Assembly: GCF_000831645.3 (NCBI RefSeq)
Contig: NZ_CP012559.1
Coordinates: forward strand, 496,001-560,000
DNA from: Companilactobacillus heilongjiangensis
GTDB lineage: Bacteria; Bacillota; Bacilli; Lactobacillales; Lactobacillaceae
Direction: 5' to 3'
Length of the DNA stretch: 64,000 nt
Part shown: positions 1-64,000 of the stretch, one piece after another
How positions within the stretch are numbered: the stretch's first letter is position 1
Layout: each line of letters begins with the position of its first letter
Position numbers and translations under genes: made by a program
The notes under the pieces: model-generated
The model's input: only the letters and a program-made list of their open reading frames with translations
What the model was told of the DNA's origin: nothing
Database searches by the model: none

Positions 1-1384
1 CCAAATTGGCAGGAATTGGTTGATGAGTGAATGCTTGTAGCTGTTGCATAGCTTCATGGTCATCGTCAAAAGATTCATCTAGGAGTGATTTAGTTACCAC
101 ATGGACAAATTTATATGGACTGGCGGTACTCAAAAGAATTGAAGGTGTATCAGGGTCATTTATCTGATAGTCACGCATAACTTTGTAACCGACTGCTGTG
201 TGTGGGTCCATCAGATAATTATCTTTTTGGTAAACATCTTTAATAGTAGTTTCAATTTCTTTATCAGTTGCAAATCCACAATAAAAATCTTCATGAATAC
301 TCTTTAAAATTTCTTCTGAAACTTGGTAGGAACCGTTTGATTCTAGTTCATCCATTAAACTCTTAACGTAATCGGTATCTTCATTACTCTTGTAGTAAAG
401 CAAGCGTTCGAAATTGCTAGAAATCTGAATATCCATACTTGGTGCATCGGTTTGCAAGAAGGGAATATTGCGATTGTAAATACCTGTGTTGAAGAATTTT
501 GTCAAAACGTTATTGGCATTGCTGGCAACGATAAATTTGTTTACTGGCAAGCCCATTTGTTTAGCGTAAAAGCCAGCTAGAACGTCGCCAAAGTTACCAG
601 TTGGAACAGTGAAGTTAACTTTTTCGCCAAGGTTGATTTCTTGTTGCTTGGCTAATTGTAAGTAGGCATCGAAGTAGTAGACAACTTGAGGAATCAGACG
701 GCCGATATTGATTGAGTTAGCACTGGATAAGCTAATGTTATCCCCAAGCTTTTGCTTCAAACTTTGGTCATTGAAGATTTTTTTGACGTTAGTTTGAGCA
801 TCGTCAAAGTTTCCTTTAATAGCAGTAATTTCGGTATTATTGCCGTCAGTTGTTTCCATTTGAAGTTGTTGGACCTTGCTGACACCATTGTGTGGATAAA
901 AGACGGTGATGGCAGTTTGGTCAAGATTCTTGAATCCTTCTAGGGCGGCTTTACCAGTGTCACCACTTGTGGCAGTCAGAATCATGACTTTGTTATCTTT
1001 TTTTAAGACACGTTTCATTAATTGAGGCAACATCTGTAGGCCAATATCCTTGAAGGCACTAGTTGGACCGTGGAATAGTTCGAGTACGTGGAAATTATTA
1101 ACTTTAACAAGTGGAGTTATTTCGGCGGCGTCAAAACTATGGCCATAAGCGTTGGCAATGCTGTCCTTTATTTCAGCTGTGGAAAAGTCTGGCAATAACT
1201 TTTCGAGAACGACATTGGCAACTTGTTGATAACTCATTTCTTCCATAGAACTGAGATCAACTTTGAGTTGGGATAATTCGGGGTAGACGAAAAGCCCACC
1301 ATCATCGGCAAAGCCCTTTTTGATTGCTTCCTTAGCTGAGAGCTGGATTTGCTTGTTACGAGTGCTTGTATAGTTTTTATTCAT
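1..1384 (-). CDS. thrC: threonine synthase (C-terminus beyond window)
   Basis: This PLP enzyme converts O-phospho-L-homoserine to threonine and phosphate, the last step of threonine synthesis in the cytosol. The reading frame is open from an ATG at 1384 to the window edge, about 461 codons. The family is usually near 495 residues, so only a short C-terminal piece is missing. The N-terminus begins MNKNYTSTRNKQIQLS, followed by the conserved FADDGGLFVYPE segment, and the PLP lysine lies in HGPTSAFKDIG. A Shine-Dalgarno AAGGAG lies just upstream on the minus strand. It is divergent from hom, the gene that supplies homoserine, with about 110 bp between the two starts. The homoserine kinase gene is not in the window. 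Confidence 0.93.
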   Translation of the reverse strand, partial: MNKNYTSTRNKQIQLSAKEAIKKGFADDGGLFVYPELSQLKVDLSSMEEMSYQQVANVVLEKLLPDFSTAEIKDSIANAYGHSFDAAEITPLVKVNNFHVLELFHGPTSAFKDIGLQMLPQLMKRVLKKDNKVMILTATSGDTGKAALEGFKNLDQTAITVFYPHNGVSKVQQLQMETTDGNNTEITAIKGNFDDAQTNVKKIFNDQSLKQKLGDNISLSSANSINIGRLIPQVVYYFDAYLQLAKQQEINLGEKVNFTVPTGNFGDVLAGFYAKQMGLPVNKFIVASNANNVLTKFFNTGIYNRNIPFLQTDAPSMDIQISSNFERLLYYKSNEDTDYVKSLMDELESNGSYQVSEEILKSIHEDFYCGFATDKEIETTIKDVYQKDNYLMDPHTAVGYKVMRDYQINDPDTPSILLSTASPYKFVHVVTKSLLDESFDDDHEAMQQLQAFTHQPIPANL

Positions 1385-1496
1385 GAGTAATAACTCCTTG
1401 CTTTTAAATTATCTATATAGTAAACTGTCTATAAATTAAAAACAAGTGTTTATTATTAATGAACACAATAAAACGAAGAAGCAGGAGGTTAAACCT

Positions 1497-2672
1497 ATGA
1501 AAATTGCAATCTTAGGATTTGGAACAGTAGGAAAAGGCGTGTACAAAATAATTAAGAAGGCCAATGTACAAACGCAAGACCTCTCTGTGAGTCACATCTT
1601 AATTAGAAAAAATAAAGCTCGTCTGATGCCAGAAATGACTGACGATATGAATGAAATTTTAAATGATTCTCAAACAGACGTTATAGTAGAAGCAATTGGT
1701 GGAATTGAACCAGCGCACGAATATATTTTGGCAGCTTTGAACCATGGCAAGCATGTGATTACAGCTAACAAAGCTGTGATTGCCAAATATCTCAAAGAAT
1801 TTACTGAAGCGGCTGATAAACATAATGTTAAATTTTATTTTGAAGCATCCGTTGGTGGCGGTATTCCTTGGATTCAAGGGTTGGAAAAGGCCTTACGTAT
1901 CGATAATGTTAATTCCATTTCCGGTATCTTTAATGGAACAAGCAATTTTATCCTCGACCAAATGAGTCGCAATGGTGAATCATTTATTGATGTTTTGAAA
2001 AAGGCTCAACAACTTGGTTATGCCGAAGCTGATCCAAGCGCTGATATCGATGGTATTGACGTAGCAAATAAGCTTTGTATCAGTGCTGATATTGCTTACG
2101 ACATTGATATTCATGATCACAAAGATTTACCGATTTTTGGAATCCGCAACATTACTTGTGCCGATGTGAAGTATTTCCAAGCCAAAGGATTGGCAGTCAA
2201 GTTGATTGGCCGCACACATCAAAAAGGCAATAAATTCGATTATGTCGTGGAACCAGCTTTATTCCTTGATCGGACTTTGGAAGCTAATACACCTGATAAC
2301 TACAATTTGATTTCGTTAAATGGTGACACTATTGGTAAACTTGATTTCTTTGGACAAGGAGCCGGGATGTTTCCGACAGCTAATGCCGTTGTCCAAGATG
2401 TTTTGGATATTAAAGAATCTAAGAGCCATTTGAAACGTGATTTCAATAAAAAGATGGAATATTGCCCTGAATTAACTAAAGGCGATTATTTAGTTCGTAG
2501 CAACGCGGATGTCAGTGAATTGTTTGGAGACTTCCAGCCAACAATGGAGGGTGCCTATCTAGCTGTTCATCAAATTCCAGTTGGTGAAATGCACCGTTTA
2601 ATGAGAAAAGTTTTACAAAAGGATGCAGCTGCCTTTATGGTCAGTCTGCCTAGTCAGGGGGCTGTCGCATAA
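1497..2672 (+). CDS. hom: homoserine dehydrogenase
   Basis: Homoserine dehydrogenase (391 aa) reduces aspartate semialdehyde to homoserine with NAD(P)H, at the branch toward threonine and methionine. It opens with a Rossmann motif (ILGFGTVGKG). It carries the family substrate segment AEADPSADIDGIDVANKL and a GTSNF motif near the dimer interface. I place the start at the ATG at 1497 because AGGAGG lies at 1483-1488; an in-frame GTG at 1446 has no such support. Many firmicute homologues are near 430 aa with a C-terminal ACT domain. This one is shorter, so feedback control by threonine may be weak (inference). It overlaps lysC by one base (TAATG), so the two are translationally coupled. Confidence 0.93.
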   Translation: MKIAILGFGTVGKGVYKIIKKANVQTQDLSVSHILIRKNKARLMPEMTDDMNEILNDSQTDVIVEAIGGIEPAHEYILAALNHGKHVITANKAVIAKYLKEFTEAADKHNVKFYFEASVGGGIPWIQGLEKALRIDNVNSISGIFNGTSNFILDQMSRNGESFIDVLKKAQQLGYAEADPSADIDGIDVANKLCISADIAYDIDIHDHKDLPIFGIRNITCADVKYFQAKGLAVKLIGRTHQKGNKFDYVVEPALFLDRTLEANTPDNYNLISLNGDTIGKLDFFGQGAGMFPTANAVVQDVLDIKESKSHLKRDFNKKMEYCPELTKGDYLVRSNADVSELFGDFQPTMEGAYLAVHQIPVGEMHRLMRKVLQKDAAAFMVSLPSQGAVA

Positions 2673-4000
2673 TGAAAGTCGCAAAATTTGGTGGTAGTTC
2701 GGTAGCAGATGCTGGACAGTTTAAAAAAGTGAAACAGATTGTTGAAAGTGATGCTAAACGTCAAATCATCGTTGTTAGTGCAGCTGGTAAGAGCGTTGCG
2801 GAGCCAATCAAGGTGACTGACATGTTGCTGGATTTAGAGCAAAAATTAGTCGCTGATGAGGATCCAGAACCGATATTTCAAGCTATCAGTTCACGAATTA
2901 TTGGTATTCGCGATGACCTCAATCTGAATGTTAATATTGAAGCCGATTTGGATATTATTGCTGATAACTTAGTTAATTGTTCACACGATTATTTAATTTC
3001 TCGAGGTGAATATTTAACTGCTAAATTGATGGCTGCATACTTAGGTTATTATTTTGTTGATGCCAAAGATATTTTGGCTTTTGCAAACGATGGCATTGAT
3101 TATGTCCAGTCGCAACAACGATTGTTAAAGGTTTTGTCAAAGCACTCGCAATTAGTAATACCTGGATTTTACGGTGCTAATGTTGATGGCTCAGTTCATT
3201 TAATGCCTCGTGGCGGCAGTGATATTTCCGGTTCAATTTTGGCTAATTTAGTCGATGCTGAATTGTATGAAAATTGGACAGATGTCTCAGGCATTTTGAT
3301 GGCCGACCCAAGGATAGTTGCTCATTCAGAAAAAATTGACAGTCTAACTTATGATGAATTACAAGAATTATCATATATGGGTATTGGTGTCTTTCAAGAA
3401 GAGGCCGTTCGTCCAGTACGTGAGAAAAAAATTCCGACAGCCGTTTTGAATACAAATCATCCTGAAGCTGGGGGAACAATGGTCGTCAGCGCTGATGAGG
3501 ATAAGAATAATGATCATATCGTGACTGGTATTGCCGGTCGTAAAGATTGCACAGTTATCACTATTAGAAAATATCAGTTGAATAAACATTTGGAAGTTTT
3601 ACAAAATGTTTTGTCAGTCTTCCAAAAGTTCAATTTGACAATTAGTTCAGTTCCATCGGGAAATGATGGCTTCAGTTTCTTGTGTCAGCATGGCGAAGTG
3701 GCTACACATTTACCAGCCTTGATTGCAAAATTGAAGCACACTTGCGGGATTGATTCCGTTGAAGTTAATCAAAATATTGCTTTGGTAGCAGCGGTTTCTT
3801 TGCAGCTAAGTAGACGACCAGCTATTGCAGGAAAAATTATGAATTATTTGGATAATAGTTTGATTCATGTTCGGTTTGTTTTCCAAGAAGGCAGTGATTT
3901 GAAGATTGTCTTTGGCGTCAATAATGACGATTATGAAAAAACTATTAAACGAATTTATCGTGAATCGATGGAACAACATTTAAAAAGGATTTCAGCATAG
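2672..4000 (+). CDS. lysC: aspartate kinase
   Basis: Aspartokinase (442 aa) phosphorylates aspartate, the first committed step for the lysine, threonine and methionine family. The kinase domain starts with the signature KFGGSSV and contains the aspartate/ATP-binding RGGSDISGS segment near residue 170. The C-terminal third resembles tandem ACT domains (for example KDCTVITIRKYQ), which normally bind feedback amino acids. It is a monofunctional enzyme, not fused to homoserine dehydrogenase. It overlaps the end of hom and is the last gene of this unit. Repeat R1 starts 21 bases after its stop and a bidirectional terminator follows at 4303-4345. Which end product inhibits it cannot be told from the sequence alone. 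Confidence 0.92.
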   Translation: MKVAKFGGSSVADAGQFKKVKQIVESDAKRQIIVVSAAGKSVAEPIKVTDMLLDLEQKLVADEDPEPIFQAISSRIIGIRDDLNLNVNIEADLDIIADNLVNCSHDYLISRGEYLTAKLMAAYLGYYFVDAKDILAFANDGIDYVQSQQRLLKVLSKHSQLVIPGFYGANVDGSVHLMPRGGSDISGSILANLVDAELYENWTDVSGILMADPRIVAHSEKIDSLTYDELQELSYMGIGVFQEEAVRPVREKKIPTAVLNTNHPEAGGTMVVSADEDKNNDHIVTGIAGRKDCTVITIRKYQLNKHLEVLQNVLSVFQKFNLTISSVPSGNDGFSFLCQHGEVATHLPALIAKLKHTCGIDSVEVNQNIALVAAVSLQLSRRPAIAGKIMNYLDNSLIHVRFVFQEGSDLKIVFGVNNDDYEKTIKRIYRESMEQHLKRISA

Positions 4001-4020
4001 AATTTGAAAGTTTATTGAAG

Positions 4021-4206
4021 TATGCCGTTTCCAGAGCTGAGAGTATTCATCTGCTACGCGGCACGGTCCGATCCAAAGTACGGTCTCGAACCTCAGTTGA
4101 AGACTTTCCAAAAACCGGAAAGTCTCCAACACGTCCGGTGGTGTAATTGCTAAAGCAATAACGCCACTTTCGCGGCCAATGAATACTCTCAGCTCTTCCA
4201 ACTCAG
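4021..4206 (-). repeat. R1: cloverleaf-like structured repeat, arm type A
   Basis: Copy R1 of the window-wide family lies in the gap between the convergent lysC and aldo/keto reductase genes. Its outer arms AGAGCTGAGAGTATTCAT (4033 on) and ATGAATACTCTCAGCTCT (ending near 4197) are exact reverse complements. Inside are the three family hairpins: P4 (GATCC...GGTCTC), P3 (ACTTTCC...GGAAAGT) and P2 (TTGC TAAA GCAA inside GGTGTAA...TAACGCC). The TATGCCG end faces lysC, 21 bp away. An open frame of 69 codons runs across it by chance and is not called. Confidence 0.85.
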
Positions 4207-4302
4207 TTATTTTTTGTGAGTGATGATTCTTTTACCATTTAAATAAATTGTTACTAGAATTGCGACATCAATTTTCATCGTTCAACGTTTAGATTTATAC
4301 AA

Positions 4303-4345
4303 AAAAATTCCAAGCTAGGATTAATATCCTAACTTGGAATTTTTT
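4303..4345. terminator. bidirectional terminator between lysC and aldo/keto reductase
   Basis: The arms AATTCCAAGCTAGGA and TCCTAACTTGGAATT are near-perfect inverted repeats around a short loop. They are flanked by A-rich sequence on the left and T-rich on the right, so the site can end transcription from both convergent genes. Confidence 0.85.
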
Positions 4346-5219
4346 ATTTGGCATTATTTTGATTTGTGTAAGTAGTTGATTTTTCCAAAAATTCTTTGTC
4401 ATCGGGATCAGCACCAACACGTTTGTCACTGTCCAATGTAGCGATTTTAGCCATTTCATCAGCTGTTAAGTCAAAGTGATAATCGAACAAATCGATATTT
4501 TCTTTGATACGACTTTCGTGAGTTGACTTAGGGATGACAATTTCACCACGTTGAATGTGCCAACGTAAGATGATTTGAGCAGGTGATTTACTGTATTTCT
4601 CAGCGAATTCTTTAATAACAGGATTATCCACAACCTTGTTCAAACCGGCACCGAGTGGACTCCATGATTCGTGAGCGATGTGCTTTTCTTGAAGATATTC
4701 GTGAAGGTCAGTTTCTTGTAGATAAGGATGCGTTTCAATTTGATCGACCATTGGTGCAATCGTAGCAGTTTTCATCAATTGTTCGATATGGTGAGCTTTA
4801 AAGTTTGAAACACCGATTGCACGAATTTTTCCAGCTTTGTAAAGATCTTCCATTGCACGCCAGTTTTCTTCAAAGCCAGCAGCAGGCCAGTGAATTAAGT
4901 AAAGGTCTAAATAATCTAAACCTAATTTTTGTAGTGAATTATTGAATTGAGCAATAGTTTCATCATAACCACGAATGTTGTTCCAAACTTTAGTTGTGAT
5001 GAAAAGATATTTACGATCAATGCCGGATGCTTTAATAGCCTTGCCGACAGCCTCTTCATTGTCATAAAAGCTAGCAGTATCAATGTGTCTGTAACCACTC
5101 TCGATAGCCCATTTAACACTGTTCAAAACTTGTTCGTCATCCATTCTGAATACTCCCAAACCAACTTGGGGAATCATGACGCCATTTGCTAATTCGATAT
5201 AAGGAATATTTGTAGCCAT
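4344..5219 (-). CDS. aldo/keto reductase
   Basis: An NADPH-dependent aldo/keto reductase of 291 aa, within the usual 275-300 aa of the 2,5-diketo-gluconate reductase/YvgN-like branch; it reduces aldehydes or ketones to alcohols in the cytosol. The catalytic tetrad is visible: Asp in YRHIDTASFY, Tyr in FYDNEE, Lys in TTKVWN and His in YLIHWP. The C-terminal IPKSTHESRIKEN is the NADPH 2'-phosphate-binding motif. The start is ATG at 5219 with AGGAGGT upstream. A -10 element (TATAAT on the minus strand) lies at 5249-5254, inside the region shared with the divergent phn promoter. The physiological substrate cannot be inferred. Confidence 0.92.
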   Translation of the reverse strand: MATNIPYIELANGVMIPQVGLGVFRMDDEQVLNSVKWAIESGYRHIDTASFYDNEEAVGKAIKASGIDRKYLFITTKVWNNIRGYDETIAQFNNSLQKLGLDYLDLYLIHWPAAGFEENWRAMEDLYKAGKIRAIGVSNFKAHHIEQLMKTATIAPMVDQIETHPYLQETDLHEYLQEKHIAHESWSPLGAGLNKVVDNPVIKEFAEKYSKSPAQIILRWHIQRGEIVIPKSTHESRIKENIDLFDYHFDLTADEMAKIATLDSDKRVGADPDDKEFLEKSTTYTNQNNAK

Positions 5220-5309
5220 AAACCTACCTCCTATTTATTTTCAATTCCATTATAGCCTACTTAAATGTATATAAAGTGTATAAATCATGTAAAGAATTCA
5301 GTTAATTAT

Positions 5310-5348
5310 TTTACAGAAAGTTAACTGATACTTTACATAGCTTTGTTA
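5310..5348 (+). promoter_or_regulatory. tandem PhoP-box-like repeats upstream of phnD
   Basis: Hexamers TTTACA (5310), TTAACT (5321), TTTACA (5332) and TTGTTA (5343) are spaced exactly 11 bp apart, matching the TT(A/C/T)ACA-N5 arrangement known for Bacillus PhoP boxes. The same 11-bp array occurs upstream of pstS. A weak -10 candidate (TTAAAT) is at 5352-5357. Control by phosphate starvation is inferred. Confidence 0.65.
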
Positions 5349-5396
5349 ACCTTAAATTGTTCAAAAAAAATTGATATAGAAAGTTGGGAGTTATTT

Positions 5397-6440
5397 ATGA
5401 AAAAAGGGCGATTATTAACCGCTTTTCTAGGGGTATTCTTGCTACTTACTGGGGTTCTAGCAGGTTGTTCATCAAAGAGTTCAGCTGCAGGAAAAGCAGG
5501 AAGTGCAGATAGTAAAGAAATTACTATGGTTTTCTATCCAAATGAATCAGCAAAGAACTTTACTGCTTCACGTAAAGCGTTGCAAGAAGAACTACACAAG
5601 GCAACAGGTAAGAAAATCAACATCCAAACAACAACTGATTACAACGTAGCTATCGAAGCTATTTCATCAGGTAAGGCACAATTGGCCTTCATGGGTGCTG
5701 ATGGTTATATCCAAGCTCATGCACAAAACAGCAAGGTTGAACCATTACTTCTTCAATCAGGTCCAGATGGTACTACAAAGGGTGCTAGTTACCGTTCATA
5801 CCTAATGGTTAACAAAGATAAAGCCAATCAATACAAGAAAGACGGCAAGTACAATATCGACAAGATTAAGGGTCAAAAAGCTTCATTCGTTTCAACAAGT
5901 TCAACATCAGGTTTCGCCGTTCCAACAGATGAGATTCAAAAGCACTTCAAGTTGAAGAACAAGGATGACCTTTCAGAAGGTGGCAAATTCTTCGATAAAG
6001 TTCTTTATGGTAGTACTCACCCAGGTTCAGCAATCAACTTATTGAAGGGTGACGTTGACGTTGCTGCCTTTGATGATATTGATTTGACACCATTCCTAAA
6101 AGTTTCAGAAGGTAGTTATGACAAGGTTGGCTCAACATTCAAAGTTAAAGATGATGCTGATGCTCCATTCTCAGAATTCAAGGGTAAGGAATTAGTTAAC
6201 ATCTCAGTTCTACCAGTTCAAAACGGACCTTTCGTAGTTAATACAAAAGCTCTAAGCAAGAAAGATACAGACGCAATTGCAAAGCACTTTACATCAAAAG
6301 ATATCACAAACAACAAAGACCTATTCTCAGATGGTAAAGGTAAGACACCAACATTATGGCAAAAGAAGAGCGACAAGATGACTCTTCTAAAAGTTACTGA
6401 TGATTGGTACAAACCAACTCACGAACTAATTGGTAAATAA
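5397..6440 (+). CDS. phnD: phosphonate/phosphite ABC transporter substrate-binding lipoprotein
   Basis: Extracellular binding lipoprotein (347 aa) that captures phosphonate or related P-compounds and delivers them to the PhnCE importer. The start is the ATG at 5397, behind GGGAG and directly before a classical lipoprotein signal: MKKGR, a hydrophobic run, then the lipobox LAGC with the acylated Cys at residue 24. A longer in-frame GTG start would bury this signal. The mature part has the type-2 periplasmic-binding fold features of PhnD (ITMVFYPNES near the N-terminus, FVSTSSTSGFAVP in the middle, and a VLYGSTHPGSAINLL segment). It is the first gene of a six-gene operon. Because phnX and phnW follow, 2-aminoethylphosphonate is the most likely ligand (inference). 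Confidence 0.92.
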   Translation: MKKGRLLTAFLGVFLLLTGVLAGCSSKSSAAGKAGSADSKEITMVFYPNESAKNFTASRKALQEELHKATGKKINIQTTTDYNVAIEAISSGKAQLAFMGADGYIQAHAQNSKVEPLLLQSGPDGTTKGASYRSYLMVNKDKANQYKKDGKYNIDKIKGQKASFVSTSSTSGFAVPTDEIQKHFKLKNKDDLSEGGKFFDKVLYGSTHPGSAINLLKGDVDVAAFDDIDLTPFLKVSEGSYDKVGSTFKVKDDADAPFSEFKGKELVNISVLPVQNGPFVVNTKALSKKDTDAIAKHFTSKDITNNKDLFSDGKGKTPTLWQKKSDKMTLLKVTDDWYKPTHELIGK

Positions 6441-6449
6441 GAGGTAGCT

Positions 6450-7205
6450 ATGTTAGAGGTAAAAAAATTACAGAAGAGTTACGAGAAAGATAGACCCGCT
6501 TTGACTGACATTTCATTTAATATCAAGCCAGGTACATTCGTAGCTATTATTGGACCTTCTGGCGCTGGGAAAACAACTATTTTAAGAAGTTTGAACCAGT
6601 TGATCAAAGATGACGATGGTCAGATTCTATTAGATGGAAATGACATCCGTACCGCTAACAAGACACAATTACGTAAATTCCGTCGCCAAATTGGAATGGT
6701 TTTCCAAAACTACAATTTGGTAGAACGATTGACTGTAATTGAAAATGTTTTGCACGGTCGACTAGGTTATAAATCGACTCTAGCCGGTGTTTTTGGACGA
6801 TATACTCAAGAAGAAAAAGAAGAAGCAATGTCACTTCTAAAGAAAGTTGGCTTGGAAAACTTTGCTTTAAAGAGATGTTCAGAATTGAGTGGTGGTCAAA
6901 AGCAACGTGTCGGAATTGCCCGCTCTTTGATTCAACACCCTAAGGTCATCTTGTGTGATGAACCAATTGCGTCGTTGGATCCAGCTTCTGCACAAAACGT
7001 CATGGAATTATTAAAAGACTTAACCGAAGAATACAACCTAATCTGTATTGCCAATCTTCACCAAATCAACATGGCCAAAAAATATGCTGACCAAATCATC
7101 GGAATTAGAAAAGGTAAATTGGTTTTCGATGAGAGTGCAGATTTATTGTCAGAAGATATTTTACGGACACTTTATGATCAAGACATTACAGAGGAGCTTG
7201 AATGA
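6450..7205 (+). CDS. phnC: phosphonate ABC transporter ATP-binding protein
   Basis: Cytosolic ATPase (251 aa) that powers phosphonate import. It has all ABC motifs: Walker A GPSGAGKTT near residue 37, the Q-loop in GMVFQNYNLV, the signature LSGGQKQRVGIARSL, Walker B VILCDEPIASLDP, and a switch His in ANLHQ. The length is standard for PhnC. It begins 10 bases after phnD with GAGGTAG as ribosome-binding site, and its stop overlaps the phnE start by four bases. Two different permease genes follow. Confidence 0.94.
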   Translation: MLEVKKLQKSYEKDRPALTDISFNIKPGTFVAIIGPSGAGKTTILRSLNQLIKDDDGQILLDGNDIRTANKTQLRKFRRQIGMVFQNYNLVERLTVIENVLHGRLGYKSTLAGVFGRYTQEEKEEAMSLLKKVGLENFALKRCSELSGGQKQRVGIARSLIQHPKVILCDEPIASLDPASAQNVMELLKDLTEEYNLICIANLHQINMAKKYADQIIGIRKGKLVFDESADLLSEDILRTLYDQDITEELE

Positions 7206-7996
7206 TGCAATCTCCTAAAAAGTATTTAGCACACAAAGGTTGGCATCAGACAGCAGTTATCGCCATTATTGGTGGTATCTATGTATTCGGTAGTTGGGCA
7301 CTAGATTTTAATAGTTTAAACGGATTTCTAGCTGTACCTAAGGCTTTTGCCTGGTTGGGAGTTAACTTCAGACCGACAGCAGATTCAATGACGTATTTGC
7401 CAAAGATTTGGCAAAAACTACTTCAAACAGTATTATTGGCTATTTCATCAACCGTAGTAGCCGCCATTATTGCAATATTCGTAGCATTATTGGGCTCAAA
7501 AGTGACTGGAGTTAATGGTTTTGTCCAGACAATTGTTCGTGGAATTGCTTCTTTCTTCCGAAATATTCCTTTAGTTGCATGGTCAATGATTTTACTCTTT
7601 TCATTCAAACAGAGTGACTTTACCGGATTTCTAGCATTGCTATTAATGTCAGTGGGTTACTTGATCCGTGCTTTTATGGAAATTATTGAGGACGAGGCTA
7701 GTGAAACTATGTTGGCTCTAAAGGCCACTGGAGCTAGTTACTTCCAAGTTATTTTCCAAGCTGTTCTACCACAGATTCTACCAAGTATTCTTAGTTGGAT
7801 TCTTTATATGATTGAAAATAACGTTCGTGATGCTACGCTGGTTGGTATTTTGACTGGTACCGGTATTGGATTTATTTTCGACATTTACTATAAGAGTTTC
7901 CGCTTTGCTGCCGCTGGTATGACAGTATTGGCAATTATTATCGTAGTAATTGCTTTAGAGACTATTTCCAATCAAATTAGGAGGGTGATCTTGTGA
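7202..7996 (+). CDS. phnE: phosphonate ABC transporter permease (first copy)
   Basis: Integral-membrane permease (264 aa) with about six hydrophobic segments. The conserved binding-protein-dependent EAA loop is seen around ETMLALKATGASYFQVIFQAVLPQ split across residues 160-185, where PhnC docks. It overlaps phnC by four bases and the next permease by four, so expression is tightly coupled. Paired with the second PhnE it probably forms a heterodimeric channel, as in many firmicute phn operons. The N-terminal 20 residues are cytosolic and basic. Confidence 0.92.
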   Translation: MMQSPKKYLAHKGWHQTAVIAIIGGIYVFGSWALDFNSLNGFLAVPKAFAWLGVNFRPTADSMTYLPKIWQKLLQTVLLAISSTVVAAIIAIFVALLGSKVTGVNGFVQTIVRGIASFFRNIPLVAWSMILLFSFKQSDFTGFLALLLMSVGYLIRAFMEIIEDEASETMLALKATGASYFQVIFQAVLPQILPSILSWILYMIENNVRDATLVGILTGTGIGFIFDIYYKSFRFAAAGMTVLAIIIVVIALETISNQIRRVIL

Positions 7997-8844
7997 TAAA
8001 TAGTGAAGAGAACATTGTTCAAAAGCCTAAAACACCAAGGTCTCCTCAGATTAAATTGCATGAATGGTCTCTTTCAAGAACAATGATTTTTACAGTTTTC
8101 ATTGGATTAATTTTGATTACAGGTTACACATTGACTCATTTGGATACCGCAGGTGTCAAAGTCAATGTTGCCTTTAAAGAATTAGCCATGACTTTGGATC
8201 AGATGTTCTTACAACCTAATGCAGGTACTGACGGGGTGCCATTGCTACTTCAAGCTTTGGCAAGTAGTGTAATGCTTTCAATATTAACTACTATTATCGG
8301 TGCAGTTTTTGGATTCTTGTTTGCTGTTTTAGCATCGAAGAATCTAACAAATGCATACTTAGGTGCAGGAATTCGTGTCGTTATGGCAATTGTTCGAGCA
8401 ATCCCCACAATTATTTGGGCTTTGATCTTCTCAATTGTCTGCGGTTTAGGAAGTACTGCTGCTATCTTGGGGTTGAGTTTTCACAGTATTGCTTATTTAA
8501 CAAAAGCCTATTCTGAAAGTATTGAAGGAATTGATAAATCAACAATTGAATCCTTAAAGGTTACCGGGGCAAAATTCTGGGTTATCGTATTTCAAGCAAT
8601 TTGGCCAACAATCGTGGCATCCTTTGTTTCCTGGACATTCATCCGTCTAGAAATTAATTTTGCTAATGCGATTGCCGTCGGTGCTGCCGCAGGTGCAGGT
8701 GGAATTGGTTATCAATTATTCGTTGCTAGTGGAATGAGTTTTGATTTTCACGAGACAGGTTTCATCGTTTATCTAGTTATTTTTGTAACATTTGTACTTG
8801 AGTTTATTGCGGTTAAGATTAGACAGTTCTATCTGAACCGTTAA
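7993..8844 (+). CDS. phnE: phosphonate ABC transporter permease (second copy)
   Basis: Second PhnE-type permease (283 aa). Like the preceding gene it has around six membrane segments and an EAA-type loop (STIESLKVTGAKFWVIVFQ). It also has a longer hydrophilic N-terminus of about 30 residues. Translation starts at a GTG that overlaps the stop of the first permease (GTGA), behind AGGAGGGTGATC. The sequence is clearly diverged from its neighbour, so this is an old duplication rather than a recent tandem copy. Confidence 0.91.
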   Translation: MINSEENIVQKPKTPRSPQIKLHEWSLSRTMIFTVFIGLILITGYTLTHLDTAGVKVNVAFKELAMTLDQMFLQPNAGTDGVPLLLQALASSVMLSILTTIIGAVFGFLFAVLASKNLTNAYLGAGIRVVMAIVRAIPTIIWALIFSIVCGLGSTAAILGLSFHSIAYLTKAYSESIEGIDKSTIESLKVTGAKFWVIVFQAIWPTIVASFVSWTFIRLEINFANAIAVGAAAGAGGIGYQLFVASGMSFDFHETGFIVYLVIFVTFVLEFIAVKIRQFYLNR

Positions 8845-8862
8845 GTGTAGGGAGAGAATTTT

Positions 8863-9657
8863 ATGATTGAAGCAGTAATTTTTGATTGGGCCGGGACAAC
8901 TGTTGATTACGGTAGTTTGGCTCCAGTTATCGCATTTAAAAAGGCGTTCAAAGATGCCGGTATTGAGTTGAGTGATGAAGATATTCGCCAAGATATGGGC
9001 ATGGCTAAATGGGACCATATTGGTAAGATCTTGGAACTTGATGATGTTAAACAACAATGGGAACAAAAGTATTCAAAAGAACCTAATAATGATGACCGTG
9101 AGAAAATCTATGCAGATTTTCAAGAAGCGTTACTTCGTTATTTGAAAGAATCTACTGAATTAAAGTCCGGGGTATTAAAGACTTTTAACTACCTTAAAGA
9201 ATACGGAATAAAAGTTGCGACAACTACTGGCTATACTGCAGAGATGATGAAAATTGTTCAGGATAAGGCTGCAGAAGCGGGCTATACTCCGGACTTGGTC
9301 ATTACATCAGAAGATGTAAATGGATTAGGTCGTCCAGCACCAGCAATGATTCAATTCATTATGAAGAAATTTGATATTGATGATCCTACTAAAATCATCA
9401 AGGTAGGGGATACTTTGGTTGATATTGAAGAAGGTCAAAATGCTAATGTTAAAACCGTTGGGATAGTTGAAGGTAGCAGTTTGATGGGATTAACACAGGT
9501 TGAATTTGATGAATTGAATACTGAAGAACAAATAACTAAACGTAATGAAGTTAAACGTAGTTTTGAATCAGTTAATACTGATTTTGTGATTGACAGCATC
9601 TATGACTTAGTTCAAATTATTGAATACTTAAATGAATCGATGGATAAAAAATGGTAG
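8863..9657 (+). CDS. phnX: phosphonoacetaldehyde hydrolase
   Basis: PhnX (264 aa) splits the C-P bond of phosphonoacetaldehyde to acetaldehyde and phosphate. It is a HAD enzyme that uses a Schiff base. The nucleophile Asp-8 is in IFDWAGTT, and the Schiff-base lysine is Lys-49 in GMAKWDH, with the adjacent conserved Asp-His. The C-terminal acidic pair is in VGDTLVDIEEG. The length matches characterised PhnX proteins. It lies 18 bases after the second phnE with GGGAGAG upstream, and its end overlaps the start of phnW by seven bases. Together they turn 2-aminoethylphosphonate into acetaldehyde plus phosphate. Confidence 0.95.
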   Translation: MIEAVIFDWAGTTVDYGSLAPVIAFKKAFKDAGIELSDEDIRQDMGMAKWDHIGKILELDDVKQQWEQKYSKEPNNDDREKIYADFQEALLRYLKESTELKSGVLKTFNYLKEYGIKVATTTGYTAEMMKIVQDKAAEAGYTPDLVITSEDVNGLGRPAPAMIQFIMKKFDIDDPTKIIKVGDTLVDIEEGQNANVKTVGIVEGSSLMGLTQVEFDELNTEEQITKRNEVKRSFESVNTDFVIDSIYDLVQIIEYLNESMDKKW

Positions 9658-10742
9658 AAAAATACTTACTCTTAACTCCAGGTCCCTTAACAACTAGTGA
9701 ATCTGTGAAAGCAGCAATGGATTTTGACTATTGTACTTGGGATGATGATTATAAAGAAATTACTCAATCATTTCGTCAATCATTGTTGGATGTAGCACAA
9801 GTTAGTGCTGATGAATATACAGCCGTTCCAATCCAAGGTAGTGGTACTTATGGAGTGGAATCAGTTATTAGTTCAACAATCTCTGATGATGATAAGTTGA
9901 TGATTGCCATCAATGGTGCTTACGGTAAACGAATCAGTGAAATGGCTGACATTTATGGTATTGACCACGTTGATTTGGTAGTTGATGAAAGAGAACCAAT
10001 CACATTGGAAAAGGTAACAGAATATCTTGATAAATATCCTGATATTTCACATTTCGCCATGATCCACTGTGAGACGACTACTGGTATTTTAAATCCTGTT
10101 GAAGATATTATTCCTTACGTCAATGCTCACGGAATTGTTACTATCGTTGATGCAATGAGTAGCTTTGGTGGTGTTCCCATCAATGTTAAAGAAGAAAAAA
10201 TCGACTATTTAATAAGTAGTTCAAACAAATGTATCCAAGGTGTTCCTGGATTTTCATTCGTAATTGCCAGAAAGCAAGTTCTTGAGGCAACACGAGGTTT
10301 ATCAAGAACATTATCACTTGATTTATTTGATCAATATGCTGAAATGGAACGTAATCATGGTAAGTGGAGATTCACTTCACCTACACATGTAGTTCACGCC
10401 TTTTATGAAGCTCTACAAGAGCTAAAAGAAGAGGGCGGTGTAGTTGCTCGACACAAACGTTATGAAAGCAACCAGAAGCATTTAGCTACTGGGATGGAAG
10501 AACTCGGATTTAAAGTTTTGATTGATGAAAAGTATCAATCACCAATCATCACTTCATTCATTTATCCAAATGACGACTTTGATTTTCACGATTTTTATCA
10601 TCAATTGAAACAAGATGGCTTTGTGATTTATCCTGGTAAGATTTCTCAAGTACCAACTTTTAGAATTGGTAATATTGGGGAAGTTTACGATGAGGATATT
10701 ACTGAGTTACTTGTAGCGATTAAAGATATCATTAGTAAATAA
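9651..10742 (+). CDS. phnW: 2-aminoethylphosphonate-pyruvate transaminase
   Basis: PhnW (363 aa) moves the amino group of 2-aminoethylphosphonate to pyruvate, giving phosphonoacetaldehyde (the PhnX substrate) and alanine. It is a class V aminotransferase. The N-terminal YLLLTPGPLTTS motif is typical, the cofactor-binding Asp is in IVDAMSSFGG, and the PLP lysine is near residue 193 in SSSNKCIQGVPGF. The overlap with phnX ensures coupled translation. A strong bidirectional terminator follows directly, so this is the end of the phn operon. Confidence 0.95.
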   Translation: MVEKYLLLTPGPLTTSESVKAAMDFDYCTWDDDYKEITQSFRQSLLDVAQVSADEYTAVPIQGSGTYGVESVISSTISDDDKLMIAINGAYGKRISEMADIYGIDHVDLVVDEREPITLEKVTEYLDKYPDISHFAMIHCETTTGILNPVEDIIPYVNAHGIVTIVDAMSSFGGVPINVKEEKIDYLISSSNKCIQGVPGFSFVIARKQVLEATRGLSRTLSLDLFDQYAEMERNHGKWRFTSPTHVVHAFYEALQELKEEGGVVARHKRYESNQKHLATGMEELGFKVLIDEKYQSPIITSFIYPNDDFDFHDFYHQLKQDGFVIYPGKISQVPTFRIGNIGEVYDEDITELLVAIKDIISK

Positions 10743-10750
10743 GCAAAAGA

Positions 10751-10788
10751 AAAAACGACAATCCTTAATTCGATTGTCGTTTTTTTTA
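10751..10788. terminator. bidirectional terminator after phnW
   Basis: The stem AAAACGACAATC/GATTGTCGTTTT has a T-tract on the right and an A-tract on the left. It serves phnW and the convergent PAP2 gene, whose stop lies within its right flank. Confidence 0.88.
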
Positions 10789-11451
10789 TTGGTCTGAGTT
10801 ATTCAGTTTTAAAATATTACCAACTGAATCATAGTATTTTAGATAAAGCATTACAGAACATTCCCACCAAGCGCCAGCTAATAACATACTGCCGACAGTA
10901 TCACTGAGAAAGTGTCCACGTAAATATACTCGAGAAATCGCAACGACTATCAACCAGATAATTAACAGTACGTTGATAGTATGTCGATTTGACAGTGACT
11001 TGAACATTGGTAGTACTAAAAATATTAAAGTCATGATAACTAACATAGTCCCAAAAACATGTCCACTGGGAAAACTGAAACCTGAAGCAGGGATGATTTT
11101 ACCAGTCGGTCTGGATCTTTTTACGGTTATTTTAATTAGATAGGAAATAATATTCCCACCGATTAAAACAAAGCCAATCCAGAAACTTGAATCTTTTTTA
11201 CCCATTCGATAGAGCAAAAGCATCATGATGATTAAATAAATTACATCCATGAGTGGACTACCGAGAAAGGTAATAAACGAAAAAATCTTTGTGTCGAACG
11301 GTGAAGTTATAGCACTAAAGATATCTTGGGCAGCGTGATCGATACCACCAATGAAAGGACTGTTGGTAACAATCAGTATTTCTAACAGAAAAAATGCGAC
11401 TACGTAAATTATGGTGAGCCATTTTCTGCGACTATTTTCTTTGAATATCAA
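10786..11451 (-). CDS. PAP2-family membrane phosphatase
   Basis: A membrane-embedded phosphatase (221 aa) with about six hydrophobic segments. The three motifs of type-2 phosphatidic acid phosphatases are intact: KRSRPTG (within the K-x6-RP motif), PSGH in FSFPSGHVFG, and SR-x5-H-x3-D in SRVYLRGHFLSD. Members hydrolyse phosphatidate, phosphatidylglycerophosphate or undecaprenyl pyrophosphate on the outer membrane face. Which of these applies is not decidable here. Its location between the phn and pst regions is suggestive of phosphate metabolism, but no shared regulatory site was seen. Confidence 0.88.
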   Translation of the reverse strand: MIFKENSRRKWLTIIYVVAFFLLEILIVTNSPFIGGIDHAAQDIFSAITSPFDTKIFSFITFLGSPLMDVIYLIIMMLLLYRMGKKDSSFWIGFVLIGGNIISYLIKITVKRSRPTGKIIPASGFSFPSGHVFGTMLVIMTLIFLVLPMFKSLSNRHTINVLLIIWLIVVAISRVYLRGHFLSDTVGSMLLAGAWWECSVMLYLKYYDSVGNILKLNNSDQ

Positions 11452-11642
11452 AATATGAACTCCTTTGAAACCAGAATGATAAGAACTCCCCCTTATCTAT
11501 TCTTAAGCTTTGATTGTAATATTATTTTCATAAGAAATACAGGTATTTACATAAAATTTTAAAATATATTTAATCGTACAAATAAATATACCTGCAGAAT
11601 AATTAAATGTTATAATTTGGGTTACTAAAAAGGAGGCTGAAA

Positions 11643-11888
11643 ATGCTCACATTAATGGCAGCCAGTTCCAGTAGTTCAGCACCACTGTTAATCGCTATTG
11701 GAGCGGCTATTCTCGTGATTATTTGGTTATTTATCAAAACGGGGATTGCTTTATTACATCATCCACTCATCGGAATAATTCTGATTTTACTAGGAGTTTT
11801 AGGATTATGGAATTATCTGATCATTGGTATCGGGGTAATTGTAGGTGGAATAGTTTTCTTATTTGTATCACGATTCTTTAATAATTAA
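11643..11888 (+). CDS. small two-segment membrane protein, unknown function
   Basis: An 81-aa protein, almost entirely hydrophobic, with helices at about residues 15-35 and 40-75. A Ser-rich N-terminus (AASSSSSAP) precedes them. A strong AAAGGAGG lies at the right spacing before the ATG, and a terminator follows ten bases after the stop, so a real monocistronic gene is likely. I do not recognise a family. It may be a small stress or envelope protein, but nothing in the sequence proves this. Confidence 0.7.
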   Translation: MLTLMAASSSSSAPLLIAIGAAILVIIWLFIKTGIALLHHPLIGIILILLGVLGLWNYLIIGIGVIVGGIVFLFVSRFFNN

Positions 11889-11898
11889 TGAAAATGGG

Positions 11899-11924
11899 AC
11901 AAGGCGAAAGCCTTGTTTTTTTGT
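11899..11924 (+). terminator. terminator of the small membrane protein gene
   Basis: Stem ACAAGGC, tetraloop GAAA, stem GCCTTGT, then a run of T. Confidence 0.85.
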
Positions 11925-11928
11925 TTTC

Positions 11929-11960
11929 GTAGGTGAATGTTCTCAGACCTGGAGGCGGAA
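11929..11960. repeat. remnant of an R-element right arm
   Basis: The segment TTCTCAGACCTGGAGGCGG resembles the right terminus of full R elements (for example R7: ATTCTCATACCTGGAGACG), but there is no core or left arm. It looks like a solo end left after deletion. The similarity is short, so this is tentative. Confidence 0.45.
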
Positions 11961-12053
11961 CCAGAATAAAGATTAATCGTGTCACATTATTTGATAACAA
12001 ATTAAATTATGAACAAGATTAAATATTTGATTTTTCCTTAAAATTGTTCGATG

Positions 12054-12067
12054 ATAACGTTTGCAAG
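12054..12067. promoter_or_regulatory. cre-like site upstream of pox
   Basis: TGATAACGTTTGCA matches 12 of 14 positions of the CcpA operator consensus TGWAANCGNTNWCA. Pyruvate oxidase genes of lactobacilli are known CcpA targets, which supports a role in glucose repression (inference). Confidence 0.6.
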
Positions 12068-12124
12068 CAGTATATAAAGTAATACAATTTTTTATCGAAA
12101 CTTTGCAGAGGGAAAGTGGAAAAA

Positions 12125-13885
12125 ATGACAAAAATGATTGCTGGACAAGCTTTAGTTAAAGTTCTTGAGGACTGGGATGTTGATCACATTTATGGTGTTC
12201 CCGGTGGTTCAATTAACCATACAGTTGAAGGTCTTTATTTAGAGAAGGATAAAATTAAATATATTCAAGTACGTCATGAAGAGGTTGGTGCGATTGCCGC
12301 TTCGGCTGACGCTAAATTTACTGGTAAAATCGGAGTAACTTTTGGTTCTGCTGGTCCTGGTGCTACGCATTTGTTCAATGGTTTGTATGATGCCAAGATG
12401 GATCACGTACCCGTTTTGGCTTTGGTTGGTCAAGTTCCACAGGAGAATATGAATACCAACTATTTCCAAGAAATGGATGAGGGTCCAATGTTTGCGGATG
12501 TGGCAGTTTTCAATCGGACTGTAACAACTGCTGAACAGATTCCTTATGTTATCAATCAAGCTATTCGTGAAGCTTATCGTCAAAAGGGTGTTGCGGTAGT
12601 TATCTTGCCTGAGAATTTGACTAGTGCTGAGATTGACTACGTCCCAAGCAAGACGCCAAAGACGGTTGAACAAACTTATACACAAACAATCAATCCAGAA
12701 GATATTCAAAATACCTTGAAGATGTTAAAGGAAGCTAAGCATCCGCTAGTTTATGCTGGACGTGGTTTGCTAGGTGCCAAAAATGTTTTGACTAAGTTTT
12801 CTGAGCAATTCAATGTCCCAGTTATGACAACGGTTCCCGCAACTGGTGTTATCAGTAGTGACCACCCTAACTTTATTGGAACATTTGGTCGTTTAGGTAC
12901 TAAGTCTGGATTTGAAGCTTTACAACACACTGATTTAATTCTGTTCATTGGTTCAGAATTTCCATTTGCTAGATTCTGGCCAGAAGGTGTCAAAATTATC
13001 GATGTAAATAATAATCCTTATGATATCGGTAAAACAGTTGATGTTGACTATGCAGTGATTGCTGATGCTAAGAGTTATTTGCAAGGTTTGATTGATACGA
13101 AGGAGACTTTACCAGCTGGTGTTTGGTTGAAAGCTAACCAAGAAAATAAAACTAACTGGGATAAGTGGCTTGATAGTCGTGCTACCGATGACAGTCAAGG
13201 CTTGAATCCTGAAACAATTACTAAGAAAATGGCTGAAATGGCTGGTCCTAATGATACATATGGTGTTGATACGGGTAATGTCACAGAATTTGGTGTTCGT
13301 GGATTGCCAATGAATCACAACCAGCGTTTTGCTTTGTCAGGATTATTTGCCACAATGGGCTTTGGTCTACCTGCTGGATTGGCTGGTGCTTTAAGTGTGC
13401 CTGACGCTCAAGCTTGGACGTTGTCAGGTGATGGTGGCTTTTCAATGGTTGCTCCTGATTTAATTACGGAAGCTAGATATGAATTGCCAGTTATCAATGT
13501 GATTCTTTCAAATGAAAGATTAGGTTTCATCTATTACGAGCAGGTTGCCTCTAAACAACACTTGTATGGTGTCGATTTGACTGGAGCTGACTGGGCTAAA
13601 GTTGCTGAAGGACTTGGCGGCATTGGCTTTACCGTTAGTTCAATCAAGGAAGCTGACGAAGTCTTTGGCAAAATCAAGGAATTGCAAGCTAATGGCAACA
13701 AGAAGCCAATCGTAGTCAATGCAGTTATTAGACAAGTTGATCCAATTGCGACTGCTTTCATGCCAATGGATGCTAAATTGTATGGTCAAGATGCAGTAGA
13801 TGAGTTTGCTAAAAAGTACGAAATTGACCCTAAGACTCAACCAGCTCTAGGTGAATTATTGCGTGCTCAAGGCGATAATCTTTAA
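12125..13885 (+). CDS. pox: pyruvate oxidase
   Basis: A TPP- and FAD-dependent oxidase that converts pyruvate, phosphate and O2 to acetyl phosphate, CO2 and H2O2. It is 586 aa from the ATG at 12125; an in-frame GTG at 12116 sits too close to the AGAGGG ribosome site. The catalytic glutamate segment is in VRHEEVGAIAASADAK, the pyrimidine-binding domain starts with HIYGVPGGS, and the TPP-diphosphate motif is LSGDGGFSMVAPDLIT with Asn in VILSN. The order PYR, FAD, PP domain and the length fit Pox/SpxB rather than acetolactate synthase. A cre-like site lies 58 bp upstream, and a terminator follows. It consumes phosphate, and it generates ATP potential under aerobic, glucose-poor conditions. Confidence 0.93.
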   Translation: MTKMIAGQALVKVLEDWDVDHIYGVPGGSINHTVEGLYLEKDKIKYIQVRHEEVGAIAASADAKFTGKIGVTFGSAGPGATHLFNGLYDAKMDHVPVLALVGQVPQENMNTNYFQEMDEGPMFADVAVFNRTVTTAEQIPYVINQAIREAYRQKGVAVVILPENLTSAEIDYVPSKTPKTVEQTYTQTINPEDIQNTLKMLKEAKHPLVYAGRGLLGAKNVLTKFSEQFNVPVMTTVPATGVISSDHPNFIGTFGRLGTKSGFEALQHTDLILFIGSEFPFARFWPEGVKIIDVNNNPYDIGKTVDVDYAVIADAKSYLQGLIDTKETLPAGVWLKANQENKTNWDKWLDSRATDDSQGLNPETITKKMAEMAGPNDTYGVDTGNVTEFGVRGLPMNHNQRFALSGLFATMGFGLPAGLAGALSVPDAQAWTLSGDGGFSMVAPDLITEARYELPVINVILSNERLGFIYYEQVASKQHLYGVDLTGADWAKVAEGLGGIGFTVSSIKEADEVFGKIKELQANGNKKPIVVNAVIRQVDPIATAFMPMDAKLYGQDAVDEFAKKYEIDPKTQPALGELLRAQGDNL

Positions 13886-13931
13886 TTGATTAATTTTCAA
13901 CCTTTAGATTATTTGATAAACAAGTAAAATA

Positions 13932-13964
13932 AGAGACGGGTCAAGAGGATGACTCGTCTTTTTA
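13932..13964 (+). terminator. terminator of pox
   Basis: Stem GACGGGTCA/TGACTCGTC with a short loop, then TTTTT. Confidence 0.8.
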
Positions 13965-13986
13965 TTTACAAATGAGGGGTTTGTCT

Positions 13987-14310
13987 ATGTCAATTGATAG
14001 TATTGAAGATTTGAAAAAAGCAACAAGCAATAATGAATCAGCTTTTGAGGTTTCCGGTGCTGCGTATGATTTGTGTTATGAAATTCATATGCAACAAGTT
14101 GTTGGTAGTGCTAATGACTGGTCGATTGCTGTAACGCATGGTTGGATGGCGATAATTACGCTATTTAATCACAAGGTTCATCGTGCATTTATGAGTCAGA
14201 AAAAGAAAGATTTAGCGGATTTGAAACATGTGATTTTCCGTCACTACATTATTAAGAAGACGGATGATCAGAATAAATATGAACTAGTTTTAAGAGCTCA
14301 AGTTGATTGA
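13987..14310 (+). CDS. small cytosolic protein, unknown function
   Basis: A 107-aa protein with no signal peptide or clear membrane helix. The start is the ATG at 13987, with GAGGGG seven bases upstream; an ATG 15 bases earlier overlaps the ribosome site. The middle is mixed hydrophobic (WSIAVTHGWMAIITLFNH). The C-terminus is Lys-rich (MSQKKKDLADLKHVIFRHYIIKK). It is monocistronic between two terminators. I do not recognise the family. Confidence 0.65.
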   Translation: MSIDSIEDLKKATSNNESAFEVSGAAYDLCYEIHMQQVVGSANDWSIAVTHGWMAIITLFNHKVHRAFMSQKKKDLADLKHVIFRHYIIKKTDDQNKYELVLRAQVD

Positions 14311-14362
14311 TTGTTTTCTAAGGAAGATTTATGTAACAAATCAGCTTGAAGTACAGGACAAC

Positions 14363-14401
14363 AAAAAAGAGATAATTCTTAATTGAATTATCTCTTTTTA
14401 T
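14363..14401. terminator. bidirectional terminator before pstB
   Basis: Stem AAAGAGATAATTC/GAATTATCTCTTT with A and T tracts on opposite sides. It ends both the 13987 gene and the pst operon, directly after the pstB stop. Confidence 0.88.
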
Positions 14402-15195
14402 TATCCAAAGTTTCCAGAAACGTAATCATCGGTTGCTTGCATCTTTGGATTAGTGAAGACATTAACTGTCGAATTATATTCAATGATGTGACCTAAGTGT
14501 AAGAACGCTGTGTAGTCACTGATACGTGATGCTTGTTGGAGATTATGTGTCACGATGATGATTGAGTAGTCTTTCTTCAATTCTTGCAATGTTTCTTCGA
14601 TCTTCGATGTTGAGATTGGATCTAGCGCACTGGCAGGTTCGTCTAGTAACAAAATATCGGGGTGCATGGCAATTGATCTGGCAATGCATAGTCGTTGTTG
14701 TTGACCACCTGATAATGCTAGAGCACTTTTATTCAAGTCATCTTTGACTTCATCCCACAAGGCAGCGCCACGTAAACTTTGTTCCAAGCGTTCTTCCAGT
14801 TCGTCTTTTCCTTTAATACCAACATTCTTTAATGGAAAAGTGATATTTTCACGAATAGATTTAGCAAATGGATTTGGTCTTTGAAAAACCATTCCAATGT
14901 GCTGACGGACTTCATAAACGTTGATCTTTTTACTATTGATGTCCACATTTCGATACATGATATTGCCATCCACACGGGCAACTTTATCGTTCATTCGATT
15001 TAAGCAACGAAGAAATGTTGACTTACCACAACCAGAGGCACCGATTAGGGCAGTGATTTTGTAACGTGGAAAATCCATATTAGCGTCGAAGATGGCGTGA
15101 TTGTCACCATAGTAGACTTGTAAATCTTTAGTTGAGAGTGCCTTCTTTTCCGGGATATCAGTTATATATGATTCATTTAAGTTATATTCTTTCAA
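14401..15195 (-). CDS. pstB: phosphate ABC transporter ATP-binding protein
   Basis: ATPase of the high-affinity phosphate importer (264 aa). Motifs: Walker A GASGCGKST, signature LSGGQQQRLCIARS, Walker B DILLLDEPASALDP, switch His in IIIVTHNLQQ. The start is a TTG at 15195, behind GAGGTCC on the minus strand. It is the last gene of pstSCAB. A terminator begins at its stop codon, so no phoU and no second pstB follow, unlike the common lactobacillar layout with two pstB genes and phoU. Confidence 0.94.
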   Translation of the reverse strand: MKEYNLNESYITDIPEKKALSTKDLQVYYGDNHAIFDANMDFPRYKITALIGASGCGKSTFLRCLNRMNDKVARVDGNIMYRNVDINSKKINVYEVRQHIGMVFQRPNPFAKSIRENITFPLKNVGIKGKDELEERLEQSLRGAALWDEVKDDLNKSALALSGGQQQRLCIARSIAMHPDILLLDEPASALDPISTSKIEETLQELKKDYSIIIVTHNLQQASRISDYTAFLHLGHIIEYNSTVNVFTNPKMQATDDYVSGNFG

Positions 15196-15206
15196 AAGCT
15201 AGGACC

Positions 15207-16094
15207 TCATTTCGTTGCAGTAATTTTTTTGTACAGTTTATTACCCAAGAAACGTGCTCCTAGGTTGAAAAGCAAAATAACGATGATCAAGACGGCAGAT
15301 GATGCACTTGAAATTAAGTTGGCATCGGGAGTAACACTCTCAGTATTAACTTTCCAAATGTGTACGGCTAGTGTTTCAGCGGGACGCATTGGATTCAAGA
15401 AACTAGTAGCTGAGAAAATATTCCAATTAGTGTAATCAACTGTTGGAGCACTTTGACCAGCTGTGTAGATTAAAGCAGCAGCTTCACCGAAAATTCTTCC
15501 GGCACTGAGGATTAAACCAGTCAAGATACCAGGTAGAGCGGCTGGTAAGATGATTTTTGTAGTAGTCTTCCAGTTCGAAAGACCAAGTGACATTCCAGCT
15601 TCTCTTTGCAAGTTAGGCACACTGCGGAGCGATTCTTCAATATTTCTTGTTAATAGCGGTAAGTTGAAGAAAGTCAAAGCAATGGCACCAGAGAGAATTG
15701 AGAAACCAAGATTTAATTTAATAACAAATAGTAAGTAGCCGAATAAGCCGACAACCACTGAAGGTAGGGAACTCAATACTTCGACACTGGTTCTGATTAA
15801 GCCAGTGAACCAATTATCGGCAGCGTATTCAGATAAGTAAATTCCGGCACCTAAACCAATTGGTAATGAAACGATAATTGTTAAAACTAGTAAATAAAGA
15901 GAATTGAATAGTTGATCACGAATCCCACCACCAGCACTGAATGACTGAGCGGGAGACGTTAGGAAATGCCAAGAAATATCAGGCACCCCGTTAAAGAGAA
16001 TATAACCTAGAATTGCTACCAATATTAAGATGACCGCTGCTACTAACACATAAATAACGCCTGAAGCAACACGGTCCCATTTTTTTGCATTCAT
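15207..16094 (-). CDS. pstA: phosphate ABC transporter permease PstA
   Basis: Membrane permease (295 aa) forming the phosphate channel with PstC. About six hydrophobic segments are visible, and the coupling loop is in QREAGMSLGLSNWKTTTKI. The ATG follows directly on the pstC stop (TAGATG), and the ribosome site GAGGTCG lies inside the end of pstC. Length and motifs are standard for the family. Confidence 0.93.
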   Translation of the reverse strand: MNAKKWDRVASGVIYVLVAAVILILVAILGYILFNGVPDISWHFLTSPAQSFSAGGGIRDQLFNSLYLLVLTIIVSLPIGLGAGIYLSEYAADNWFTGLIRTSVEVLSSLPSVVVGLFGYLLFVIKLNLGFSILSGAIALTFFNLPLLTRNIEESLRSVPNLQREAGMSLGLSNWKTTTKIILPAALPGILTGLILSAGRIFGEAAALIYTAGQSAPTVDYTNWNIFSATSFLNPMRPAETLAVHIWKVNTESVTPDANLISSASSAVLIIVILLFNLGARFLGNKLYKKITATK

Positions 16095-17012
16095 CTAGAA
16101 ACGACCTCGCTTTCCAATGAATTTAACAAGCATATTGAGAACTAGAGACATTAACAACAGAATCAGGGCTAATGACCAGAGGGCATTGTTAGGTAAAGTA
16201 CCCATGACCGTGTTACCAATATCGGTAGTTAATTTACTTGTCAAAGTTGATGCGGGAGAAATTAAGTTTTTAGGCATCAAAGCGGCGTTACCAATAACCA
16301 TTTGTACAGCCAAAGCTTCACCGAAAGCTCGAGCCATACCGAAAATAATGGCAGTTAAAATACCTGGTACGGCGGCACGTAAGATGACTTTGTAAATCGT
16401 TTGCCATCTAGTGGCACCTAGCGCTAATGATGCTTGACGATAATAGAGGGGTACTGACTTCAAACTATCGACTGACAGTGAAGTAATTGTAGGTAAAATC
16501 ATTACGAATAGAACCAATGTACCTGATAGGATACCGAATCCCGTACCGCCAAAAAGATGTCTGATAAAAGGTACGATAACGGATAATCCAATAAATCCAT
16601 AAACAACTGAAGGAATACCAACTAGTAACTCAATAACGGGTTGTAAAATCTTACTACCGTTTTTACTTGAGAATTCAGCCATGAAGATAGCGACACCTAA
16701 GGCAAATGGAGTGGCCAACAAGGCTGCTAAGAGGGTAACGCTGAAGGAAGTTACGATCATTGGCAATGCACCAACATCGGGATGTCCTTGAGCATCAGTT
16801 GCTCCGGGGTTCCAGTTAGATTTAGTTAGAAAGTCGAGCACTCTAACATGATCTTTAGTGAAAGTTGCTAATCCTTTAGAAGCAATAAAATAGAGGATAC
16901 AAGTAACTAGTAAAATGATTAAACCTATACAAAAATAACAAATTCCCTTGCCAAAGTAGTCTTGAAAAGTGGCTTTGGATTTCGCTTGTAATTTTTTTTG
17001 AATATCATCCAT
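16095..17012 (-). CDS. pstC: phosphate ABC transporter permease PstC
   Basis: Partner permease of PstA (305 aa from the ATG at 17012; a GTG three codons earlier is only one base from the AGGAG site and is unlikely). A cytosolic Lys-rich N-terminus precedes six or more hydrophobic segments. The coupling loop is in YRQASLALGATRWQTIYKV. A hairpin terminator separates it from pstS, which should make pstS mRNA more abundant than the permease part. Confidence 0.92.
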   Translation of the reverse strand: MDDIQKKLQAKSKATFQDYFGKGICYFCIGLIILLVTCILYFIASKGLATFTKDHVRVLDFLTKSNWNPGATDAQGHPDVGALPMIVTSFSVTLLAALLATPFALGVAIFMAEFSSKNGSKILQPVIELLVGIPSVVYGFIGLSVIVPFIRHLFGGTGFGILSGTLVLFVMILPTITSLSVDSLKSVPLYYRQASLALGATRWQTIYKVILRAAVPGILTAIIFGMARAFGEALAVQMVIGNAALMPKNLISPASTLTSKLTTDIGNTVMGTLPNNALWSLALILLLMSLVLNMLVKFIGKRGRF

Positions 17013-17033
17013 GGGAATCACACTCCTGTATAT

Positions 17034-17083
17034 TAAAAAAAAGAACCTCGACCAGGATTAGGCAAGGTTGAAGTTCTTTTTAT
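17034..17083 (-). terminator. intra-operon terminator between pstS and pstC
   Basis: On the minus strand AAGAACTTCAACC pairs imperfectly with the GGTCGAGGTTCTT arm and is followed by a long T run. It lies in the 70 bp between pstS and pstC, and probably tunes the binding-protein to permease ratio. Confidence 0.75.
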
Positions 17084-17089
17084 AATTGA

Positions 17090-17992
17090 TTATTTTGAAC
17101 TAACTGTTCCTTTAGAATCTTTTTGAACCTTCATATTGTGGATACTGATGTAACCCATGTCTTTAACTAATGAGTCTTGAACATCTTTTGAGTTCATGTA
17201 GTCTAGGAACTTAGTTGTAGCACTGTCGGGTTTACCGTTAGTGTACATGTGTTCATATGACCAAATCTTCCACTTGTCTGATTCAACATTTTCGTCAGTT
17301 GGTTTTACGTTATCAATTGAGATTGGTTGAATCTTGTCATTAATGTATGAGAATGCTAGGTAACTTATAGCACCTGGTGTACTTTCAACAATCTTTTGAA
17401 CAGTACCATTTGAGTCTTGTTCTTGAGATTTAACGGCTTCTTCACCTTTAAGAACAGCGGCTTCGAAAGTTGCACGGGTACCACTACCCTTAGCACGGTT
17501 TACGACAGTGATCTTTTCATCCTTGCCGCCAACTTCTTTCCAGTTTGTAATCTTACCTGTAAAGATTTGTTTTACTTGCTCCATCTTAAGGCTCTTAACG
17601 TTAGCATCTTTGTTAACAACTGGTGCCATACCAACAACGGCAACCTTGTGGTCAACTAATTTCTTTGAATCAATACCTTGCTTTTCTTCAGCAAAAATAT
17701 CTGAGTTACCAATTGTAACTGATTTGTCTTGGACTTGGCTCAAACCTGTACCTGAACCGCCACCTTGAACAGTAATGTTAACCTTGCTGTTCTTCTTTTG
17801 GAAGTTAGCAGCTGCTTTTTCAACTAGTGGTTGTAAAGCAGTTGAACCAACGGCAGTGATCTTTCCTGAAGCTTCACTACTTGAACTCTTTGATGAAGTA
17901 GAGCTCTTGCTACTGTTATTTCCACAGCCAGTTAGAACCAACATCAATGCGGCAAAACCCAGCACTAATGAAATAATAGTTTTCTTTTTCAT
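17090..17992 (-). CDS. pstS: phosphate-binding lipoprotein
   Basis: Extracellular phosphate receptor (300 aa). The signal peptide MKKKTIISLVLG leads to the lipobox LTGC with the lipidated Cys at residue 23, then a Ser-rich linker. Phosphate-binding segments of the family are present: AVGSTALQPLVE, GGGSGTGLSQ and NRAKGSGTRATFE. It is the first gene of pstSCAB and starts at an ATG behind AGGGG. Four hexamers with 11-bp spacing (see 18063-18101) lie about 75-110 bp upstream, so phosphate-starvation control is likely. Confidence 0.94.
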   Translation of the reverse strand: MKKKTIISLVLGFAALMLVLTGCGNNSSKSSTSSKSSSSEASGKITAVGSTALQPLVEKAAANFQKKNSKVNITVQGGGSGTGLSQVQDKSVTIGNSDIFAEEKQGIDSKKLVDHKVAVVGMAPVVNKDANVKSLKMEQVKQIFTGKITNWKEVGGKDEKITVVNRAKGSGTRATFEAAVLKGEEAVKSQEQDSNGTVQKIVESTPGAISYLAFSYINDKIQPISIDNVKPTDENVESDKWKIWSYEHMYTNGKPDSATTKFLDYMNSKDVQDSLVKDMGYISIHNMKVQKDSKGTVSSK

Positions 17993-18062
17993 TTCTAAAA
18001 CCCCTATTCAAATTCGAATTAATAAAATCATTTACTGAACACTTATAAAGATAGCGAGGTCG

Positions 18063-18101
18063 TGTATAAATAATGTTTATTTAATGTAAAGTTTTTGTAA
18101 A
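18063..18101 (-). promoter_or_regulatory. tandem PhoP-box-like repeats upstream of pstS
   Basis: Read on the minus strand, TTTACA, TTTACA, TAAACA and TATACA start every 11 bp (plus-strand positions 18096, 18085, 18074, 18063). This is the TT(A/C/T)ACA-N5 architecture of PhoP/PhoB-type boxes. The phn promoter has the same array. Between these boxes and the regulator gene at 18379, I see only a TATAAT at 18249-18254 as a -10 candidate for that gene. Confidence 0.75.
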
Positions 18102-18378
18102 GTTGTGAAAAAAATATACATTTGGTTTGTAGACTGAGAAACGCAGGGGAATTAAGGGACAGCCAATTATTATAAGATTTGTATTTGTATATATTCAAAG
18201 ACAATAGGTGATTTAGTCAATATAAATGACCCACCTTATTTACATTGCTATAATCAAATTGTGATGTGGCTGTAGTTAGTTTTATTTCAAGAAATCTATA
18301 AGCAAGGATGCCTTGAATTTTAATATTGTAATAGTTTCAGCCCTTGCAATATTAAATGACAGGAAGGAAGTAGTGTAC

Positions 18379-19119
18379 ATGCAACCGCTAGTATTGCTCA
18401 GCAATAAGCTACCACTCTTTATTGAAATCAATGGTTATTTTAATAATCAAGGTTGGTTCATTCGTAATATCACTGATCCAAATGAAGTCGAGAAATTAGT
18501 TGAAAAAGAAGATATCGCCGGCTTATTATGGGACTTTTCGACTACTGATTTACAACAGTCGCTAAAGATTCTCAAAAACGTCCGTAGTAAAATATCCGGT
18601 CCGATAATTGTCTTGGCACCGGCTAAAGAAAAAAAGCGAAGATCATTATTTTATAACATCAACATTGACAGCTTCATCACGAAACCTTTTGAATATCCAG
18701 AACTAGTCGCAAAAGTTAAACAGTTATTCTGGGTTTATGACCGGTTTTCCATCACCAAAGATGTACCGAAAAATTCGCGTAAAGAATTTAAAAATGATAC
18801 CGTGAAATTCAATGATATCGTAATTGATTTTAAGCATTATCGCGTGACCCATAATGGCTATGATTTAGGGCTGACACCTAAGGAATTTAGTTTGTTCTGG
18901 TATTTAGTCCAGCATCGGGGCAAAGTCCTCAGTCGAGATCAACTATTAGAAGGTGTCTGGGGCTACGATTCAGCGGGTTCCAGTAGAACGATTGACATCC
19001 ACATCAGTCATTTACGTGACAAATTAGCAGAAAAGTCTAAGTCAACTGACTGTATTAAAACAGTGCGTGGCTTTGGATATGTTTTAGATAATGATTATCC
19101 GTTAGTTTCTGAAAAGTAA
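18379..19119 (+). CDS. OmpR/PhoB-type response regulator with degenerate receiver
   Basis: A DNA-binding regulator of 246 aa. The C-terminal half is a clear OmpR winged helix (LTPKEFSLFWYLVQHRGK, LLEGVWGYD, RTIDIHISHLRDKL, IKTVRGFGYVL). The N-terminal receiver keeps an Asp in LLWDFS and the Lys in SFITKPF, but it lacks the acidic pair that normally binds Mg near the first strand (it reads PLVLLSNKLP). Phosphorylation may therefore be weak or absent. The start is the ATG at 18379, with AGGAAGG upstream. No histidine kinase gene follows; a terminator does. Its divergent position next to pst makes it the best candidate for the regulator reading the 11-bp boxes (inference). Confidence 0.82.
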   Translation: MQPLVLLSNKLPLFIEINGYFNNQGWFIRNITDPNEVEKLVEKEDIAGLLWDFSTTDLQQSLKILKNVRSKISGPIIVLAPAKEKKRRSLFYNINIDSFITKPFEYPELVAKVKQLFWVYDRFSITKDVPKNSRKEFKNDTVKFNDIVIDFKHYRVTHNGYDLGLTPKEFSLFWYLVQHRGKVLSRDQLLEGVWGYDSAGSSRTIDIHISHLRDKLAEKSKSTDCIKTVRGFGYVLDNDYPLVSEK

Positions 19120-19120
19120 A

Positions 19121-19162
19121 AAAGGGACTGTAAATCCGACTCTGGATTTACAGTCCCTTTTT
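19121..19162. terminator. terminator after the response regulator
   Basis: A 14-bp perfect stem, GGGACTGTAAATCC/GGATTTACAGTCCC, with a six-base loop and a T run to the right; A residues on the left allow it to work for the opposite strand too. A related GGACTGTAATC hairpin occurs at 40990. Confidence 0.9.
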
Positions 19163-19221
19163 GGGTTAAGTAGAAAATTGTTGTACATTTACGCTACATA
19201 TTTGACTCAAATTCATTTTTA

Positions 19222-21873
19222 TTATCTTTTAAATTTAAGACGAATTAATTTATCAAATTCAATAACAACTAAGACAATGGCACCAGCAGCGACGGCCATA
19301 CCCCATTCAGTCCAGCCAATTGAACCAGTTGAGAAGATTCCTTGCATAAATGGAACGTAAGTTAGGAATAATTGTAACAGGATCATCAAGCCAACGAATA
19401 CGAATGCTTTCGGATTGGAGAACAGTTCTTTGGAAAGGGCTAACTTCGGTGTTCTGATATTGAATAAGTAGAAAATCTTACCAATAATCAGCGTATTGAC
19501 CATGGTTGTACTAGAGATAACTTCACCGACACCTTGATTATTTAAATAGATGTCGATAATCAGACTGACAGCCGCAATCAGAATTGCCACATAGGTCATT
19601 TGGAAAACATCGTGGAGGTTCATTAGCTTGCTACCAGTCTTTCGAGGAGCTCGGTTCATGATACCGTCTTCGGCTGGCTCGAAAATCAAGGCGAATTGAA
19701 TCGTAATGGCGGAAACCATGTTGATCCAAAGCAATTGAGTCGGTTGTAGTGGGATTTCTTGTTTAGTCAAAATCGCATACGCTACGATCAAACCTTCAGA
19801 AAACGAGATAGGTAAGAGGTAGAGAATACTTTTCTTAATGTTATCGAAAATTCTTCGACCTTCACGAATAGCAGATGACATTGTCGCAAAGTTGTCATCA
19901 GTCAGAATCATGTCGGCTGAATCCTTCGCAACGTCAGTACCCTTGATACCCATGGCAACACCAATATCGGCACGTTTTAAGGCTGGGGCATCATTGACAC
20001 CATCACCAGTCATGGCTGTAACTTTGTTATTCTCTTGTAAAGCTTTGATGATTTCTAACTTGTTGCTTGGAGTAGTACGGGCGAAAACTTGGTTCTTGTC
20101 AGCAGCTTCGATTCGTTCGTCGTCAGAAAGTTTGTCCCATTCAGGACCAGTAATGGCGTGAATTTCAGCGGCTAAGCCCAATTTTTCACCGATAGATTTA
20201 GCGGTAACTGCGTTATCACCAGTGATCATTTTAACTTCAACACCAGCGCCACGCATGACTTTCAATGATTCGATGACTTCTTCACGAGGTGGGTCGATGA
20301 TGGCAACTAAGCCTAAGAAGTTTAAGCCGTCGACAATCATTTCGTGTGTTACTTCGTCGGCATCACTCGGAGCTTCTTCATAACCGACCGCGATAACACG
20401 TTTACCCTCGGCTGAGAATTGTAAAACTTTTTGCAACCAATAATCGTAATTAAAGTTGGCGTCTTGTTTCTGAGCCATTTCCAATAATTTATCAGGTGAA
20501 CCCTTCACAAATAGAAAACGTTTCTTGTCAGAGCCTTGGACGATTTTACCCATATAACGATAGTCAGAATCGAAAGGCAAGATGTCGACTTCTTGATAAG
20601 GATTATCTTGTTCGTAAGGGAAAACCTTGTGATAGAGGGTTAAAAAGGCACCGTCAGTTGGCTCACCATTTATTTCCCACTGATTATTTTCATGGACTAG
20701 GGTAGTATCGTTAGCTTGATAACCAGCTTCTAAAAATAGTTTCAAACGTTCAGATACTTCAATTGGCTGACTATTTTGAACGATTTCACCAGTTGGTTCA
20801 TAACCAGTTCCAGTAACTTGATACTCTTGATCATCAATCAAAATATCGGTAACGGTCATTTCGTTCTTAGTTAAGGTACCAGTTTTGTCAGTCGCCACAA
20901 CGTCAACCGAGCCCAATGTTTCAACAGCGGGTAAGGTTTTAACAATTGTGTGCTGACGTTTAGCCATATCACTAACACCTTTGGCTAAAATAACTGAAGT
21001 TGTCGCAGGCATACCTTCAGGGATAGCACCAACCATCATCGCAACGACGGCTAGGGAAAGCACTGGTAATGAATAAGTGTCAAAGATTAAACCAATAATG
21101 AAGATAACGACCGATGCGGCCACGATAAAGTAGGAAACGTTAGTACCTAGGCTATCGATAATTTGCATTAAAGGTGTTTTACGTTGTTTAACGGAGCTCA
21201 CTTCGTCGGAAATTTTACCAATTTCGGTATCTTTAGCAGTCGCAACGACCAATCCGCTACCACTACCATTTGTTACAGCAGTTGATGCGAAAGCCATATT
21301 CTTTTGTTCAGCTAAAGGCACATCGTTTTCCAAAGCGTCCGAAATTTTAGCAACTGAGTTGGATTCACCAGTCAAAGCTGACTCTTGGATACGTAAGTTA
21401 TCGGAGTCAATAATTCTCAAGTCGGCAGGCACGTTGTCCCCAGCTTCTAAGAAGACCGTATCACCGACAACTAAATCTTCGGCAGGGATGTCAGTCCGCT
21501 TACCATCACGATAGACGGTTGCCTCAATCGAGAGCATCTGCTTAATTTTATCCAGCGCATCAGAGGCGTTCGATTCTTGATAGTAACCAATGATGGCGTT
21601 GATAATAACCACTAAGAAAATAATGATTGAGTCGGAATAGTGACCCATCAATAAAGTGATCAATGTAGCGGCGATTAAGACGTAGATAACCATATTGTTG
21701 AATTGGCGGAAAAAGATTTTCCATTTCGGCGTCTTATGAGCCTCTAATTTGTTAGGACCATTTTCACTCAAACGTTTTTGAGCTTCTTTAGTAGAAAGTC
21801 CTTCTTTAAAATCATTTGTATTATATGTTTCTTTTAATTTCTTAAATCCTATCTGATAGGGTTTAGGTTTCAA
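19222..21873 (-). CDS. P2-type cation-transporting ATPase
   Basis: A large P-type ATPase (883 aa from a TTG at 21873; 888 from an ATG at 21888). I favour the TTG because AGGAG lies 7 bases before it, while the ATG has no ribosome site. Landmarks: actuator LTGES, phosphorylated Asp in DKTGTLT, nucleotide-binding KGSPDKLL, hinge TGDGVNDAPALKRAD, and about ten membrane helices. Helix 4 has the PEGMP of Ca-ATPase-like enzymes. Helix 6 reads WINMVSAITIQFALIFEP and lacks the Asp that SERCA-type pumps use for calcium, so the ion is uncertain (Ca, Mn or another). It has a sigma-A promoter at 22288-22316, with repeat R2 inside the predicted 5' UTR. Confidence 0.88.
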   Translation of the reverse strand: MKPKPYQIGFKKLKETYNTNDFKEGLSTKEAQKRLSENGPNKLEAHKTPKWKIFFRQFNNMVIYVLIAATLITLLMGHYSDSIIIFLVVIINAIIGYYQESNASDALDKIKQMLSIEATVYRDGKRTDIPAEDLVVGDTVFLEAGDNVPADLRIIDSDNLRIQESALTGESNSVAKISDALENDVPLAEQKNMAFASTAVTNGSGSGLVVATAKDTEIGKISDEVSSVKQRKTPLMQIIDSLGTNVSYFIVAASVVIFIIGLIFDTYSLPVLSLAVVAMMVGAIPEGMPATTSVILAKGVSDMAKRQHTIVKTLPAVETLGSVDVVATDKTGTLTKNEMTVTDILIDDQEYQVTGTGYEPTGEIVQNSQPIEVSERLKLFLEAGYQANDTTLVHENNQWEINGEPTDGAFLTLYHKVFPYEQDNPYQEVDILPFDSDYRYMGKIVQGSDKKRFLFVKGSPDKLLEMAQKQDANFNYDYWLQKVLQFSAEGKRVIAVGYEEAPSDADEVTHEMIVDGLNFLGLVAIIDPPREEVIESLKVMRGAGVEVKMITGDNAVTAKSIGEKLGLAAEIHAITGPEWDKLSDDERIEAADKNQVFARTTPSNKLEIIKALQENNKVTAMTGDGVNDAPALKRADIGVAMGIKGTDVAKDSADMILTDDNFATMSSAIREGRRIFDNIKKSILYLLPISFSEGLIVAYAILTKQEIPLQPTQLLWINMVSAITIQFALIFEPAEDGIMNRAPRKTGSKLMNLHDVFQMTYVAILIAAVSLIIDIYLNNQGVGEVISSTTMVNTLIIGKIFYLFNIRTPKLALSKELFSNPKAFVFVGLMILLQLFLTYVPFMQGIFSTGSIGWTEWGMAVAAGAIVLVVIEFDKLIRLKFKR

Positions 21874-21907
21874 TTGGTATCTCCTCATTCGTTTAAATTA
21901 GATGGTC

Positions 21908-22098
21908 TGGGTGGCTCCGGTTTCGAGGAGATAAAGTCTGCTGTGGGACCGGCTCGAGCCAGAGTGCGGTCTCGACCCTCGATTTTGAGCTTTGCAAAGA
22001 CCGCAAATCTCAAAATACGTCCTGTGGTGTAAGAACGACTTCGTCGTCCTAACGCCACTGCTACTGCTGACTTTATCTCCTCGAAACCTCCGGCTGCT
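21908..22098 (-). repeat. R2: cloverleaf-like structured repeat in the ATPase leader
   Basis: The arms GGTTTCGAGGAGATAAAGTC and GACTTTATCTCCTCGAAACC are a perfect 20-bp pair, unrelated in sequence to the type A arms. The core has P4 (CTCGAGCC...GGTCTCGA), P3 (TTTTGAG...CTCAAAA) and P2 (GGTGTAAGAACGAC/GTCGTCCTAACGCC). The GCC end faces the ATPase gene 35 bp away. It lies between the ATPase promoter and its start codon, so it should be transcribed as part of the leader. Confidence 0.85.
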
Positions 22099-22287
22099 GT
22101 ATTACTAAAGTTATTATTGCTTTTAACTAGCGTAACAATAACTACCTCAACCATAGATTTTTAGATTTAAAAAAAGCGCATTGCTAATTGAAGTAATGTG
22201 CCGCCGTCTAATGTCTAATTCGATGTAAGAAATATATAAGTTTCGTTTTCAGTTAAAATTTTACTCCTTAGGTTCTGTGTAGATATA

Positions 22288-22316
22288 AATATATCAGATT
22301 GTATACATTATGTCAA
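22288..22316 (-). promoter_or_regulatory. sigma-A promoter for the P-type ATPase gene
   Basis: On the minus strand, TTGACA (22316-22311), a 17-bp spacer and TATATT (22293-22288) form a near-consensus promoter. The leader of roughly 400 nt contains a hairpin ending in seven T (near 22175) and then the whole of R2. Confidence 0.75.
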
Positions 22317-22400
22317 TGTTAGAGAAATGATTAGTTTCTTCTAATAATAGTAGCTGTGTGGAATATACCAATATTAAAGTAATCTAGTCCAATTAGGTAT

Positions 22401-22414
22401 TGAAAACGTTTAAC
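22401..22414. promoter_or_regulatory. cre-like site upstream of the PTS EIICBA gene
   Basis: TGAAAACGTTTAAC agrees with the CcpA operator consensus except at the last two positions. It lies upstream of a TATAAT at 22457-22462, a plausible -10 element of the PTS gene. Confidence 0.5.
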
Positions 22415-22524
22415 CACTTTACATGATACATAAATCATAATAAAACTATTGCCATGTATAATGTATACCAGTATGATTGGGTTCGTTAGAAAAATATTTT
22501 AATTTTGGGGAGGAAAATAGGAAA

Positions 22525-24504
22525 ATGAAAACCTATCTTCAAAGAATGGGCCGATCTCTTCAATTGCCAGTTGCCGTTTTACCAGCTGCTGCGCTATTAG
22601 AGGGTATTGGACACTGGCTACCGCAAAACTGGGGCTTTTCACAGTTCTTGCAAGTCGGAGGAAGTGCTATCCTCAGTCAGTTAGCTTTATTATTCGCCGT
22701 GGGCTTGTCAATTGGGATGACAAAGGTGAAAGATGGAGCGGCTGCTATGGCTGGTGTTGTAGCATATATCGTACCAACTTATGTTTTAGCACCTAATCAA
22801 GTGGCGTTGTTAAAAGGTATCAAAGTGGGACAAGTTGATCCTGCCTTTAATGCAATTGCCGGAAATGTTTTTATTGGTATCGTTGCTGGCTTAATTGCGG
22901 CTGCTTTATTCGACCGTTTCCATGAGACCAAACTACCAATGGCTTTATCATTCTTTAGTGGTAAACGACTCGTACCAATTATGGCTACACTCGCAATGCT
23001 ACTAGTTTCAGTTATTTTGTTATTTATCTGGCCCGTATTATACGGAGCTTTAATTACTTTTGGTAAATTTATCGTAAATCTAGGTTGGGTCGGTGCTGGA
23101 CTCTTCGGATTCTTCAACCGTCTTTTGATTCCAACTGGATTGCATCAAGCTTTGAACCAAGTCTTTGAGTTTAATATTGCTGGTATCAACGATATTGGTA
23201 ATTTCTGGGCTAACAAAGGTACTAAGGGTGTAACTGGAATGTACTTAGCTGGTTATTTCCCTGTCATGATGTTCGGACTTCCTGCTGGAGCCTTGGCAAT
23301 TTACAAAAATGCTTTGCCAGAACACAAGAAGACTACTGCCGGTTTGATGATGGCTGGAGCCTTTGCTTCATTCTTTACCGGAGTTACGGAACCATTGGAA
23401 TTCTCATTCATGTTCGTTGCCTGGCCACTTTATGTTATCCACGCAATTTTCACTGGATTGTCGATGGCTTTTGCAGCATTCATGCACTGGACAGCTGGAT
23501 TCACATTTAGTGCTGGATTGGTTGATTATATTTTGAGTTTCCACATGCCAATTGCTAATAAACCTTACATGTTATTAGTTCAAGGCTTAGTAATGGCAGT
23601 TATTTATTACTTTGGTTTCGACTTTGCCATTAAGAAATTCAATTTAATGACACCTGGTCGTGAACCTGTTGAAGCAAATGCGGTACCAGTTGAAGAAGTT
23701 TCAACATCTAAGACTGATGACAAATATATGGTTATGGCTAAAAAAGTTTATGCTGGAATCGGTGGTCACGATAATATTAGTGTGATCGATAATTGTACAA
23801 CTCGTTTGCGTTTGCAATTGAAGGATACTGGTAAAATTAACAAGTCTCAAATCATGAGCGCTGGTGTTGCCGGTGTTAATGTTTTGGATAAAGTTAATAT
23901 TCACATTGTTGTCGGAACGGAAGTGCAATTTGTGGCTGATGCCTTGAAGAAACTTTTCGATGAAAACGTGGCAATAACAGCTTCTGACGCTCCGGTTGAA
24001 CAGCCAAAGAAGGCTGAACCAGTCATTGACGTTAAGTCTGGCGAAACAGATACCTTCTATAGTATTGCAAATGGGTTAGTTGAAGATATTGAAAAAGTAT
24101 CAGATCCAACCTTTGCTCAAAAGATGTTAGGTGACGGATATGCAGTTGTGCCAACAGATGGCAAGATTACTGCACCGGTTGATGGAACTATTTCAACAAT
24201 TTTCCCAACCAAACATGCTTTAGGTATTAAGACTGCCAATGGTTTGGAAGTCTTGGTACATATGGGTATCGATACCGTTCAATTAAAAGGCGAACCATTT
24301 GATCTCAAGGTTAAAGAAGGCCAAGAGGTTAAACATGGTGACCAATTAGCTCAAGTTGATTTGGATAAAATCAAACAAGCTGGTAAGAAAACTGACATGA
24401 TGGTTATTATCACCAATATGCCAAGTGTTTCCTATATGAAATACAATGTTTTGGATAGGGATTCTAAGTTGGATACCGAAGTTGTTAAAGTAACTACTAA
24501 GTAA
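22525..24504 (+). CDS. PTS glucose/N-acetylglucosamine-family EIICBA
   Basis: A fused sugar permease-kinase (659 aa) that takes up a hexose or N-acetylhexosamine while phosphorylating it. Order: EIIC membrane domain (residues 1-380, opening LQRMGRSLQLPVAVLPAAA), EIIB with the phospho-Cys in DNCTTRLRLQL (near residue 430), then EIIA with the phospho-His in VLVHMGIDTVQL (near 595). The start is the ATG at 22525 behind GGGGAGG; an upstream in-frame TTG lacks a site. The sequence is between PtsG and NagE types, so glucose or N-acetylglucosamine are both possible. R3 begins 64 bp after the stop, and the first clear terminator is only at 24903. Confidence 0.88.
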   Translation: MKTYLQRMGRSLQLPVAVLPAAALLEGIGHWLPQNWGFSQFLQVGGSAILSQLALLFAVGLSIGMTKVKDGAAAMAGVVAYIVPTYVLAPNQVALLKGIKVGQVDPAFNAIAGNVFIGIVAGLIAAALFDRFHETKLPMALSFFSGKRLVPIMATLAMLLVSVILLFIWPVLYGALITFGKFIVNLGWVGAGLFGFFNRLLIPTGLHQALNQVFEFNIAGINDIGNFWANKGTKGVTGMYLAGYFPVMMFGLPAGALAIYKNALPEHKKTTAGLMMAGAFASFFTGVTEPLEFSFMFVAWPLYVIHAIFTGLSMAFAAFMHWTAGFTFSAGLVDYILSFHMPIANKPYMLLVQGLVMAVIYYFGFDFAIKKFNLMTPGREPVEANAVPVEEVSTSKTDDKYMVMAKKVYAGIGGHDNISVIDNCTTRLRLQLKDTGKINKSQIMSAGVAGVNVLDKVNIHIVVGTEVQFVADALKKLFDENVAITASDAPVEQPKKAEPVIDVKSGETDTFYSIANGLVEDIEKVSDPTFAQKMLGDGYAVVPTDGKITAPVDGTISTIFPTKHALGIKTANGLEVLVHMGIDTVQLKGEPFDLKVKEGQEVKHGDQLAQVDLDKIKQAGKKTDMMVIITNMPSVSYMKYNVLDRDSKLDTEVVKVTTK

Positions 24505-24567
24505 AATTATTTGTATCACCCTTCATAAGTTAATTAAAAATATAGATAGTATATGGTGCTAGTTAAA

Positions 24568-24768
24568 TATGCCGTCTACAGAGCTGGAAAATATTCTCAA
24601 GCTGTGCGGAACGACCCGAGCCAAAGTGCGGTCTCGGGCCTCGGTTTGAAGCCTTGACACAGTTCGTCAAGTCTCCAAACACGTCCGGTGGTATAAGTAC
24701 GGGAGATTCCTCCCGTACTTATACCACTACCACGGCACACAAATATTTCCCAGCTCTTCCGACTAGTT
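24568..24768 (-). repeat. R3: cloverleaf-like structured repeat, arm type A
   Basis: Arms AGAGCTGG-AAATATT and AATATTTCCCAGCTCT pair along about 15 bp with one bulge. P4 is extended (CCCGAG...CTCGGG), a compensated change from other copies. P3 is CTTGAC...GTCAAG and P2 has a GTACGGGAG/CTCCCGTAC tip, the longest in the window. TAGTTAA occurs directly at both outer ends. The TATGCCG end faces the PTS gene. Confidence 0.85.
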
Positions 24769-24902
24769 AATCATTATTAATTGAATGTTCAAATGACCTT
24801 TTTATTCATTTTGTATCCAGTTCATTTTGAATATTGAAATATAATTGGGACGAATATTTAAAATAGATTATTAACTAACATCATGAGTTAAATATAATAT
24901 AG

Positions 24903-24944
24903 ATAAGGTGTACTGGAAGTTTTTCCGGTGCACCTTATTTTTGT
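24903..24944 (+). terminator. terminator downstream of R3
   Basis: Stem AAGGTGTACTGGAA/TTCCGGTGCACCTT followed by ATTTTTG. It probably ends transcripts from the PTS gene that run through R3. Confidence 0.75.
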
Positions 24945-25060
24945 TTGGTAAATAAAATAATTATATTGGATAATTTGAGAGTATAAATGTCCCACTAATC
25001 CTAGTATAAAGGCATTTGTAACTGTAACAATCTAGCTAAAGCCTCCGTAATAACTATTGA

Positions 25061-25074
25061 CTAAAACGTTTACA
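25061..25074. promoter_or_regulatory. cre-like site upstream of the DUF4867-type gene
   Basis: CTAAAACGTTTACA matches 12 of 14 positions of the CcpA operator consensus, 50 bp before the start codon. Confidence 0.55.
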
Positions 25075-25123
25075 ACTGTTAGATTGTGTTTGAAATAAAC
25101 ATTAGCAAACATGGGGGAACAGC

Positions 25124-25804
25124 ATGAGTTCATTAGAAGAATTTCAAAAATTAAATCCAGAATATAAGATCCTCTCAATTGATGATCCAGATTTTAAAAA
25201 GTACGGTAAAGTTTATACAAACTACGACATCAGTGAAGTAACTGATTATATGGATAAGAACGTTAAGATTTCTAGTCCTGCTAATTTCTACACACCAACT
25301 AACAAGGGTCTCGAAGCAATTCCAGTTATCCAAGAAATGGGTAAGGATATCTATGCTAATATGCCAATTGAAGCTGGCGAATGTACTGGTCAATCAACTA
25401 ACTTTTCAGCTATCGAATATCACCAAGGTAGCGAAACTAATATTATGTTGACTGATGTCATCATGGTCTTGGGTCAACGTTCAACACTTGATACTAAAGG
25501 TTCATACAGTCCTGCTGATGATGGTCAAACATTTTTCGTCCCAGCCGGTACAGTTGTTGAATTCTACAGTTCAACTTTGCACTATGCACCAATCAAGGTT
25601 CATGATTCAGGATTCTCAATCATCGTTATGTTGATTAAGGGTTCAAACGAAGAGTTGCCTGCAGGTTTCAAGAGTACAAACAAACGTATCGTTAAGCAAA
25701 ACAAGTTCCAATTAGTTGATCCTAGTCGTAAAGATAAGATTGCTATCGGAGTTCAAGTTGGTTTGACTGGTAAGATGATTGAAATGAAGCCACTAGCTAA
25801 ATAA
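25124..25804 (+). CDS. DUF4867-type cupin-like protein
   Basis: A cytosolic protein of 226 aa resembling the DUF4867 family, whose members occur near sugar-utilisation genes in Firmicutes. The central part is rich in beta strands with a cupin-like pattern (DDGQTFFVPAGTVVEFYSS, then LHYAPIKVHDSGF with two His). No signal peptide or membrane helix is seen. The ATG has GGGGGAAC upstream, and a cre-like operator precedes it, which suggests carbon control. It is monocistronic between two terminators. No enzymatic role is established for the family as far as I know, and the family assignment is from memory of sequence style. Confidence 0.7.
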   Translation: MSSLEEFQKLNPEYKILSIDDPDFKKYGKVYTNYDISEVTDYMDKNVKISSPANFYTPTNKGLEAIPVIQEMGKDIYANMPIEAGECTGQSTNFSAIEYHQGSETNIMLTDVIMVLGQRSTLDTKGSYSPADDGQTFFVPAGTVVEFYSSTLHYAPIKVHDSGFSIIVMLIKGSNEELPAGFKSTNKRIVKQNKFQLVDPSRKDKIAIGVQVGLTGKMIEMKPLAK

Positions 25805-25810
25805 TTAGTA

Positions 25811-25846
25811 TGGAAGATTCTCGCTAATGAGGATCTTCTTTTTTTA
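25811..25846 (+). terminator. terminator of the DUF4867-type gene
   Basis: Stem GAAGATTCTC/GAGGATCTTC with a short loop, then seven T. Confidence 0.85.
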
Positions 25847-25940
25847 TAGTTAATGAATCCAAGTGGAAGTTTTAAATATAATAGCTTAAGTAATAATTTT
25901 CCATTTATTTATAATTTAGGGTGTTAGAAAATAAATATAT

Positions 25941-25986
25941 AAGGCTGTTAAATCTGAGTAACGTCTCAAATTTAGCAGCCTTTTTC
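25941..25986 (+). terminator. second, orphan terminator hairpin
   Basis: Stem AAGGCTGTTAAATCTGAG pairs with CTCAAATTTAGCAGCC with one or two mismatches, followed by TTTTT. It stands 95 bp after the previous terminator with no coding sequence between them. It could be a back-up terminator or the end of a short non-coding transcript. Confidence 0.7.
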
Positions 25987-26114
25987 TGTCTTAATAAATT
26001 CTTAAAAAAATATTTTAACTAAAAATGGGCTATACAAATTGGTAACTACCAGTTTCAGCAAATTGAGATAAGTTCGACAGTATATTTCTCAAACTAAAAC
26101 CGATATAAACATAA

Positions 26115-26141
26115 GTAACAAGCTGTTACATATATGTAACA
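26115..26141. promoter_or_regulatory. overlapping GTAACA/TGTTAC palindromes
   Basis: GTAACA-AGC-TGTTAC (26115-26129) overlaps the perfect 18-bp palindrome TGTTACATATATGTAACA (26124-26141). This looks like a multi-half-site operator. A related inverted repeat with GTAAC ends lies downstream of the man operon (30188-30228). The regulator is unknown. The rest of the 26.0-26.6 kb gap holds no gene. Confidence 0.5.
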
Positions 26142-26498
26142 TGTGAAATAAATTTAGATAAAATATCTTATCTTTTTTAATTAAATTGAAAATGCTGATA
26201 GAGTGGGGACTAGACCGACTTTTGATTGAAAATTATGAAAAGCAGTGAGAACTTTCAACCATCACAAAGTAGCAATAATTAGGGTGGAATCAGTCCAGAT
26301 CTCTTTGACTAAATAATACCTATTTTTTAAACATCCTGATATGAAAGCTACTATAGAGGAACCAGAAAATTGAAAAATGAATTATTTAATTTATCTTAAA
26401 AGTTTAGTTTTGTTTTTATTTGGTTCTTTTTGTTAAAAAAGCTGTTTTTTTTCTGAAAAAATGATATTATGTAAGGGTTCACATGAAGGGTGAGCTCT

Positions 26499-26580
26499 AT
26501 TAAAGCGGTTTATTTAGAAATTATTCTATTTTTATTGTCAGTATTGACCTGAAATGGGTGGTCAAAGTAAGCGCTTTAAT
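26499..26580 (+). promoter_or_regulatory. nested inverted repeats in the manX leader
   Basis: ATTAAAGCG (26499-26507) pairs with CGCTTTAAT (26572-26580), and inside them TTGACC (26544) pairs with GGTCAA (26560). This could be a leader hairpin. Alternatively, both outer arms resemble cre sites; AGTAAGCGCTTTAA at 26566-26579 fits 12 of 14 consensus positions. A possible -10 (TATTAT) is at 26465-26470. The two readings cannot be separated by eye. Confidence 0.5.
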
Positions 26581-26606
26581 GACATAAAAATAAAGGAGGA
26601 TTAAAC

Positions 26607-27581
26607 ATGGTTGGAATTGTTATTGCAAGCCATGGTGACTTTGCTGATGGCATCAAGATGTCAGGTTCAATGATTTTCGGTGAACAAAAAGACGTTCAAT
26701 CCGTTACATTACAACCTAGCATGGGTCCTGATGACCTTAAAGCAAAATTGGAAGAAGCTGTTTCTTCTCTAGAAGATCAAGAACAAGTATTGTTCCTTGT
26801 TGATTTATGGGGTGGAACACCATTCAACCAAGTAAATGGTTTGTTCGAAGCACATAAAGATAAGTGGGCTATCGTTGCTGGCCTTAACTTACCTATGTTG
26901 ATTGAGGCATATGCTTCACGTTTATCAATGAACTCAGCACATGAAATTGCTGCTCACATTATTGAAACAGCAAAAGATGGTGTTAAGGTTCGTCCAGAAT
27001 CACTACAACCAAAGGAAGCTCCTAAGGCTGCTGCACCAAAACAAGGACCTACAGGTGGTCAACCAGGACCAATGAAATATGTATTGGCTCGTGTTGATTC
27101 ACGTCTATTGCATGGTCAAGTTGCTACTGCATGGAGTAAGACAACAAATCCTACTCGTATCATTGTTGTTTCAGATAACGTTGCTAAGGATGATTTGCGT
27201 AAGCAATTGATTATGCAAGCTGCACCAGTTGGTGTTCATGCTCACGTTGTCCCAATCGATCAAATGATCAAGATTGCAAAAGACGACAAGCACTTTGGTG
27301 CTGAACGTGCTCTATTACTTTTCGAAACACCACAAGATGTTAAGAGAGCAATTGATGGGGGAGTTCCATTGAAGACAGTTAATGTTGGTTCAATGGCTCA
27401 TTCAGTTGGTAAAGTTCAACCGAACAAAGTTTTGGCTTTTGATCAAAATGATATCGATACTTATAAGGCTATGGAAAAAGAAGGCATCAAGTTTGATGTT
27501 CGTAAAGTTCCTACAGACTCAGAAGATAACCTCGATAACATCATGAAAAAAGCTCAAGATGAATTGAACAAAGAAAATTAA
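26607..27581 (+). CDS. manX: PTS mannose-family EIIAB
   Basis: Cytosolic phosphotransfer protein (324 aa) of the mannose/glucose PTS. EIIA carries the phospho-His-9 in IVIASHGDFADG. A flexible Ala/Pro/Gly-rich linker follows near residues 133-150 (KEAPKAAAPKQGPTGG), then EIIB with the phospho-His in DSRLLHGQVATAW. The ATG has AAAGGAGG upstream. It starts a manXYZ-manO operon with an 800-bp upstream gap that carries palindromes and cre-like sites. I saw no sigma-54 (-24/-12) promoter, though this operon is RpoN-dependent in some relatives. Confidence 0.94.
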   Translation: MVGIVIASHGDFADGIKMSGSMIFGEQKDVQSVTLQPSMGPDDLKAKLEEAVSSLEDQEQVLFLVDLWGGTPFNQVNGLFEAHKDKWAIVAGLNLPMLIEAYASRLSMNSAHEIAAHIIETAKDGVKVRPESLQPKEAPKAAAPKQGPTGGQPGPMKYVLARVDSRLLHGQVATAWSKTTNPTRIIVVSDNVAKDDLRKQLIMQAAPVGVHAHVVPIDQMIKIAKDDKHFGAERALLLFETPQDVKRAIDGGVPLKTVNVGSMAHSVGKVQPNKVLAFDQNDIDTYKAMEKEGIKFDVRKVPTDSEDNLDNIMKKAQDELNKEN

Positions 27582-27627
27582 TTTTATTCATACATATATG
27601 TAAGAAATAACACGGAGGATTATAATC

Positions 27628-28443
27628 ATGCAATTGAATGCTATTCAAATGATTTTAGTCGTTATAGTATCTTTCTTAGCTGGTATGGAAGGTATCTTGG
27701 ATGAATTCCACTTTCACCAACCAGTTATCGCTTGTACTTTAATCGGCTTAGTTACAGGTCAATTATTACCTTGTCTTATCTTAGGTGGTTCATTACAAAT
27801 GATCGCCTTAGGTTGGTCAAATATCGGTGCTGCCGTAGCACCTGATGCTGCTTTGGCAGCTGTTGCTTCAGCTATTATTCTTGTTCTTGGTGGTAAAGGT
27901 AAGGCCGGCGTTGGTTCAGCTATTGCTATTGCTGTTCCTTTGGCTGTTGCCGGACTACTACTAACAATTTTGGCACGTACATTGGCAACTGGTATTGTCC
28001 ACATCATGGATAAAGCTGCCGAAGAAGGTAGTTTTAGAAAGATTGAAATGTGGCAATATATCGCTATTGCTATGCAAGGTATCCGTATTGCTGTTCCTGC
28101 TGCATTGATCTTAGCTATCGGTGCTGGTCCCGTTAAGGAATTATTGAACGCTATGCCCGCTTGGTTGTCAGATGGTTTGTCACTTGGTGGTGGTATGGTT
28201 GTTGCTGTTGGTTACGCTATGGTTATCAATATGATGGCTACAAGAGAAGTATGGCCATTCTTCGCAATTGGTTTCGTACTTGCTACAGTTACACAATTAA
28301 CACTTATCGGTCTTGGTGCTATCGGTATTTCAATCGCCTTAATCTACTTGAAATTATCTAAATCAGGTGGTAATGGTGGCAACGGTGATGGAGGAAACTC
28401 TAACACTGGTGACCCAGTCGGCGATATAATAGATAACTACTAA
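27628..28443 (+). CDS. manY: PTS mannose-family EIIC
   Basis: Membrane channel subunit (271 aa) of the mannose PTS, translocating the sugar together with EIID. It is very hydrophobic, with a typical N-terminus (MQLNAIQMILVVIVSFLAG) and a GG-rich stretch SLGGGMVVAVGYAMVINMM. The C-terminus ends in a Gly/Asn-rich tail (GGNGGNGDGGNSNTGDP), a lactobacillar feature of no known function. A CGGAGGAT ribosome site precedes the ATG. Confidence 0.93.
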   Translation: MQLNAIQMILVVIVSFLAGMEGILDEFHFHQPVIACTLIGLVTGQLLPCLILGGSLQMIALGWSNIGAAVAPDAALAAVASAIILVLGGKGKAGVGSAIAIAVPLAVAGLLLTILARTLATGIVHIMDKAAEEGSFRKIEMWQYIAIAMQGIRIAVPAALILAIGAGPVKELLNAMPAWLSDGLSLGGGMVVAVGYAMVINMMATREVWPFFAIGFVLATVTQLTLIGLGAIGISIALIYLKLSKSGGNGGNGDGGNSNTGDPVGDIIDNY

Positions 28444-28462
28444 GAGGGAGGAACACACAAAC

Positions 28463-29374
28463 ATGGCAGATCAAGTAAAGATTTCTAAAAAAGATAGAAT
28501 TTCCGTTTGGTGGCGTTCAACATTCCTTCAAGGTTCATGGAATTACGAACGTATGCAAAATGGTGGCTGGACTTATTCATTAATTCCAGTACTAAAAAGA
28601 TTATATAAGACAAAGGAAGACCGTGCCGCAGCTCTAAAGCGTCACATGGAATTCTTCAACTGTCACCCATACTTAGCTTCACCTATCCTTGGTGTTACTA
28701 TGGCTTTGGAAGAAGAACGTGCTAATGGTGCACCTATTGATGATGTAACTATTCAAGGTGTTAAAGTTGGTATGATGGGTCCTTTGGCTGGTATTGGTGA
28801 TCCTGTGTTCTGGTTCACTGTTAAGCCAATTATTGGTGCTTTAGCTGCTTCACTAGCTATGACAGGTAACATTATGGGACCTATCATTTACTTCGTAGCA
28901 TGGAACGCTATTCGTATGGCCTTCATGTGGTACACACAAGAACTTGGCTACAAAGCCGGTTCAAAGATTACAGATGACCTATCTGGTGGTATTCTACAAG
29001 ATATCACAAAGGGTGCTTCAATTTTGGGTATGTTCATTCTTGGTTCATTGATCAACCGTTGGGTTGTTGTTAAGTTCACCCCAGTTGTTTCAACAATTAA
29101 ACAAGATAAGGGTGCTTTCATTGACTGGTCACATTTGCCAGCCGGTGCACAAGGAATCAAGGAAGCCTTGATTCAACAACAAGCAGGCCTATCATTGACT
29201 GCTCACAAAGTAACAACATTGCAAGATAACTTGGATCAATTGATCCCTGGTTTAGCAGCTTTGCTACTAACATTGTTCTGTATGTGGTTACTAAAGAAGA
29301 AAGTTTCTCCAATCGTTATCATTCTTGGATTGTTCGTTGTCGGTGTTGTCCTACACGTACTTCACATTATGTAA
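28463..29374 (+). CDS. manZ: PTS mannose-family EIID
   Basis: EIID subunit (303 aa), the second membrane component. Hallmarks are WRSTFLQGSWNYERMQNGG near the N-terminus, FFNCHPYLASPILGVTMALEEE, and GMMGPLAGIGDPVFW. It ends with hydrophobic helices. It lies 20 bp after manY behind AGAGGGAGG. A weak terminator separates it from manO. Confidence 0.94.
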   Translation: MADQVKISKKDRISVWWRSTFLQGSWNYERMQNGGWTYSLIPVLKRLYKTKEDRAAALKRHMEFFNCHPYLASPILGVTMALEEERANGAPIDDVTIQGVKVGMMGPLAGIGDPVFWFTVKPIIGALAASLAMTGNIMGPIIYFVAWNAIRMAFMWYTQELGYKAGSKITDDLSGGILQDITKGASILGMFILGSLINRWVVVKFTPVVSTIKQDKGAFIDWSHLPAGAQGIKEALIQQQAGLSLTAHKVTTLQDNLDQLIPGLAALLLTLFCMWLLKKKVSPIVIILGLFVVGVVLHVLHIM

Positions 29375-29393
29375 TTATTTGAAACTTTCACAT

Positions 29394-29427
29394 GGGGTGG
29401 ACTCAAAAGAGTTCCGCCTCTTTTTTG
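29394..29427 (+). terminator. terminator or attenuator between manZ and manO
   Basis: GGGTGGACTC and GAGTTCCGCCTC pair with a small bulge, then TTTTTT. Read-through would supply manO. Confidence 0.7.
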
Positions 29428-29482
29428 ATAGTTAGTAAAGACGTATAATACTTTTTATAAAGAGATAAAGGGGTTAGTTTAA

Positions 29483-29875
29483 ATGGTTCAATCATTAAAT
29501 ACGAAGTCGGATTTGGTCATGAATGCAACTTCTCACTTAGGAATGACAGATTACGGTAAGATCATGGTCGGAGACAAGGGCTTCGAATTTTATGATGATC
29601 GTGACGCTAATAACTATATCCAGATTCCTTGGACTGAAGTTCGTTTGGTGATCGTATCAATTATTTTTGGTGGCAGATGGATTCCAAGATTTGCTATTGA
29701 AACAAAGAAGAACGGTACTTTCTCATTCTCAGCTCGAGACCCTAAGAAAGCTTTGCGAGCAATCCGAGTTTATATCAAACCGGACCATATCGTACGTTCA
29801 CTCAGTTTCTTCCAAGTTGTTAAACGTGCGTTTACTAGAAATCCTAACAAGAAATCTAAAAAGTCGAAAAAGTAA
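29483..29875 (+). CDS. manO: DUF956 protein ManO
   Basis: A 130-aa protein of the DUF956/ManO family, which follows the mannose PTS in many lactic acid bacteria. The fold is predicted to be mostly beta, PH-domain-like (YGKIMVGDKGFEFYDDRD, YIQIPWTEVRLVIVS). A basic Lys-rich tail (NPNKKSKKSKK) ends it. The start has AAAGGGG upstream. Its role is thought to be regulatory for the mannose PTS, but its mechanism is not known to me. A terminator follows, then R4. Confidence 0.88.
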   Translation: MVQSLNTKSDLVMNATSHLGMTDYGKIMVGDKGFEFYDDRDANNYIQIPWTEVRLVIVSIIFGGRWIPRFAIETKKNGTFSFSARDPKKALRAIRVYIKPDHIVRSLSFFQVVKRAFTRNPNKKSKKSKK

Positions 29876-29885
29876 ATATTCAAAA

Positions 29886-29923
29886 GAGTCAGCAAATTTT
29901 ATTTTGCTGGCTTTTTTTGCATT
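29886..29923 (+). terminator. terminator of manO
   Basis: Stem GTCAGCAAA/TTTGCTGGC with a five-base loop, then seven T. Confidence 0.88.
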
Positions 29924-29927
29924 TAAA

Positions 29928-30118
29928 TATGCCGCCGGAACTTGCCAGTGAATTGCACTCCGCTATGGGGACCGGTCCGAGCCGGAGTGCGGTCTCGAAC
30001 CTAGATTTGAATCCTTGCCAAAGTGCGGCAAGTATCCAAACTCGTCCCGTGGTGTAATGGCTAAAGCCATAACGCCACCTTCATTGCGGGTGCAATTCAC
30101 TGGCAAGCTCCGGCTTGG
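29928..30118 (-). repeat. R4: cloverleaf-like structured repeat
   Basis: Arms CTTGCCAGTGAATTGCA and TGCAATTCACTGGCAAG are a perfect 17-bp pair of private sequence. P4 (TCCGAGCC...GGTCTCGAA), P3 (CTTGCC...GGCAAG) and P2 (GGTGTAATGGC TAAA GCCATAACGCC) are all present. The TATGCCG end faces manO, 53 bp away. It forms an outward-facing pair with R5. Confidence 0.87.
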
Positions 30119-30187
30119 GTTTGTTTAGAATTTAGTTGGTTGTTTATGATTTTTATTTAATAAAGTTAAATTAATTTAAAAGTGTGC

Positions 30188-30228
30188 TCAAATAATGTTA
30201 CAGAAGTTCAAATAGTAACATTATTTGA
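30188..30228. repeat. perfect 14-bp inverted repeat between R4 and R5
   Basis: TCAAATAATGTTAC and GTAACATTATTTGA are exact reverse complements around a 13-base loop. There is no T run, so an operator or a processing hairpin is as likely as a terminator. It lies in the 142-bp spacer between R4 and R5. Confidence 0.65.
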
Positions 30229-30260
30229 ATATTGGAGGATGAACTTTATTCGTAAAATAG

Positions 30261-30446
30261 ATTAGTTGGAAGAGCTGGGAGTATTCATCAGCCGCGAAAG
30301 TGGCGTTATTGCTTTAGCAATTACACCACCGGGCGTGTTGGAGACTTTCCGGTTTTTGGAAAGGCTTCAACCGAGGTTCGAGACCGTTCTTTGGCTCGGA
30401 CCGTACCGCGCAGCAGATGAATACTCCCAGCTCTGGAAACGGCATA
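30261..30446 (+). repeat. R5: cloverleaf-like structured repeat, arm type A
   Basis: Arms AGAGCTGGGAGTATTCATC and GATGAATACTCCCAGCTCT are a perfect 19-bp pair. In forward orientation it shows P2 (GGCGTTATTGC TTTA GCAATTACACC), P3 (ACTTTCC...GGAAAG) and P4 (GGTTCGAGACC...GGCTCGGACC). The GGCAT end faces the 30558 gene, 112 bp downstream. An in-frame open stretch across it is not considered coding. Confidence 0.87.
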
Positions 30447-30557
30447 TTTTAATGCCAAAGGAAGACATCTGGGATATTTAAAGACTTTATTTTTGATAAT
30501 AGTGGCCGTTATGTATTATTTTAAGGGTACTCATAGAGCAAAAATAAGGTGATTGAA

Positions 30558-31091
30558 ATGGAAAAAGGATTGAGTTTTGCAAGAAAAATCAATTTTGAAC
30601 CATTACTGATCAGTATCTTTTTTGGAATAGTCGTAGCGACCATTTCTTATGCGATATTTCCAAATTATCCATTAGTTTGGATTGCGGTGGGCATCTTGGC
30701 ATTCGCGGTTGAAAGTTTGCTGGTATATCCGAAATATCTCTCCAATTACTATGGCTATTGGAAAGCCGATGACTCTGGAATTCACTACTATGATTACGGG
30801 ACCTGGAATAAAAAGGTTCAGGCAATTTTTTCACCATTATCTAGAAAGACTATTGATGTGCCATATTCGGCTATTAAGACGTTTGTGATTGTCGATGGGC
30901 AAACTATCATGAATACTCAGAATACACGTGGAGGCGCGTTCAACAGGCCCCTGACACGAAAAGTTCAGTATCTGATTGTCCAGACTCATGAACGGGAAGT
31001 TAAATTAAGCTGTGCTTGGAGTTCTGCAGGCACTCCAACAACGGCTACCGATATTAAAAATGTTGTTGAATTAATTAATTCAAAAATATGA
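30558..31091 (+). CDS. small membrane-anchored protein, paralogue of the 41587 gene
   Basis: A 177-aa protein of unknown function. The N-terminal 60 residues carry two hydrophobic helices (LLISIFFGIVVATISYAIF and a second near residues 40-57). A soluble, probably beta-rich domain follows with the shared motif YYDYGTWNKKVQAIFSPL. The same layout and the motifs LSFARK/SFARK, VYPKYL/IYPRYL and YYDY-TW recur in the 41587 gene, so the two are paralogues. The start is the ATG at 30558 with AAGGTG six bases upstream. A terminator follows. No family name is recognised. Confidence 0.72.
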   Translation: MEKGLSFARKINFEPLLISIFFGIVVATISYAIFPNYPLVWIAVGILAFAVESLLVYPKYLSNYYGYWKADDSGIHYYDYGTWNKKVQAIFSPLSRKTIDVPYSAIKTFVIVDGQTIMNTQNTRGGAFNRPLTRKVQYLIVQTHEREVKLSCAWSSAGTPTTATDIKNVVELINSKI

Positions 31092-31102
31092 ATCATAATT
31101 TA

Positions 31103-31134
31103 GGACAAACTCATTTTGGGTTTGTTCTTTTTTA
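31103..31134 (+). terminator. terminator of the 30558 gene
   Basis: Stem GACAAACTC/GGGTTTGTTC, T run. A second small hairpin (AAAAGCCCACC/ATGGGCTTTT region, 31142-31167) follows immediately. Confidence 0.8.
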
Positions 31135-31436
31135 TTGCAGCAAAAAAGCCCACCATATGGGCTTTTAATAAACAAATAAATTATGTGAAATACAATTTGA
31201 AGGGTGAACTCAGTAAAAGAGAATCATCGTGTTATTTTTACTGAATTCGTATCTCAACGGTTAAAGAATACTTTATCGAACGCGTTTCATGTCAAGAATA
31301 TTTTTAATAAATTTTTTTAGAGTGTTAAATCAAAAAAATCTGTTTTCATAAAAAGATAAATGGCTATATAGGCTTTGTTGAAAACATATCATTAGATATA
31401 CTTTAAGTAATCAAGATAGTAAAAGGAATTTAATTT

Positions 31437-33359
31437 ATGAAGCATCGTAAAAATAGCAAATATTTTATGTACTTGCTCATTTCCCTGCTTGCAACTAGTT
31501 TTTTAATTTTTTCTAGTGTTAGTAAAGTTAGTGCACAGACTAATGATGATCCGGTTATTGAGCCATTTCATCCTCCGTCTAAGGGCGCTGAACATGGAAT
31601 CTTTTGGGGTACTAGCGGTTTTAATACTCAACCTGAGGCAAATTATTATATTAAACGAGGGGAGTCTGTATCTATTAACAGTAACTTTGTACGATATATC
31701 GGTTGGTTTTCATGGTGGGGGACGTCTAAATATGATTGGTACGAAAATATTGATGGAAAAGGTTGGCAAAGATTAAACAGAGATTCAGCGAGTATGAAGG
31801 TTCAAACTAATAAGGATTCGAAAGTCCATGATATTTATTATCAAGCAATCAATACTTTTAGAAATGATACTTATTATTCAGAGATGGCGCATGTTCACGT
31901 ACTTTCTAATGAAATCAAAGCGGAGTCTGTAACGATTGAGCCGAATAAAAACTATTTATATAGCACCAAAGACAACAAGTTATTTGATAATTGGACGTAC
32001 GTTAATGATGAGACAAAACCTCAGGATTCAACTGGTAAATTGCAATGGACTTTGGGAGAATTCAAAGGAAAAGACACTGTTCCGGAGACTGAGAATAAGT
32101 TGGCAACTGTAAATACATCAGGCTTAATAACGGCTAAAAATGGTGCTGTAGGAGTTTTGAATGTAACTGGTTATATCGTCAACGAGGATGGCACAAGTGT
32201 TTCAGATACGAAGAAGCTTCGAATTGGCGGTGGACTGGAAGATCAGACTGGTCATGTTAAGCAAAAGGCAACGTTTAATATTGAAACGGGTAAGTCAATT
32301 GCTAGAGATAATGAAACAGCACAGATTGATATTAAATGGCATCGTGTAAAGGATAAAAAAGATACAATCGTTGCTGGAAATAAGAATAATCAATTATCTA
32401 TGACTACTGATGTGTTGGATGAATCAGATAGTCATAATGAGTACTACGCGATTATTACAGCCGGAAATTCACAGTTAAGAACCAATAATGCTCATTTGAA
32501 GGTTTTACCGCCAATTGACCCAATGGTTCATTTAGACAGTAAAATGGAGAATGTCAGTTTCCCCAAAGGAAATAGTGATAATAAAACATTGCATCATGTA
32601 ACCAATGATGATGTAGTCAAATATACAATGACGTTGAAAAATGGTGGAATTAAGAATTTGAAGAAATCTACTTTGAAGTTGCCTTTAAATCAGCACACTG
32701 AGGTTGCGTCGATTAAATTGGATGGGGTTGAAAATAATAAGCACAGTTTCAATACTGTTGAAAAAAGTTTGGAAGTTCCGATTGACGATTTGGAGCAGGA
32801 TCACGAGCATAAAGTTGAGATAGAAACCAAGACAAAAGGTATTAATGATGAACACAGCTATTCATTTAAGCCGATTCTGTCGGGCTTTTATGACGATATG
32901 ACTCACAAATATGAAAGTGATGGCGACTTGTTGACGTTGCATTATACAGATGATCGTATCGCTGCGGAATTTAAGAAGATTCATTTTCAACCGGTGGCAC
33001 TTTTTGAACGTGAAAAATATAAATTTCGGACTAGTGAGACTGTGGCTCCAAATCCAGTTGTTTCAATTCGTGATTCTCGTCGGAACCGTGTACCTGTGAA
33101 AGTAACAGTTAAGCAAACAACCAATTTTATTAATGGCAAGAATATTTTAGATGCCAATTTACTCTTTGTTAGTCAAAATGCTCAGCCAGTTTCATTAAAC
33201 GAGAAGGTGACTGTCGCTCAAACTGACCGTGAGCAGCCACTGCAGTCGATTACATGGGATGAGAGCCATGGCCTGATACTTCACGTTGATAACACAAAGG
33301 CAAGGCCACCAGGGAATTATAGTGCTACCTTGGTTTGGAATATTGAGAATGCTCCTTGA
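31437..33359 (+). CDS. secreted surface protein with degenerate WxL-type C-terminus
   Basis: A 640-aa exported protein. The signal peptide covers about residues 1-34 (MKHRKNSKYFMYLLISL, cleavage after VSA). The body is rich in beta strands and polar residues, with Ig-like segments. The last 110 residues follow the WxL cell-wall-binding plan: IRDSRRNRVPVKVTVKQTTN aligns with the usual domain entry, and the end, NYSATLVWNIENAP, matches the distal LTWxLxxAP. The first WxL motif itself is altered to VKV. There is no LPXTG or membrane tail. The usual DUF916/WxL gene cluster is absent, so this is an orphan. A role in adhesion or wall interaction is inferred only. Confidence 0.75.
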   Translation: MKHRKNSKYFMYLLISLLATSFLIFSSVSKVSAQTNDDPVIEPFHPPSKGAEHGIFWGTSGFNTQPEANYYIKRGESVSINSNFVRYIGWFSWWGTSKYDWYENIDGKGWQRLNRDSASMKVQTNKDSKVHDIYYQAINTFRNDTYYSEMAHVHVLSNEIKAESVTIEPNKNYLYSTKDNKLFDNWTYVNDETKPQDSTGKLQWTLGEFKGKDTVPETENKLATVNTSGLITAKNGAVGVLNVTGYIVNEDGTSVSDTKKLRIGGGLEDQTGHVKQKATFNIETGKSIARDNETAQIDIKWHRVKDKKDTIVAGNKNNQLSMTTDVLDESDSHNEYYAIITAGNSQLRTNNAHLKVLPPIDPMVHLDSKMENVSFPKGNSDNKTLHHVTNDDVVKYTMTLKNGGIKNLKKSTLKLPLNQHTEVASIKLDGVENNKHSFNTVEKSLEVPIDDLEQDHEHKVEIETKTKGINDEHSYSFKPILSGFYDDMTHKYESDGDLLTLHYTDDRIAAEFKKIHFQPVALFEREKYKFRTSETVAPNPVVSIRDSRRNRVPVKVTVKQTTNFINGKNILDANLLFVSQNAQPVSLNEKVTVAQTDREQPLQSITWDESHGLILHVDNTKARPPGNYSATLVWNIENAP

Positions 33360-33411
33360 ATCGACATAAGTGCTAAGAAACGGTATTGTTTAAATATGAA
33401 AAGGAGCTTTT

Positions 33412-34155
33412 ATGAAATTATTAAAGAATAATATTACAAAAATTATCGTTGCCAGTTTAATATTTCCGTTTGTTATGACTATCATCGGACTTTTAGTAAC
33501 AAAAAAGTCATCCACTAGTATCTTACAATTAGTTGGTGATCTAGCTGTATTTTTGGTAGCTTATCTGTTAAATGCTAAATATTTTCGCCAAAAGATTCAC
33601 TGGTTCAACAGTCATAAAGTGAGCGCCCAGTTGGCAACTTCCATGCCAGCAATAATTATTGTGGCCTTGTTAGATTCACCGATGTTAGCTGTACCAGATT
33701 TCAAAGTTAAATTTAGAATTATTATTATTTGCTTATTAGTTGGTTTAGCCGAGGAGTATATATTCCGTGGCGTATTGATTGGACTATTTCTGAAAGTAGC
33801 GCACAACAACGCATTTGGAGCTGTCATTGGTTCAAGTATCATGTTTGGCTTGATCCACACAATGAATTTGGGTGCATTGCCAATCGGTTACGTTTCAGCT
33901 CAAGTTATTTTTGCGGCAGCTATTGGAATTCTTTTTGGTACGATTTATATCAAAACTCATAATCTGGGAATTGTGATTGCATTACATGCTTTACGTGATA
34001 TGTTCCCAATGTTTTCTAATAAATTGGTAGCTCAAATGAGTCACACAACGTTTTCGATGGCATCACTATATGTCACAGTTGTCTTTTTAGTGATTGCGTT
34101 ATTTATTGCCAGCGTGCAATTACGAGATTATACAATAAAAGAAGATGCAGAATAA
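33412..34155 (+). CDS. CPBP-family intramembrane metalloprotease
   Basis: A membrane protein (247 aa) of the CPBP/Abi family with six to eight hydrophobic segments. The three conserved motifs are present: EE-x3-R in LAEEYIFRGVL (near residue 119), F-x3-H in FGLIHTMN, and a C-terminal H-x3-D in LHALRDMF. Members cut membrane substrates or provide immunity to self-made bacteriocins. No bacteriocin gene is nearby. The ATG has AAAGGAG upstream, 52 bp after the surface-protein stop, so the two could be co-transcribed. Confidence 0.88.
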   Translation: MKLLKNNITKIIVASLIFPFVMTIIGLLVTKKSSTSILQLVGDLAVFLVAYLLNAKYFRQKIHWFNSHKVSAQLATSMPAIIIVALLDSPMLAVPDFKVKFRIIIICLLVGLAEEYIFRGVLIGLFLKVAHNNAFGAVIGSSIMFGLIHTMNLGALPIGYVSAQVIFAAAIGILFGTIYIKTHNLGIVIALHALRDMFPMFSNKLVAQMSHTTFSMASLYVTVVFLVIALFIASVQLRDYTIKEDAE

Positions 34156-34180
34156 AATCCGCATCTTCTTTTTATTTTTT
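34141..34180. terminator. terminator of the CPBP protease gene
   Basis: Stem GAAGATGC/GCATCTTC then TTTTTATTTTTT; the left arm covers the last codons of the gene. The flanking A residues allow use by the convergent 34927 gene. Confidence 0.82.
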
Positions 34181-34189
34181 CAAAATATT

Positions 34190-34927
34190 TTAGTCTAGTT
34201 TCAAAGGTTGTGTACTATCAAGCCAAGCATTCGTTTGGATATTCTTGAAATACATCGTTACCTCAGAGGTCGTGCTATTGACTTTAACCAAGAGGGCTCC
34301 GTCAAAACTCTTACCCGGTTGAACTTGACCATTGTTACTACTATTAATAATAGCCGCATTGTCACCAGTAGCAGTTGTGGCAGATAATTGTTTGCCATCT
34401 TGCTTGAGCATAATTGCATTATTTTGAACTTGCTGAGGTACTTCATTATTGTTAGTTTTATTTGTGTAATTATATTTGACCATCAAAGCAGCATCGCCGT
34501 TAGCATCCTTAATTAACTTAACTTCATTTGAGATTTTAAACGTATACCAATCGGTGTCATAAGTCAGATTGTCGTAAGTGCCAGGATTTTTAATTTGTGG
34601 AGCTGTTTGTTTTTGTTCAGGTTGCTTCTCAACCTTTTGAGCAGGCTGATCTTTAGTAACCTTTTTAGGTTCATTCTTTTTAGCTTTTTTGGTGGTCTTT
34701 TTCTTGGCGGGTTTCTTAGACGCAACCTTTTCAACTTTGTGAGACGGTTGCGTGGAATTCGTATTGTTGGAACTATTTATCTTCCAAAAAGTAAATAGAC
34801 CAATTACCAAAATGATGACCAAAATAAGTGGAATGATAAAAGACTTTTTCTTATAAAATGGCGATCTTTTACGACGAAGTGCTTCACGAGTCATGCGAGA
34901 TCTACTATTGCCGTTTTGCCTTTTCAT
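34190..34927 (-). CDS. membrane-anchored protein with DUF5067-like extracellular domain
   Basis: A 245-aa protein. A basic cytosolic start (MKRQNGNSRSRMTREALRRK) is followed by one hydrophobic anchor (FIIPLILVIILVIGLF). Next come a long Lys/Pro/Glu/Gln-rich linker (residues 60-115) and a C-terminal beta domain like DUF5067/DUF4352 (DTDWYTFKISNEVKLIKD, ALMVKYNYTNKTNN). The start is the ATG at 34927 with AGGGGAG upstream; an ATG 12 codons earlier has no ribosome site. This topology suggests a domain held in or near the cell wall. Function unknown. Confidence 0.78.
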   Translation of the reverse strand: MKRQNGNSRSRMTREALRRKRSPFYKKKSFIIPLILVIILVIGLFTFWKINSSNNTNSTQPSHKVEKVASKKPAKKKTTKKAKKNEPKKVTKDQPAQKVEKQPEQKQTAPQIKNPGTYDNLTYDTDWYTFKISNEVKLIKDANGDAALMVKYNYTNKTNNNEVPQQVQNNAIMLKQDGKQLSATTATGDNAAIINSSNNGQVQPGKSFDGALLVKVNSTTSEVTMYFKNIQTNAWLDSTQPLKLD

Positions 34928-35123
34928 AATGTTACTCCCCTGCAAATAATTCGTTAAGACCATAATATCATAATTAGTTAGTCGGAATTAATTAACTAAA
35001 AAATGCTTAGTTTTTCTTAAAAAAAGAAATTTCAAATTATGTTATTGAACTGACTTTGAAAAAGTGGTATAAATATCTGGTCGAAGTTAATGAGATAGTT
35101 ATTTTGTGTAGAAGGGGGTCACA

Positions 35124-35336
35124 ATGATGTTGTTTTTTGGTAATCATGGCGATTATGAAGTTACTTGTAATTTCTTTAGCAAAGAAGGCCAAACAATTGC
35201 TAAGAAGCGCATTTGTCACAACGTTTCTAAGAAAGAAGCCCGTGACGGTATGAGAGATTATGTTACAAATAGATTCTCTGATATCATTGATGTAGCTCAT
35301 CCCATTAAAGTTGTTGCTAAGCTAACAGCTAAATAA
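35124..35336 (+). CDS. small cytosolic protein, unknown function
   Basis: A 70-aa protein with no signal or membrane helix, basic toward the middle (AKKRICHNVSKKEARDG). A strong AGAAGGGGG precedes two adjacent ATG codons (35124 and 35127). R6 begins 67 bp after its stop. I do not recognise a family. The good ribosome site supports translation. Confidence 0.6.
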   Translation: MMLFFGNHGDYEVTCNFFSKEGQTIAKKRICHNVSKKEARDGMRDYVTNRFSDIIDVAHPIKVVAKLTAK

Positions 35337-35402
35337 AAGGATAAAAATATATTGTTGGAAAAGGTGGAACCTGGATAAGGCTCTATTTTTTTTGCTTTTA
35401 AG

Positions 35403-35598
35403 TATGCCACCTACGGGTTCGAGGGAGAGAGGCAGCCAGCTGTGGGACCGGCTCGAGCCGAAGTGCGGTCTCGACCCTCGATTTTGAGCCGAAGACCGCG
35501 TCTCAAAATACGTCCTGTGGTGTAAGACCGGAAAGTACGCCGGCCTAACACCACTACCACTGCGGTCTACCTCTCTCCCTCGAACCCTTCGGCTAGTG
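35403..35598 (-). repeat. R6: cloverleaf-like structured repeat
   Basis: Arms GGGTTCGAGGGAGAGAGG and CCTCTCTCCCTCGAACCC are a perfect 18-bp pair of private, purine-rich sequence. P4 (GCTCGAGCC...GGTCTCGACC), P3 (TTTTGAG...CTCAAAA, short loop) and P2 with a GACCGG...CCGGCC tip are present. The TATGCC end faces the 35124 gene. It pairs outward with R7 across a 178-bp spacer without genes. Confidence 0.86.
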
Positions 35599-35776
35599 TA
35601 TTTTTGAATGAAAGTTTAATTTTCAATGTTAGAGTGATTTTGAAATGTAGTATTAATCCATATGTGACTTGAGTCGCTATTAAGAAATTAAAAAGGGCAT
35701 GGAATTTGTTGTAATAACGCCTGTTACGATTTATCCAATGTATTTAATTAGGAGTATAGAAACTGCAGGTAGTAAA

Positions 35777-35957
35777 TTAGGCGGAAGGTATGAGAATATT
35801 AACCCGCTGTGGGTGTGGCGTTAGAGCTTCAGCTCTTACGCCACCGGGCGTGTTTGGAGACTTGCGAACTGTGCAAGGCTTCAAACCGAGGTTCGAGACC
35901 GATTTTTGGCTCGGGCTGGTCCGCATAGCAGGTTAATATTCTCATACCTGGAGACGA
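35777..35957 (+). repeat. R7: cloverleaf-like structured repeat
   Basis: Arms GGTATGAGAATATTAACC and GGTTAATATTCTCATACC are a perfect 18-bp pair. P2 has a GAGC TTCA GCTC tip, a compensated change from the usual TTGC/GCAA. P3 is CTTGC...GCAAG, and P4 is GGTTCGAGACC...GGCTCGGGC. The GACG end faces the CDF gene, 47 bp away; a -10-like TATGAT lies between them. Confidence 0.86.
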
Positions 35958-36003
35958 CAAAATCAGTGAAATATTGGTATGATAGACACGAGGTGGCGAT
36001 GTT

Positions 36004-36882
36004 ATGGATCATGAAAAAGTAACGGGTAAACGTTTCTTTTACGTAACTGTGCTGAATGTGTTGATTACTATTACTGAATTTGTCGGAGGTTTCTTTTCCG
36101 GAAGCCTAGGATTGATCTCTGATGCATTCCACAATTTGGAAGATTCGCTGTCAATTGTAATTTCATACGCAGCTAACGTTATTGGCAAGCGCAAAAATAA
36201 TACTAAGAAGACTTTTGGATACAAGCGGGCGGAAATTTTAGCGGCGTTCGTTAATTCGATTGTCCTAGTCGTGATAACTCTGATGATGGTTGTTGAATCA
36301 TTTCGGCGGCTATCACAACCGCAACATATCAATGGTAAATTGATGATGATTGTTTCTTTGATCGGCTTAGCAGCTAATTTTATTTCAATGTTGATGTTGT
36401 TGAGCGGCTCAAAGCATAATTTAAATATTAAAGCGACGTTTCTACATATGCTGACAGACACATTGTCTTCGGTTGGCGTTTTTATAGCTTCAATCTTTGT
36501 TATTTTATTCAATTGGAATTGGGTCGACCCAATCATAACAATTGTAATTGCCATTTGGCTCTTAAAAGAAGCCTATACGGTTGTTTCGGAAACAATTAAT
36601 ATCCTGATGGAGGCCAGTCCGAAAATTGATTTGGACGCTGTTCAGGCTGCAATTTTGACAATCCCTGAAATTGTTAAAGTTCATCACGTGCATTTATGGA
36701 TGATTGACGAAAATCACATCATGTTGGATGCCCATATTAATGTTAAGAGAAATTGTAATATGGCTGAGCTTGACGGCCTTTACGATCAAGTTGATAAGTT
36801 GTTGAAAGATAAATTTAATATCAAGCATGTAACTTTACAGGCTGAGTGTTCAAGAGGATTAGATAATTCGCTGATAGATTAG
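36004..36882 (+). CDS. czcD: CDF-family zinc/cation exporter
   Basis: A six-helix cation diffusion facilitator (292 aa) that expels zinc or a related divalent metal in exchange for protons. The transport site has the paired motifs of the zinc subgroup: HNLED in helix 2 (SDAFHNLEDS) and HMLTD in helix 5 (FLHMLTDTLSS). The C-terminal cytosolic domain (HHVHLWMIDENHIMLDAHI) is the metal-sensing dimer domain. The ATG follows GAGGTGG. It lies between R7 (upstream) and R8 (downstream). The gene symbol reflects family, not proven substrate. Confidence 0.88.
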   Translation: MDHEKVTGKRFFYVTVLNVLITITEFVGGFFSGSLGLISDAFHNLEDSLSIVISYAANVIGKRKNNTKKTFGYKRAEILAAFVNSIVLVVITLMMVVESFRRLSQPQHINGKLMMIVSLIGLAANFISMLMLLSGSKHNLNIKATFLHMLTDTLSSVGVFIASIFVILFNWNWVDPIITIVIAIWLLKEAYTVVSETINILMEASPKIDLDAVQAAILTIPEIVKVHHVHLWMIDENHIMLDAHINVKRNCNMAELDGLYDQVDKLLKDKFNIKHVTLQAECSRGLDNSLID

Positions 36883-36962
36883 TTGTTATAGAATTTGTTA
36901 AAAAATAAATTTTTTTATTATTATGAAAAAGTAATCTCAACAAGCTATTTATGAAGAACACA

Positions 36963-37146
36963 ATAGCTGGAAGTTGAAAGAAAAATATAGTCAGTAGTGA
37001 AGGTGGCGTTATTGCTTTAGCAATTACACCACGGACGACTTTTGAGACGTGGTTTTCGGCTCAAAATCGAGGCTCGAGACCGTACTTTGGCTCGGGCCGG
37101 TCCTCACAGCAGACTATATTTTTCTTTCAACTGGAGGCGTACCGCC
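36963..37146 (+). repeat. R8: cloverleaf-like structured repeat
   Basis: Arms GTTGAAAGAAAAATATAGTC and GACTATATTTTTCTTTCAAC are a perfect 20-bp pair. The core (P2 with TTGC TTTA GCAA, P3 TTTTGAG...CTCAAAA, P4 GGCTCGAGACC...GGCTCGGGCC) is nearly identical to R10, although the outermost arms differ. It lies midway between czcD and the mutase-like gene. Confidence 0.87.
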
Positions 37147-37224
37147 TCGTTTGAGATAAATAAGAAATCAGAATTGTGCTAATATTAGAGGGTAATTCTA
37201 TATGAAAGTTGGGAATGTCGTAAT

Positions 37225-37899
37225 ATGGTAAAACTTGTCATGGTAAGGCATGGAGAGAGTATTGCTAATGCTTTAAATCAATATACGGGGTGGAATAATG
37301 TTGGTTTAACTCAAGAGGGCATCGTCCAAGCACACGTGGCCGCTAAAAAGTTACAAGGCTTTTATTTCGATCATGTACACACATCTGTTTTGCAAAGAGC
37401 TATTATCACAGCTTATATTATTCAAGATGATTTGAATCTTAATTATGTGCCAATCACAAAGTCTTGGCGCTTAAACGAACGTCACTATGGCGCTTTACGA
37501 GGTCAAAATAAGGATGCTACGAGACGTGAATTTGGAGTTGAACAAGTGCATCAATGGCGCAGAAGCTTCTATTCAGTGCCTCCAGAACTGCCACAGCCAG
37601 ACCCTAATGTTGGACCTTACAAATATTATGAGTCTAGTATCATGCCAGTTGCTGAAAGTTTGTATGAAGCTTATCAACGAATTATTCCTTATTACGTCGA
37701 TAATGTTGCACCCAAATTGTTGGACAATAAGAATCAGTTGATTGTTGCTCACGGTAGTACTATCAGGGCTTTGATCAAATATATTGAGGGAATTAGCGAT
37801 AAAGATATTGATGGAGTTGAAGTCGCAAATGGGAAGCCATTGATTTACGATTTTGATGAAAAACTTAATATCATTAGCAGTAACCGAACAGAAAAATAA
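37225..37899 (+). CDS. gpmA: phosphoglycerate-mutase-family protein
   Basis: A histidine phosphatase-superfamily protein of 224 aa resembling 2,3-bisphosphoglycerate-dependent phosphoglycerate mutase (3PG to 2PG in glycolysis). The catalytic His is in MVRHGES, the mutase signature LNERHYGALRGQNK holds the Glu and substrate residues, and the second His is in VAHGSTIRALI. The sequence departs from the housekeeping enzyme in places (AHGST where AHGNS is usual), so it may be a paralogue with altered activity. The ribosome site is weak (GGGAATG). R8 lies upstream and a terminator follows. Confidence 0.82.
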   Translation: MVKLVMVRHGESIANALNQYTGWNNVGLTQEGIVQAHVAAKKLQGFYFDHVHTSVLQRAIITAYIIQDDLNLNYVPITKSWRLNERHYGALRGQNKDATRREFGVEQVHQWRRSFYSVPPELPQPDPNVGPYKYYESSIMPVAESLYEAYQRIIPYYVDNVAPKLLDNKNQLIVAHGSTIRALIKYIEGISDKDIDGVEVANGKPLIYDFDEKLNIISSNRTEK

Positions 37900-37914
37900 T
37901 TATTTTTGAAAATA

Positions 37915-37969
37915 AATGAAAGATGCACCATGGTTGAGAAAGGCCATGAATGCACTTTCATTTTTTTTG
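37915..37969 (+). terminator. terminator of the mutase-like gene
   Basis: An imperfect stem, AATGAAAG-TGCA-CCATGG with CCATGAATGCA-CTTTCATT, followed by eight T. Confidence 0.82.
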
Positions 37970-38219
37970 CTTTTTTAAAAGAAAATGCTTTCTTTTTAAA
38001 AATAATGAGTTAAACTATTTAAATGGTCTAGATAAGCCATGACATTTTTTAGTGCCAAAAGTGCCTATTTGGACAATTTAATTGTAATAATGTTCGTTTA
38101 ATCATGAGTAGTACAGATTGAATTATGAGAAACAAGTAGTTCCTTATGCAGATCAGATATACCACATTAAAAAAATAATTATTACTAATATTCAGTTTAA
38201 AACAAGAAGGAGTTTCATA

Positions 38220-39077
38220 ATGAATATTTTAATTGCTTTGATTCCAGCGCTTGGTTGGGGCTTCATGCCAATCATCACTGGTAAAGTTGGGGGATCTCCA
38301 GTTAACCAAATGTTCGGAATTGGTGCTGGTGCAACAGTCGTTGGTTTGGTCTCTTATTTAGTTACACAACCGAGCGTTAGTGCTCAAGCCTTTTGGTTCT
38401 CAGTTCTCTGTGGTGCCTTATGGACTATCGGTCAAATCGGTCAGTTCATTTCTTTCAAGCGTATCGGCGTTTCAGGAACAGTTCCACTATCAACTGTTTT
38501 TCAATTAGTTGGTAACTCAATTATCGGAATGTTGATTTTCGGTGACTGGGCGGGTGCACATGCCAAAATTATTGGTATCATCGCTTTAGCAATCGTTGTT
38601 GTTGGTGCTTTATTGACATCAGTTTCAGACAGCAGCGACGGTCAAAAGATGCAGACGAAAGATGCACTCTTCCTATTATGTACAACCGTTGGATTTTGGA
38701 TCTACTCTTCATTTCCAAATATGCCAATCGTTAAGGCTGAAAGTCCAACAGGTATCTTTCTACCAGAAATGTTAGGAATCTTACTAGGTTCAATCATTTA
38801 TGCCTTATTCACAGACAAAAATTCATTTAAACAAAAGCAACAATATCAAAATATGATTGCCGGAGTTGCTTGGGGAATTGCCGCATTTGCGTACATCTTC
38901 TCAGCCAAAGCAAACGGTAATACATCAGCATTTATTTGGACACAATTAAACGTAGTAATCGGAACATTCGGTGGAATCTTCGTTCTACATGAACAAAAGA
39001 GCAGCCGTGAATTGAAGTTTACTATTTTGGGAATCTTGTTAATTGTAGTCGGTAGTGTAGCTACATCGTTCGCATAA
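38220..39077 (+). CDS. GRP/RbsU-type sugar uptake protein
   Basis: A ten-helix membrane transporter (285 aa) of the glucose/ribose uptake family (GlcU/RbsU), a proton-coupled route for glucose or ribose outside the PTS. The N-terminus (MNILIALIPALGWGFMPIITGKVGG) is typical, as are GALWTIGQIGQFISFKRIGV and VPLSTVFQLVGNS. The start is the ATG at 38220, with AAGGAG seven bases upstream; a longer frame from 38118 has no such site and adds a non-membrane tail. R9 lies 16 bp after the stop. The sugar is not decidable. Confidence 0.87.
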   Translation: MNILIALIPALGWGFMPIITGKVGGSPVNQMFGIGAGATVVGLVSYLVTQPSVSAQAFWFSVLCGALWTIGQIGQFISFKRIGVSGTVPLSTVFQLVGNSIIGMLIFGDWAGAHAKIIGIIALAIVVVGALLTSVSDSSDGQKMQTKDALFLLCTTVGFWIYSSFPNMPIVKAESPTGIFLPEMLGILLGSIIYALFTDKNSFKQKQQYQNMIAGVAWGIAAFAYIFSAKANGNTSAFIWTQLNVVIGTFGGIFVLHEQKSSRELKFTILGILLIVVGSVATSFA

Positions 39078-39092
39078 AAAGTATTAGTTAAG

Positions 39093-39199
39093 TATGCCGT
39101 CTCCAGAGCTGGGAAATATTCACAAGCTGTGCGGAACGGTCTGAGCCGAGGTGCGGTCTCGAACCATGGCACACAAATATTTCCCAGCTCTTCCGACTA
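39093..39199 (-). repeat. R9: deletion derivative of the R element
   Basis: Only 107 bp long. The type A arms (AGAGCTGGGAAATATT and AATATTTCCCAGCTCT) and hairpin P4 (TCTGAGCC...GGTCTCGA) remain, but P2 and P3 are both missing through one clean deletion compared with R3, which has the same arms. The outer ends TTAAGTATGCCG and CGACTAATTAA are intact. Confidence 0.85.
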
Positions 39200-39235
39200 A
39201 TTAATCGTTATTAGTTAGTTAATTAAATAGAGAGA

Positions 39236-39281
39236 AAAAGCTGCAGTAATCCAGTCCAAAGGATTACTGCAGCTTTTTTTA
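39236..39281. terminator. strong terminator after R9
   Basis: Stem AAAGCTGCAGTAATCC/GGATTACTGCAGCTTT, eight-base loop, T run. It would end the sugar-uptake transcript after R9. Confidence 0.88.
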
Positions 39282-39333
39282 TAAATTAATGTTTGGGAGT
39301 ATATCTATACCGATAACACATCCAACAAGATAA

Positions 39334-39513
39334 TTAGCCGGAGGTCGTCAGTAATATATAGTCAGCAGTGAAGGTGGCGTTATTGCTTTAGCAATTACAC
39401 CACGGACGACTTTTGAGACGTGGGTTTCGGCTCAAAAGCGAGGCGCGAGACCGAACTTTGGCTCGCACCGGTCCTCACAGCAGACTATATATTACTGACG
39501 ACCGTAGGCGGCC
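39334..39513 (+). repeat. R10: cloverleaf-like structured repeat abutting a stop codon
   Basis: Arms GTCGTCAGTAATATATAGTC and GACTATATATTACTGACGAC are a perfect 20-bp pair. The core is almost the same as R8. P4 shows GCGCGAGACC...GGCTCGCACC, with an extra compensated pair. Its GCGGC end directly touches the stop codon of the leftward 39801 gene. It pairs outward with R9. Confidence 0.88.
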
Positions 39514-39801
39514 CTATTCAGCAATAGCTTCAAACATATTCTCCTTTAAATAATCGAATTCACCATAGCCACTGTATAGAAAAATAAAGCGCTTTCCATT
39601 ATAATTAAATTTGATTCTATTCCAACCGTAATAGGTATCTTCAGCGACATCTTTAATTTCTGAAATGGGCACTGTGATCTTGTCGATATTTACGACACCT
39701 TTGAGAGATGAGATGTAGAGATTATGGTTGGAGAATTTAAAACTGACGTATCCATAACTGATGCCTGATTTTTGATCAATAATTTGAATGTATGCAAACA
39801 T
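39514..39801 (-). CDS. small protein, paralogue of the 41353 gene
   Basis: A 95-aa soluble protein, probably beta-rich (FAYIQIIDQKSGISYGYVSF, NRIKFNYNGKRFIFLYSGYGE). It is clearly related to the 41353 gene, which shares YIQIID, the GYV segment, INF/IKF-YQGK and FLY-GYGE at the same positions and has the same length. The start is the ATG at 39801 with AAAGGA eleven bases upstream. The fold may be PH-like, but I do not recognise a named family. R10 follows the stop without a gap. Confidence 0.68.
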   Translation of the reverse strand: MFAYIQIIDQKSGISYGYVSFKFSNHNLYISSLKGVVNIDKITVPISEIKDVAEDTYYGWNRIKFNYNGKRFIFLYSGYGEFDYLKENMFEAIAE

Positions 39802-39944
39802 GATTTTCACGTTCCTTTCTTAATTCACCTTTAGAGTAGGTTATAGAACGCGTTTCATAGCAAGGATATTGGTCAAGAAAAGTCAATTCGTATGGAACCA
39901 GTTCGATAAATTTTAACTATAAATGACACGGAGGAGCGACTATT

Positions 39945-40763
39945 TTGATCAAACACATTTTTTCCGATATGGATGGAACTCTATTACAGAGCAATTGTAA
40001 GATTAGTGAAAACAACGTTCAGGTAATTAAGGATAGTCAGATTCCGTTTACATTAGTCTCGGCGCGTTCACCAAGAGAGATGGTTGAAACCATTGATAAA
40101 CTTGACTTACAGGAGCCACAAATTGCTTTCAACGGTGGATTGATTTTTCAACAAACTGCTCAAGGTAAGAAAATTCTGCAATCAGAACCAATTGCTGCGG
40201 ACGGTATCAAGCAAGTGTTGACCATTTTAAAGCAAGAATTTCCGGATGTTAGCTGTTCATTGTATGATTTGGACAACTGGTATGTGGAAAAAATTGATAA
40301 AGGTATCGAATATGAAGCCTCAGCCTGTGATTTTGAGCCAATTGTGACTGATTTTGTTTCTTTACTGAAACAAGATGACCTAAAAATCTTCAAGATTATG
40401 TTAATTTCGTTCGACTTACAGGAAATGAAAGCGATGAATGAAAAACTTGCATACTTAAACTCCGGTGATGTGACCGTAACGCAGTCAGCCGAGAATTATC
40501 TTGAAATCACGCATAGACTGGCTCAAAAGTCCCGTGGTATCAAGTATATTCAAGATTTGGAAAACTTGGAAAAGGATGATATGGCGGCTTTTGGAGATGG
40601 CTATAATGACTTAGTGATGCTCAAACAAGTGGGGACTCCGATTGTTATGGACAATGCTTTGCCCGGTGTAAAAGACTATGCGAAGTTTATTACTAAAGAC
40701 AATGATCACGATGGTGTTGCCTTTGGGATTCAAAAATATTTAAGTTCTAAGTCATCAATATAG
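39945..40763 (+). CDS. Cof-type HAD phosphatase
   Basis: A cytosolic HAD hydrolase of 272 aa (Cof/YidA branch, type IIB cap) that removes phosphate from sugar phosphates or similar small metabolites. The nucleophile is Asp-8 in FSDMDGTLL, motif II is FTLVSARSPREM, the Lys is in LAQKSRGIKYI, and the Mg-binding Asp pair is in AAFGDGYNDLVML. The start is TTG at 39945 behind GGAGG. It is divergent from the 39801 gene across 140 bp that holds the GAACGCGTTTCAT motif. The substrate is unknown. Confidence 0.88.
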   Translation: MIKHIFSDMDGTLLQSNCKISENNVQVIKDSQIPFTLVSARSPREMVETIDKLDLQEPQIAFNGGLIFQQTAQGKKILQSEPIAADGIKQVLTILKQEFPDVSCSLYDLDNWYVEKIDKGIEYEASACDFEPIVTDFVSLLKQDDLKIFKIMLISFDLQEMKAMNEKLAYLNSGDVTVTQSAENYLEITHRLAQKSRGIKYIQDLENLEKDDMAAFGDGYNDLVMLKQVGTPIVMDNALPGVKDYAKFITKDNDHDGVAFGIQKYLSSKSSI

Positions 40764-40904
40764 ATAAATGGTTAAAAATTCACTTGTCAGGCAGAATTAT
40801 TCGATGAGCTAAAGTTGACTGTTGAGTAGATAAAATAAACAGACAGCTCAAATTTTGAGAATCTCAAGTGGGTTGGGCCAATATCAAATTTTATTTTAAA
40901 GAAA

Positions 40905-41070
40905 AGTGGCTGTGACATAACTATTTTTGTCTTAAATATGCGGCATAAACGTGCAACAAAACATAACTTTTTCCGCTTAAAACAAATATGGACTGTAATC
41001 TAAAATCGGATTACAGTCCATAATTGCCTTAATGCTCGAAAGTTGACCATGTTTTGTCACACTCTCTATG
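40905..41070. repeat. imperfect palindromic intergenic segment with inner hairpin
   Basis: GGCTGTGACATAAC near the left edge is complementary in part to GTTTTGTCACACTC at the right. Inside, TGGACTGTAATC and GGATTACAGTCCA (near 40990-41022) form a strong hairpin without a T run. The inner arm resembles the terminator at 19121. It belongs to neither the R nor the S family. The rest of the 40764-41065 gap holds nothing I can name. Confidence 0.5.
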
Positions 41071-41353
41071 CCTTCATAGCTTTGAGTAAGTGTTGTTCGA
41101 GGTATTGTTCCTCACCGTAACCAGTGTAAAGGAAGGAATACTTTTTACCTTGATATATGAAGTTGATGCGATCTTCACCATAGAATTTATCAATTTGTAA
41201 ATCAACAATTTTGGAGAATGGAATATCGATGCGATGTAGAGCTTTCATACCTCTGACGATTGTCATTGATAGATGTCCGTCTTCAATATTGTAGAAAACG
41301 TAGCCTTTAAATATTTTGGAGTCCTTGTCGATAATTTGAATGTAGGTGTACAT
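41066..41353 (-). CDS. small protein, paralogue of the 39801 gene
   Basis: A 95-aa soluble protein. The start is the ATG at 41353, with GAAGGTG upstream. Shared motifs with the 39801 gene are YIQIID near the N-terminus, YGEDRINFIYQGKKY and FLYTGYGE near the C-terminus. Nothing suggests a signal peptide or membrane helix. The two small genes alternate with other accessory genes (HAD phosphatase between them), so they are dispersed duplicates. Function unknown. Confidence 0.68.
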   Translation of the reverse strand: MYTYIQIIDKDSKIFKGYVFYNIEDGHLSMTIVRGMKALHRIDIPFSKIVDLQIDKFYGEDRINFIYQGKKYSFLYTGYGEEQYLEQHLLKAMKA

Positions 41354-41586
41354 AATAACTACACCTTCTTTCCACAAATATTTAATCAATAAAAAATTAA
41401 TATTATTGATTGATGCGGATTATAAGCGCTGATTTATACAGAAAGAAACGAAGGGCCTTGAGACTGACAAGACGTCTACTATTGAGCTATATCGTTGATA
41501 AAAATACGAATAGAAGCTATTTTTAATTTAAATTTTATTAGGTCGCTAATATTAAAAATTGGCAACTGAAAAAGTAGGCGATGAAG

Positions 41587-42105
41587 ATGGAAAAGAGCTT
41601 TGCAAGAAAGTTAAATGGGAAACCATTGTTTAACAGTTTGATTCTTGGTGCAGCGATTGGAAGTTTTACGTATATCTTGGCTGATAAAGATATAGCCGCT
41701 GGTGTTGTACTGGGTACGATAGCTTTCCTAATTCAGAGTACGATTATTTATCCGCGTTATTTACCAAGTCTTTATGGACGTTGGAAGATCAACGATGGGG
41801 CAGTATCATACTACGATTACAATACGTGGATGAAACGAATCAAGGCTATCTTTTTACCAATTGGCAAAAAGCAGGAGTCAGTTTCATTTGAAGATATTAT
41901 GTCCTACTCTTTAGTTGTTAATAAAAAAGATGATAAAGTGTTGCCACATTATATTATTTTGAAATTGGATAATGGGCATGATGTTGCTTTGGATTTGTCT
42001 TGGAATTTGTTGAAGTCGGGTGCACCTGAAAAGGATGTTGAATGGGTGGTTGATTTCATTACTTCTAAATTGAATCAGAAGACGGTGCAGATTTTGCAGG
42101 TTTGA
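41587..42105 (+). CDS. small membrane-anchored protein, paralogue of the 30558 gene
   Basis: A 172-aa protein with two N-terminal hydrophobic helices (LFNSLILGAAIGSFTYIL and GVVLGTIAFLIQSTIIY) and a soluble domain with VSYYDYNTWMKRIKAIFLPIGKK. The match to the 30558 product runs over the whole length, so these are paralogues. The start at 41587 is chosen by alignment with that paralogue; an ATG two codons earlier is possible, and the ribosome site is poor in both cases. Function unknown. Confidence 0.68.
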   Translation: MEKSFARKLNGKPLFNSLILGAAIGSFTYILADKDIAAGVVLGTIAFLIQSTIIYPRYLPSLYGRWKINDGAVSYYDYNTWMKRIKAIFLPIGKKQESVSFEDIMSYSLVVNKKDDKVLPHYIILKLDNGHDVALDLSWNLLKSGAPEKDVEWVVDFITSKLNQKTVQILQV

Positions 42106-42113
42106 ATTGGATC

Positions 42114-42158
42114 TAGGTCTGAAAACATTTGATAAATATTCTCAGACTTTCCGATTGA
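42114..42158. repeat. possible collapsed R-element remnant
   Basis: GGTCTGA and TCAGACTTTCCGATT form a small inverted repeat around AATATTC, resembling the two outer ends of a type A R element with the whole core missing. The similarity is short and the call is tentative. Confidence 0.35.
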
Positions 42159-42220
42159 TGTATTCTTTTTATTGTTATTAGTATGAGTTTTTCTTTTAAG
42201 TTTTAATAAAAAGGTAAATA

Positions 42221-42270
42221 AAAGAGCAAGTAATCAAAAGAAGAAATTCTGATTACTTGCTCTTATTTTT
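42221..42270. terminator. bidirectional terminator between the 41587 gene and kup
   Basis: Stem AAGAGCAAGTAATCA/TGATTACTTGCTCTT with a 13-base loop and ATTTTT on the right. Confidence 0.85.
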
Positions 42271-42280
42271 GTTTATATAG

Positions 42281-42416
42281 GCAGTGGCTCTAAAACGAGT
42301 TCCGACAGGGCAACTCCTTCCGCTTTGCATACCTTCCCAAATCATCCGCAAAGTGCGCGGATAATTCGTGAAGCTACGCAAATGCTCGGGAGCTGACCGC
42401 CCTGTCTCCACTCTCT
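42281..42416 (-). repeat. S1: second structured repeat family, at the kup stop
   Basis: A 136-bp element with nested pairs: GACAGGGC/GCCCTGTC (outer), TTTGC-TACCTTC/GAAGCTACGCAAA (middle) and ATCCGC/GCGGAT (inner). Read with kup, it begins at the stop codon itself (TAGAGAG). It is closely related to S2 and S3 by the conserved TCCTTCCGCTTT and AAATGCTCGG segments, but not to the R family. Confidence 0.75.
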
Positions 42417-44501
42417 CTAATCTTCATCATCGTCATCAATTTCATCGTCAACTTTAATATCTTTCAAAGCTGAACGATCTTTTCTGACTAAACGTAAACG
42501 ATTGAGTGAAACTTTTCCAAGTACTAATGGTACTCGTTCTTCGACTACATCACTGTAGGAAAGTCCGAACCAGTTTGCTGGTGAGATGAACTCTTGTAGG
42601 AAGAAGCGCATGTGAATTACACTCTTCTTCAAACTGCTGATCTTTGTATCTGGTGATAAAATTTCTCTGATAATAACGAATGAGAAGTCACCAACATCAC
42701 GGTCAGGAATAGTTGTATATTTCTGTGGTTGCTGCTTGATTTCACCGTTTGACATCATATCATTCACAACTTGACGCAAGTAGACGTTAACTTTCTGATC
42801 AACTCTGAATCCTAAGTAAAGTTGAACGCTGACCATGTAGTCGGTATCGAAAGTTTCAACGCTATATGCAGCTGTATATGGTTCATCGGTAACGTTAACT
42901 GTTACGAACCAGTAGACTTGAGCGCGCTTTGGACGCTTATCAAGGATTGAATAAAGAATATTCTTCTTGATACGGTAGCCATCGTGAATCTTAGTTAAGT
43001 AAACCAAATTAGTTGTATAAAGTGGGTAACTAGGGTCTTTTCTCAAATCATTCAATTGATGCTTGAAAGCTAATAGTGAAACGAAGTGACTCCGATATGT
43101 GTTGTCATCTTTAAGTCTTTCACCGTATCTCCAGATGAACATAACAGCGATAAGTAGGGCGGCGATAAACATAGTAATGTAAGCACCGTGAATGAACTTG
43201 CTACTGTTAGTTACGAAGAAAATACTTTCAATAATAAAGAAGAAACTGATAATAATCGTTGTAAAGAAGCGATTAGCACGTTTCATTAACAACCATTGAT
43301 GGAGCAAGATTGTTGTCATTAACATTGTGATTGTAATTTCTAGACCGTAGGCATTTGACATGTTTTCGGAAGTTTTGAAATAGAAGACGATGAACAAACA
43401 AACGACCCAGATAATTGAGTTAACTGTTGGAATATAAAGTTGACCTTTGAAATTAGTAGGGTAATAAGTTTTCAATCTTGGGAAAATCTTCAATTTGGTA
43501 GCTTCAGATACTAGTGTGTATGAGCCTGAAATCAAGGCTTGAGAAGCAATGATTGCGGCCATAGCTGAAAGGAAGATTCCGAAGAGTCTGAAATCAGCTG
43601 GAATAGATTGATAGAACGGATTCATTGCGGAACCCATGTTTTGAAGCGTGTGATTATCTTTAACACTTAAAATCCATGTTGCTTGACCTAAGTAACTTAG
43701 TAACAAGCAAATCTTGACGAATGGCCAACTAGTGTAAATGTTAGGTCGACCAACGTGTCCCATATCTGAATAGAGGGCTTCAGCACCAGTAGTAGCAAGG
43801 AAAATACTACCAAGGATGAAGACACCGCGGATATTGATTGGACTTCTTAATAGTTCAATCGCGTAGTATGGGTTCAAAGCTCGTAACATAGTCCAGTCGG
43901 ATGAAAGATTTAGGATTCCCATAAGACCAAGGAAAGCAAACCAAACTAGCATGATAGGACCGAAAGCTCGACCAATCAATTGTGTCCCAAATCTTTGTAT
44001 AAAGAAGAGGGTCGACAAAATAATCAGCGTGACAATAATTACTTGGTTTTGAGTACTAATCAAAACGGTATTGTGAATGGCAATGCCTTTCAGACCTTCG
44101 ATTGCGGCAGTGACAGTAACAGCAGGTGTCATCATACCGTCGGCTAGGAAGGTTGCCCCACCAACCATAGCCGGAATAATTAGCCACTTAGCACGCTTTC
44201 TAACCAAAGTGTAGAGGGCGAAAATACCACCTTCACCACGGTTATCAGCACGCAAAGCAATTAAAACATACTTAATTGTCGTGACTAAAGTCAGTGTCCA
44301 AAATATTAATGAAACACTGCCTAGAATAAAATTAGTGGACATCTTATCAAGTCCACCATTCCCAACCATTAAAGAGTGCATAACATATAGAGGTGAGGTA
44401 CCAATATCTCCATAAACGATTCCTAAAGCAATTAGGAACCCTGCAACACTCTTTTTTGAATGGGGGTTATTCTTCAATGAATTTAGTTGTGTTTTTTCCA
44501 T
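42417..44501 (-). CDS. kup: KUP-family potassium transporter
   Basis: A potassium uptake protein (694 aa), proton-coupled, in the cell membrane. The N-terminus holds the family signature ALGIVYGDIGTSPLYV and there are about twelve helices to residue 460, followed by a cytosolic C-terminal domain. The C-terminus is very acidic (VDDEIDDDDED). The start is the ATG at 44501 behind GGAG; an ATG ten codons earlier lacks a site. Its stop codon TAG lies at the edge of S1. Confidence 0.93.
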   Translation of the reverse strand: MEKTQLNSLKNNPHSKKSVAGFLIALGIVYGDIGTSPLYVMHSLMVGNGGLDKMSTNFILGSVSLIFWTLTLVTTIKYVLIALRADNRGEGGIFALYTLVRKRAKWLIIPAMVGGATFLADGMMTPAVTVTAAIEGLKGIAIHNTVLISTQNQVIIVTLIILSTLFFIQRFGTQLIGRAFGPIMLVWFAFLGLMGILNLSSDWTMLRALNPYYAIELLRSPINIRGVFILGSIFLATTGAEALYSDMGHVGRPNIYTSWPFVKICLLLSYLGQATWILSVKDNHTLQNMGSAMNPFYQSIPADFRLFGIFLSAMAAIIASQALISGSYTLVSEATKLKIFPRLKTYYPTNFKGQLYIPTVNSIIWVVCLFIVFYFKTSENMSNAYGLEITITMLMTTILLHQWLLMKRANRFFTTIIISFFFIIESIFFVTNSSKFIHGAYITMFIAALLIAVMFIWRYGERLKDDNTYRSHFVSLLAFKHQLNDLRKDPSYPLYTTNLVYLTKIHDGYRIKKNILYSILDKRPKRAQVYWFVTVNVTDEPYTAAYSVETFDTDYMVSVQLYLGFRVDQKVNVYLRQVVNDMMSNGEIKQQPQKYTTIPDRDVGDFSFVIIREILSPDTKISSLKKSVIHMRFFLQEFISPANWFGLSYSDVVEERVPLVLGKVSLNRLRLVRKDRSALKDIKVDDEIDDDDED

Positions 44502-44716
44502 ATAAATAATCTCCAAAAATAAACAGTTCAACGGCGATTATAACATTAGAATTGCTAGTATGAAACCACTTAATTTTGGTCTAGTGGGTTTCGCTATATA
44601 TCACAGCAATCAATCGTAGTTGGTATTAATTCATATCTGAAAGTTGAAGTTTCAGATAACCGTTGTCGCAACCATCTAAGTTGTAATTTATCTGCTCATT
44701 CATATCACAAAAAATA

Positions 44717-44901
44717 GATTAGTTGGAAGAGCTGAGAGTATTTACCTGCAGCGAAAGTGGTGTTATGGCTTTAGCCATTACAGCACCGGGCGTGTTGGAG
44801 ACTTGCCGGTTCTGCAAGGCTTCAACCGAGGTTCGAGACCGCTCTTTGGCTCGGACCGTACCACGCAGCAGATGAATACTCTCAGCTCTGGAAACGGCAT
44901 A
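44717..44901 (+). repeat. R11: cloverleaf-like structured repeat, arm type A
   Basis: Arms AGAGCTGAGAGTATT and AATACTCTCAGCTCT are a perfect 15-bp pair that continues imperfectly. P2 (GGC TTTA GCC tip), P3 (CTTGC...GCAAG) and P4 (GGTTCGAGACC...GGCTCGGACC) are present. The GGCAT end faces the 3' end of pepX, 21 bp away. The rest of the kup-pepX gap shows only a small inverted repeat (TATCTGAAAGTTG/TTTCAGATA). Confidence 0.86.
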
Positions 44902-44921
44902 CTTAACTAAACTTTCAACCT

Positions 44922-47345
44922 TTAGTTTTTATGTATTGGAACGACTAATGAAGAATCATTGGCCTGAACTGTATATTTGATATTTTGATTACCACGAACT
45001 GTCATACCAAAATCTGTTGCATAGACGATCAAACCTAATTGATGGCCTTTGAGTAATTTGTAAAATGTTGGTTGAAGCTCAACATCAATATTATAGAAAA
45101 CATTTGGTTTTAGTTCATCAACTTTATAGTTGTTTTCACGATTCTGTAAATTAATGTGACCCTTAGTGATCATCTTGAACGGTGTTGGTTGTGCATAGGT
45201 AAATTCACGTAAATCATCTTCACGCCAATCGTATGTTTCAGCTAAACTATTTTTCGATAATAACGTTGGTGAAACGGTCAAACGTTTGGCCTCACCGTAA
45301 TCAATTAATTGGAAACTCAAGAGTCCGATATCTTCACTGGAACTAACTTTTAGTTGAACATGAACTTTACCGTCAATTGTTAAGTTGTCAGATAAAGCAT
45401 CAGTCTTGTAAATTAGTTGATTGTCAGTCAATTTCTTATCGGCAGCAATCAAATCATGTTCCCAAGTATCGTTATGCTTAGCATAATTATCGAAGGTTGG
45501 TTGATCCAAGTTGTCTTGGAATGATTGAGTTGATGGAGTAACTGTATCAGTTGACAATTTATCACTTGATAAATTATATTTAACTTGTTGATTTTCGGCG
45601 TTATCCCAGTCTTTGTAAGCTGTCCAGTTCTCAGTCTTCGTATTATCTTGGATGATAACATTAGGGATGATTTCCTTGGCTTGATTGTCAATTCCGAGTA
45701 ATTCATGAGTCAGCCAAAGGTTGATGATATCGTTATAGTCGATAGAACGAAAGGCATTAATGTAAATGTGTTGTCCTTGGTGCAAAATGATCTTTTGTGT
45801 AACGCCGTTATGCTTGATACCATTCCAAAGTCGTTCAACGTTTCTAGGTTTAACATTCCAGTCATTTAAGCCGTGGACCATGAAGACGTCAGCTTTGATA
45901 TTCTTGAAATTCTTGTGGTAATTACGAGCATCCCAGAAAGTATTGTAATCGCCAGTTGTTCGATCTTCGCCAGCTTGGATTGCTTTAATTTGGTCGTCCC
46001 ATTGTGATTTTATATTGTGAAAATCACCAGGCTGTAAACGACGACTGAATGTTTCTTCTGCCAAAACGTCAGCGTCTTCGCCAGGGAAGCCACCGGGAGC
46101 GATAACTAGTCCGCCGTCACGGTAGTAGTCGTACCAATTAGAAATGGCAGCTTCACTAATAACAGTCTTTAATCCTGAAACACCAGTAGTTGCAGCGGCA
46201 GTAGCTAATGTTCCTAAGTATGAACGACCAGTCATGGCAACTTTTTGATTTGACCACCATGCCTTAATTTTAATGTTGTCAGTTCGGTTGGTGAAAGCAG
46301 GCAATTGACCAGTCAACCACTTGATGATTGCAACGGTTGAAATAGTTTCGTCAGGATCACCAGTAGTTCTGAAACCGTCGGAGTCTTTTGTACCGATACC
46401 GGCCATATAAACGACCGCAAAACCACGAGCTAGGAAGTAGTCATTTAAAGTGTAAGAACTTTCTCTAGAAAAATCCTGTTCGGCTTTTTTAGTTTCGCCA
46501 TCGATTTTTCTAGGGGCAGGTATTTCTTGATTGTCATTTTTATATTCGATATCTGAATATTTTAAATTATTTGGTTGTTTGTGTGTTAAAGGTACGTTGA
46601 CGTTGTGAGTTAGCTTTTCACCGGTCTCATCGTTAGTACCTTGGTTGTACGGACTAGCAGTGTAGAGAACAGGTACTTTCAAGCCGTTTTCAGTTTCACT
46701 AGGACGTAAAATTTCAGCTTTTAGTAAATCACGTTTGCCGTCATGGTCACTGTCTTGAGGTGATTCTACGTAAACGACTTCACGAATTAACTTATGTGGG
46801 TTGAATACAGGCAAAGTCTTACCATTGAATAGCATTGGCTTAGTGATTTGCCCATAGAACTTAGTGAAGTAACCTTTGGATGCGAGGGAGTCAATATATG
46901 TTTGTCCCATCTTGTTGTGAGTTGCTAATAACCAATACCAAGCGGACTTTAACTCGTCAATGGTGAACGAAGCGCCGTTATGGTCAGCAACCATCAATTG
47001 AATTTTTTCCATGGCAGCTAGTGGATCGGTAAATGAGAAGTCCACGTCAGGATTGAATTTGAGAAGTTGTAGGGCAACGTTATAGAAAGCTACGACTGAG
47101 ACGTGAGTGGCTGAATCGATATATTCACTCAAATTTTGGTCGTCAGTTGCCATATATGTTTTGAGCGTTTCTTCAAAAGTAGAAGAAGTTTTATCTTCTA
47201 AAAAACTCTTGCTTAAAAAACTGATCCAAAGTTGCAGGGGATTGGTTTCTGACTCGTTATCTTTATCTAGAAAACCGATTTCGGTGAGCTCTGTTAATTG
47301 ATCTTTAAAGTCTGTTGGACGGATTGCAAATTGGTTATTTTTCAT
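44922..47345 (-). CDS. pepX: Xaa-Pro dipeptidyl-peptidase
   Basis: A cytosolic serine peptidase (807 aa) that removes N-terminal X-Pro dipeptides, used in growth on casein-like peptides. The alpha/beta-hydrolase nucleophile Ser is in [11 protein letters not shown]. The catalytic Asp lies in the [14 protein letters not shown] region, and the catalytic His is in [10 protein letters not shown]. The helical N-terminal and jelly-roll C-terminal domains account for the rest. The start is the ATG at 47345 with AAGGAG upstream. It is monocistronic, flanked by R11 after the stop and R12 before the start. Confidence 0.94.
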
Positions 47346-47428
47346 ATGAACAACTCCTTTTTTAGATATTATTCTCATTATAGAGCAGTGGGGATTATTT
47401 TGCCTTAATACTCTAGTTTATTAGATAT

Positions 47429-47604
47429 AATGCCGCCTCCGGCCACCAGAAATTTTCGCCTGCAATGGGACCGGGTCGAGCCAAGGTCTCGCCCCTCGCT
47501 TTTGAGCCAAAGTGCGGTCTCAAAAGACGTCCGTGGAGTAAGGAGTAAACTCCTAACACCACCTTCATTGCGGGTGAAATTTCTGGTGACCGGAGGCTAG
47601 TTGG
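47429..47604 (-). repeat. R12: cloverleaf-like structured repeat
   Basis: Arms CCACCAGAAATTTC and GAAATTTCTGGTG pair, continued by CCTGCAATG/CATTGCGGG. P4 is short (GTCGAGCC...GGTCTCGCCC), P3 is TTTTGAG...CTCAAAA, and P2 has a GGAG TAAA CTCC tip. The ATGCCG end faces the pepX start, 84 bp away, so it may lie in the pepX leader or its promoter region. Confidence 0.84.
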
Positions 47605-47691
47605 TTGAAAAGGGGAAAACATTCTTTAACATGTAGTGCTAGTTGATAACTTGTTGCAGGTATTCGCAGATATTCATATAGATTATAGAAA

Positions 47692-47738
47692 AAGCCACAA
47701 ATTACATTGGTCAATGAAAGACGATGTAATTTGTGACT
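47692..47738. terminator. hairpin between R12 and S2
   Basis: GCCACAAATTACAT pairs with ATGTAATTTGTGAC across an 18-base loop; it is followed by TTTTG on the right and preceded by AAAA on the left. It could be the pepC terminator on the minus strand, beyond S3 and S2. Confidence 0.6.
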
Positions 47739-47762
47739 TTTGATAATTGTATTTTTAAATAG

Positions 47763-47897
47763 GCGGTGGCTCTGAAACGAGCTGCGCAGGCCAATTTCTT
47801 CCGCTTTGCCTAACTTCCCAAATCATCCGCAAAGTACGTGGACAATTCGTGAAGTTAAGCAAATGCTCGGAAATTCCCAGGCCTGCTCCGCTCTCTA
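47763..47897 (-). repeat. S2: second structured repeat family
   Basis: Outer arms GCAGGCCAATTTC and GAAATTCCCAGGCCTGC, middle TTTGCCTAACTTC/GAAGTTAAGCAAA. Compared with S1 both stems have changed on both sides, so pairing is preserved. It is in direct tandem with S3, downstream of pepC. Confidence 0.72.
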
Positions 47898-48024
47898 ATT
47901 GAAACGAGCTACGACAGGGCAACTCCTTCCGCTTTTCATAATTAAGCAAATCGCCCGCTAAGTTCGGCGTGCAATTCACTTAATTACGAAAATGCTCGGG
48001 AGCTGACCGCCCTGTCTCCGCTCT
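47898..48024 (-). repeat. S3: second structured repeat family, at the pepC stop
   Basis: Outer arms GACAGGGCAACTCC/GGGAGCTGACCGCCCTGTC, middle TCATAATTAAG/CTTAATTACGA. Read with pepC it begins at the stop codon (TAGAGAG), exactly as S1 does at kup. Confidence 0.74.
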
Positions 48025-49368
48025 CTATGCTAATGCTCCCATTGGATCCCATGGTGCTAATACTTTTGGTTCTTTTGATTCTGTTTCAAAGGTATTCTTG
48101 AGGTCTTCTGGTAAGTACTTCTTGTTGATAACTAGTTGGTAAACGAATTCGTCGAACCATGAGTCGCTCATTACGAAGTAACCTTTTGTTCCGACTTTTT
48201 CACCCCATGAGTTTTCAACTTTCCACTTCAATGGGTTGCCGTTTTCGTCTAAATCAACGCCGGTGATAACCATGGCATGTGTCATCATGCTTTCGATGTA
48301 GTCAAGGCGTTCTGCCTTTGTCATCTTCAAGTCAGTGTTTAGTAGGCCCTCAAGGTCATAGATGTTTGTATCCATGATACCAATCTTACGATCTGAACTT
48401 TGGCCAACATCACTACCAAACCAAACTGTTTCGCCAGCTTGGAGTTGTTTAACGGCTAGTTTCTTGAAGTCATTGATTTCAAGGTTCAAGTGACGTACTT
48501 GACGTCCGCCGATTACGTTACCAAGCATTTCAACTGTGTAAACGTGGTTGTATGGCTTGTCAGCTGTTGGAGCGTTGATTGTTGAAATGTAACTGTCTAA
48601 GTCCCAGCCAACATACTTCTTGAAGAATTCTTGAGGTGTGATGCCTGTTTCTTTGTGATAGTTCTTATCGTCATCACGGTAAGCCCAGTCAAATTTTGTA
48701 GGAGGAACGCCGACTGTGTAAACCAAAATCTTGTAGATTTCACTTAGTAATTCGTTCTTCTTACGTTCGATGTCTTCTTCAGACTTGTTGTCGTTAACAA
48801 GGTTACGCAAGATGATAGCGTCTTTACGTAATTTCTTGTTAAGAACGTTATTTAGTTCAGATGAGTTTGTACGACTGAATGTATCTGGCATTACGGCCTT
48901 AGGAACGACACCATATTTTTGAACAAGTGCCATAACCATATCCCATTGACCACCATCTTGTTGAGGTGTTGCCATTAGGAAGTCGACTTTACGGTCGCCA
49001 GTTGGTAAAGCAGCTGTGTTGATAACATTTTCGAAGAAGTAGTTAGATTTTTCTAGTTTGTCCCAGAAAAGCATGTAACCTTGTGAAAGTTCAAAGCCCT
49101 TGATCTTAAAGTTATCTTGAAGAGGGTGTCTCATAGTATTCAATGCTGCGAAAACCCAGCATAATCCAGATTGTTTTTGGTCGGCAACTTTACCAGTATC
49201 AATTTCAACTGAGAAAGTAGGGTCCATAGCAACTTTAGATGCAATTGTTTCACTTGATTTGAACAAACCATTGTTAGCAACAGCGTTTTTAATTGCTGAA
49301 GAACCTGGTGTGTTTTCAAAAGCGTTTTTAAAATTATCTAATTCTGATGATGTGATTTCTTTAGTCAT
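48025..49368 (-). CDS. pepC: aminopeptidase C
   Basis: A cytosolic cysteine aminopeptidase of the bleomycin hydrolase family (447 aa), normally a hexamer. The triad is visible: Cys in QKQSGLCWVFA (with the oxyanion Gln just before), His in MMTHAMVITG, and Asn in WKVENSWGEK. The C-terminus ends in MGALA, close to the usual self-trimming tail. The start is the ATG at 49368 behind GAGGAGAG. It is the last gene of a leftward GNAT-rpiA-pepC group, 13 bp after rpiA. Its TAG stop lies at the edge of S3. Confidence 0.94.
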   Translation of the reverse strand: MTKEITSSELDNFKNAFENTPGSSAIKNAVANNGLFKSSETIASKVAMDPTFSVEIDTGKVADQKQSGLCWVFAALNTMRHPLQDNFKIKGFELSQGYMLFWDKLEKSNYFFENVINTAALPTGDRKVDFLMATPQQDGGQWDMVMALVQKYGVVPKAVMPDTFSRTNSSELNNVLNKKLRKDAIILRNLVNDNKSEEDIERKKNELLSEIYKILVYTVGVPPTKFDWAYRDDDKNYHKETGITPQEFFKKYVGWDLDSYISTINAPTADKPYNHVYTVEMLGNVIGGRQVRHLNLEINDFKKLAVKQLQAGETVWFGSDVGQSSDRKIGIMDTNIYDLEGLLNTDLKMTKAERLDYIESMMTHAMVITGVDLDENGNPLKWKVENSWGEKVGTKGYFVMSDSWFDEFVYQLVINKKYLPEDLKNTFETESKEPKVLAPWDPMGALA

Positions 49369-49381
49369 ACAATTCTCTCCT

Positions 49382-50071
49382 CTATCTGATATTATCGATT
49401 ACTTTTGGTCCATCGGCATAACCGACGATAATGGTATTAACTATATCAAGAAATAGTCCATGTGCAACTATTCCAACTTGATGATCTAACCATTCGGCTA
49501 ATAGGTGAGGGTGAGTAATTTCGCCCATTTTTAAATCAATTACGTAATTTTTATTATGTGTCAAAACGCGTTTGCCATCGTCATTTAAACGAAATTCGGG
49601 ATGTAGGTCTTCTTTTTGAAGGTCTGCAAAGGTCTTTTCACAACCGAAAGGAATTACTTCTAGTGGCAATGGGAAACTGCCTAGGGTGTTAGCCAATTTT
49701 GATTGGTCAACGATCCAAATATTTTTGGTGGAATTAGTTGCGACCATCTTTTCAAGCAAGTGGGCAGCACCGCCACCTTTGATACCTTGGTAATTCTTGT
49801 CGATTTGATCGGCACCATCAATGGTTAAATCGATGTGGTCGACATCATTTAAATCTTTGGTTGGGATGCCAAGCGACTTAGCTTGTTTTTCAGAGCGAGA
49901 AGAAGTGGTTACAGCAACGATATTTTTGATATCGCCAGCTTGATATCTCTTGCCGAGTTCCTCAATCATGTAATAAACCGTGGAGCCAGTACCAAGTCCT
50001 ACAACACTATTACTTTGGATAAAGTCAACGGACTTAATACCAACGGCCTGCTTTAATTCATTTTGATCCAA
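49382..50071 (-). CDS. rpiA: ribose-5-phosphate isomerase A
   Basis: Interconverts ribose 5-phosphate and ribulose 5-phosphate in the pentose phosphate pathway (229 aa, standard length). Motifs: [17 protein letters not shown] near residue 25, TIDGADQID and [12 protein letters not shown]. The start is TTG at 50071, directly after the stop of the GNAT gene, with GGGGG eight bases upstream inside that gene. It is followed closely by pepC. Confidence 0.94.
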
Positions 50072-50374
50072 CTATTTTTCCCCCTTTAAAAGCTCTTGGT
50101 AATTTTCTGCTAACAAAAATCTGATCTCTGGTTTCTTCTTGAAAGAAGCTTTAGCATATTCGCAAACGGGAACGATCTTAAGACTCTTCAAATCTGCGTA
50201 ATCCAAAACTGCATTGAGAAGTTTTCCAGCCAATCCTTGACCACGATAGTCATCATCGACAAAAGTATGATCGATTGAAATCACTCCGTCTTTAACAGTT
50301 GAATATGTGATTTCACCGGCCATTTTATCGCCGTCCTGTAAAAAGAAACGACCATCCTCATGTTTAAATTCCAT
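50072..50374 (-). CDS. GNAT-family N-acetyltransferase-like protein (YjdJ type)
   Basis: A small acetyl-CoA-dependent transferase domain of 100 aa, of the short YjdJ/COG2388 branch. The acetyl-CoA loop is seen in DDDYRGQGLAGKLLNAVLDYA and a conserved segment in IVPVCEYAKASFKKKPE. A good AGGAGGT precedes the ATG. It is the first gene of the unit with rpiA and pepC. The acceptor is unknown. R13 lies 114 bp upstream. Confidence 0.86.
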   Translation of the reverse strand: MEFKHEDGRFFLQDGDKMAGEITYSTVKDGVISIDHTFVDDDYRGQGLAGKLLNAVLDYADLKSLKIVPVCEYAKASFKKKPEIRFLLAENYQELLKGEK

Positions 50375-50487
50375 AAAATTACCTCCTGCTAGATTAATTT
50401 AATATTATACTACTCTATTATAAGAAGAAAGTCAGTGTAATGAATAGTTTTATAGTGGTTAAAATGCTATTATTTTAGTTACTGAAG

Positions 50488-50670
50488 GTTTGTTTCTCCA
50501 GAGCTGAGAGTATTAACCTGCTATGCGGAACGGCCCGAGCCAAAGTGCGGTCTCGACCCTCGGTTTGAATACTTGCACAGACCGCAAGTATCCAAACTCG
50601 CCCGGTGGTGTAATGGCTAAAGCCATAACGCCACTTTCACAGCTGGTTAATACTCTCAGCTCTTCCGATT
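50488..50670 (-). repeat. R13: cloverleaf-like structured repeat, arm type A
   Basis: Arms AGAGCTGAGAGTATTAACC and GGTTAATACTCTCAGCTCT are a perfect 19-bp pair. P4 (CCCGAGCC...GGTCTCGA), P3 (ACTTGC...GCAAGT) and P2 (GGC TAAA GCC tip) are present. It lies in the divergent gap between the GNAT gene and dut. Confidence 0.86.
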
Positions 50671-50699
50671 TTTTTGATTTGATATATTCTAAATCGTTG

Positions 50700-50788
50700 G
50701 GGATGCTGTGGTATCGTGCTTAGTACCGGACGTATTTTGAGACCAGTCCGCACAGCCCGTGAATATTTCTCATCTCTGGAGACGGCTT
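50700..50788 (+). repeat. R13b: partial, degenerate R element
   Basis: A half element with the right end only: GGACGTATTTTGAGACC, CAGTCCGCACAG, and the terminus CTCTGGAGACGGC, but no intact left arm or P2. Its terminal end faces dut, opposite to R13, so the two resemble the outward pairs seen elsewhere. Confidence 0.6.
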
Positions 50789-50814
50789 CATACAATACTT
50801 AAGGAGTTTTCAAT

Positions 50815-51357
50815 TTGACAAAAAAACGTGGATTTGAAATTGTTAAAAAATACGAAGGTAAAGGAATCAATTTACCAGTTCGTCAAACTAAAAATGCTGC
50901 AGGTTACGATATTGAGAGTTCCGAAGATTTTGTTGTTCCCTCAATTTGGAAATTTGGTGTTTTGAATGTTTTGAAATTTTTGCTAAATAAGGGCAAAATG
51001 GATGACGACAAAATTGCTGAAGTTCAAAAATCAATCAAGCCAGTATTGGTACCAACCGGTGTCAAAGCTTATATGCAAGATGATGAAGTTTTGATTATTG
51101 CTAGTCGTTCCAGCAATCCATTGAAACGTGGTTTATCAATTCCTAATGGTATTGGCGTTGTCGATGCAGATTATTATAATAATGACAGTAACGAGGGTGA
51201 GTTGTTTGTTCAATTGATCAACTTTTTCCCAGTTGATTACACTGTTAAAAAAGGTGAACGTTTAGCCCAAGGAATATTCATCAAATACCTTACAACCGAT
51301 GACGACGAGGGTGGATTAACAAAACGTCATGGAGGATTTGGTTCTTCAGGAATATAA
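50815..51357 (+). CDS. dut: dUTP diphosphatase family protein
   Basis: A trimeric dUTPase-fold protein (180 aa) that removes dUTP to keep uracil out of DNA. Motifs: [53 protein letters not shown] at the C-terminus. Between I and II there is an insertion of about 30 residues ([18 protein letters not shown]), seen in lactic acid bacterial forms. The start is TTG at 50815 behind AAGGAG. It lies 19 bp upstream of radA, so they form one transcript. Confidence 0.9.
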
Positions 51358-51376
51358 TAAGAAAGGAACTATTTTA

Positions 51377-52759
51377 TTGGCAAAAGCTAAAACAAAATTC
51401 GTATGTCAAAATTGTGGGTATGTTTCCCCAAAGTATCTCGGACGCTGCCCTAACTGTGGCGTTTGGAATCAAATGGTTGAAGAAATTGACCAACCAGATA
51501 TTGCTAAGATAAGTAAAGCTAATGCATCACCTAGTCGTCGTGTCAGTGATGTCGAATCTAAGCCGGTTAAGTTAGGTGAAGTTTCGTTTGAAAAGGAACC
51601 TCGTGTTAAGACTGAACTTGGCGAGTTGAATCGTGTGCTTGGTGGTGGTATCGTGCCGGGATCATTAATCTTAATTGGTGGTGACCCTGGTATTGGTAAA
51701 TCAACGCTTTTGACGCAGGTATCAGGTCAATTAGCTAGGGATGGCAGTAAAGTTTTGTACGTTTCTGGTGAAGAGAGTGCTTCTCAAATTAAGATGCGTG
51801 CTGACCGAATCGGCGTTACGGGCGATAATTTGTATCTTTATCCACAGACAGATATGAGTTATATCCGTGAAAATATCGATGAAATGCACCCTGACTATTT
51901 GATTATTGATTCTGTTCAAACAATGGATGAACCGGAGATAACGTCAGCTGTTGGTAGTGTTTCACAAATTCGTGAAGTTACAGCGGAATTGATGAACATT
52001 GCTAAGCAACAAAATATCACCGTTTTTGTCGTTGGACATGTGACTAAAGGTGGTGCCATTGCTGGTCCAAAAATTTTGGAACATATGGTTGATACTGTTT
52101 TATACTTTGAAGGGGACACCCATCATAGTTACCGTATTTTGCGTTCGGTTAAGAACCGTTTTGGTTCAACGAATGAAATCGGTATTTTTGAAATGCGTAC
52201 TAAAGGATTGGTCGAAGTGGCTAATCCATCAGAGATTTTCTTGGAAGAACGTTTAGCCGATGCCAATGGTTCTGCGGTTGTTGTTTCAATGGAAGGTACG
52301 AGACCAATTTTAGTTGAAATTCAGTCGCTAATAACGCCAACAGTCTTTGGAAATGCTAAGAGAACCGCCACTGGCTTAGATCACAACCGCGTTTCAGTGA
52401 TCATGGCCGTGTTGGAAAAACGTGGCAACTTGATGCTTCAAAATCAGGATGCTTACTTGAAGTCAACCGGTGGCGTAAAATTAGATGAACCTGCGATTGA
52501 TTTGGCTTTAGCAATGTCGATTGCATCAAGTTACAAGAATATCGGGATTTCTGGAACAGATTGTTTTGTTGGTGAAGTTGGTTTGACCGGTGAAGTACGT
52601 CGTGTCAATCGAATTGATCAACGTGTCAGTGAAGCTGAAAAATTAGGCTTCAAACGAATTTTTGTTCCCAAGAATAACCAAGGTGACTGGTCAAAAGACA
52701 GTAAAATTCAAATAATCGGTGTCAGTACAGTATCAGATGCAATGAAGAAAATTTTTTAA
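51377..52759 (+). CDS. radA: DNA repair protein RadA
   Basis: A RecA-related ATPase (460 aa) that promotes branch migration in recombinational repair. It begins with a C4 zinc finger ([20 protein letters not shown]). Then come Walker [12 protein letters not shown], the RadA-specific KNRFG in [13 protein letters not shown], and a Lon-like C-terminal domain ([17 protein letters not shown]). The start is TTG at 51377 with AAAGGA upstream; longer in-frame starts overlap dut and place extra residues before the zinc finger. It is followed by yacL 13 bp later. Confidence 0.94.
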
Positions 52760-52772
52760 TGAGGAGGTTTCT

Positions 52773-54047
52773 ATGCGAAAGATTGTAGTAAATATAATTT
52801 TTGCACTATTAGGTATCGCAGTCGGGATAACTGTTTTACCTAGTTTGTGGGAAGTATCAGGTTTAGCAGGAATTGCTTTTATCAACAACGGCTATTTTGA
52901 TGGACTTATTGGATGTATTATATTTTATTTTTTGTCGTTCTTGTTTGTTAAACCAATTTTAGATTTAAACCAACAGATTGAGAAATATCTCAATTCGAGA
53001 TCCCCTGGTTGGATCATTTACGGATCAGGATTCTTAATCGGTGGCTTAATTTTGGCCAACATCATTTCGATTCCGTTCTATATGATGCACAATATGTTCT
53101 CAAACGTCATCCCAGTCATTTTAATGATTGTCTTTGGATGGATTGGTTTTAGAATGGGAACTAGTCGTCGTAATGACTGGAGTAATTTCTCGATTTCAAA
53201 ACGTAATACTAACAATAATAAAACAGCAGAAAAGAATAATGGGATTGCTTCTGAGGGTGAGGTAACTCGTCGTTCAGCTAAAAAGGACTATTATCCATAT
53301 AAGATTTTGGATACTTCTGTCGTTATTGATGGTCGTATTCATCAATTAGCACAAACTGGATTTTTGGAAGGTAAGTTGATGATTCCGGACTTCGTTGTCC
53401 ATGAATTACAATTGATTTCTGATTCCAGCGATAATCAAAAACGTGAACGTGGTCGTCGTGGTTTGGATATTTTGAACGAAATCAAGATGGATCAAACGAT
53501 TAATTATGAAACAACAACACGAGATTATGATAATATTCCAGAAGTGGATATGAAATTGCTTAAATTAGCTAAAGAAATCGGTGGTGCTGTCATCACAAAT
53601 GATTATAATTTAAGTAAGGTAAGTGAATTTCAAAATGTTCAAGTACTTAACATTAACGAATTAGCCAAAGTTTTGAAACCTATGGTTTTGCCAGGAGAAA
53701 CAATGACTGTTAAAGTTATTAAAGAGGGTACTGAAAGAGAGCAAGGTGTTGCATACCTAGAAGATGGTACGATGGTCGTTGTTGAAGAAGGTAAATACTT
53801 CATTAACAAGGACGTCGATGTCGTTGTAACTAGTGCATTGCAAACTGATGCTGGTAAAATGATTTTTGCAAAGCCTAAACATTCAATGCATGGTATCCAA
53901 GAAAAGAGTAGCGCCAAGGAGAATTCCAATAACCGTAACAGCAGTTCCAATAGCTCCAATAACAACAGTAATGGCAACCGGAATTCAAATCGAAACAACT
54001 CGAGAAATAAAAGGGGAGAACACAGAAATGGCAAAAAAGTCAGATAA
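52773..54047 (+). CDS. PIN/TRAM-domain membrane protein (YacL type)
   Basis: A 424-aa protein with four N-terminal membrane helices (residues 5-130), a PIN nuclease-like domain ([20 protein letters not shown], with the acidic residues TNDYNL later), and a TRAM domain. The C-terminus is an unusual low-complexity tail of Asn, Ser, Arg and Gly (residues 375-424), which is likely disordered. The ATG follows GAGGAGG. The gene overlaps gltX by 20 bases. The radA-yacL-gltX-cysS order is widely conserved in Firmicutes. The function of YacL is not well defined. Confidence 0.88.
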
Positions 54048-55524
54048 CAAAATTCGTGTAAGATATGCACCAAGTCCAACAGGTCACTTGCACATTGGGA
54101 ACGCTAGAACAGCTATCTTTAACTACTTATTCGCACGTAGTCACAAGGGAACTTTCGTAATCCGTATTGAAGATACAGATACAAAGCGTAACGTTGAAGG
54201 CGGTACTAAGAGTCAACTAGAAAACCTTAAATGGCTTGGTGTTGATTGGGATGAGGGTCCAGATGTCGGTGGAGATTATGGTCCTTACCGTCAATCAGAA
54301 AGAAAAGCAATTTATCAAAAGTATATCGATGAATTACTTGAAAAGGGCTTGGCTTACAAATCATATCTGACTGAAGAACAACTAACAAAGATGCGTGAAG
54401 AGCAAGAAGCTAATGGTCAAATGCCACACTACGAATACGAATTCGAAGGTATGACTGAAGACGAAAAGGCTGCTAAGATCAAAGAAGCTGAAGATGCTGG
54501 ATTACAACCAGTTGTCAGATTCCACGTACCACATGCTAAGAACTACGAATGGGACGATATCGTTAAAGGTAAAGTTTCAATCGGATCAGATACTATCGGT
54601 GGCGATTGGGTTATCCAAAAGCGTGACGGTATGCCTACATACAACTTTGCCGTTGTTGTTGATGACCACTTGATGGAAATCTCTCATGTTCTTCGTGGTG
54701 ATGATCACGTTGCTAACACACCTAAACAATTGATGATTTACGATGCACTTGGCTGGGAAGCTCCTAAGTTCGGTCACATGACACTTATCATCAATACTGA
54801 AACTGGTAAGAAATTGAGTAAACGTGATGAATCAATTCTCCAATTCATCGAACAATATCGTGATTTAGGATACTTACCAGAAGCTATGTTTAACTTCATT
54901 ACTTTGCTTGGCTGGTCACCAGTTGGTGAAGATGAGTTATTCACAAGAAAGCAATTTATCAAGATTTTTGATGAACACCGTTTGAGCAGATCACCTGCTA
55001 AGTTTGATCAAAAGAAACTTGAATGGGTAAACAACCAATACGTTAAGGGTGCTGACGTTTCTGAAATTACTGACTTAGTACTTTCAAACTTGATTGAAGC
55101 AAAACGTATTCCTGCTGATCCAAGCACAGATGAAATTCAATGGGTTAGACATTTAACAGAACTTTACATGCCACAAATGAGTTACACACAACAAATCGTT
55201 GAATTGTCAGATGTCTTCTTCAACCAACCAGAACACCTAACAGATGACGAACAAAAAGAACTTGTTGACGACGATTCAAAGACAGCTATTGAAGATTTGA
55301 AGGGTAAGTTAGAAAAACTTGACCGCTTCACAGCAACACAAATCATGGCTGCTATTCAATCAGTTAGAGCTGATACTGGTGTCAAAGGTAGAAAACTTTA
55401 CATGCCAGCTAGAATTGCTGCAACAAGAACAATGCATGGTCCAGCTATTGCTGAAACTATCGAATTGTTTGGTAAAGAAAAAGCTCTTGCTAATATCGAC
55501 AAGACTTTGAATGAAATGAAATAA
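54028..55524 (+). CDS. gltX: glutamate-tRNA ligase
   Basis: Class I aminoacyl-tRNA synthetase that charges tRNA-Glu (498 aa). The HIGH motif is in [17 protein letters not shown], and the KMSKS motif is KLSKRDE. The start is the ATG at 54028 with AAGGGGAG upstream, inside the end of yacL; the longer frame reading is a shadow. It is probably non-discriminating and also charges tRNA-Gln, as in most Firmicutes (inference). A hairpin terminator separates it from cysS. Confidence 0.94.
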
Positions 55525-55548
55525 TTCGTTTCAAATAAAATAAAACAG

Positions 55549-55593
55549 AAAAAGAGGTTGAAGGAAAACTTAGTTTGCCTCAACCCCTTTTTT
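55549..55593 (+). terminator. terminator or attenuator between gltX and cysS
   Basis: GAGGTTGAAGGAAAAC pairs with TTTGCC-TCAACCCC through a bulged stem, then TTTTTT. No T-box specifier structure was recognised in the gap, which is only 86 bp. Confidence 0.78.
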
Positions 55594-55610
55594 ATATATA
55601 GGTGAAGATT

Positions 55611-57023
55611 ATGTTGAAAATTTTTAATACCTTAACGCGTGAAAAAGAAGAATTTAAATCGATAACACCTAAACAAGTTAATATGTATGTCTGTGGACCA
55701 ACTGTGTATAACTACATTCATATTGGTAATGCGCGTTCAATCGTTGCTTTCGATACTGTTCGTCGTTATTTAGAGTTTCTAGGTTACAACGTTAAATTTG
55801 TTTCTAACTTCACCGATGTTGACGATAAGATGATTAAAGAAGCTAACCGCGAGGGCATTACTGTTCCCGAAGTAGCTGACCGTTTTATCAAAGCTTTCTA
55901 TGAAGATATTGATGCAATTAACGTCCAACGTGCAACTATCAACCCTCGCGCAACGGATAACATTCAAGAAATCATTGATTTTATTAAAGATTTAATTGAT
56001 AAGGGTTATGCCTATGAATCGCAAGGGGATGTTTTCTATCGTGCTCGTAAGTTTGAACACTATGGCGAATTGTCTGATCAAAATATCGACCAATTAGTTG
56101 AAGGCGCCAGTGAACATGTTGGCGATTCTGAATTCGACAAGAAGCAAGATCCAATCGACTTTGCACTTTGGAAGAAAGCTAAGCCAAATGAAATCAAATG
56201 GGATTCTCCTTGGGGTGAAGGCCGTCCGGGCTGGCATATTGAATGTTCAGTGATGTCAACTAAATACTTAGGCGATACTTTTGATATCCATGGTGGTGGT
56301 CAAGATTTGGAATTCCCTCACCACGAAAATGAAATTGCCCAGAGTGAAGCTAAGACTGGTAAGAAATTTGTCAATTATTGGATGCACAACGGATTTGTTA
56401 CAGTTGAAAATAACGAAAAGATGAGCAAGTCACTGGGAAACTTTGTAACTGTTCACGATTTAGTTAAATCAACGAATCCGCAAGTTTTGAGATTCTTCTT
56501 GTCGTCAACACATTACCGTCGTCCACTTGAATATTCTCAAGCTAATTTGCAAAAAGCTGCCGATAATTTGGATAAGATTAAGACTGCTTACAACAACTTG
56601 AAGTTCCGTCTTGATGGAGCTGAAGATGCCACTGATATCAAGGATACACAAGCACAAGTTGACAAGATTGTTGCTGACTTTACAGCTGCTATGAATGATG
56701 ATTTTAACGTTCAAAATGGCTTGACAGAAATCTTTAATTTGGTCAGCCTCGCTAACAACACTGCTGCTCAAGAGACGGTTGCTAAAAATGCTGCAAATGT
56801 TATCCTAGAAGCTATGGTTAAATTGACTAGTATTTTGGGTGTCAACTTGGATGAAGACCAACAAGATTTATCCGAAGAAATTCAACAAATGGTCGATGCA
56901 CGTGATGAAGCTAGAGCAAATAAAGATTTTGCTACCAGCGATAAATTACGTGACCAACTAAAGGATATGGGTGTGATCTTAGAGGATACACCACAAGGAA
57001 CACGGTGGCATATTAATGACTGA
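55611..57023 (+). CDS. cysS: cysteine-tRNA ligase
   Basis: Class I synthetase for cysteine (470 aa). Zinc-binding Cys in [19 protein letters not shown], which also holds the HIGH motif; the second zinc part is WHIECSVMS with [19 protein letters not shown] is [10 protein letters not shown]. The start is the ATG at 55611 behind AGGTGA; an in-frame GTG lies three codons upstream. It overlaps mrnC by eight bases. There is no cysE between gltX and cysS, unlike in Bacillus. Confidence 0.95.
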
Positions 57024-57429
57024 TGTTAAGAAATTTAATGGCGTAACTTTGGCATATTTAGGGGATGCAGTTTATGAAGTATTTATTCGTGAACACTTGC
57101 TTTCCAAAAATATTGTTAAAGTTAACGAATTACAGCACCAAGCGAAACATTACGTTTCCGCAAAAGCACAAGCATCTTTAATCACATTGATGCTTGATAA
57201 TGACGTTTTATCTGAACAAGAGATTCGTATTTACAAGAACGGTCGTAATGCGAAAAAGCAAACCAAAGCAAAGAATACAAGTGTCGTCACATATCATATG
57301 TCCACTGGTTTTGAAGCAGTTTTTGGCTATTTAGATATTACTGGCAACAAAGAACGTGTGAAAGAACTAGCACAATGGTGCATAAATGAAGTAGAGACAG
57401 GTGAAGCAGATGACAGACAGTTCAAATAA
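57016..57429 (+). CDS. mrnC: Mini-ribonuclease III
   Basis: A 137-aa dimeric RNase III-type catalytic domain without the RNA-binding domain, which matures the ends of 23S rRNA. The signature [18 protein letters not shown] holds the catalytic Asp, and the helix with KQTKAKN is typical. It is coupled to cysS upstream and rlmB downstream by overlaps (8 and 20 bases). This cysS-mrnC-rlmB order is standard in Firmicutes. Confidence 0.93.
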
Positions 57430-58183
57430 TAGTAACAGTGAAGCAAAAGAATTAATTTACGGTGTCCATTCAGTAATCGAATTATTGAAGTCAGCAACCG
57501 CAAATCAACGAGTTAACAAAGTTTTAGTTCAAAAAGGACTTTCAAGTGAACATATCGCCGAAGCTATCAAGTTAGCTAAGAGAGACCGTTTAATTGTTCA
57601 AGAAGTACCTAAGAACAAACTAGATGACATCAGTGACGGTGGAAATCACCAAGGTATGGCCGCATATATCGCCCCATATCAATACGCCGAGTTAGAAGAT
57701 ATTTTCAAGAGAGCCGAAGAGAAGAACGAAGATCCATTCATCCTGATCCTAGATAAAATTGAAGATCCCCATAACTTAGGCTCAATCATGCGTACAGCCG
57801 ATGCCGTTGGCGTTCATGGAATTATCGTTCCAAAGCACAGATCGACTGGTTTAACATCAACCGTAGCGAAGACATCAACAGGTGCCATCGAACACGTACC
57901 AGTAGTCCGTGTAACAAACTTAGTTAATACAATTAAAGAACTAAAAGAGAGAAACGTCTGGGTCTTTGGAACAGCTATGGAAGGCGACAACTACCGTAAC
58001 TGGAATGCCAAAGGAGCAGTAGCTCTAATCATCGGAAACGAAGGTAAGGGAATCTCTCCATTAGTATTGAAGCAAGCAGACCAAACATTGAACATTCCAA
58101 TGGTAGGACATGTACAAAGTTTGAACGCAAGTGTTGCTACAGGTATCTTGTTGTATCAAGCTTTTGCATCAAGAAACGCTTAA
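57410..58183 (+). CDS. rlmB: 23S rRNA (guanosine-2'-O)-methyltransferase RlmB
   Basis: A SpoU/TrmH-family 2'-O-methyltransferase (257 aa) with a knotted fold, modifying 23S rRNA. An N-terminal substrate-binding domain (IYGVHSVIELL) precedes the three SpoU motifs: LDKIEDPHNLGSIMRTADA, IIGNEGKGIS and SLNASVATGILLYQ. The ATG at 57410 has AGGTGA upstream inside mrnC. A terminator follows 31 bp after the stop, so sigH is a separate unit. Confidence 0.93.
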   Translation: MTDSSNNSNSEAKELIYGVHSVIELLKSATANQRVNKVLVQKGLSSEHIAEAIKLAKRDRLIVQEVPKNKLDDISDGGNHQGMAAYIAPYQYAELEDIFKRAEEKNEDPFILILDKIEDPHNLGSIMRTADAVGVHGIIVPKHRSTGLTSTVAKTSTGAIEHVPVVRVTNLVNTIKELKERNVWVFGTAMEGDNYRNWNAKGAVALIIGNEGKGISPLVLKQADQTLNIPMVGHVQSLNASVATGILLYQAFASRNA

Positions 58184-58213
58184 CAGTTTTAAGTATTTAA
58201 ATTTTTAATATTA

Positions 58214-58248
58214 GATATATCCAAAGTAGACGGATATATCTTTTTTTG
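58214..58248 (+). terminator. terminator of rlmB
   Basis: Stem GATATATCC/GGATATATC with a nine-base loop and seven T. Confidence 0.88.
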
Positions 58249-58260
58249 TTCCTCAAAATA

Positions 58261-58445
58261 AATTAGCCACGGGTTGTCAGTAATACAGCTGCAATGGAGG
58301 TGGCGTTATGGCTTCAGCCATTACACCACGGGGCGAGTTTTGAAACTTGCGAACTGTGCAAGGTTCAAAATCGAGGTTCGAGACCGCACTTTGGCTCGGA
58401 CCGGTCCCCATAGCAGACTGCATTACTGACAACCCGTGGCGGCAG
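58261..58445 (+). repeat. R14: cloverleaf-like structured repeat
   Basis: Arms GGGTTGTCAGTAAT and ATTACTGACAACCC pair perfectly, then continue as GCTGC/GCAGACTGC. P2 (GGC TTCA GCC tip), P3 (ACTTGC...GCAAGG within TTTTGA/TCAAAA) and P4 (GGTTCGAGACC...GGCTCGGACC) are intact. It is the only copy whose GGC end faces the more distant gene (sigH, 126 bp), though the rlmB terminator separates it from rlmB. Confidence 0.87.
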
Positions 58446-58570
58446 GCACTATATAACCTAAATAATTAAATATCATTCGTTTTTTTTGTAAACAAACGTT
58501 CGCTAGAATAACAAAAATAACTCCTGTAATCTTATAAGTGTAAAATTATTGTCCGTAATAAATTTATCTA

Positions 58571-59131
58571 ATGCTTAGTGAAGAATCATTATTGATCGAA
58601 CAAGTAAGAAATGACCGTAATTCACCCGCTCTAGTTTTATTGGTTAATAAGTACCGTCCGATGATTGATAACTTGGCAAAGCAGTATTTCATAACTAGTT
58701 ACGAACGTGATGACTGGTATCAAGAAGCCTATTTTAGTTGCTTTCAATCATGTCAATTGTTTGATGGTTCTACTGGATCCAAATTTGGTAGTTTTTTCAA
58801 AATGAAATTTACACATTGTATTATTGATTTGATCAGATATGAAAATGCAAATAAAAGGAAGGTCAATGGTTTAACAGAATCACTTGATGAAATCGACCAA
58901 TCTAAAATGACTACCCCAAGTCATAAGAATGCGGTCGAGGATTTTGATAATATTCGAATTGCGACAACAGCGATGAATCTTAGAGAGTTAATTGCCCTAA
59001 GATATGTCTATGGTCGCACACGATTAGATGATGCATGTCTCCAAGCTGACTGTGATGTTAAAGCTCTTAAAGCGGCAGCTCAAAGATGTAAAAGAAAAAT
59101 TAAAGAACAACAAGATAATCATTTGTCATGA
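58571..59131 (+). CDS. sigH: sigma-H-like RNA polymerase sigma factor
   Basis: A short sigma-70-family factor (186 aa) in the sigH position before rpmG-secE-nusG. Region 2 is recognisable (LVNKYRPMIDNLAKQYF, DDWYQEAYFSCFQS, FFKMKFTHCIIDLIRYEN). A weakly conserved region 4 follows (ELIALRYVYGRTRLDDACLQ). In lactobacilli such SigH/ComX-like factors control late competence genes in some species. The ribosome site is poor, which suggests low basal translation. R14 lies 126 bp upstream. Confidence 0.82.
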   Translation: MLSEESLLIEQVRNDRNSPALVLLVNKYRPMIDNLAKQYFITSYERDDWYQEAYFSCFQSCQLFDGSTGSKFGSFFKMKFTHCIIDLIRYENANKRKVNGLTESLDEIDQSKMTTPSHKNAVEDFDNIRIATTAMNLRELIALRYVYGRTRLDDACLQADCDVKALKAAAQRCKRKIKEQQDNHLS

Positions 59132-59201
59132 TATTGCAATGGACAAACCCAGTTCCAGAGTTTACAATTAATAAGATTAAGTTTAGATTTTGGAGAAAAA
59201 C

Positions 59202-59351
59202 ATGGGATTAAGAAAAGTTGCCTTAGCTTGTACAGTTTGTGGATCAAGAAATTACACAATCACTGAAAACCCTAGTCGTACTGAAAGACTAGAAGTTAAA
59301 AAGTTTTGCAAGCACTGTGGCAAACATACATTGCATAAAGAAACAAGATAA
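59202..59351 (+). CDS. rpmG: 50S ribosomal protein L33
   Basis: A 49-aa ribosomal protein, starting [19 protein letters not shown]. It has two CxxC pairs (CTVC and CKHC), so it is the zinc-binding form. The ATG at 59202 follows TTTGGAG. It lies 14 bp before secE in the conserved sigH-rpmG-secE-nusG order. Confidence 0.92.
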
Positions 59352-59365
59352 CTCTGGAGGAACAA

Positions 59366-59551
59366 ATGAAACTATTTAAATTTTTTGGTAGTGTCAACAA
59401 AGAAATGAAATTAGTTGTTTGGCCTACATTTAAAGAAAACAAGCGTGATACTTGGACTGTTATCGCTACATCACTAATGTACGCAGTCTTCTTTGCTCTA
59501 GTTGACTGGGGCTTGATTGCATTGTTACAACACTTCGTAATGGGTAAATAG
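59366..59551 (+). CDS. secE: preprotein translocase subunit SecE
   Basis: A 61-aa single-span membrane subunit that clamps the SecY channel. A cytosolic amphipathic part (EMKLVVWPTFKENKRDTW) is followed by one hydrophobic helix. CTGGAGG is its ribosome site. A promoter for nusG starts just after its stop. Confidence 0.93.
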   Translation: MKLFKFFGSVNKEMKLVVWPTFKENKRDTWTVIATSLMYAVFFALVDWGLIALLQHFVMGK

Positions 59552-59552
59552 A

Positions 59553-59581
59553 TTGTAAGAGTGTCAAAAATTTGCTATTAT
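59553..59581 (+). promoter_or_regulatory. promoter for nusG
   Basis: TTGTAA (59553), a 17-bp spacer and TATTAT (59576) fit a sigma-A promoter. A terminator hairpin follows only 12 bases later, ahead of nusG. Confidence 0.6.
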
Positions 59582-59593
59582 GTTTGTAACGAG

Positions 59594-59624
59594 AAAAACT
59601 TCGACATGGTTCGGAGTTTTTTTA
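59594..59624 (+). terminator. terminator/attenuator upstream of nusG
   Basis: AAAACTTCGA pairs with TTCGGAGTTTT around a five-base loop, then T residues. It ends secE transcripts or attenuates nusG. Confidence 0.75.
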
Positions 59625-59646
59625 TTTTGAATTTTTGGAGGAAATT

Positions 59647-60192
59647 ATGGCTGAAGCTGGCGAAAAACAATGGTATGTACTACATACCTATTCAGGATAT
59701 GAAAACAAAGTTAAGGAAAATCTAGAATCACGTGCCCAATCAATGGGTATGGAAGATTTCATTTTCCGTGCAGTTGTTCCTGAAGAAGAAGAAACAAAAG
59801 TTAAAAACGGTAAAGAAAAGAAAGAAATGGAAAAGACTTTCCCTGGATATGTTCTAGTAGAAATGGTTATGTCCGATGAATCATGGTTTATCGTTCGTAA
59901 TACTCCAGGTGTTACCGGATTTGTCGGCAGTCACGGTTCTGGTAGTAAACCTGCACCTCTATTACCTGAAGAAATTGATAACATTCTTAGCCAATTTGGT
60001 ATGGATTCACAAAAACCATCTGACTTTGAAGTTGGCGAAACAGTTAAGATCACTGACGGTGCCTTCACAGACACAACAGGTAAGATTACTGAAATTGATG
60101 ACGAACACAGAAAACTTAAAGTTGATGTTGATATGTTTGGACGTATGACATCAGCCGAAGTTGACTTTACATCAGTTGAGAAACAAGGCTAA
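59647..60192 (+). CDS. nusG: transcription termination/antitermination protein NusG
   Basis: NusG (181 aa) binds RNA polymerase and controls pausing and Rho or ribosome coupling. The NGN domain begins KQWYVLHTYSGYENKVKENL; the KOW domain is at the C-terminus (VGETVKITDGAFTDTTGKI). The start is the ATG at 59647 behind TTGGAGG. R15 starts only six bases after the stop, so the 3' end of the nusG mRNA probably includes it. Confidence 0.94.
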   Translation: MAEAGEKQWYVLHTYSGYENKVKENLESRAQSMGMEDFIFRAVVPEEEETKVKNGKEKKEMEKTFPGYVLVEMVMSDESWFIVRNTPGVTGFVGSHGSGSKPAPLLPEEIDNILSQFGMDSQKPSDFEVGETVKITDGAFTDTTGKITEIDDEHRKLKVDVDMFGRMTSAEVDFTSVEKQG

Positions 60193-60197
60193 TTAAG

Positions 60198-60388
60198 TTT
60201 GCCGCTTCCGGTTTTGAGTGACGAAGTCTGCTATGTGACCGGTGCGAGCCAAAGTACGGTCTCGCGCCTCGATTTTGAGCTTCGCAAAGTACGCGAATCT
60301 CAAAATACGTCAGTGGTGTAAGAAAGGAAAATCGCATTTCTAACGCCACTACCACAGCAGTCTTCATCACTCAAACCTCCAGCTAGTT
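60198..60388 (-). repeat. R15: cloverleaf-like structured repeat after nusG
   Basis: Arms TTTTGAGTGACGAAGTC and GTCTTCATCACTCAAA pair with one C-to-T change that keeps a wobble pair on one strand. P4 is GTGCGAGCC...GGTCTCGCGCC, with an extra compensated pair. P3 is TTTTGAG...CTCAAAA and P2 has an AGAAA...TTTCT tip. It pairs outward with R16 across a 162-bp spacer that holds no recognised feature. Confidence 0.86.
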
Positions 60389-60550
60389 GGTCTGTGACGA
60401 AGTTTGTTCATATATATAATTAAGCAATATGATAGATGATGAGTTACCGATATTTTGGGATTAATACCTTGAGTAGTTAGTTATAAATATTAATTCATAT
60501 GTCGTTTGATTGTATGTAAGGAATTAAACAGTAAACATCAAGCAACCCAA

Positions 60551-60733
60551 GAGTCGGAGGGGGCAAGTAAATTAACCAGCAGTGAAGGTGGCGTTAGGGC
60601 TTTAGCCCTTACACCACGGGACGAGTTTTGAAACTTGCGAACTGTGCAAGGTTCAAAATCGAGGTTCGAGACCGCACTATGGCTCGGACCGGTCCCCACT
60701 GCAGGTTAAATTTATTTGCCCCCGGAGACGGAA
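60551..60733 (+). repeat. R16: cloverleaf-like structured repeat before rplK
   Basis: Arms GGGGGCAAGTAAATTAACC and GGTTAAATTTATTTGCCCCC pair along about 19 bp with a bulge. P2 (GGGC TTTA GCCC tip), P3 (CTTGC...GCAAGG) and P4 (GGTTCGAGACC...GGCTCGGACC) are intact. The GACGG end faces rplK and its L1-type leader. Confidence 0.87.
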
Positions 60734-60802
60734 CCAAAAATAAATATTGTAAACAACGGTAGACCGTGCTACCATATAAACCGTATGTTTTTGAGACATA
60801 CA

Positions 60803-60843
60803 TGTGGGAGAGAAAATTTTGATTCTCATCATGACCACATCAC
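60803..60843 (+). promoter_or_regulatory. L1-type ribosomal leader upstream of rplK
   Basis: GTGGGAG, AAAATTTTGATTCTC and GACCACAT form the same small structure found again before rplA (GTGGGAG ... ATTCTCC ... GACCACA). This resembles the L1 binding site known from firmicute L11-L1 operons, used for translational feedback by L1. Confidence 0.68.
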
Positions 60844-60863
60844 GGAACAAGGAGGTATGCACC

Positions 60864-61286
60864 GTGGCTAAAAAAGTTGCTAACGTAGTAAAATTACAAA
60901 TCCCTGCTGGACAGGCTACTCCAGCTCCTCCAGTTGGTCCTGCTTTAGGACAAGCTGGTATTAACATTGTTGCCTTTACAAAGGACTTCAATGCACGTAC
61001 ACAAGATCAAAAGGGTATGATTATCCCTGTTGTTATCTCAGTATATGAAGACCGTTCATTCGATTTCGTTACTAAGACACCACCAGCTGCAGTTCTATTG
61101 AAGAAAGCTGCTGGCGTTGAAAAGGGCTCTGGCGAACCTAACACAAATAAGGTTGCCACAGTTACTGAAGACCAAGTTCGCGAAATTGCTGAAACCAAGA
61201 TGAAAGACCTAAACGCTGCTAGTGTTGAAGCTGCAATGCGTATGGTTGCTGGTACTGCAAGAAGTATGGGCTTTGAAGTAAAGTAA
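60864..61286 (+). CDS. rplK: 50S ribosomal protein L11
   Basis: L11 (140 aa) forms the base of the stalk at the GTPase centre with 23S rRNA. The N-terminal signature is [20 protein letters not shown]. The start is GTG at 60864, with AAGGAGG ten bases upstream; the longer frame from 60804 would translate the leader. It is co-transcribed with rplA. An L1-type site precedes it. Confidence 0.95.
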
Positions 61287-61342
61287 AAGACTAGATTTAA
61301 GCAGTTTACAGGAATGTGAAAGCATTCTTAACAAGTGGGAGG

Positions 61343-61374
61343 GGAAAATATAATTCTCCGAAAGACCACAAAGC
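61343..61374 (+). promoter_or_regulatory. second L1-type site between rplK and rplA
   Basis: GTGGGAGGGGAAAATATAAT, then TCTCC and GACCACA, repeat the leader motif seen upstream of rplK. It lies immediately before the rplA ribosome site and fits autogenous control by L1. Confidence 0.66.
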
Positions 61375-61389
61375 AAGGAGGAACTTAGC

Positions 61390-62070
61390 ATGGCTAAGCA
61401 TGGAAAGAAATATACAGAAGCATTAAAACAAGTAGATAAAAACAAAAGCTATACTGCTGAAGAGGCTGTTGAATTATTAAAGAAGGTTGACTTCGCTAAA
61501 TTCGACGCAACTGTTGAAGTTGCTGTTAACTTGGATGTAGATCCAAAACAAGCTGATCAACAAATTCGTGGAGCTATCGTACTACCTAATGGTACTGGTA
61601 AGACACAAAAGGTTATCGTCTTCGCTGAAGGACAACAAGCTAAGGATGCTGAAGCAGCCGGAGCAGATATTGTTGGTTCTGATGACCTTGTTGAAAAAAT
61701 CCAAGACGGCTGGCTAGACTTTGACGTTGCTGTTGCAACACCACCAATGATGGCTAAAGTAGGTCGTTTAGGTCGTGTTCTTGGACCTAAAGGTTTGATG
61801 CCTAACCCTAAGACAGGTACTGTTACAATGAATGTTACAAAGGCTGTTAATGATATTAAAGCCGGACAAGTTACATACCGTGTTGATTCAAACGGTCTTA
61901 TCCACGCACCAATCGGTAAGATTTCATTTGATACAGATAAAATTACAGAAAACTTCAATACTTTCTATAATGCTATCTTGAAGGCACGCCCTGCATCATT
62001 GAAGGGTAGCTATGTAGTTAGTGTTAACATGACATCTACATTTGGACCTGGTCTAAAGATCAACGCTTAA
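61390..62070 (+). CDS. rplA: 50S ribosomal protein L1
   Basis: L1 (226 aa) shapes the tRNA exit stalk and represses its own operon by binding mRNA. The conserved signature is the segment from [20 protein letters not shown] to MPNPKTGTV. The ATG follows AAGGAGG. The L1-type sites upstream of rplK and rplA are its expected targets. Confidence 0.96.
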
Positions 62071-62094
62071 TTAGTGTTGACTAACTACCAAAAT

Positions 62095-62222
62095 AATGAT
62101 AGATTAATATAGTTGATTTCTACCGAAGACTCAGGTGATGAAAGTCTTAATATCCTGCCGAGGCCAGAAGATTATTTCACTTAATCTCTGTGTCCCTTGG
62201 GCACAGAGATTTTATTTTTTTA
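62095..62222 (+). ncRNA. L10 leader
   Basis: The gap before rplJ carries the L10 leader pattern: CTACCGAAGACTCAGGTG, CTTAATATCCTGCCGAGGC, and then a terminator hairpin AATCTCTGTGTCCC/GGGCACAGAGATT with a T-rich tail. Binding of L10-L12 to this leader is known to favour premature termination. Confidence 0.88.
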
Positions 62223-62274
62223 AGCCGAAATTTGTAGATAATTAACTAAAAAATTGTGGAGGTGAAACGTAATA

Positions 62275-62778
62275 ATGAAGCAAGATGTATTAGCAGCAAA
62301 ACAAGCACAAGTTGATGAAATTGCTAAACAACTAACAGGCGCAAAATCAGTAATCGTTGTTGATTACTTAGGTCTAACAGTTGAACAAGCTACAGAAATG
62401 CGTGCAGAATTACGTGAACAAGGCGCTACAATGCAAGTTATTAAGAATACAATCTTAAGACGTGCAGCTGAACAAGCCGGCGTTGAAGGTCTCGAAGAAT
62501 ACTTCGTTGGACCAACAGCCATTGCTTACTCAGAAACAGATCCTGTTGGACCTGCTAAAGTAGCAGCTAAGTTTGCCAAAGATGTTGACGCCGTTGAAAT
62601 TAAGGGTGGAATCATCGAAGGTAAAGCAGCAACTCTTGAACAAATTCAAGAACTTGCAACATTACCAGACAGAGATGGCTTGCTATCTATGTTGGTATCT
62701 GTATTACAAGCTCCAGTTCGCGACTTTGCTATGGTTGTTAAGGCCATTGCAGACAAAGACGACGAACCTGCCGCTTAA
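62275..62778 (+). CDS. rplJ: 50S ribosomal protein L10
   Basis: L10 (167 aa) anchors the L7/L12 stalk. The N-terminal rRNA-binding segment (AKSVIVVDYLGLTVEQATEMR) and the helical C-terminal part that carries L12 dimers are present. The ribosome site is GGAGGTG. It is controlled by the L10 leader and co-transcribed with rplL. Confidence 0.95.
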   Translation: MKQDVLAAKQAQVDEIAKQLTGAKSVIVVDYLGLTVEQATEMRAELREQGATMQVIKNTILRRAAEQAGVEGLEEYFVGPTAIAYSETDPVGPAKVAAKFAKDVDAVEIKGGIIEGKAATLEQIQELATLPDRDGLLSMLVSVLQAPVRDFAMVVKAIADKDDEPAA

Positions 62779-62819
62779 TTAAATTAAACTATAACTCATA
62801 ATATTTGGAGGATACTATA

Positions 62820-63188
62820 ATGGCTTTAGATACACAAAAGATTATCGATGATTTAAAAGATGCATCAATCCTAGAACTTAACGACCTTGTTAAGGCTATT
62901 GAAGAAGAATTTGACGTTAAGGCTGCTGCTCCTGTTGCAGCTGCTGGTGCTGCTGGTGCAGACGCTGCTGCTGAAAAGGATTCATTCGATGTTGAACTTA
63001 CAGAAGCTGGACAAGAAAAGGTTAAGGTTATCAAGGAAGTTCGTGGTATCACAGGACTTGGCTTGAAAGACTCAAAAGACCTAGTTGATGGCGCTCCTAA
63101 GGTTATCAAGGAAGGCGTTGCTAAAGCTGACGCTGACGAAATGAAGTCAAAACTTGAAGCCGTTGGTGCTACAGTTACATTGAAGTAA
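62820..63188 (+). CDS. rplL: 50S ribosomal protein L7/L12
   Basis: L7/L12 (122 aa) recruits translation factors. It shows the N-terminal dimer domain, an Ala-rich hinge ([19 protein letters not shown]) and the C-terminal domain with [19 protein letters not shown]. The start is the ATG at 62820 behind TTGGAGG; a longer in-frame start is a shadow. A terminator follows. Confidence 0.96.
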
Positions 63189-63208
63189 TACACTTTAATG
63201 ATAAAATT

Positions 63209-63233
63209 AATCCTCGTAAGAGGATTTTTTTTT
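63209..63233 (+). terminator. terminator of rplJL
   Basis: Stem AATCCTC, loop GTAA, stem GAGGATT, then a long T run. Confidence 0.9.
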
Positions 63234-63258
63234 ACCCTTAAAAGGAAAGGTGAAACGT

Positions 63259-63861
63259 ATGGCTAATCAATATTTTGAAAATGATCCAAGTCTGGAACAT
63301 GAAATCAAGAATTTTAATTTTACCTTGCGCAATCATAATTTCGACTTTATGTCTGATAGCGGAGTATTCTCTCGTCAGACAGTCGATTATGGCTCACGTG
63401 TGTTGATTGATGCAATCGATTTTCAAAACATTCCGAGTGGTAATATTTTGGATGTTGGTTGTGGCTATGGCCCAATCGGTTTAGCTTTGGCTAAAGATCA
63501 ACCAAGTCGCCAAGTTACAATGGTTGACGTCAACTTGCGTGCTTTAGATTTGGCTAAGAAAAATGCCAGTGGCAACCAAGTTAAAAACGTTGAGATTTTT
63601 GAATCAGATACTTATAAGAGCGTTGAAGGCAAGTATGCGTTGATCGTCTCTAATCCACCAGTACGTGCAGGTAAGAGTGTTGTAACGTCAATTTTGGCCG
63701 ATTCTAAGGACTATTTGGCTGCTAATGGAGAACTCTGGATTGTCTTACAAAAGAAACAGGGTGCTCCTTCAGCTAAGAAGTTGATGGATAAAACATTTGG
63801 CAACGTTGAAGTTGTGACTCGGGATAAGGGATATTATATTTTAAGAAGCAAGATGGTTTAG
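63259..63861 (+). CDS. RsmC-like class I methyltransferase
   Basis: A SAM-dependent methyltransferase (200 aa) of the RsmC/YbxB type, which usually sits after rplL in Firmicutes and may methylate 16S rRNA. The SAM loop is NILDVGCGYGPIGLALA, and the catalytic NPP motif is in LIVSNPPVRAGKSVV. The start is the ATG at 63259, with AAAGG upstream. R17 begins two bases after the stop codon. Confidence 0.9.
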   Translation: MANQYFENDPSLEHEIKNFNFTLRNHNFDFMSDSGVFSRQTVDYGSRVLIDAIDFQNIPSGNILDVGCGYGPIGLALAKDQPSRQVTMVDVNLRALDLAKKNASGNQVKNVEIFESDTYKSVEGKYALIVSNPPVRAGKSVVTSILADSKDYLAANGELWIVLQKKQGAPSAKKLMDKTFGNVEVVTRDKGYYILRSKMV

Positions 63862-63862
63862 T

Positions 63863-64000
63863 GGGTTTCCGTCTCCAGGACTGAGAATATTTACCCGCTA
63901 TGCGGACCGGCCTGAGCCAAGGTCTCAGCCCTCGGTTTGAAGCCTTACCAAAGTGCGGTAAGTCTCCAAACTCGCCCGGTGGTGTAAGAGCTAAAGCTCT
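63863..64000 (-). repeat. R17: structured repeat cut by the window edge
   Basis: The left arm GGACTGAGAATATTTACC, P4 (CTGAGCCAAGGTCTCAG), P3 (CTTACC...GGTAAG) and the start of P2 (GGTGTAAGAGC) are present. The right arm lies outside the window. The GCC-type end is two bases from the methyltransferase stop. Confidence 0.82.

What the first reader, a model, noticed from the sequence alone, without database searches (positions are those of the whole stretch)
4021..64000. A large family of four-way structured repeats (R1-R17), about one per 4 kb
Seen directly: at least seventeen intergenic copies of a 180-200 bp element in both orientations. Each has an outer inverted repeat closing three inner hairpins. 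Copies are R1 4021, R2 21908, R3 24568, R4 29928, R5 30261, R6 35403, R7 35777, R8 36963, R9 39093, R10 39334, R11 44717, R12 47429, R13 50488, R14 58261, R15 60198, R16 60551 and R17 63863. Core words such as TTACACCAC, GGTTCGAGACC and TTTGGCTCGG recur nearly unchanged and look more GC-rich than the surroundings. I know no named element with this layout. It could be a non-autonomous mobile element, a structured RNA, or both.
Basis: partly seen in the sequence, partly recalled or inferred. Interest (0 to 1): 0.92.

Follow-up and report, generated by a model that had tools for sequence, protein, structure and literature searches.

The report
Three-hairpin mobile DNA repeats, Lactobacillaceae
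The window's food bacterium carries an estimated several hundred copies of a folded stretch of DNA between its genes; relatives show that it moves as a passenger of at least two unrelated transposase systems, and its stems change like DNA palindromes rather than like a normal RNA.

Summary
In detail: a covariance model finds all 17 copies; R9 lacks two hairpins and R17 is cut. The host is Companilactobacillus; I estimate about 500 copies per genome. The body, about 181 bp, has an outer stem, a sub-stem with two hairpins, and a third hairpin. No Rfam match. It is found in 89 of 350 family genomes, 12 of 40 genera.

It is a mobile DNA module. In C. huachuanensis it sits in a 321-bp MITE with exact 7-9 bp target duplications in 13 of 22 copies and ends shared with broken IS4-family elements. 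In the window's species it also sits in a second MITE whose ends match a broken IS982-family element of C. nantensis. Several window copies have empty sites in relatives.

Stems covary strongly, but G-U is about as rare as A-C, unlike an RNA control: the constraint looks DNA-like. Close neighbours sit tail-to-tail in 68 of 78 cases. Copies at sites shared between species keep their stems but are as different as any two copies. Why the fold is kept is not shown.

The parts
4021..4204 (+). R1 body (ends of all bodies are approximate to a few bases); inside a vehicle-A MITE at about 3997-4292 with degenerate ends
   Evidence: empty site in C. huachuanensis
21912..22096 (+). R2 body
24570..24757 (+). 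R3 body, vehicle-B type head (GGTGCTAGTTAAATATGCCG, by eye)
29931..30116 (+). R4 body, + member of pair R4/R5
30258..30444 (-). R5 body, - member of pair R4/R5
35404..35588 (+). R6 body, pair R6/R7
   Evidence: no intact copy at this site in G034, C. huachuanensis (an end remnant remains), C. mindensis, C. kimchiensis or L054
35774..35960 (-). R7 body, pair R6/R7
36962..37140 (-). R8 body; insertion spans about 36882-37155
   Evidence: empty site in G034, C. huachuanensis, C. mindensis, C. kimchiensis and the MAG L054
39096..39205 (+). R9, deletion derivative lacking the P4 and P5 hairpins
   Evidence: E 1.2e-05
39334..39513 (-). R10 body
   Evidence: same intergenic site and orientation in G034 and C. 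nantensis
44717..44899 (-). R11 body, inside a vehicle-A MITE at 44637-44925
   Evidence: empty site in G034, G011, G023
47430..47603 (+). R12 body
   Evidence: same site in G034
50488..50672 (+). R13 body
   Evidence: absent in C. mindensis, C. kimchiensis and L054
58262..58444 (-). R14 body
   Evidence: same junction in C. nantensis
60199..60386 (+). R15 body, pair R15/R16
   Evidence: same junction in G034 and C. nantensis
60550..60732 (-). R16 body, pair R15/R16
   Evidence: same junction in G034
63866..64000 (+). R17 body, cut by the window edge

Best explanation
The repeats are copies of a non-autonomous mobile DNA module. Its conserved body (about 181 bp) folds into an outer stem, a sub-stem with two similar hairpins, and a third hairpin. 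It spreads by hitchhiking inside MITEs whose short ends are cut by ordinary DDE transposases acting in trans. Vehicle A has CTAAAGGTTGAAAG ends (IS4 family) and duplicates mostly 7-8 bp of target; it is abundant and young in C. huachuanensis. Vehicle B has ACGYRTGGTGCTAGTT ends (IS982 family) and duplicates 8-9 bp; it occurs in the window's species, G034 and C. nantensis. Searches with pieces of both transposases found none in the window's genome, so its copies look like remains of past bursts. Shown: ends, target duplications in part of the copies, empty sites, partner elements with the same ends, structure and covariation. Inferred: that these transposases moved the copies, and that the fold matters as DNA (cruciform or single strand) rather than RNA. 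That the fold is kept by selection on DNA structure plus copying between the arms is the least certain step.
For: 28 TIR-to-TIR spans in 346 kb of C. huachuanensis, 26 with a core; exact 7-9 bp duplications in 13 of the 22 tested; 529 vehicle-A ends in that genome against 11 for the reversed pattern. IS4-family pieces between the same ends. Vehicle B: 46, 39 and 33 ends in three genomes against controls 1, 1, 0; exact 8-9 bp duplications in 3 of 8 spans; a 961-bp IS982-family element between the same ends. Empty sites for R1, R8, R11. No match to either transposase piece in the window's genome. DNA-like stems: G-U 58 and A-C 72 of 3284 cells in two other genera, G-U 47 and A-C 37 of 2086 across 11 genera, against G-U 67 and A-C 2 of 532 in the L10-leader control. 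No gene-orientation bias.
Against: Most copies in the window's species have lost recognisable ends: of 227 contexts (own genome and G034) only 2 keep both A ends and 8 both B ends at up to 4 mismatches per end, and single A heads and tails (14, 15) barely exceed controls (8, 9). The partner transposase genes seen are broken, and their pieces score below the curated whole-protein cut-offs. Of the three exact vehicle-B duplications one flanks a 101-bp derivative without a core and one a partial core. The vehicles were shown only in Companilactobacillus; no ends were worked out in the other genera. In the window's species six stem positions are often A-C on one strand (G-U on the other) against one the other way, which could favour RNA or single-stranded DNA. 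A passive MITE does not by itself explain conserved mismatches and loops across genera.
Confidence: 0.8

Rival explanations
1. The body is a functional structured RNA (regulator, terminator or processing site) that has spread to many intergenic regions and is selected in place.
For: 95.4% of cells paired and double changes at 40 of 44 pairs across 11 genera; loops and mismatches conserved; at intergenic sites shared between species stem differences are mostly compensated: 106 double Watson-Crick changes against 16 breaks in 17 comparisons, and the copies there show no sign of replacement; T-rich stretch after the outer stem in the window's species.
Against: G-U about equal to A-C, unlike the RNA control; singles between co-directional genes are 16 sense and 24 antisense, and pairs occur in all gene contexts; some sites are empty or reduced to ends in relatives; no Rfam match.
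Confidence: 0.12
2. REPIN/RAYT-like element: a Y1 (HuH) transposase recognises the hairpins as single-stranded DNA and moves inverted pairs of bodies.
For: Strong inverted pairing: 68 of 78 close neighbours are tail-to-tail in the window's species, 14 of 19 in two other genera with no head-to-head pair; conserved hairpin loops and mismatches.
Against: Y1_Tnp does not track the repeats: of 14 genomes with best core E below 1e-20, 5 have a strong Y1 match (E up to 1.2e-30), against 6 of the other 22, one of these with stops inside (my tally); no clear replichore bias (approximate split); young copies carry DDE-type ends and target duplications.
Confidence: 0.08

Closest known systems
Bacterial MITEs (non-autonomous derivatives of insertion sequences; recalled, for example Correia, RUP)
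   Same: Short, terminal inverted repeats shared with an IS, target duplications, intergenic, many copies.
   Different: A conserved three-hairpin body of about 181 bp shared by two vehicles with unrelated ends, found in 12 of 40 genera sampled, tail-to-tail pairing.
REP/REPIN elements with RAYT transposases (recalled)
   Same: High copy number, hairpins with conserved mismatches, inverted pairs.
   Different: Body several times longer, no linked Y1 transposase, DDE-type ends and target duplications.
IS4-family and IS982-family insertion sequences
   Same: Same end sequences as vehicles A and B respectively.
   Different: The IS copies carry transposase genes (broken in those seen); the repeats do not, and share only the ends.
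Structured RNA families of Rfam
   Same: Consensus multi-branched secondary structure with strong covariation.
   Different: No family matched; G-U pairs are as rare as A-C mismatches.

Membership tests
MITE | Terminal inverted repeats | tested here: met
   Vehicle A in C. huachuanensis and vehicle B; in the window only R1 and R11 keep both A ends, at up to 4 mismatches per end
MITE | Target site duplication | tested here: met
   13 of 22 exact 7-9 bp; 3 of 8 exact 8-9 bp; imperfect for R11
MITE | No coding capacity, ends shared with a transposase-bearing element | tested here: met
   L106 and L133 (IS4 family); L218 (IS982 family). Only broken copies were seen
MITE | Occupied and empty sites between relatives | tested here: met
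   R1, R8, R11; copies in C. huachuanensis absent from the window
MITE | Experimental mobilisation by the partner transposase | not testable with these tools
   needs a transposition assay
REPIN/RAYT | Linked Y1 (HuH) transposase | tested here: not met
   Y1_Tnp in 18 of 36 genus genomes, not tracking the repeats
REPIN/RAYT | Inverted pairs | tested here: met
   68 of 78
Structured RNA (Rfam-type) | Match to a described family | tested here: not met
   gathering scan of the window finds only the L10 leader; permissive scan of 601 bases with R4/R5 gives chance matches
Structured RNA (Rfam-type) | Covariation beyond controls | tested here: met
   the alignment was fitted to the structure
Structured RNA (Rfam-type) | G-U tolerated more than A-C | tested here: not met
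   control. Across 11 genera G-U 47 against A-C 37 is only a slight excess, 12 of the 47 from one pair
Structured RNA (Rfam-type) | Transcription | not testable with these tools
   no RNA-seq on hand

The most novel reading that the evidence does not exclude
The body is an independent DNA-structure module, older than its vehicles. It passes between unrelated transposase systems across the Lactobacillaceae, and at fixed sites its fold is kept long after insertion by a DNA-level process (selection for a cruciform or protein-bound hairpins, or copying between the arms), so that sequence drifts to the family-wide background while the stems stay paired. Tail-to-tail pairs are its working form.
Probability: 0.25. 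Interest if true: 0.88.

Novelty: new variant of a known kind. Interest (0 to 1): 0.72.

Why it matters
A complex folded body shared by many genera looks like a structured RNA by the usual covariation test, yet its stems lack the G-U signature of RNA. If the reading holds, covariation alone can mistake mobile palindromic DNA for RNA genes, and the G-U to A-C ratio is a simple check. It would also show one passenger body using two unrelated transposases. By my estimate (about 500 copies of 181 bp) the bodies make up about 3% of the window's genome, and copies at fixed sites let one ask directly what keeps a dispersed DNA fold intact.

Tried and rejected
Rfam: only the L10 leader at gathering level over the whole window; a permissive scan of 601 bases around R4/R5 gave chance matches only. 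Plasmids and phages: blastn with one copy (R4) found nothing in 72,556 plasmid and 50,697 phage records. Terminator or gene-linked function: no orientation bias; genes were called by a crude ORF rule of my own, and 16 of 182 cores overlapped such an ORF. Replication-strand bias: none among singles, 28 + and 34 - in one half, 12 + and 10 - in the other; the split at 1,395,000 is approximate, since the skew of two held stretches disagrees with it. Y1 transposase as mover: no association. Larger TIR-to-TIR spans as autonomous elements: L107, L108 and L217 hold ordinary genes between separate repeat ends. L110 holds an ordinary gene too, but also a small transposase-like match of 32 residues. L109 was fetched and not studied. 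A first impression that outer arms are random between copies was an artefact of ungapped comparison; clustering shows two large arm groups of 107 and 69 of 201 plus small ones. Pair members are not more alike than random copies (0.799 against 0.814), so pairs are not one element with corrected ends.

Homogenisation by species: at 10 shared intergenic regions cores and arms seemed to group by species (10 and 6 of 1024 label swaps), but one search showed that only 5 of the 10 have nearly the same junction, and at those 5 the grouping is gone (16 and 14 of 32 swaps). I dropped the claim that resident copies are overwritten, and lowered the novel case from 0.30 to 0.25. Two notebook entries are out of date: they give 14 of 22 target duplications (the table gives 13) and the species grouping.

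Papers: ten library searches gave no listing that points to this repeat; one of them returned no paper. I judged listings by title and start of abstract. Of three papers I ran term searches: passages in PMC2267715 and PMC3231932, and no occurrence of my terms in PMC3733652. Subscription papers are not covered. The comparisons with Correia, RUP, REP, REPIN and RAYT are recalled, not tested.

Rows dropped: the core model was built without R9 and R17. Target duplications were tested on 22 of the 28 TIR spans. Alignment A3 holds the best 150 of 222 hits, some from overlapping loci (147 distinct rows). In one search five partial or weak copies were left out. Two of 30 control loci, L194 and L199, were left out of the L10-leader alignment without a reason.
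Full report
CHECKING THE OBSERVATION. I aligned the 17 copies, folded single copies (R1 and R4 at z -9.2 and -9.3; R6 at z -7.2 with a different inner MFE fold) and built a covariance model of the 132-nt core from 15 of them. It finds all 17 in the window with E from 8.3e-35 to 1.2e-05. The layout is an outer stem P1; a short stem P2 that closes two hairpins, P3 and P4; and a third hairpin P5. P3 and P4 look like the same hairpin twice: GAGCC, a loop like AAAGTGC, then GGTCTC (by eye). R9 has lost P4 and P5, and R17 runs off the window. Rfam gives nothing but the L10 leader elsewhere in the window.

HOST AND ABUNDANCE. The pepX protein of the window is 92% identical to that of Companilactobacillus huachuanensis and 88% to that of C. 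nantensis; equal contig lengths show that G011 and G023 are those two species. The word GGTTCGAGACC occurs 277 times in the genome against 1 for the reversed control. In 539,029 bases of this genome held (partly chosen near hits) a profile finds 220 cores, 203 of them full. Scaling by the core word gives about 500 copies per genome, an extrapolation. In 96 copies with both ends recognised the body has a median length of 181 nt.

DISTRIBUTION. Matches occur in 28 of 36 genomes of the genus and in 89 of 350 genomes and 12 of 40 genera of the family; few candidates were scored per genome and weak matches may be missed. Some genera have a shorter core of about 100 nt. One copy as query finds nothing in the plasmid and phage collections.

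MOBILITY. The R8 site is empty in five relatives, and R11 is empty in G034, G011 and G023; R1 is empty in C. huachuanensis. The inserted stretch is longer than the folded body. In C. huachuanensis 28 spans between inverted CTAAAGGTTGAAAG ends were found in 346 kb, 26 with a core. The consensus of 22 of them is 321 bp, and 13 of the 22 have exact target duplications of 7-9 bp. At up to one mismatch that genome has 529 such ends against 19 in the window's genome; the reversed-pattern controls are 11 and 6. Between the same ends lie decayed IS4-family transposases: L106 (NCBIfam IS4 model at E 2.5e-22 over 74 residues) and L133, found by similarity to it. Matches to the L106 piece occur in 6 of 36 genus genomes, not in the window's.

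A SECOND VEHICLE. Other copies in the window's species have different ends, ACGYRTGGTGCTAGTT: 46 in G000, 39 in G034, 33 in G023, with controls 1, 1 and 0. I looked at 8 spans between such ends. Five hold a core in 214-360 bp, one of these (L222, 214 bp) only part of it; a 101-bp span has none; a 2,982-bp span is two repeats around ordinary genes. The eighth is a 961-bp element in C. nantensis with two pieces of an IS982-family transposase. Exact 8-9 bp duplications flank L222, L223 (the 101-bp span) and L224, 3 of the 8. A match to the IS982 piece was found only in C. nantensis, 1 of 36 genus genomes. So one folded body sits in two MITEs with unrelated ends.

RNA OR DNA. Across 11 genera (54 hits from 40 loci, 53 distinct) 95.4% of cells pair and 40 of 44 pairs show double changes: 524 cells against 126 in shuffles and 51-103 when partners are slid. 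The alignment was fitted to the structure, which favours it. Yet wobble is nearly absent. In A6 (81 hits from two other genera) there are 2962 Watson-Crick cells, 58 G-U, 72 A-C and 192 others. In the 11-genus set there are 47 G-U and 37 A-C in 2086 cells, 12 of the G-U from one pair. In the L10-leader control, 28 sequences of the same bacterial family with an RNAalifold structure, there are 445 Watson-Crick, 67 G-U, 2 A-C and 18 others; 25 of the G-U come from one pair. In the window's species (147 sequences) G-U is 151, of which 118 come from one fixed position, and A-C 328, of which 307 come from six positions; outside those both are under 1%. The outer arms give 3529 Watson-Crick, 27 G-U and 53 A-C over 199 copies; the local alignment used there favours matches. 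Stems that keep Watson-Crick pairs with G-U and A-C about equally rare are what a double-stranded palindrome or DNA copying between arms would give. The six positions with A-C on one strand are G-U on the other, so a single-strand preference in this species is not excluded. Conserved mismatches argue against arm copying as the only force.

PAIRS. Of 78 neighbouring cores less than 700 bp apart in the window's genome, 68 are + then - (tail-to-tail), 5 - then +, 5 the same way. In two other genera it is 14 of 19, with no - then +. In C. huachuanensis, where many copies are young, 10 of 18 are + then - and 8 point the same way. Members of a pair are not specially alike. Tails of single copies share sequence (23 matches among 70) while sequences beyond the head do not (0). 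I have no shown mechanism for the pairing; insertion preference for the tail of a resident copy is a guess.

SHARED SITES. In 10 intergenic regions the window's genome and G034 have a copy in the same orientation. At 5 of them the host sequence aligns close to the body in both: within 10 bases for R1, R12, R15 and R16, within 17 for R10; at the other 5 (R2, R3, R5, R13, R14) it does not, and those may be separate insertions. Over 21 same-region comparisons in three species, including the doubtful ones, core identity is 0.746 on average (median 0.722), against 0.708 for different sites in different species and 0.752 within species. So copies at shared places are hardly more alike than any two copies. 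Over all 10 regions the copies seemed to group by species (10 of 1024 label swaps for cores, 6 for arms). At the 5 close-junction sites this is gone: cores within species 0.730, between 0.729, same site 0.720, 16 of 32 swaps; arms 14 of 32. I therefore do not claim that resident copies are overwritten. In 17 comparisons stem differences are 106 double Watson-Crick changes, 19 other double changes, 38 A-C, 18 wobble and 16 breaks. In the 10 comparisons that I take as same-junction the double changes are 58 Watson-Crick and 13 other, with 9 breaks. That fits evolution in place with the stems kept; but only copies that still match the model were counted, which biases this towards intact stems. 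Several sites in C. huachuanensis keep only the outer ends, so copies are dispensable there.

CONCLUSION. It is best described as a passenger body of MITEs, moved by ordinary transposases, with a DNA-like fold. What keeps the fold at old sites, and why copies pair tail-to-tail, is the open and interesting part.

Noticed in passing
window 42286-42418, 47767-47890, 47896-48028: A second repeat family, about 130 bp, folding as one long irregular hairpin; in two of the three copies its loop (AAAGTGC or AAAGTAC) resembles the P3/P4 loops. About 13 loci in 539 kb of the genome.
   Followed up: partly
   Followed up: no
G011:C7 (C. huachuanensis) at the sites of R14 and R15/R16: Only outer ends remain, two left ends joined head to head, as if a tail-to-tail pair had lost its middle.
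   Followed up: partly
L144, L157, L158, L150, L164 (other genera): A shorter core class of about 96-104 nt with one inner hairpin fewer (by eye).
   Followed up: no
L133 positions 987-2429: An IS4-family element of about 1443 bp whose ends match vehicle A; its gene is broken. A vehicle-B type end lies just upstream.
   Followed up: partly
window 62105-62224: L10 leader (RF00557); its family was used as the RNA control.
   Followed up: yes
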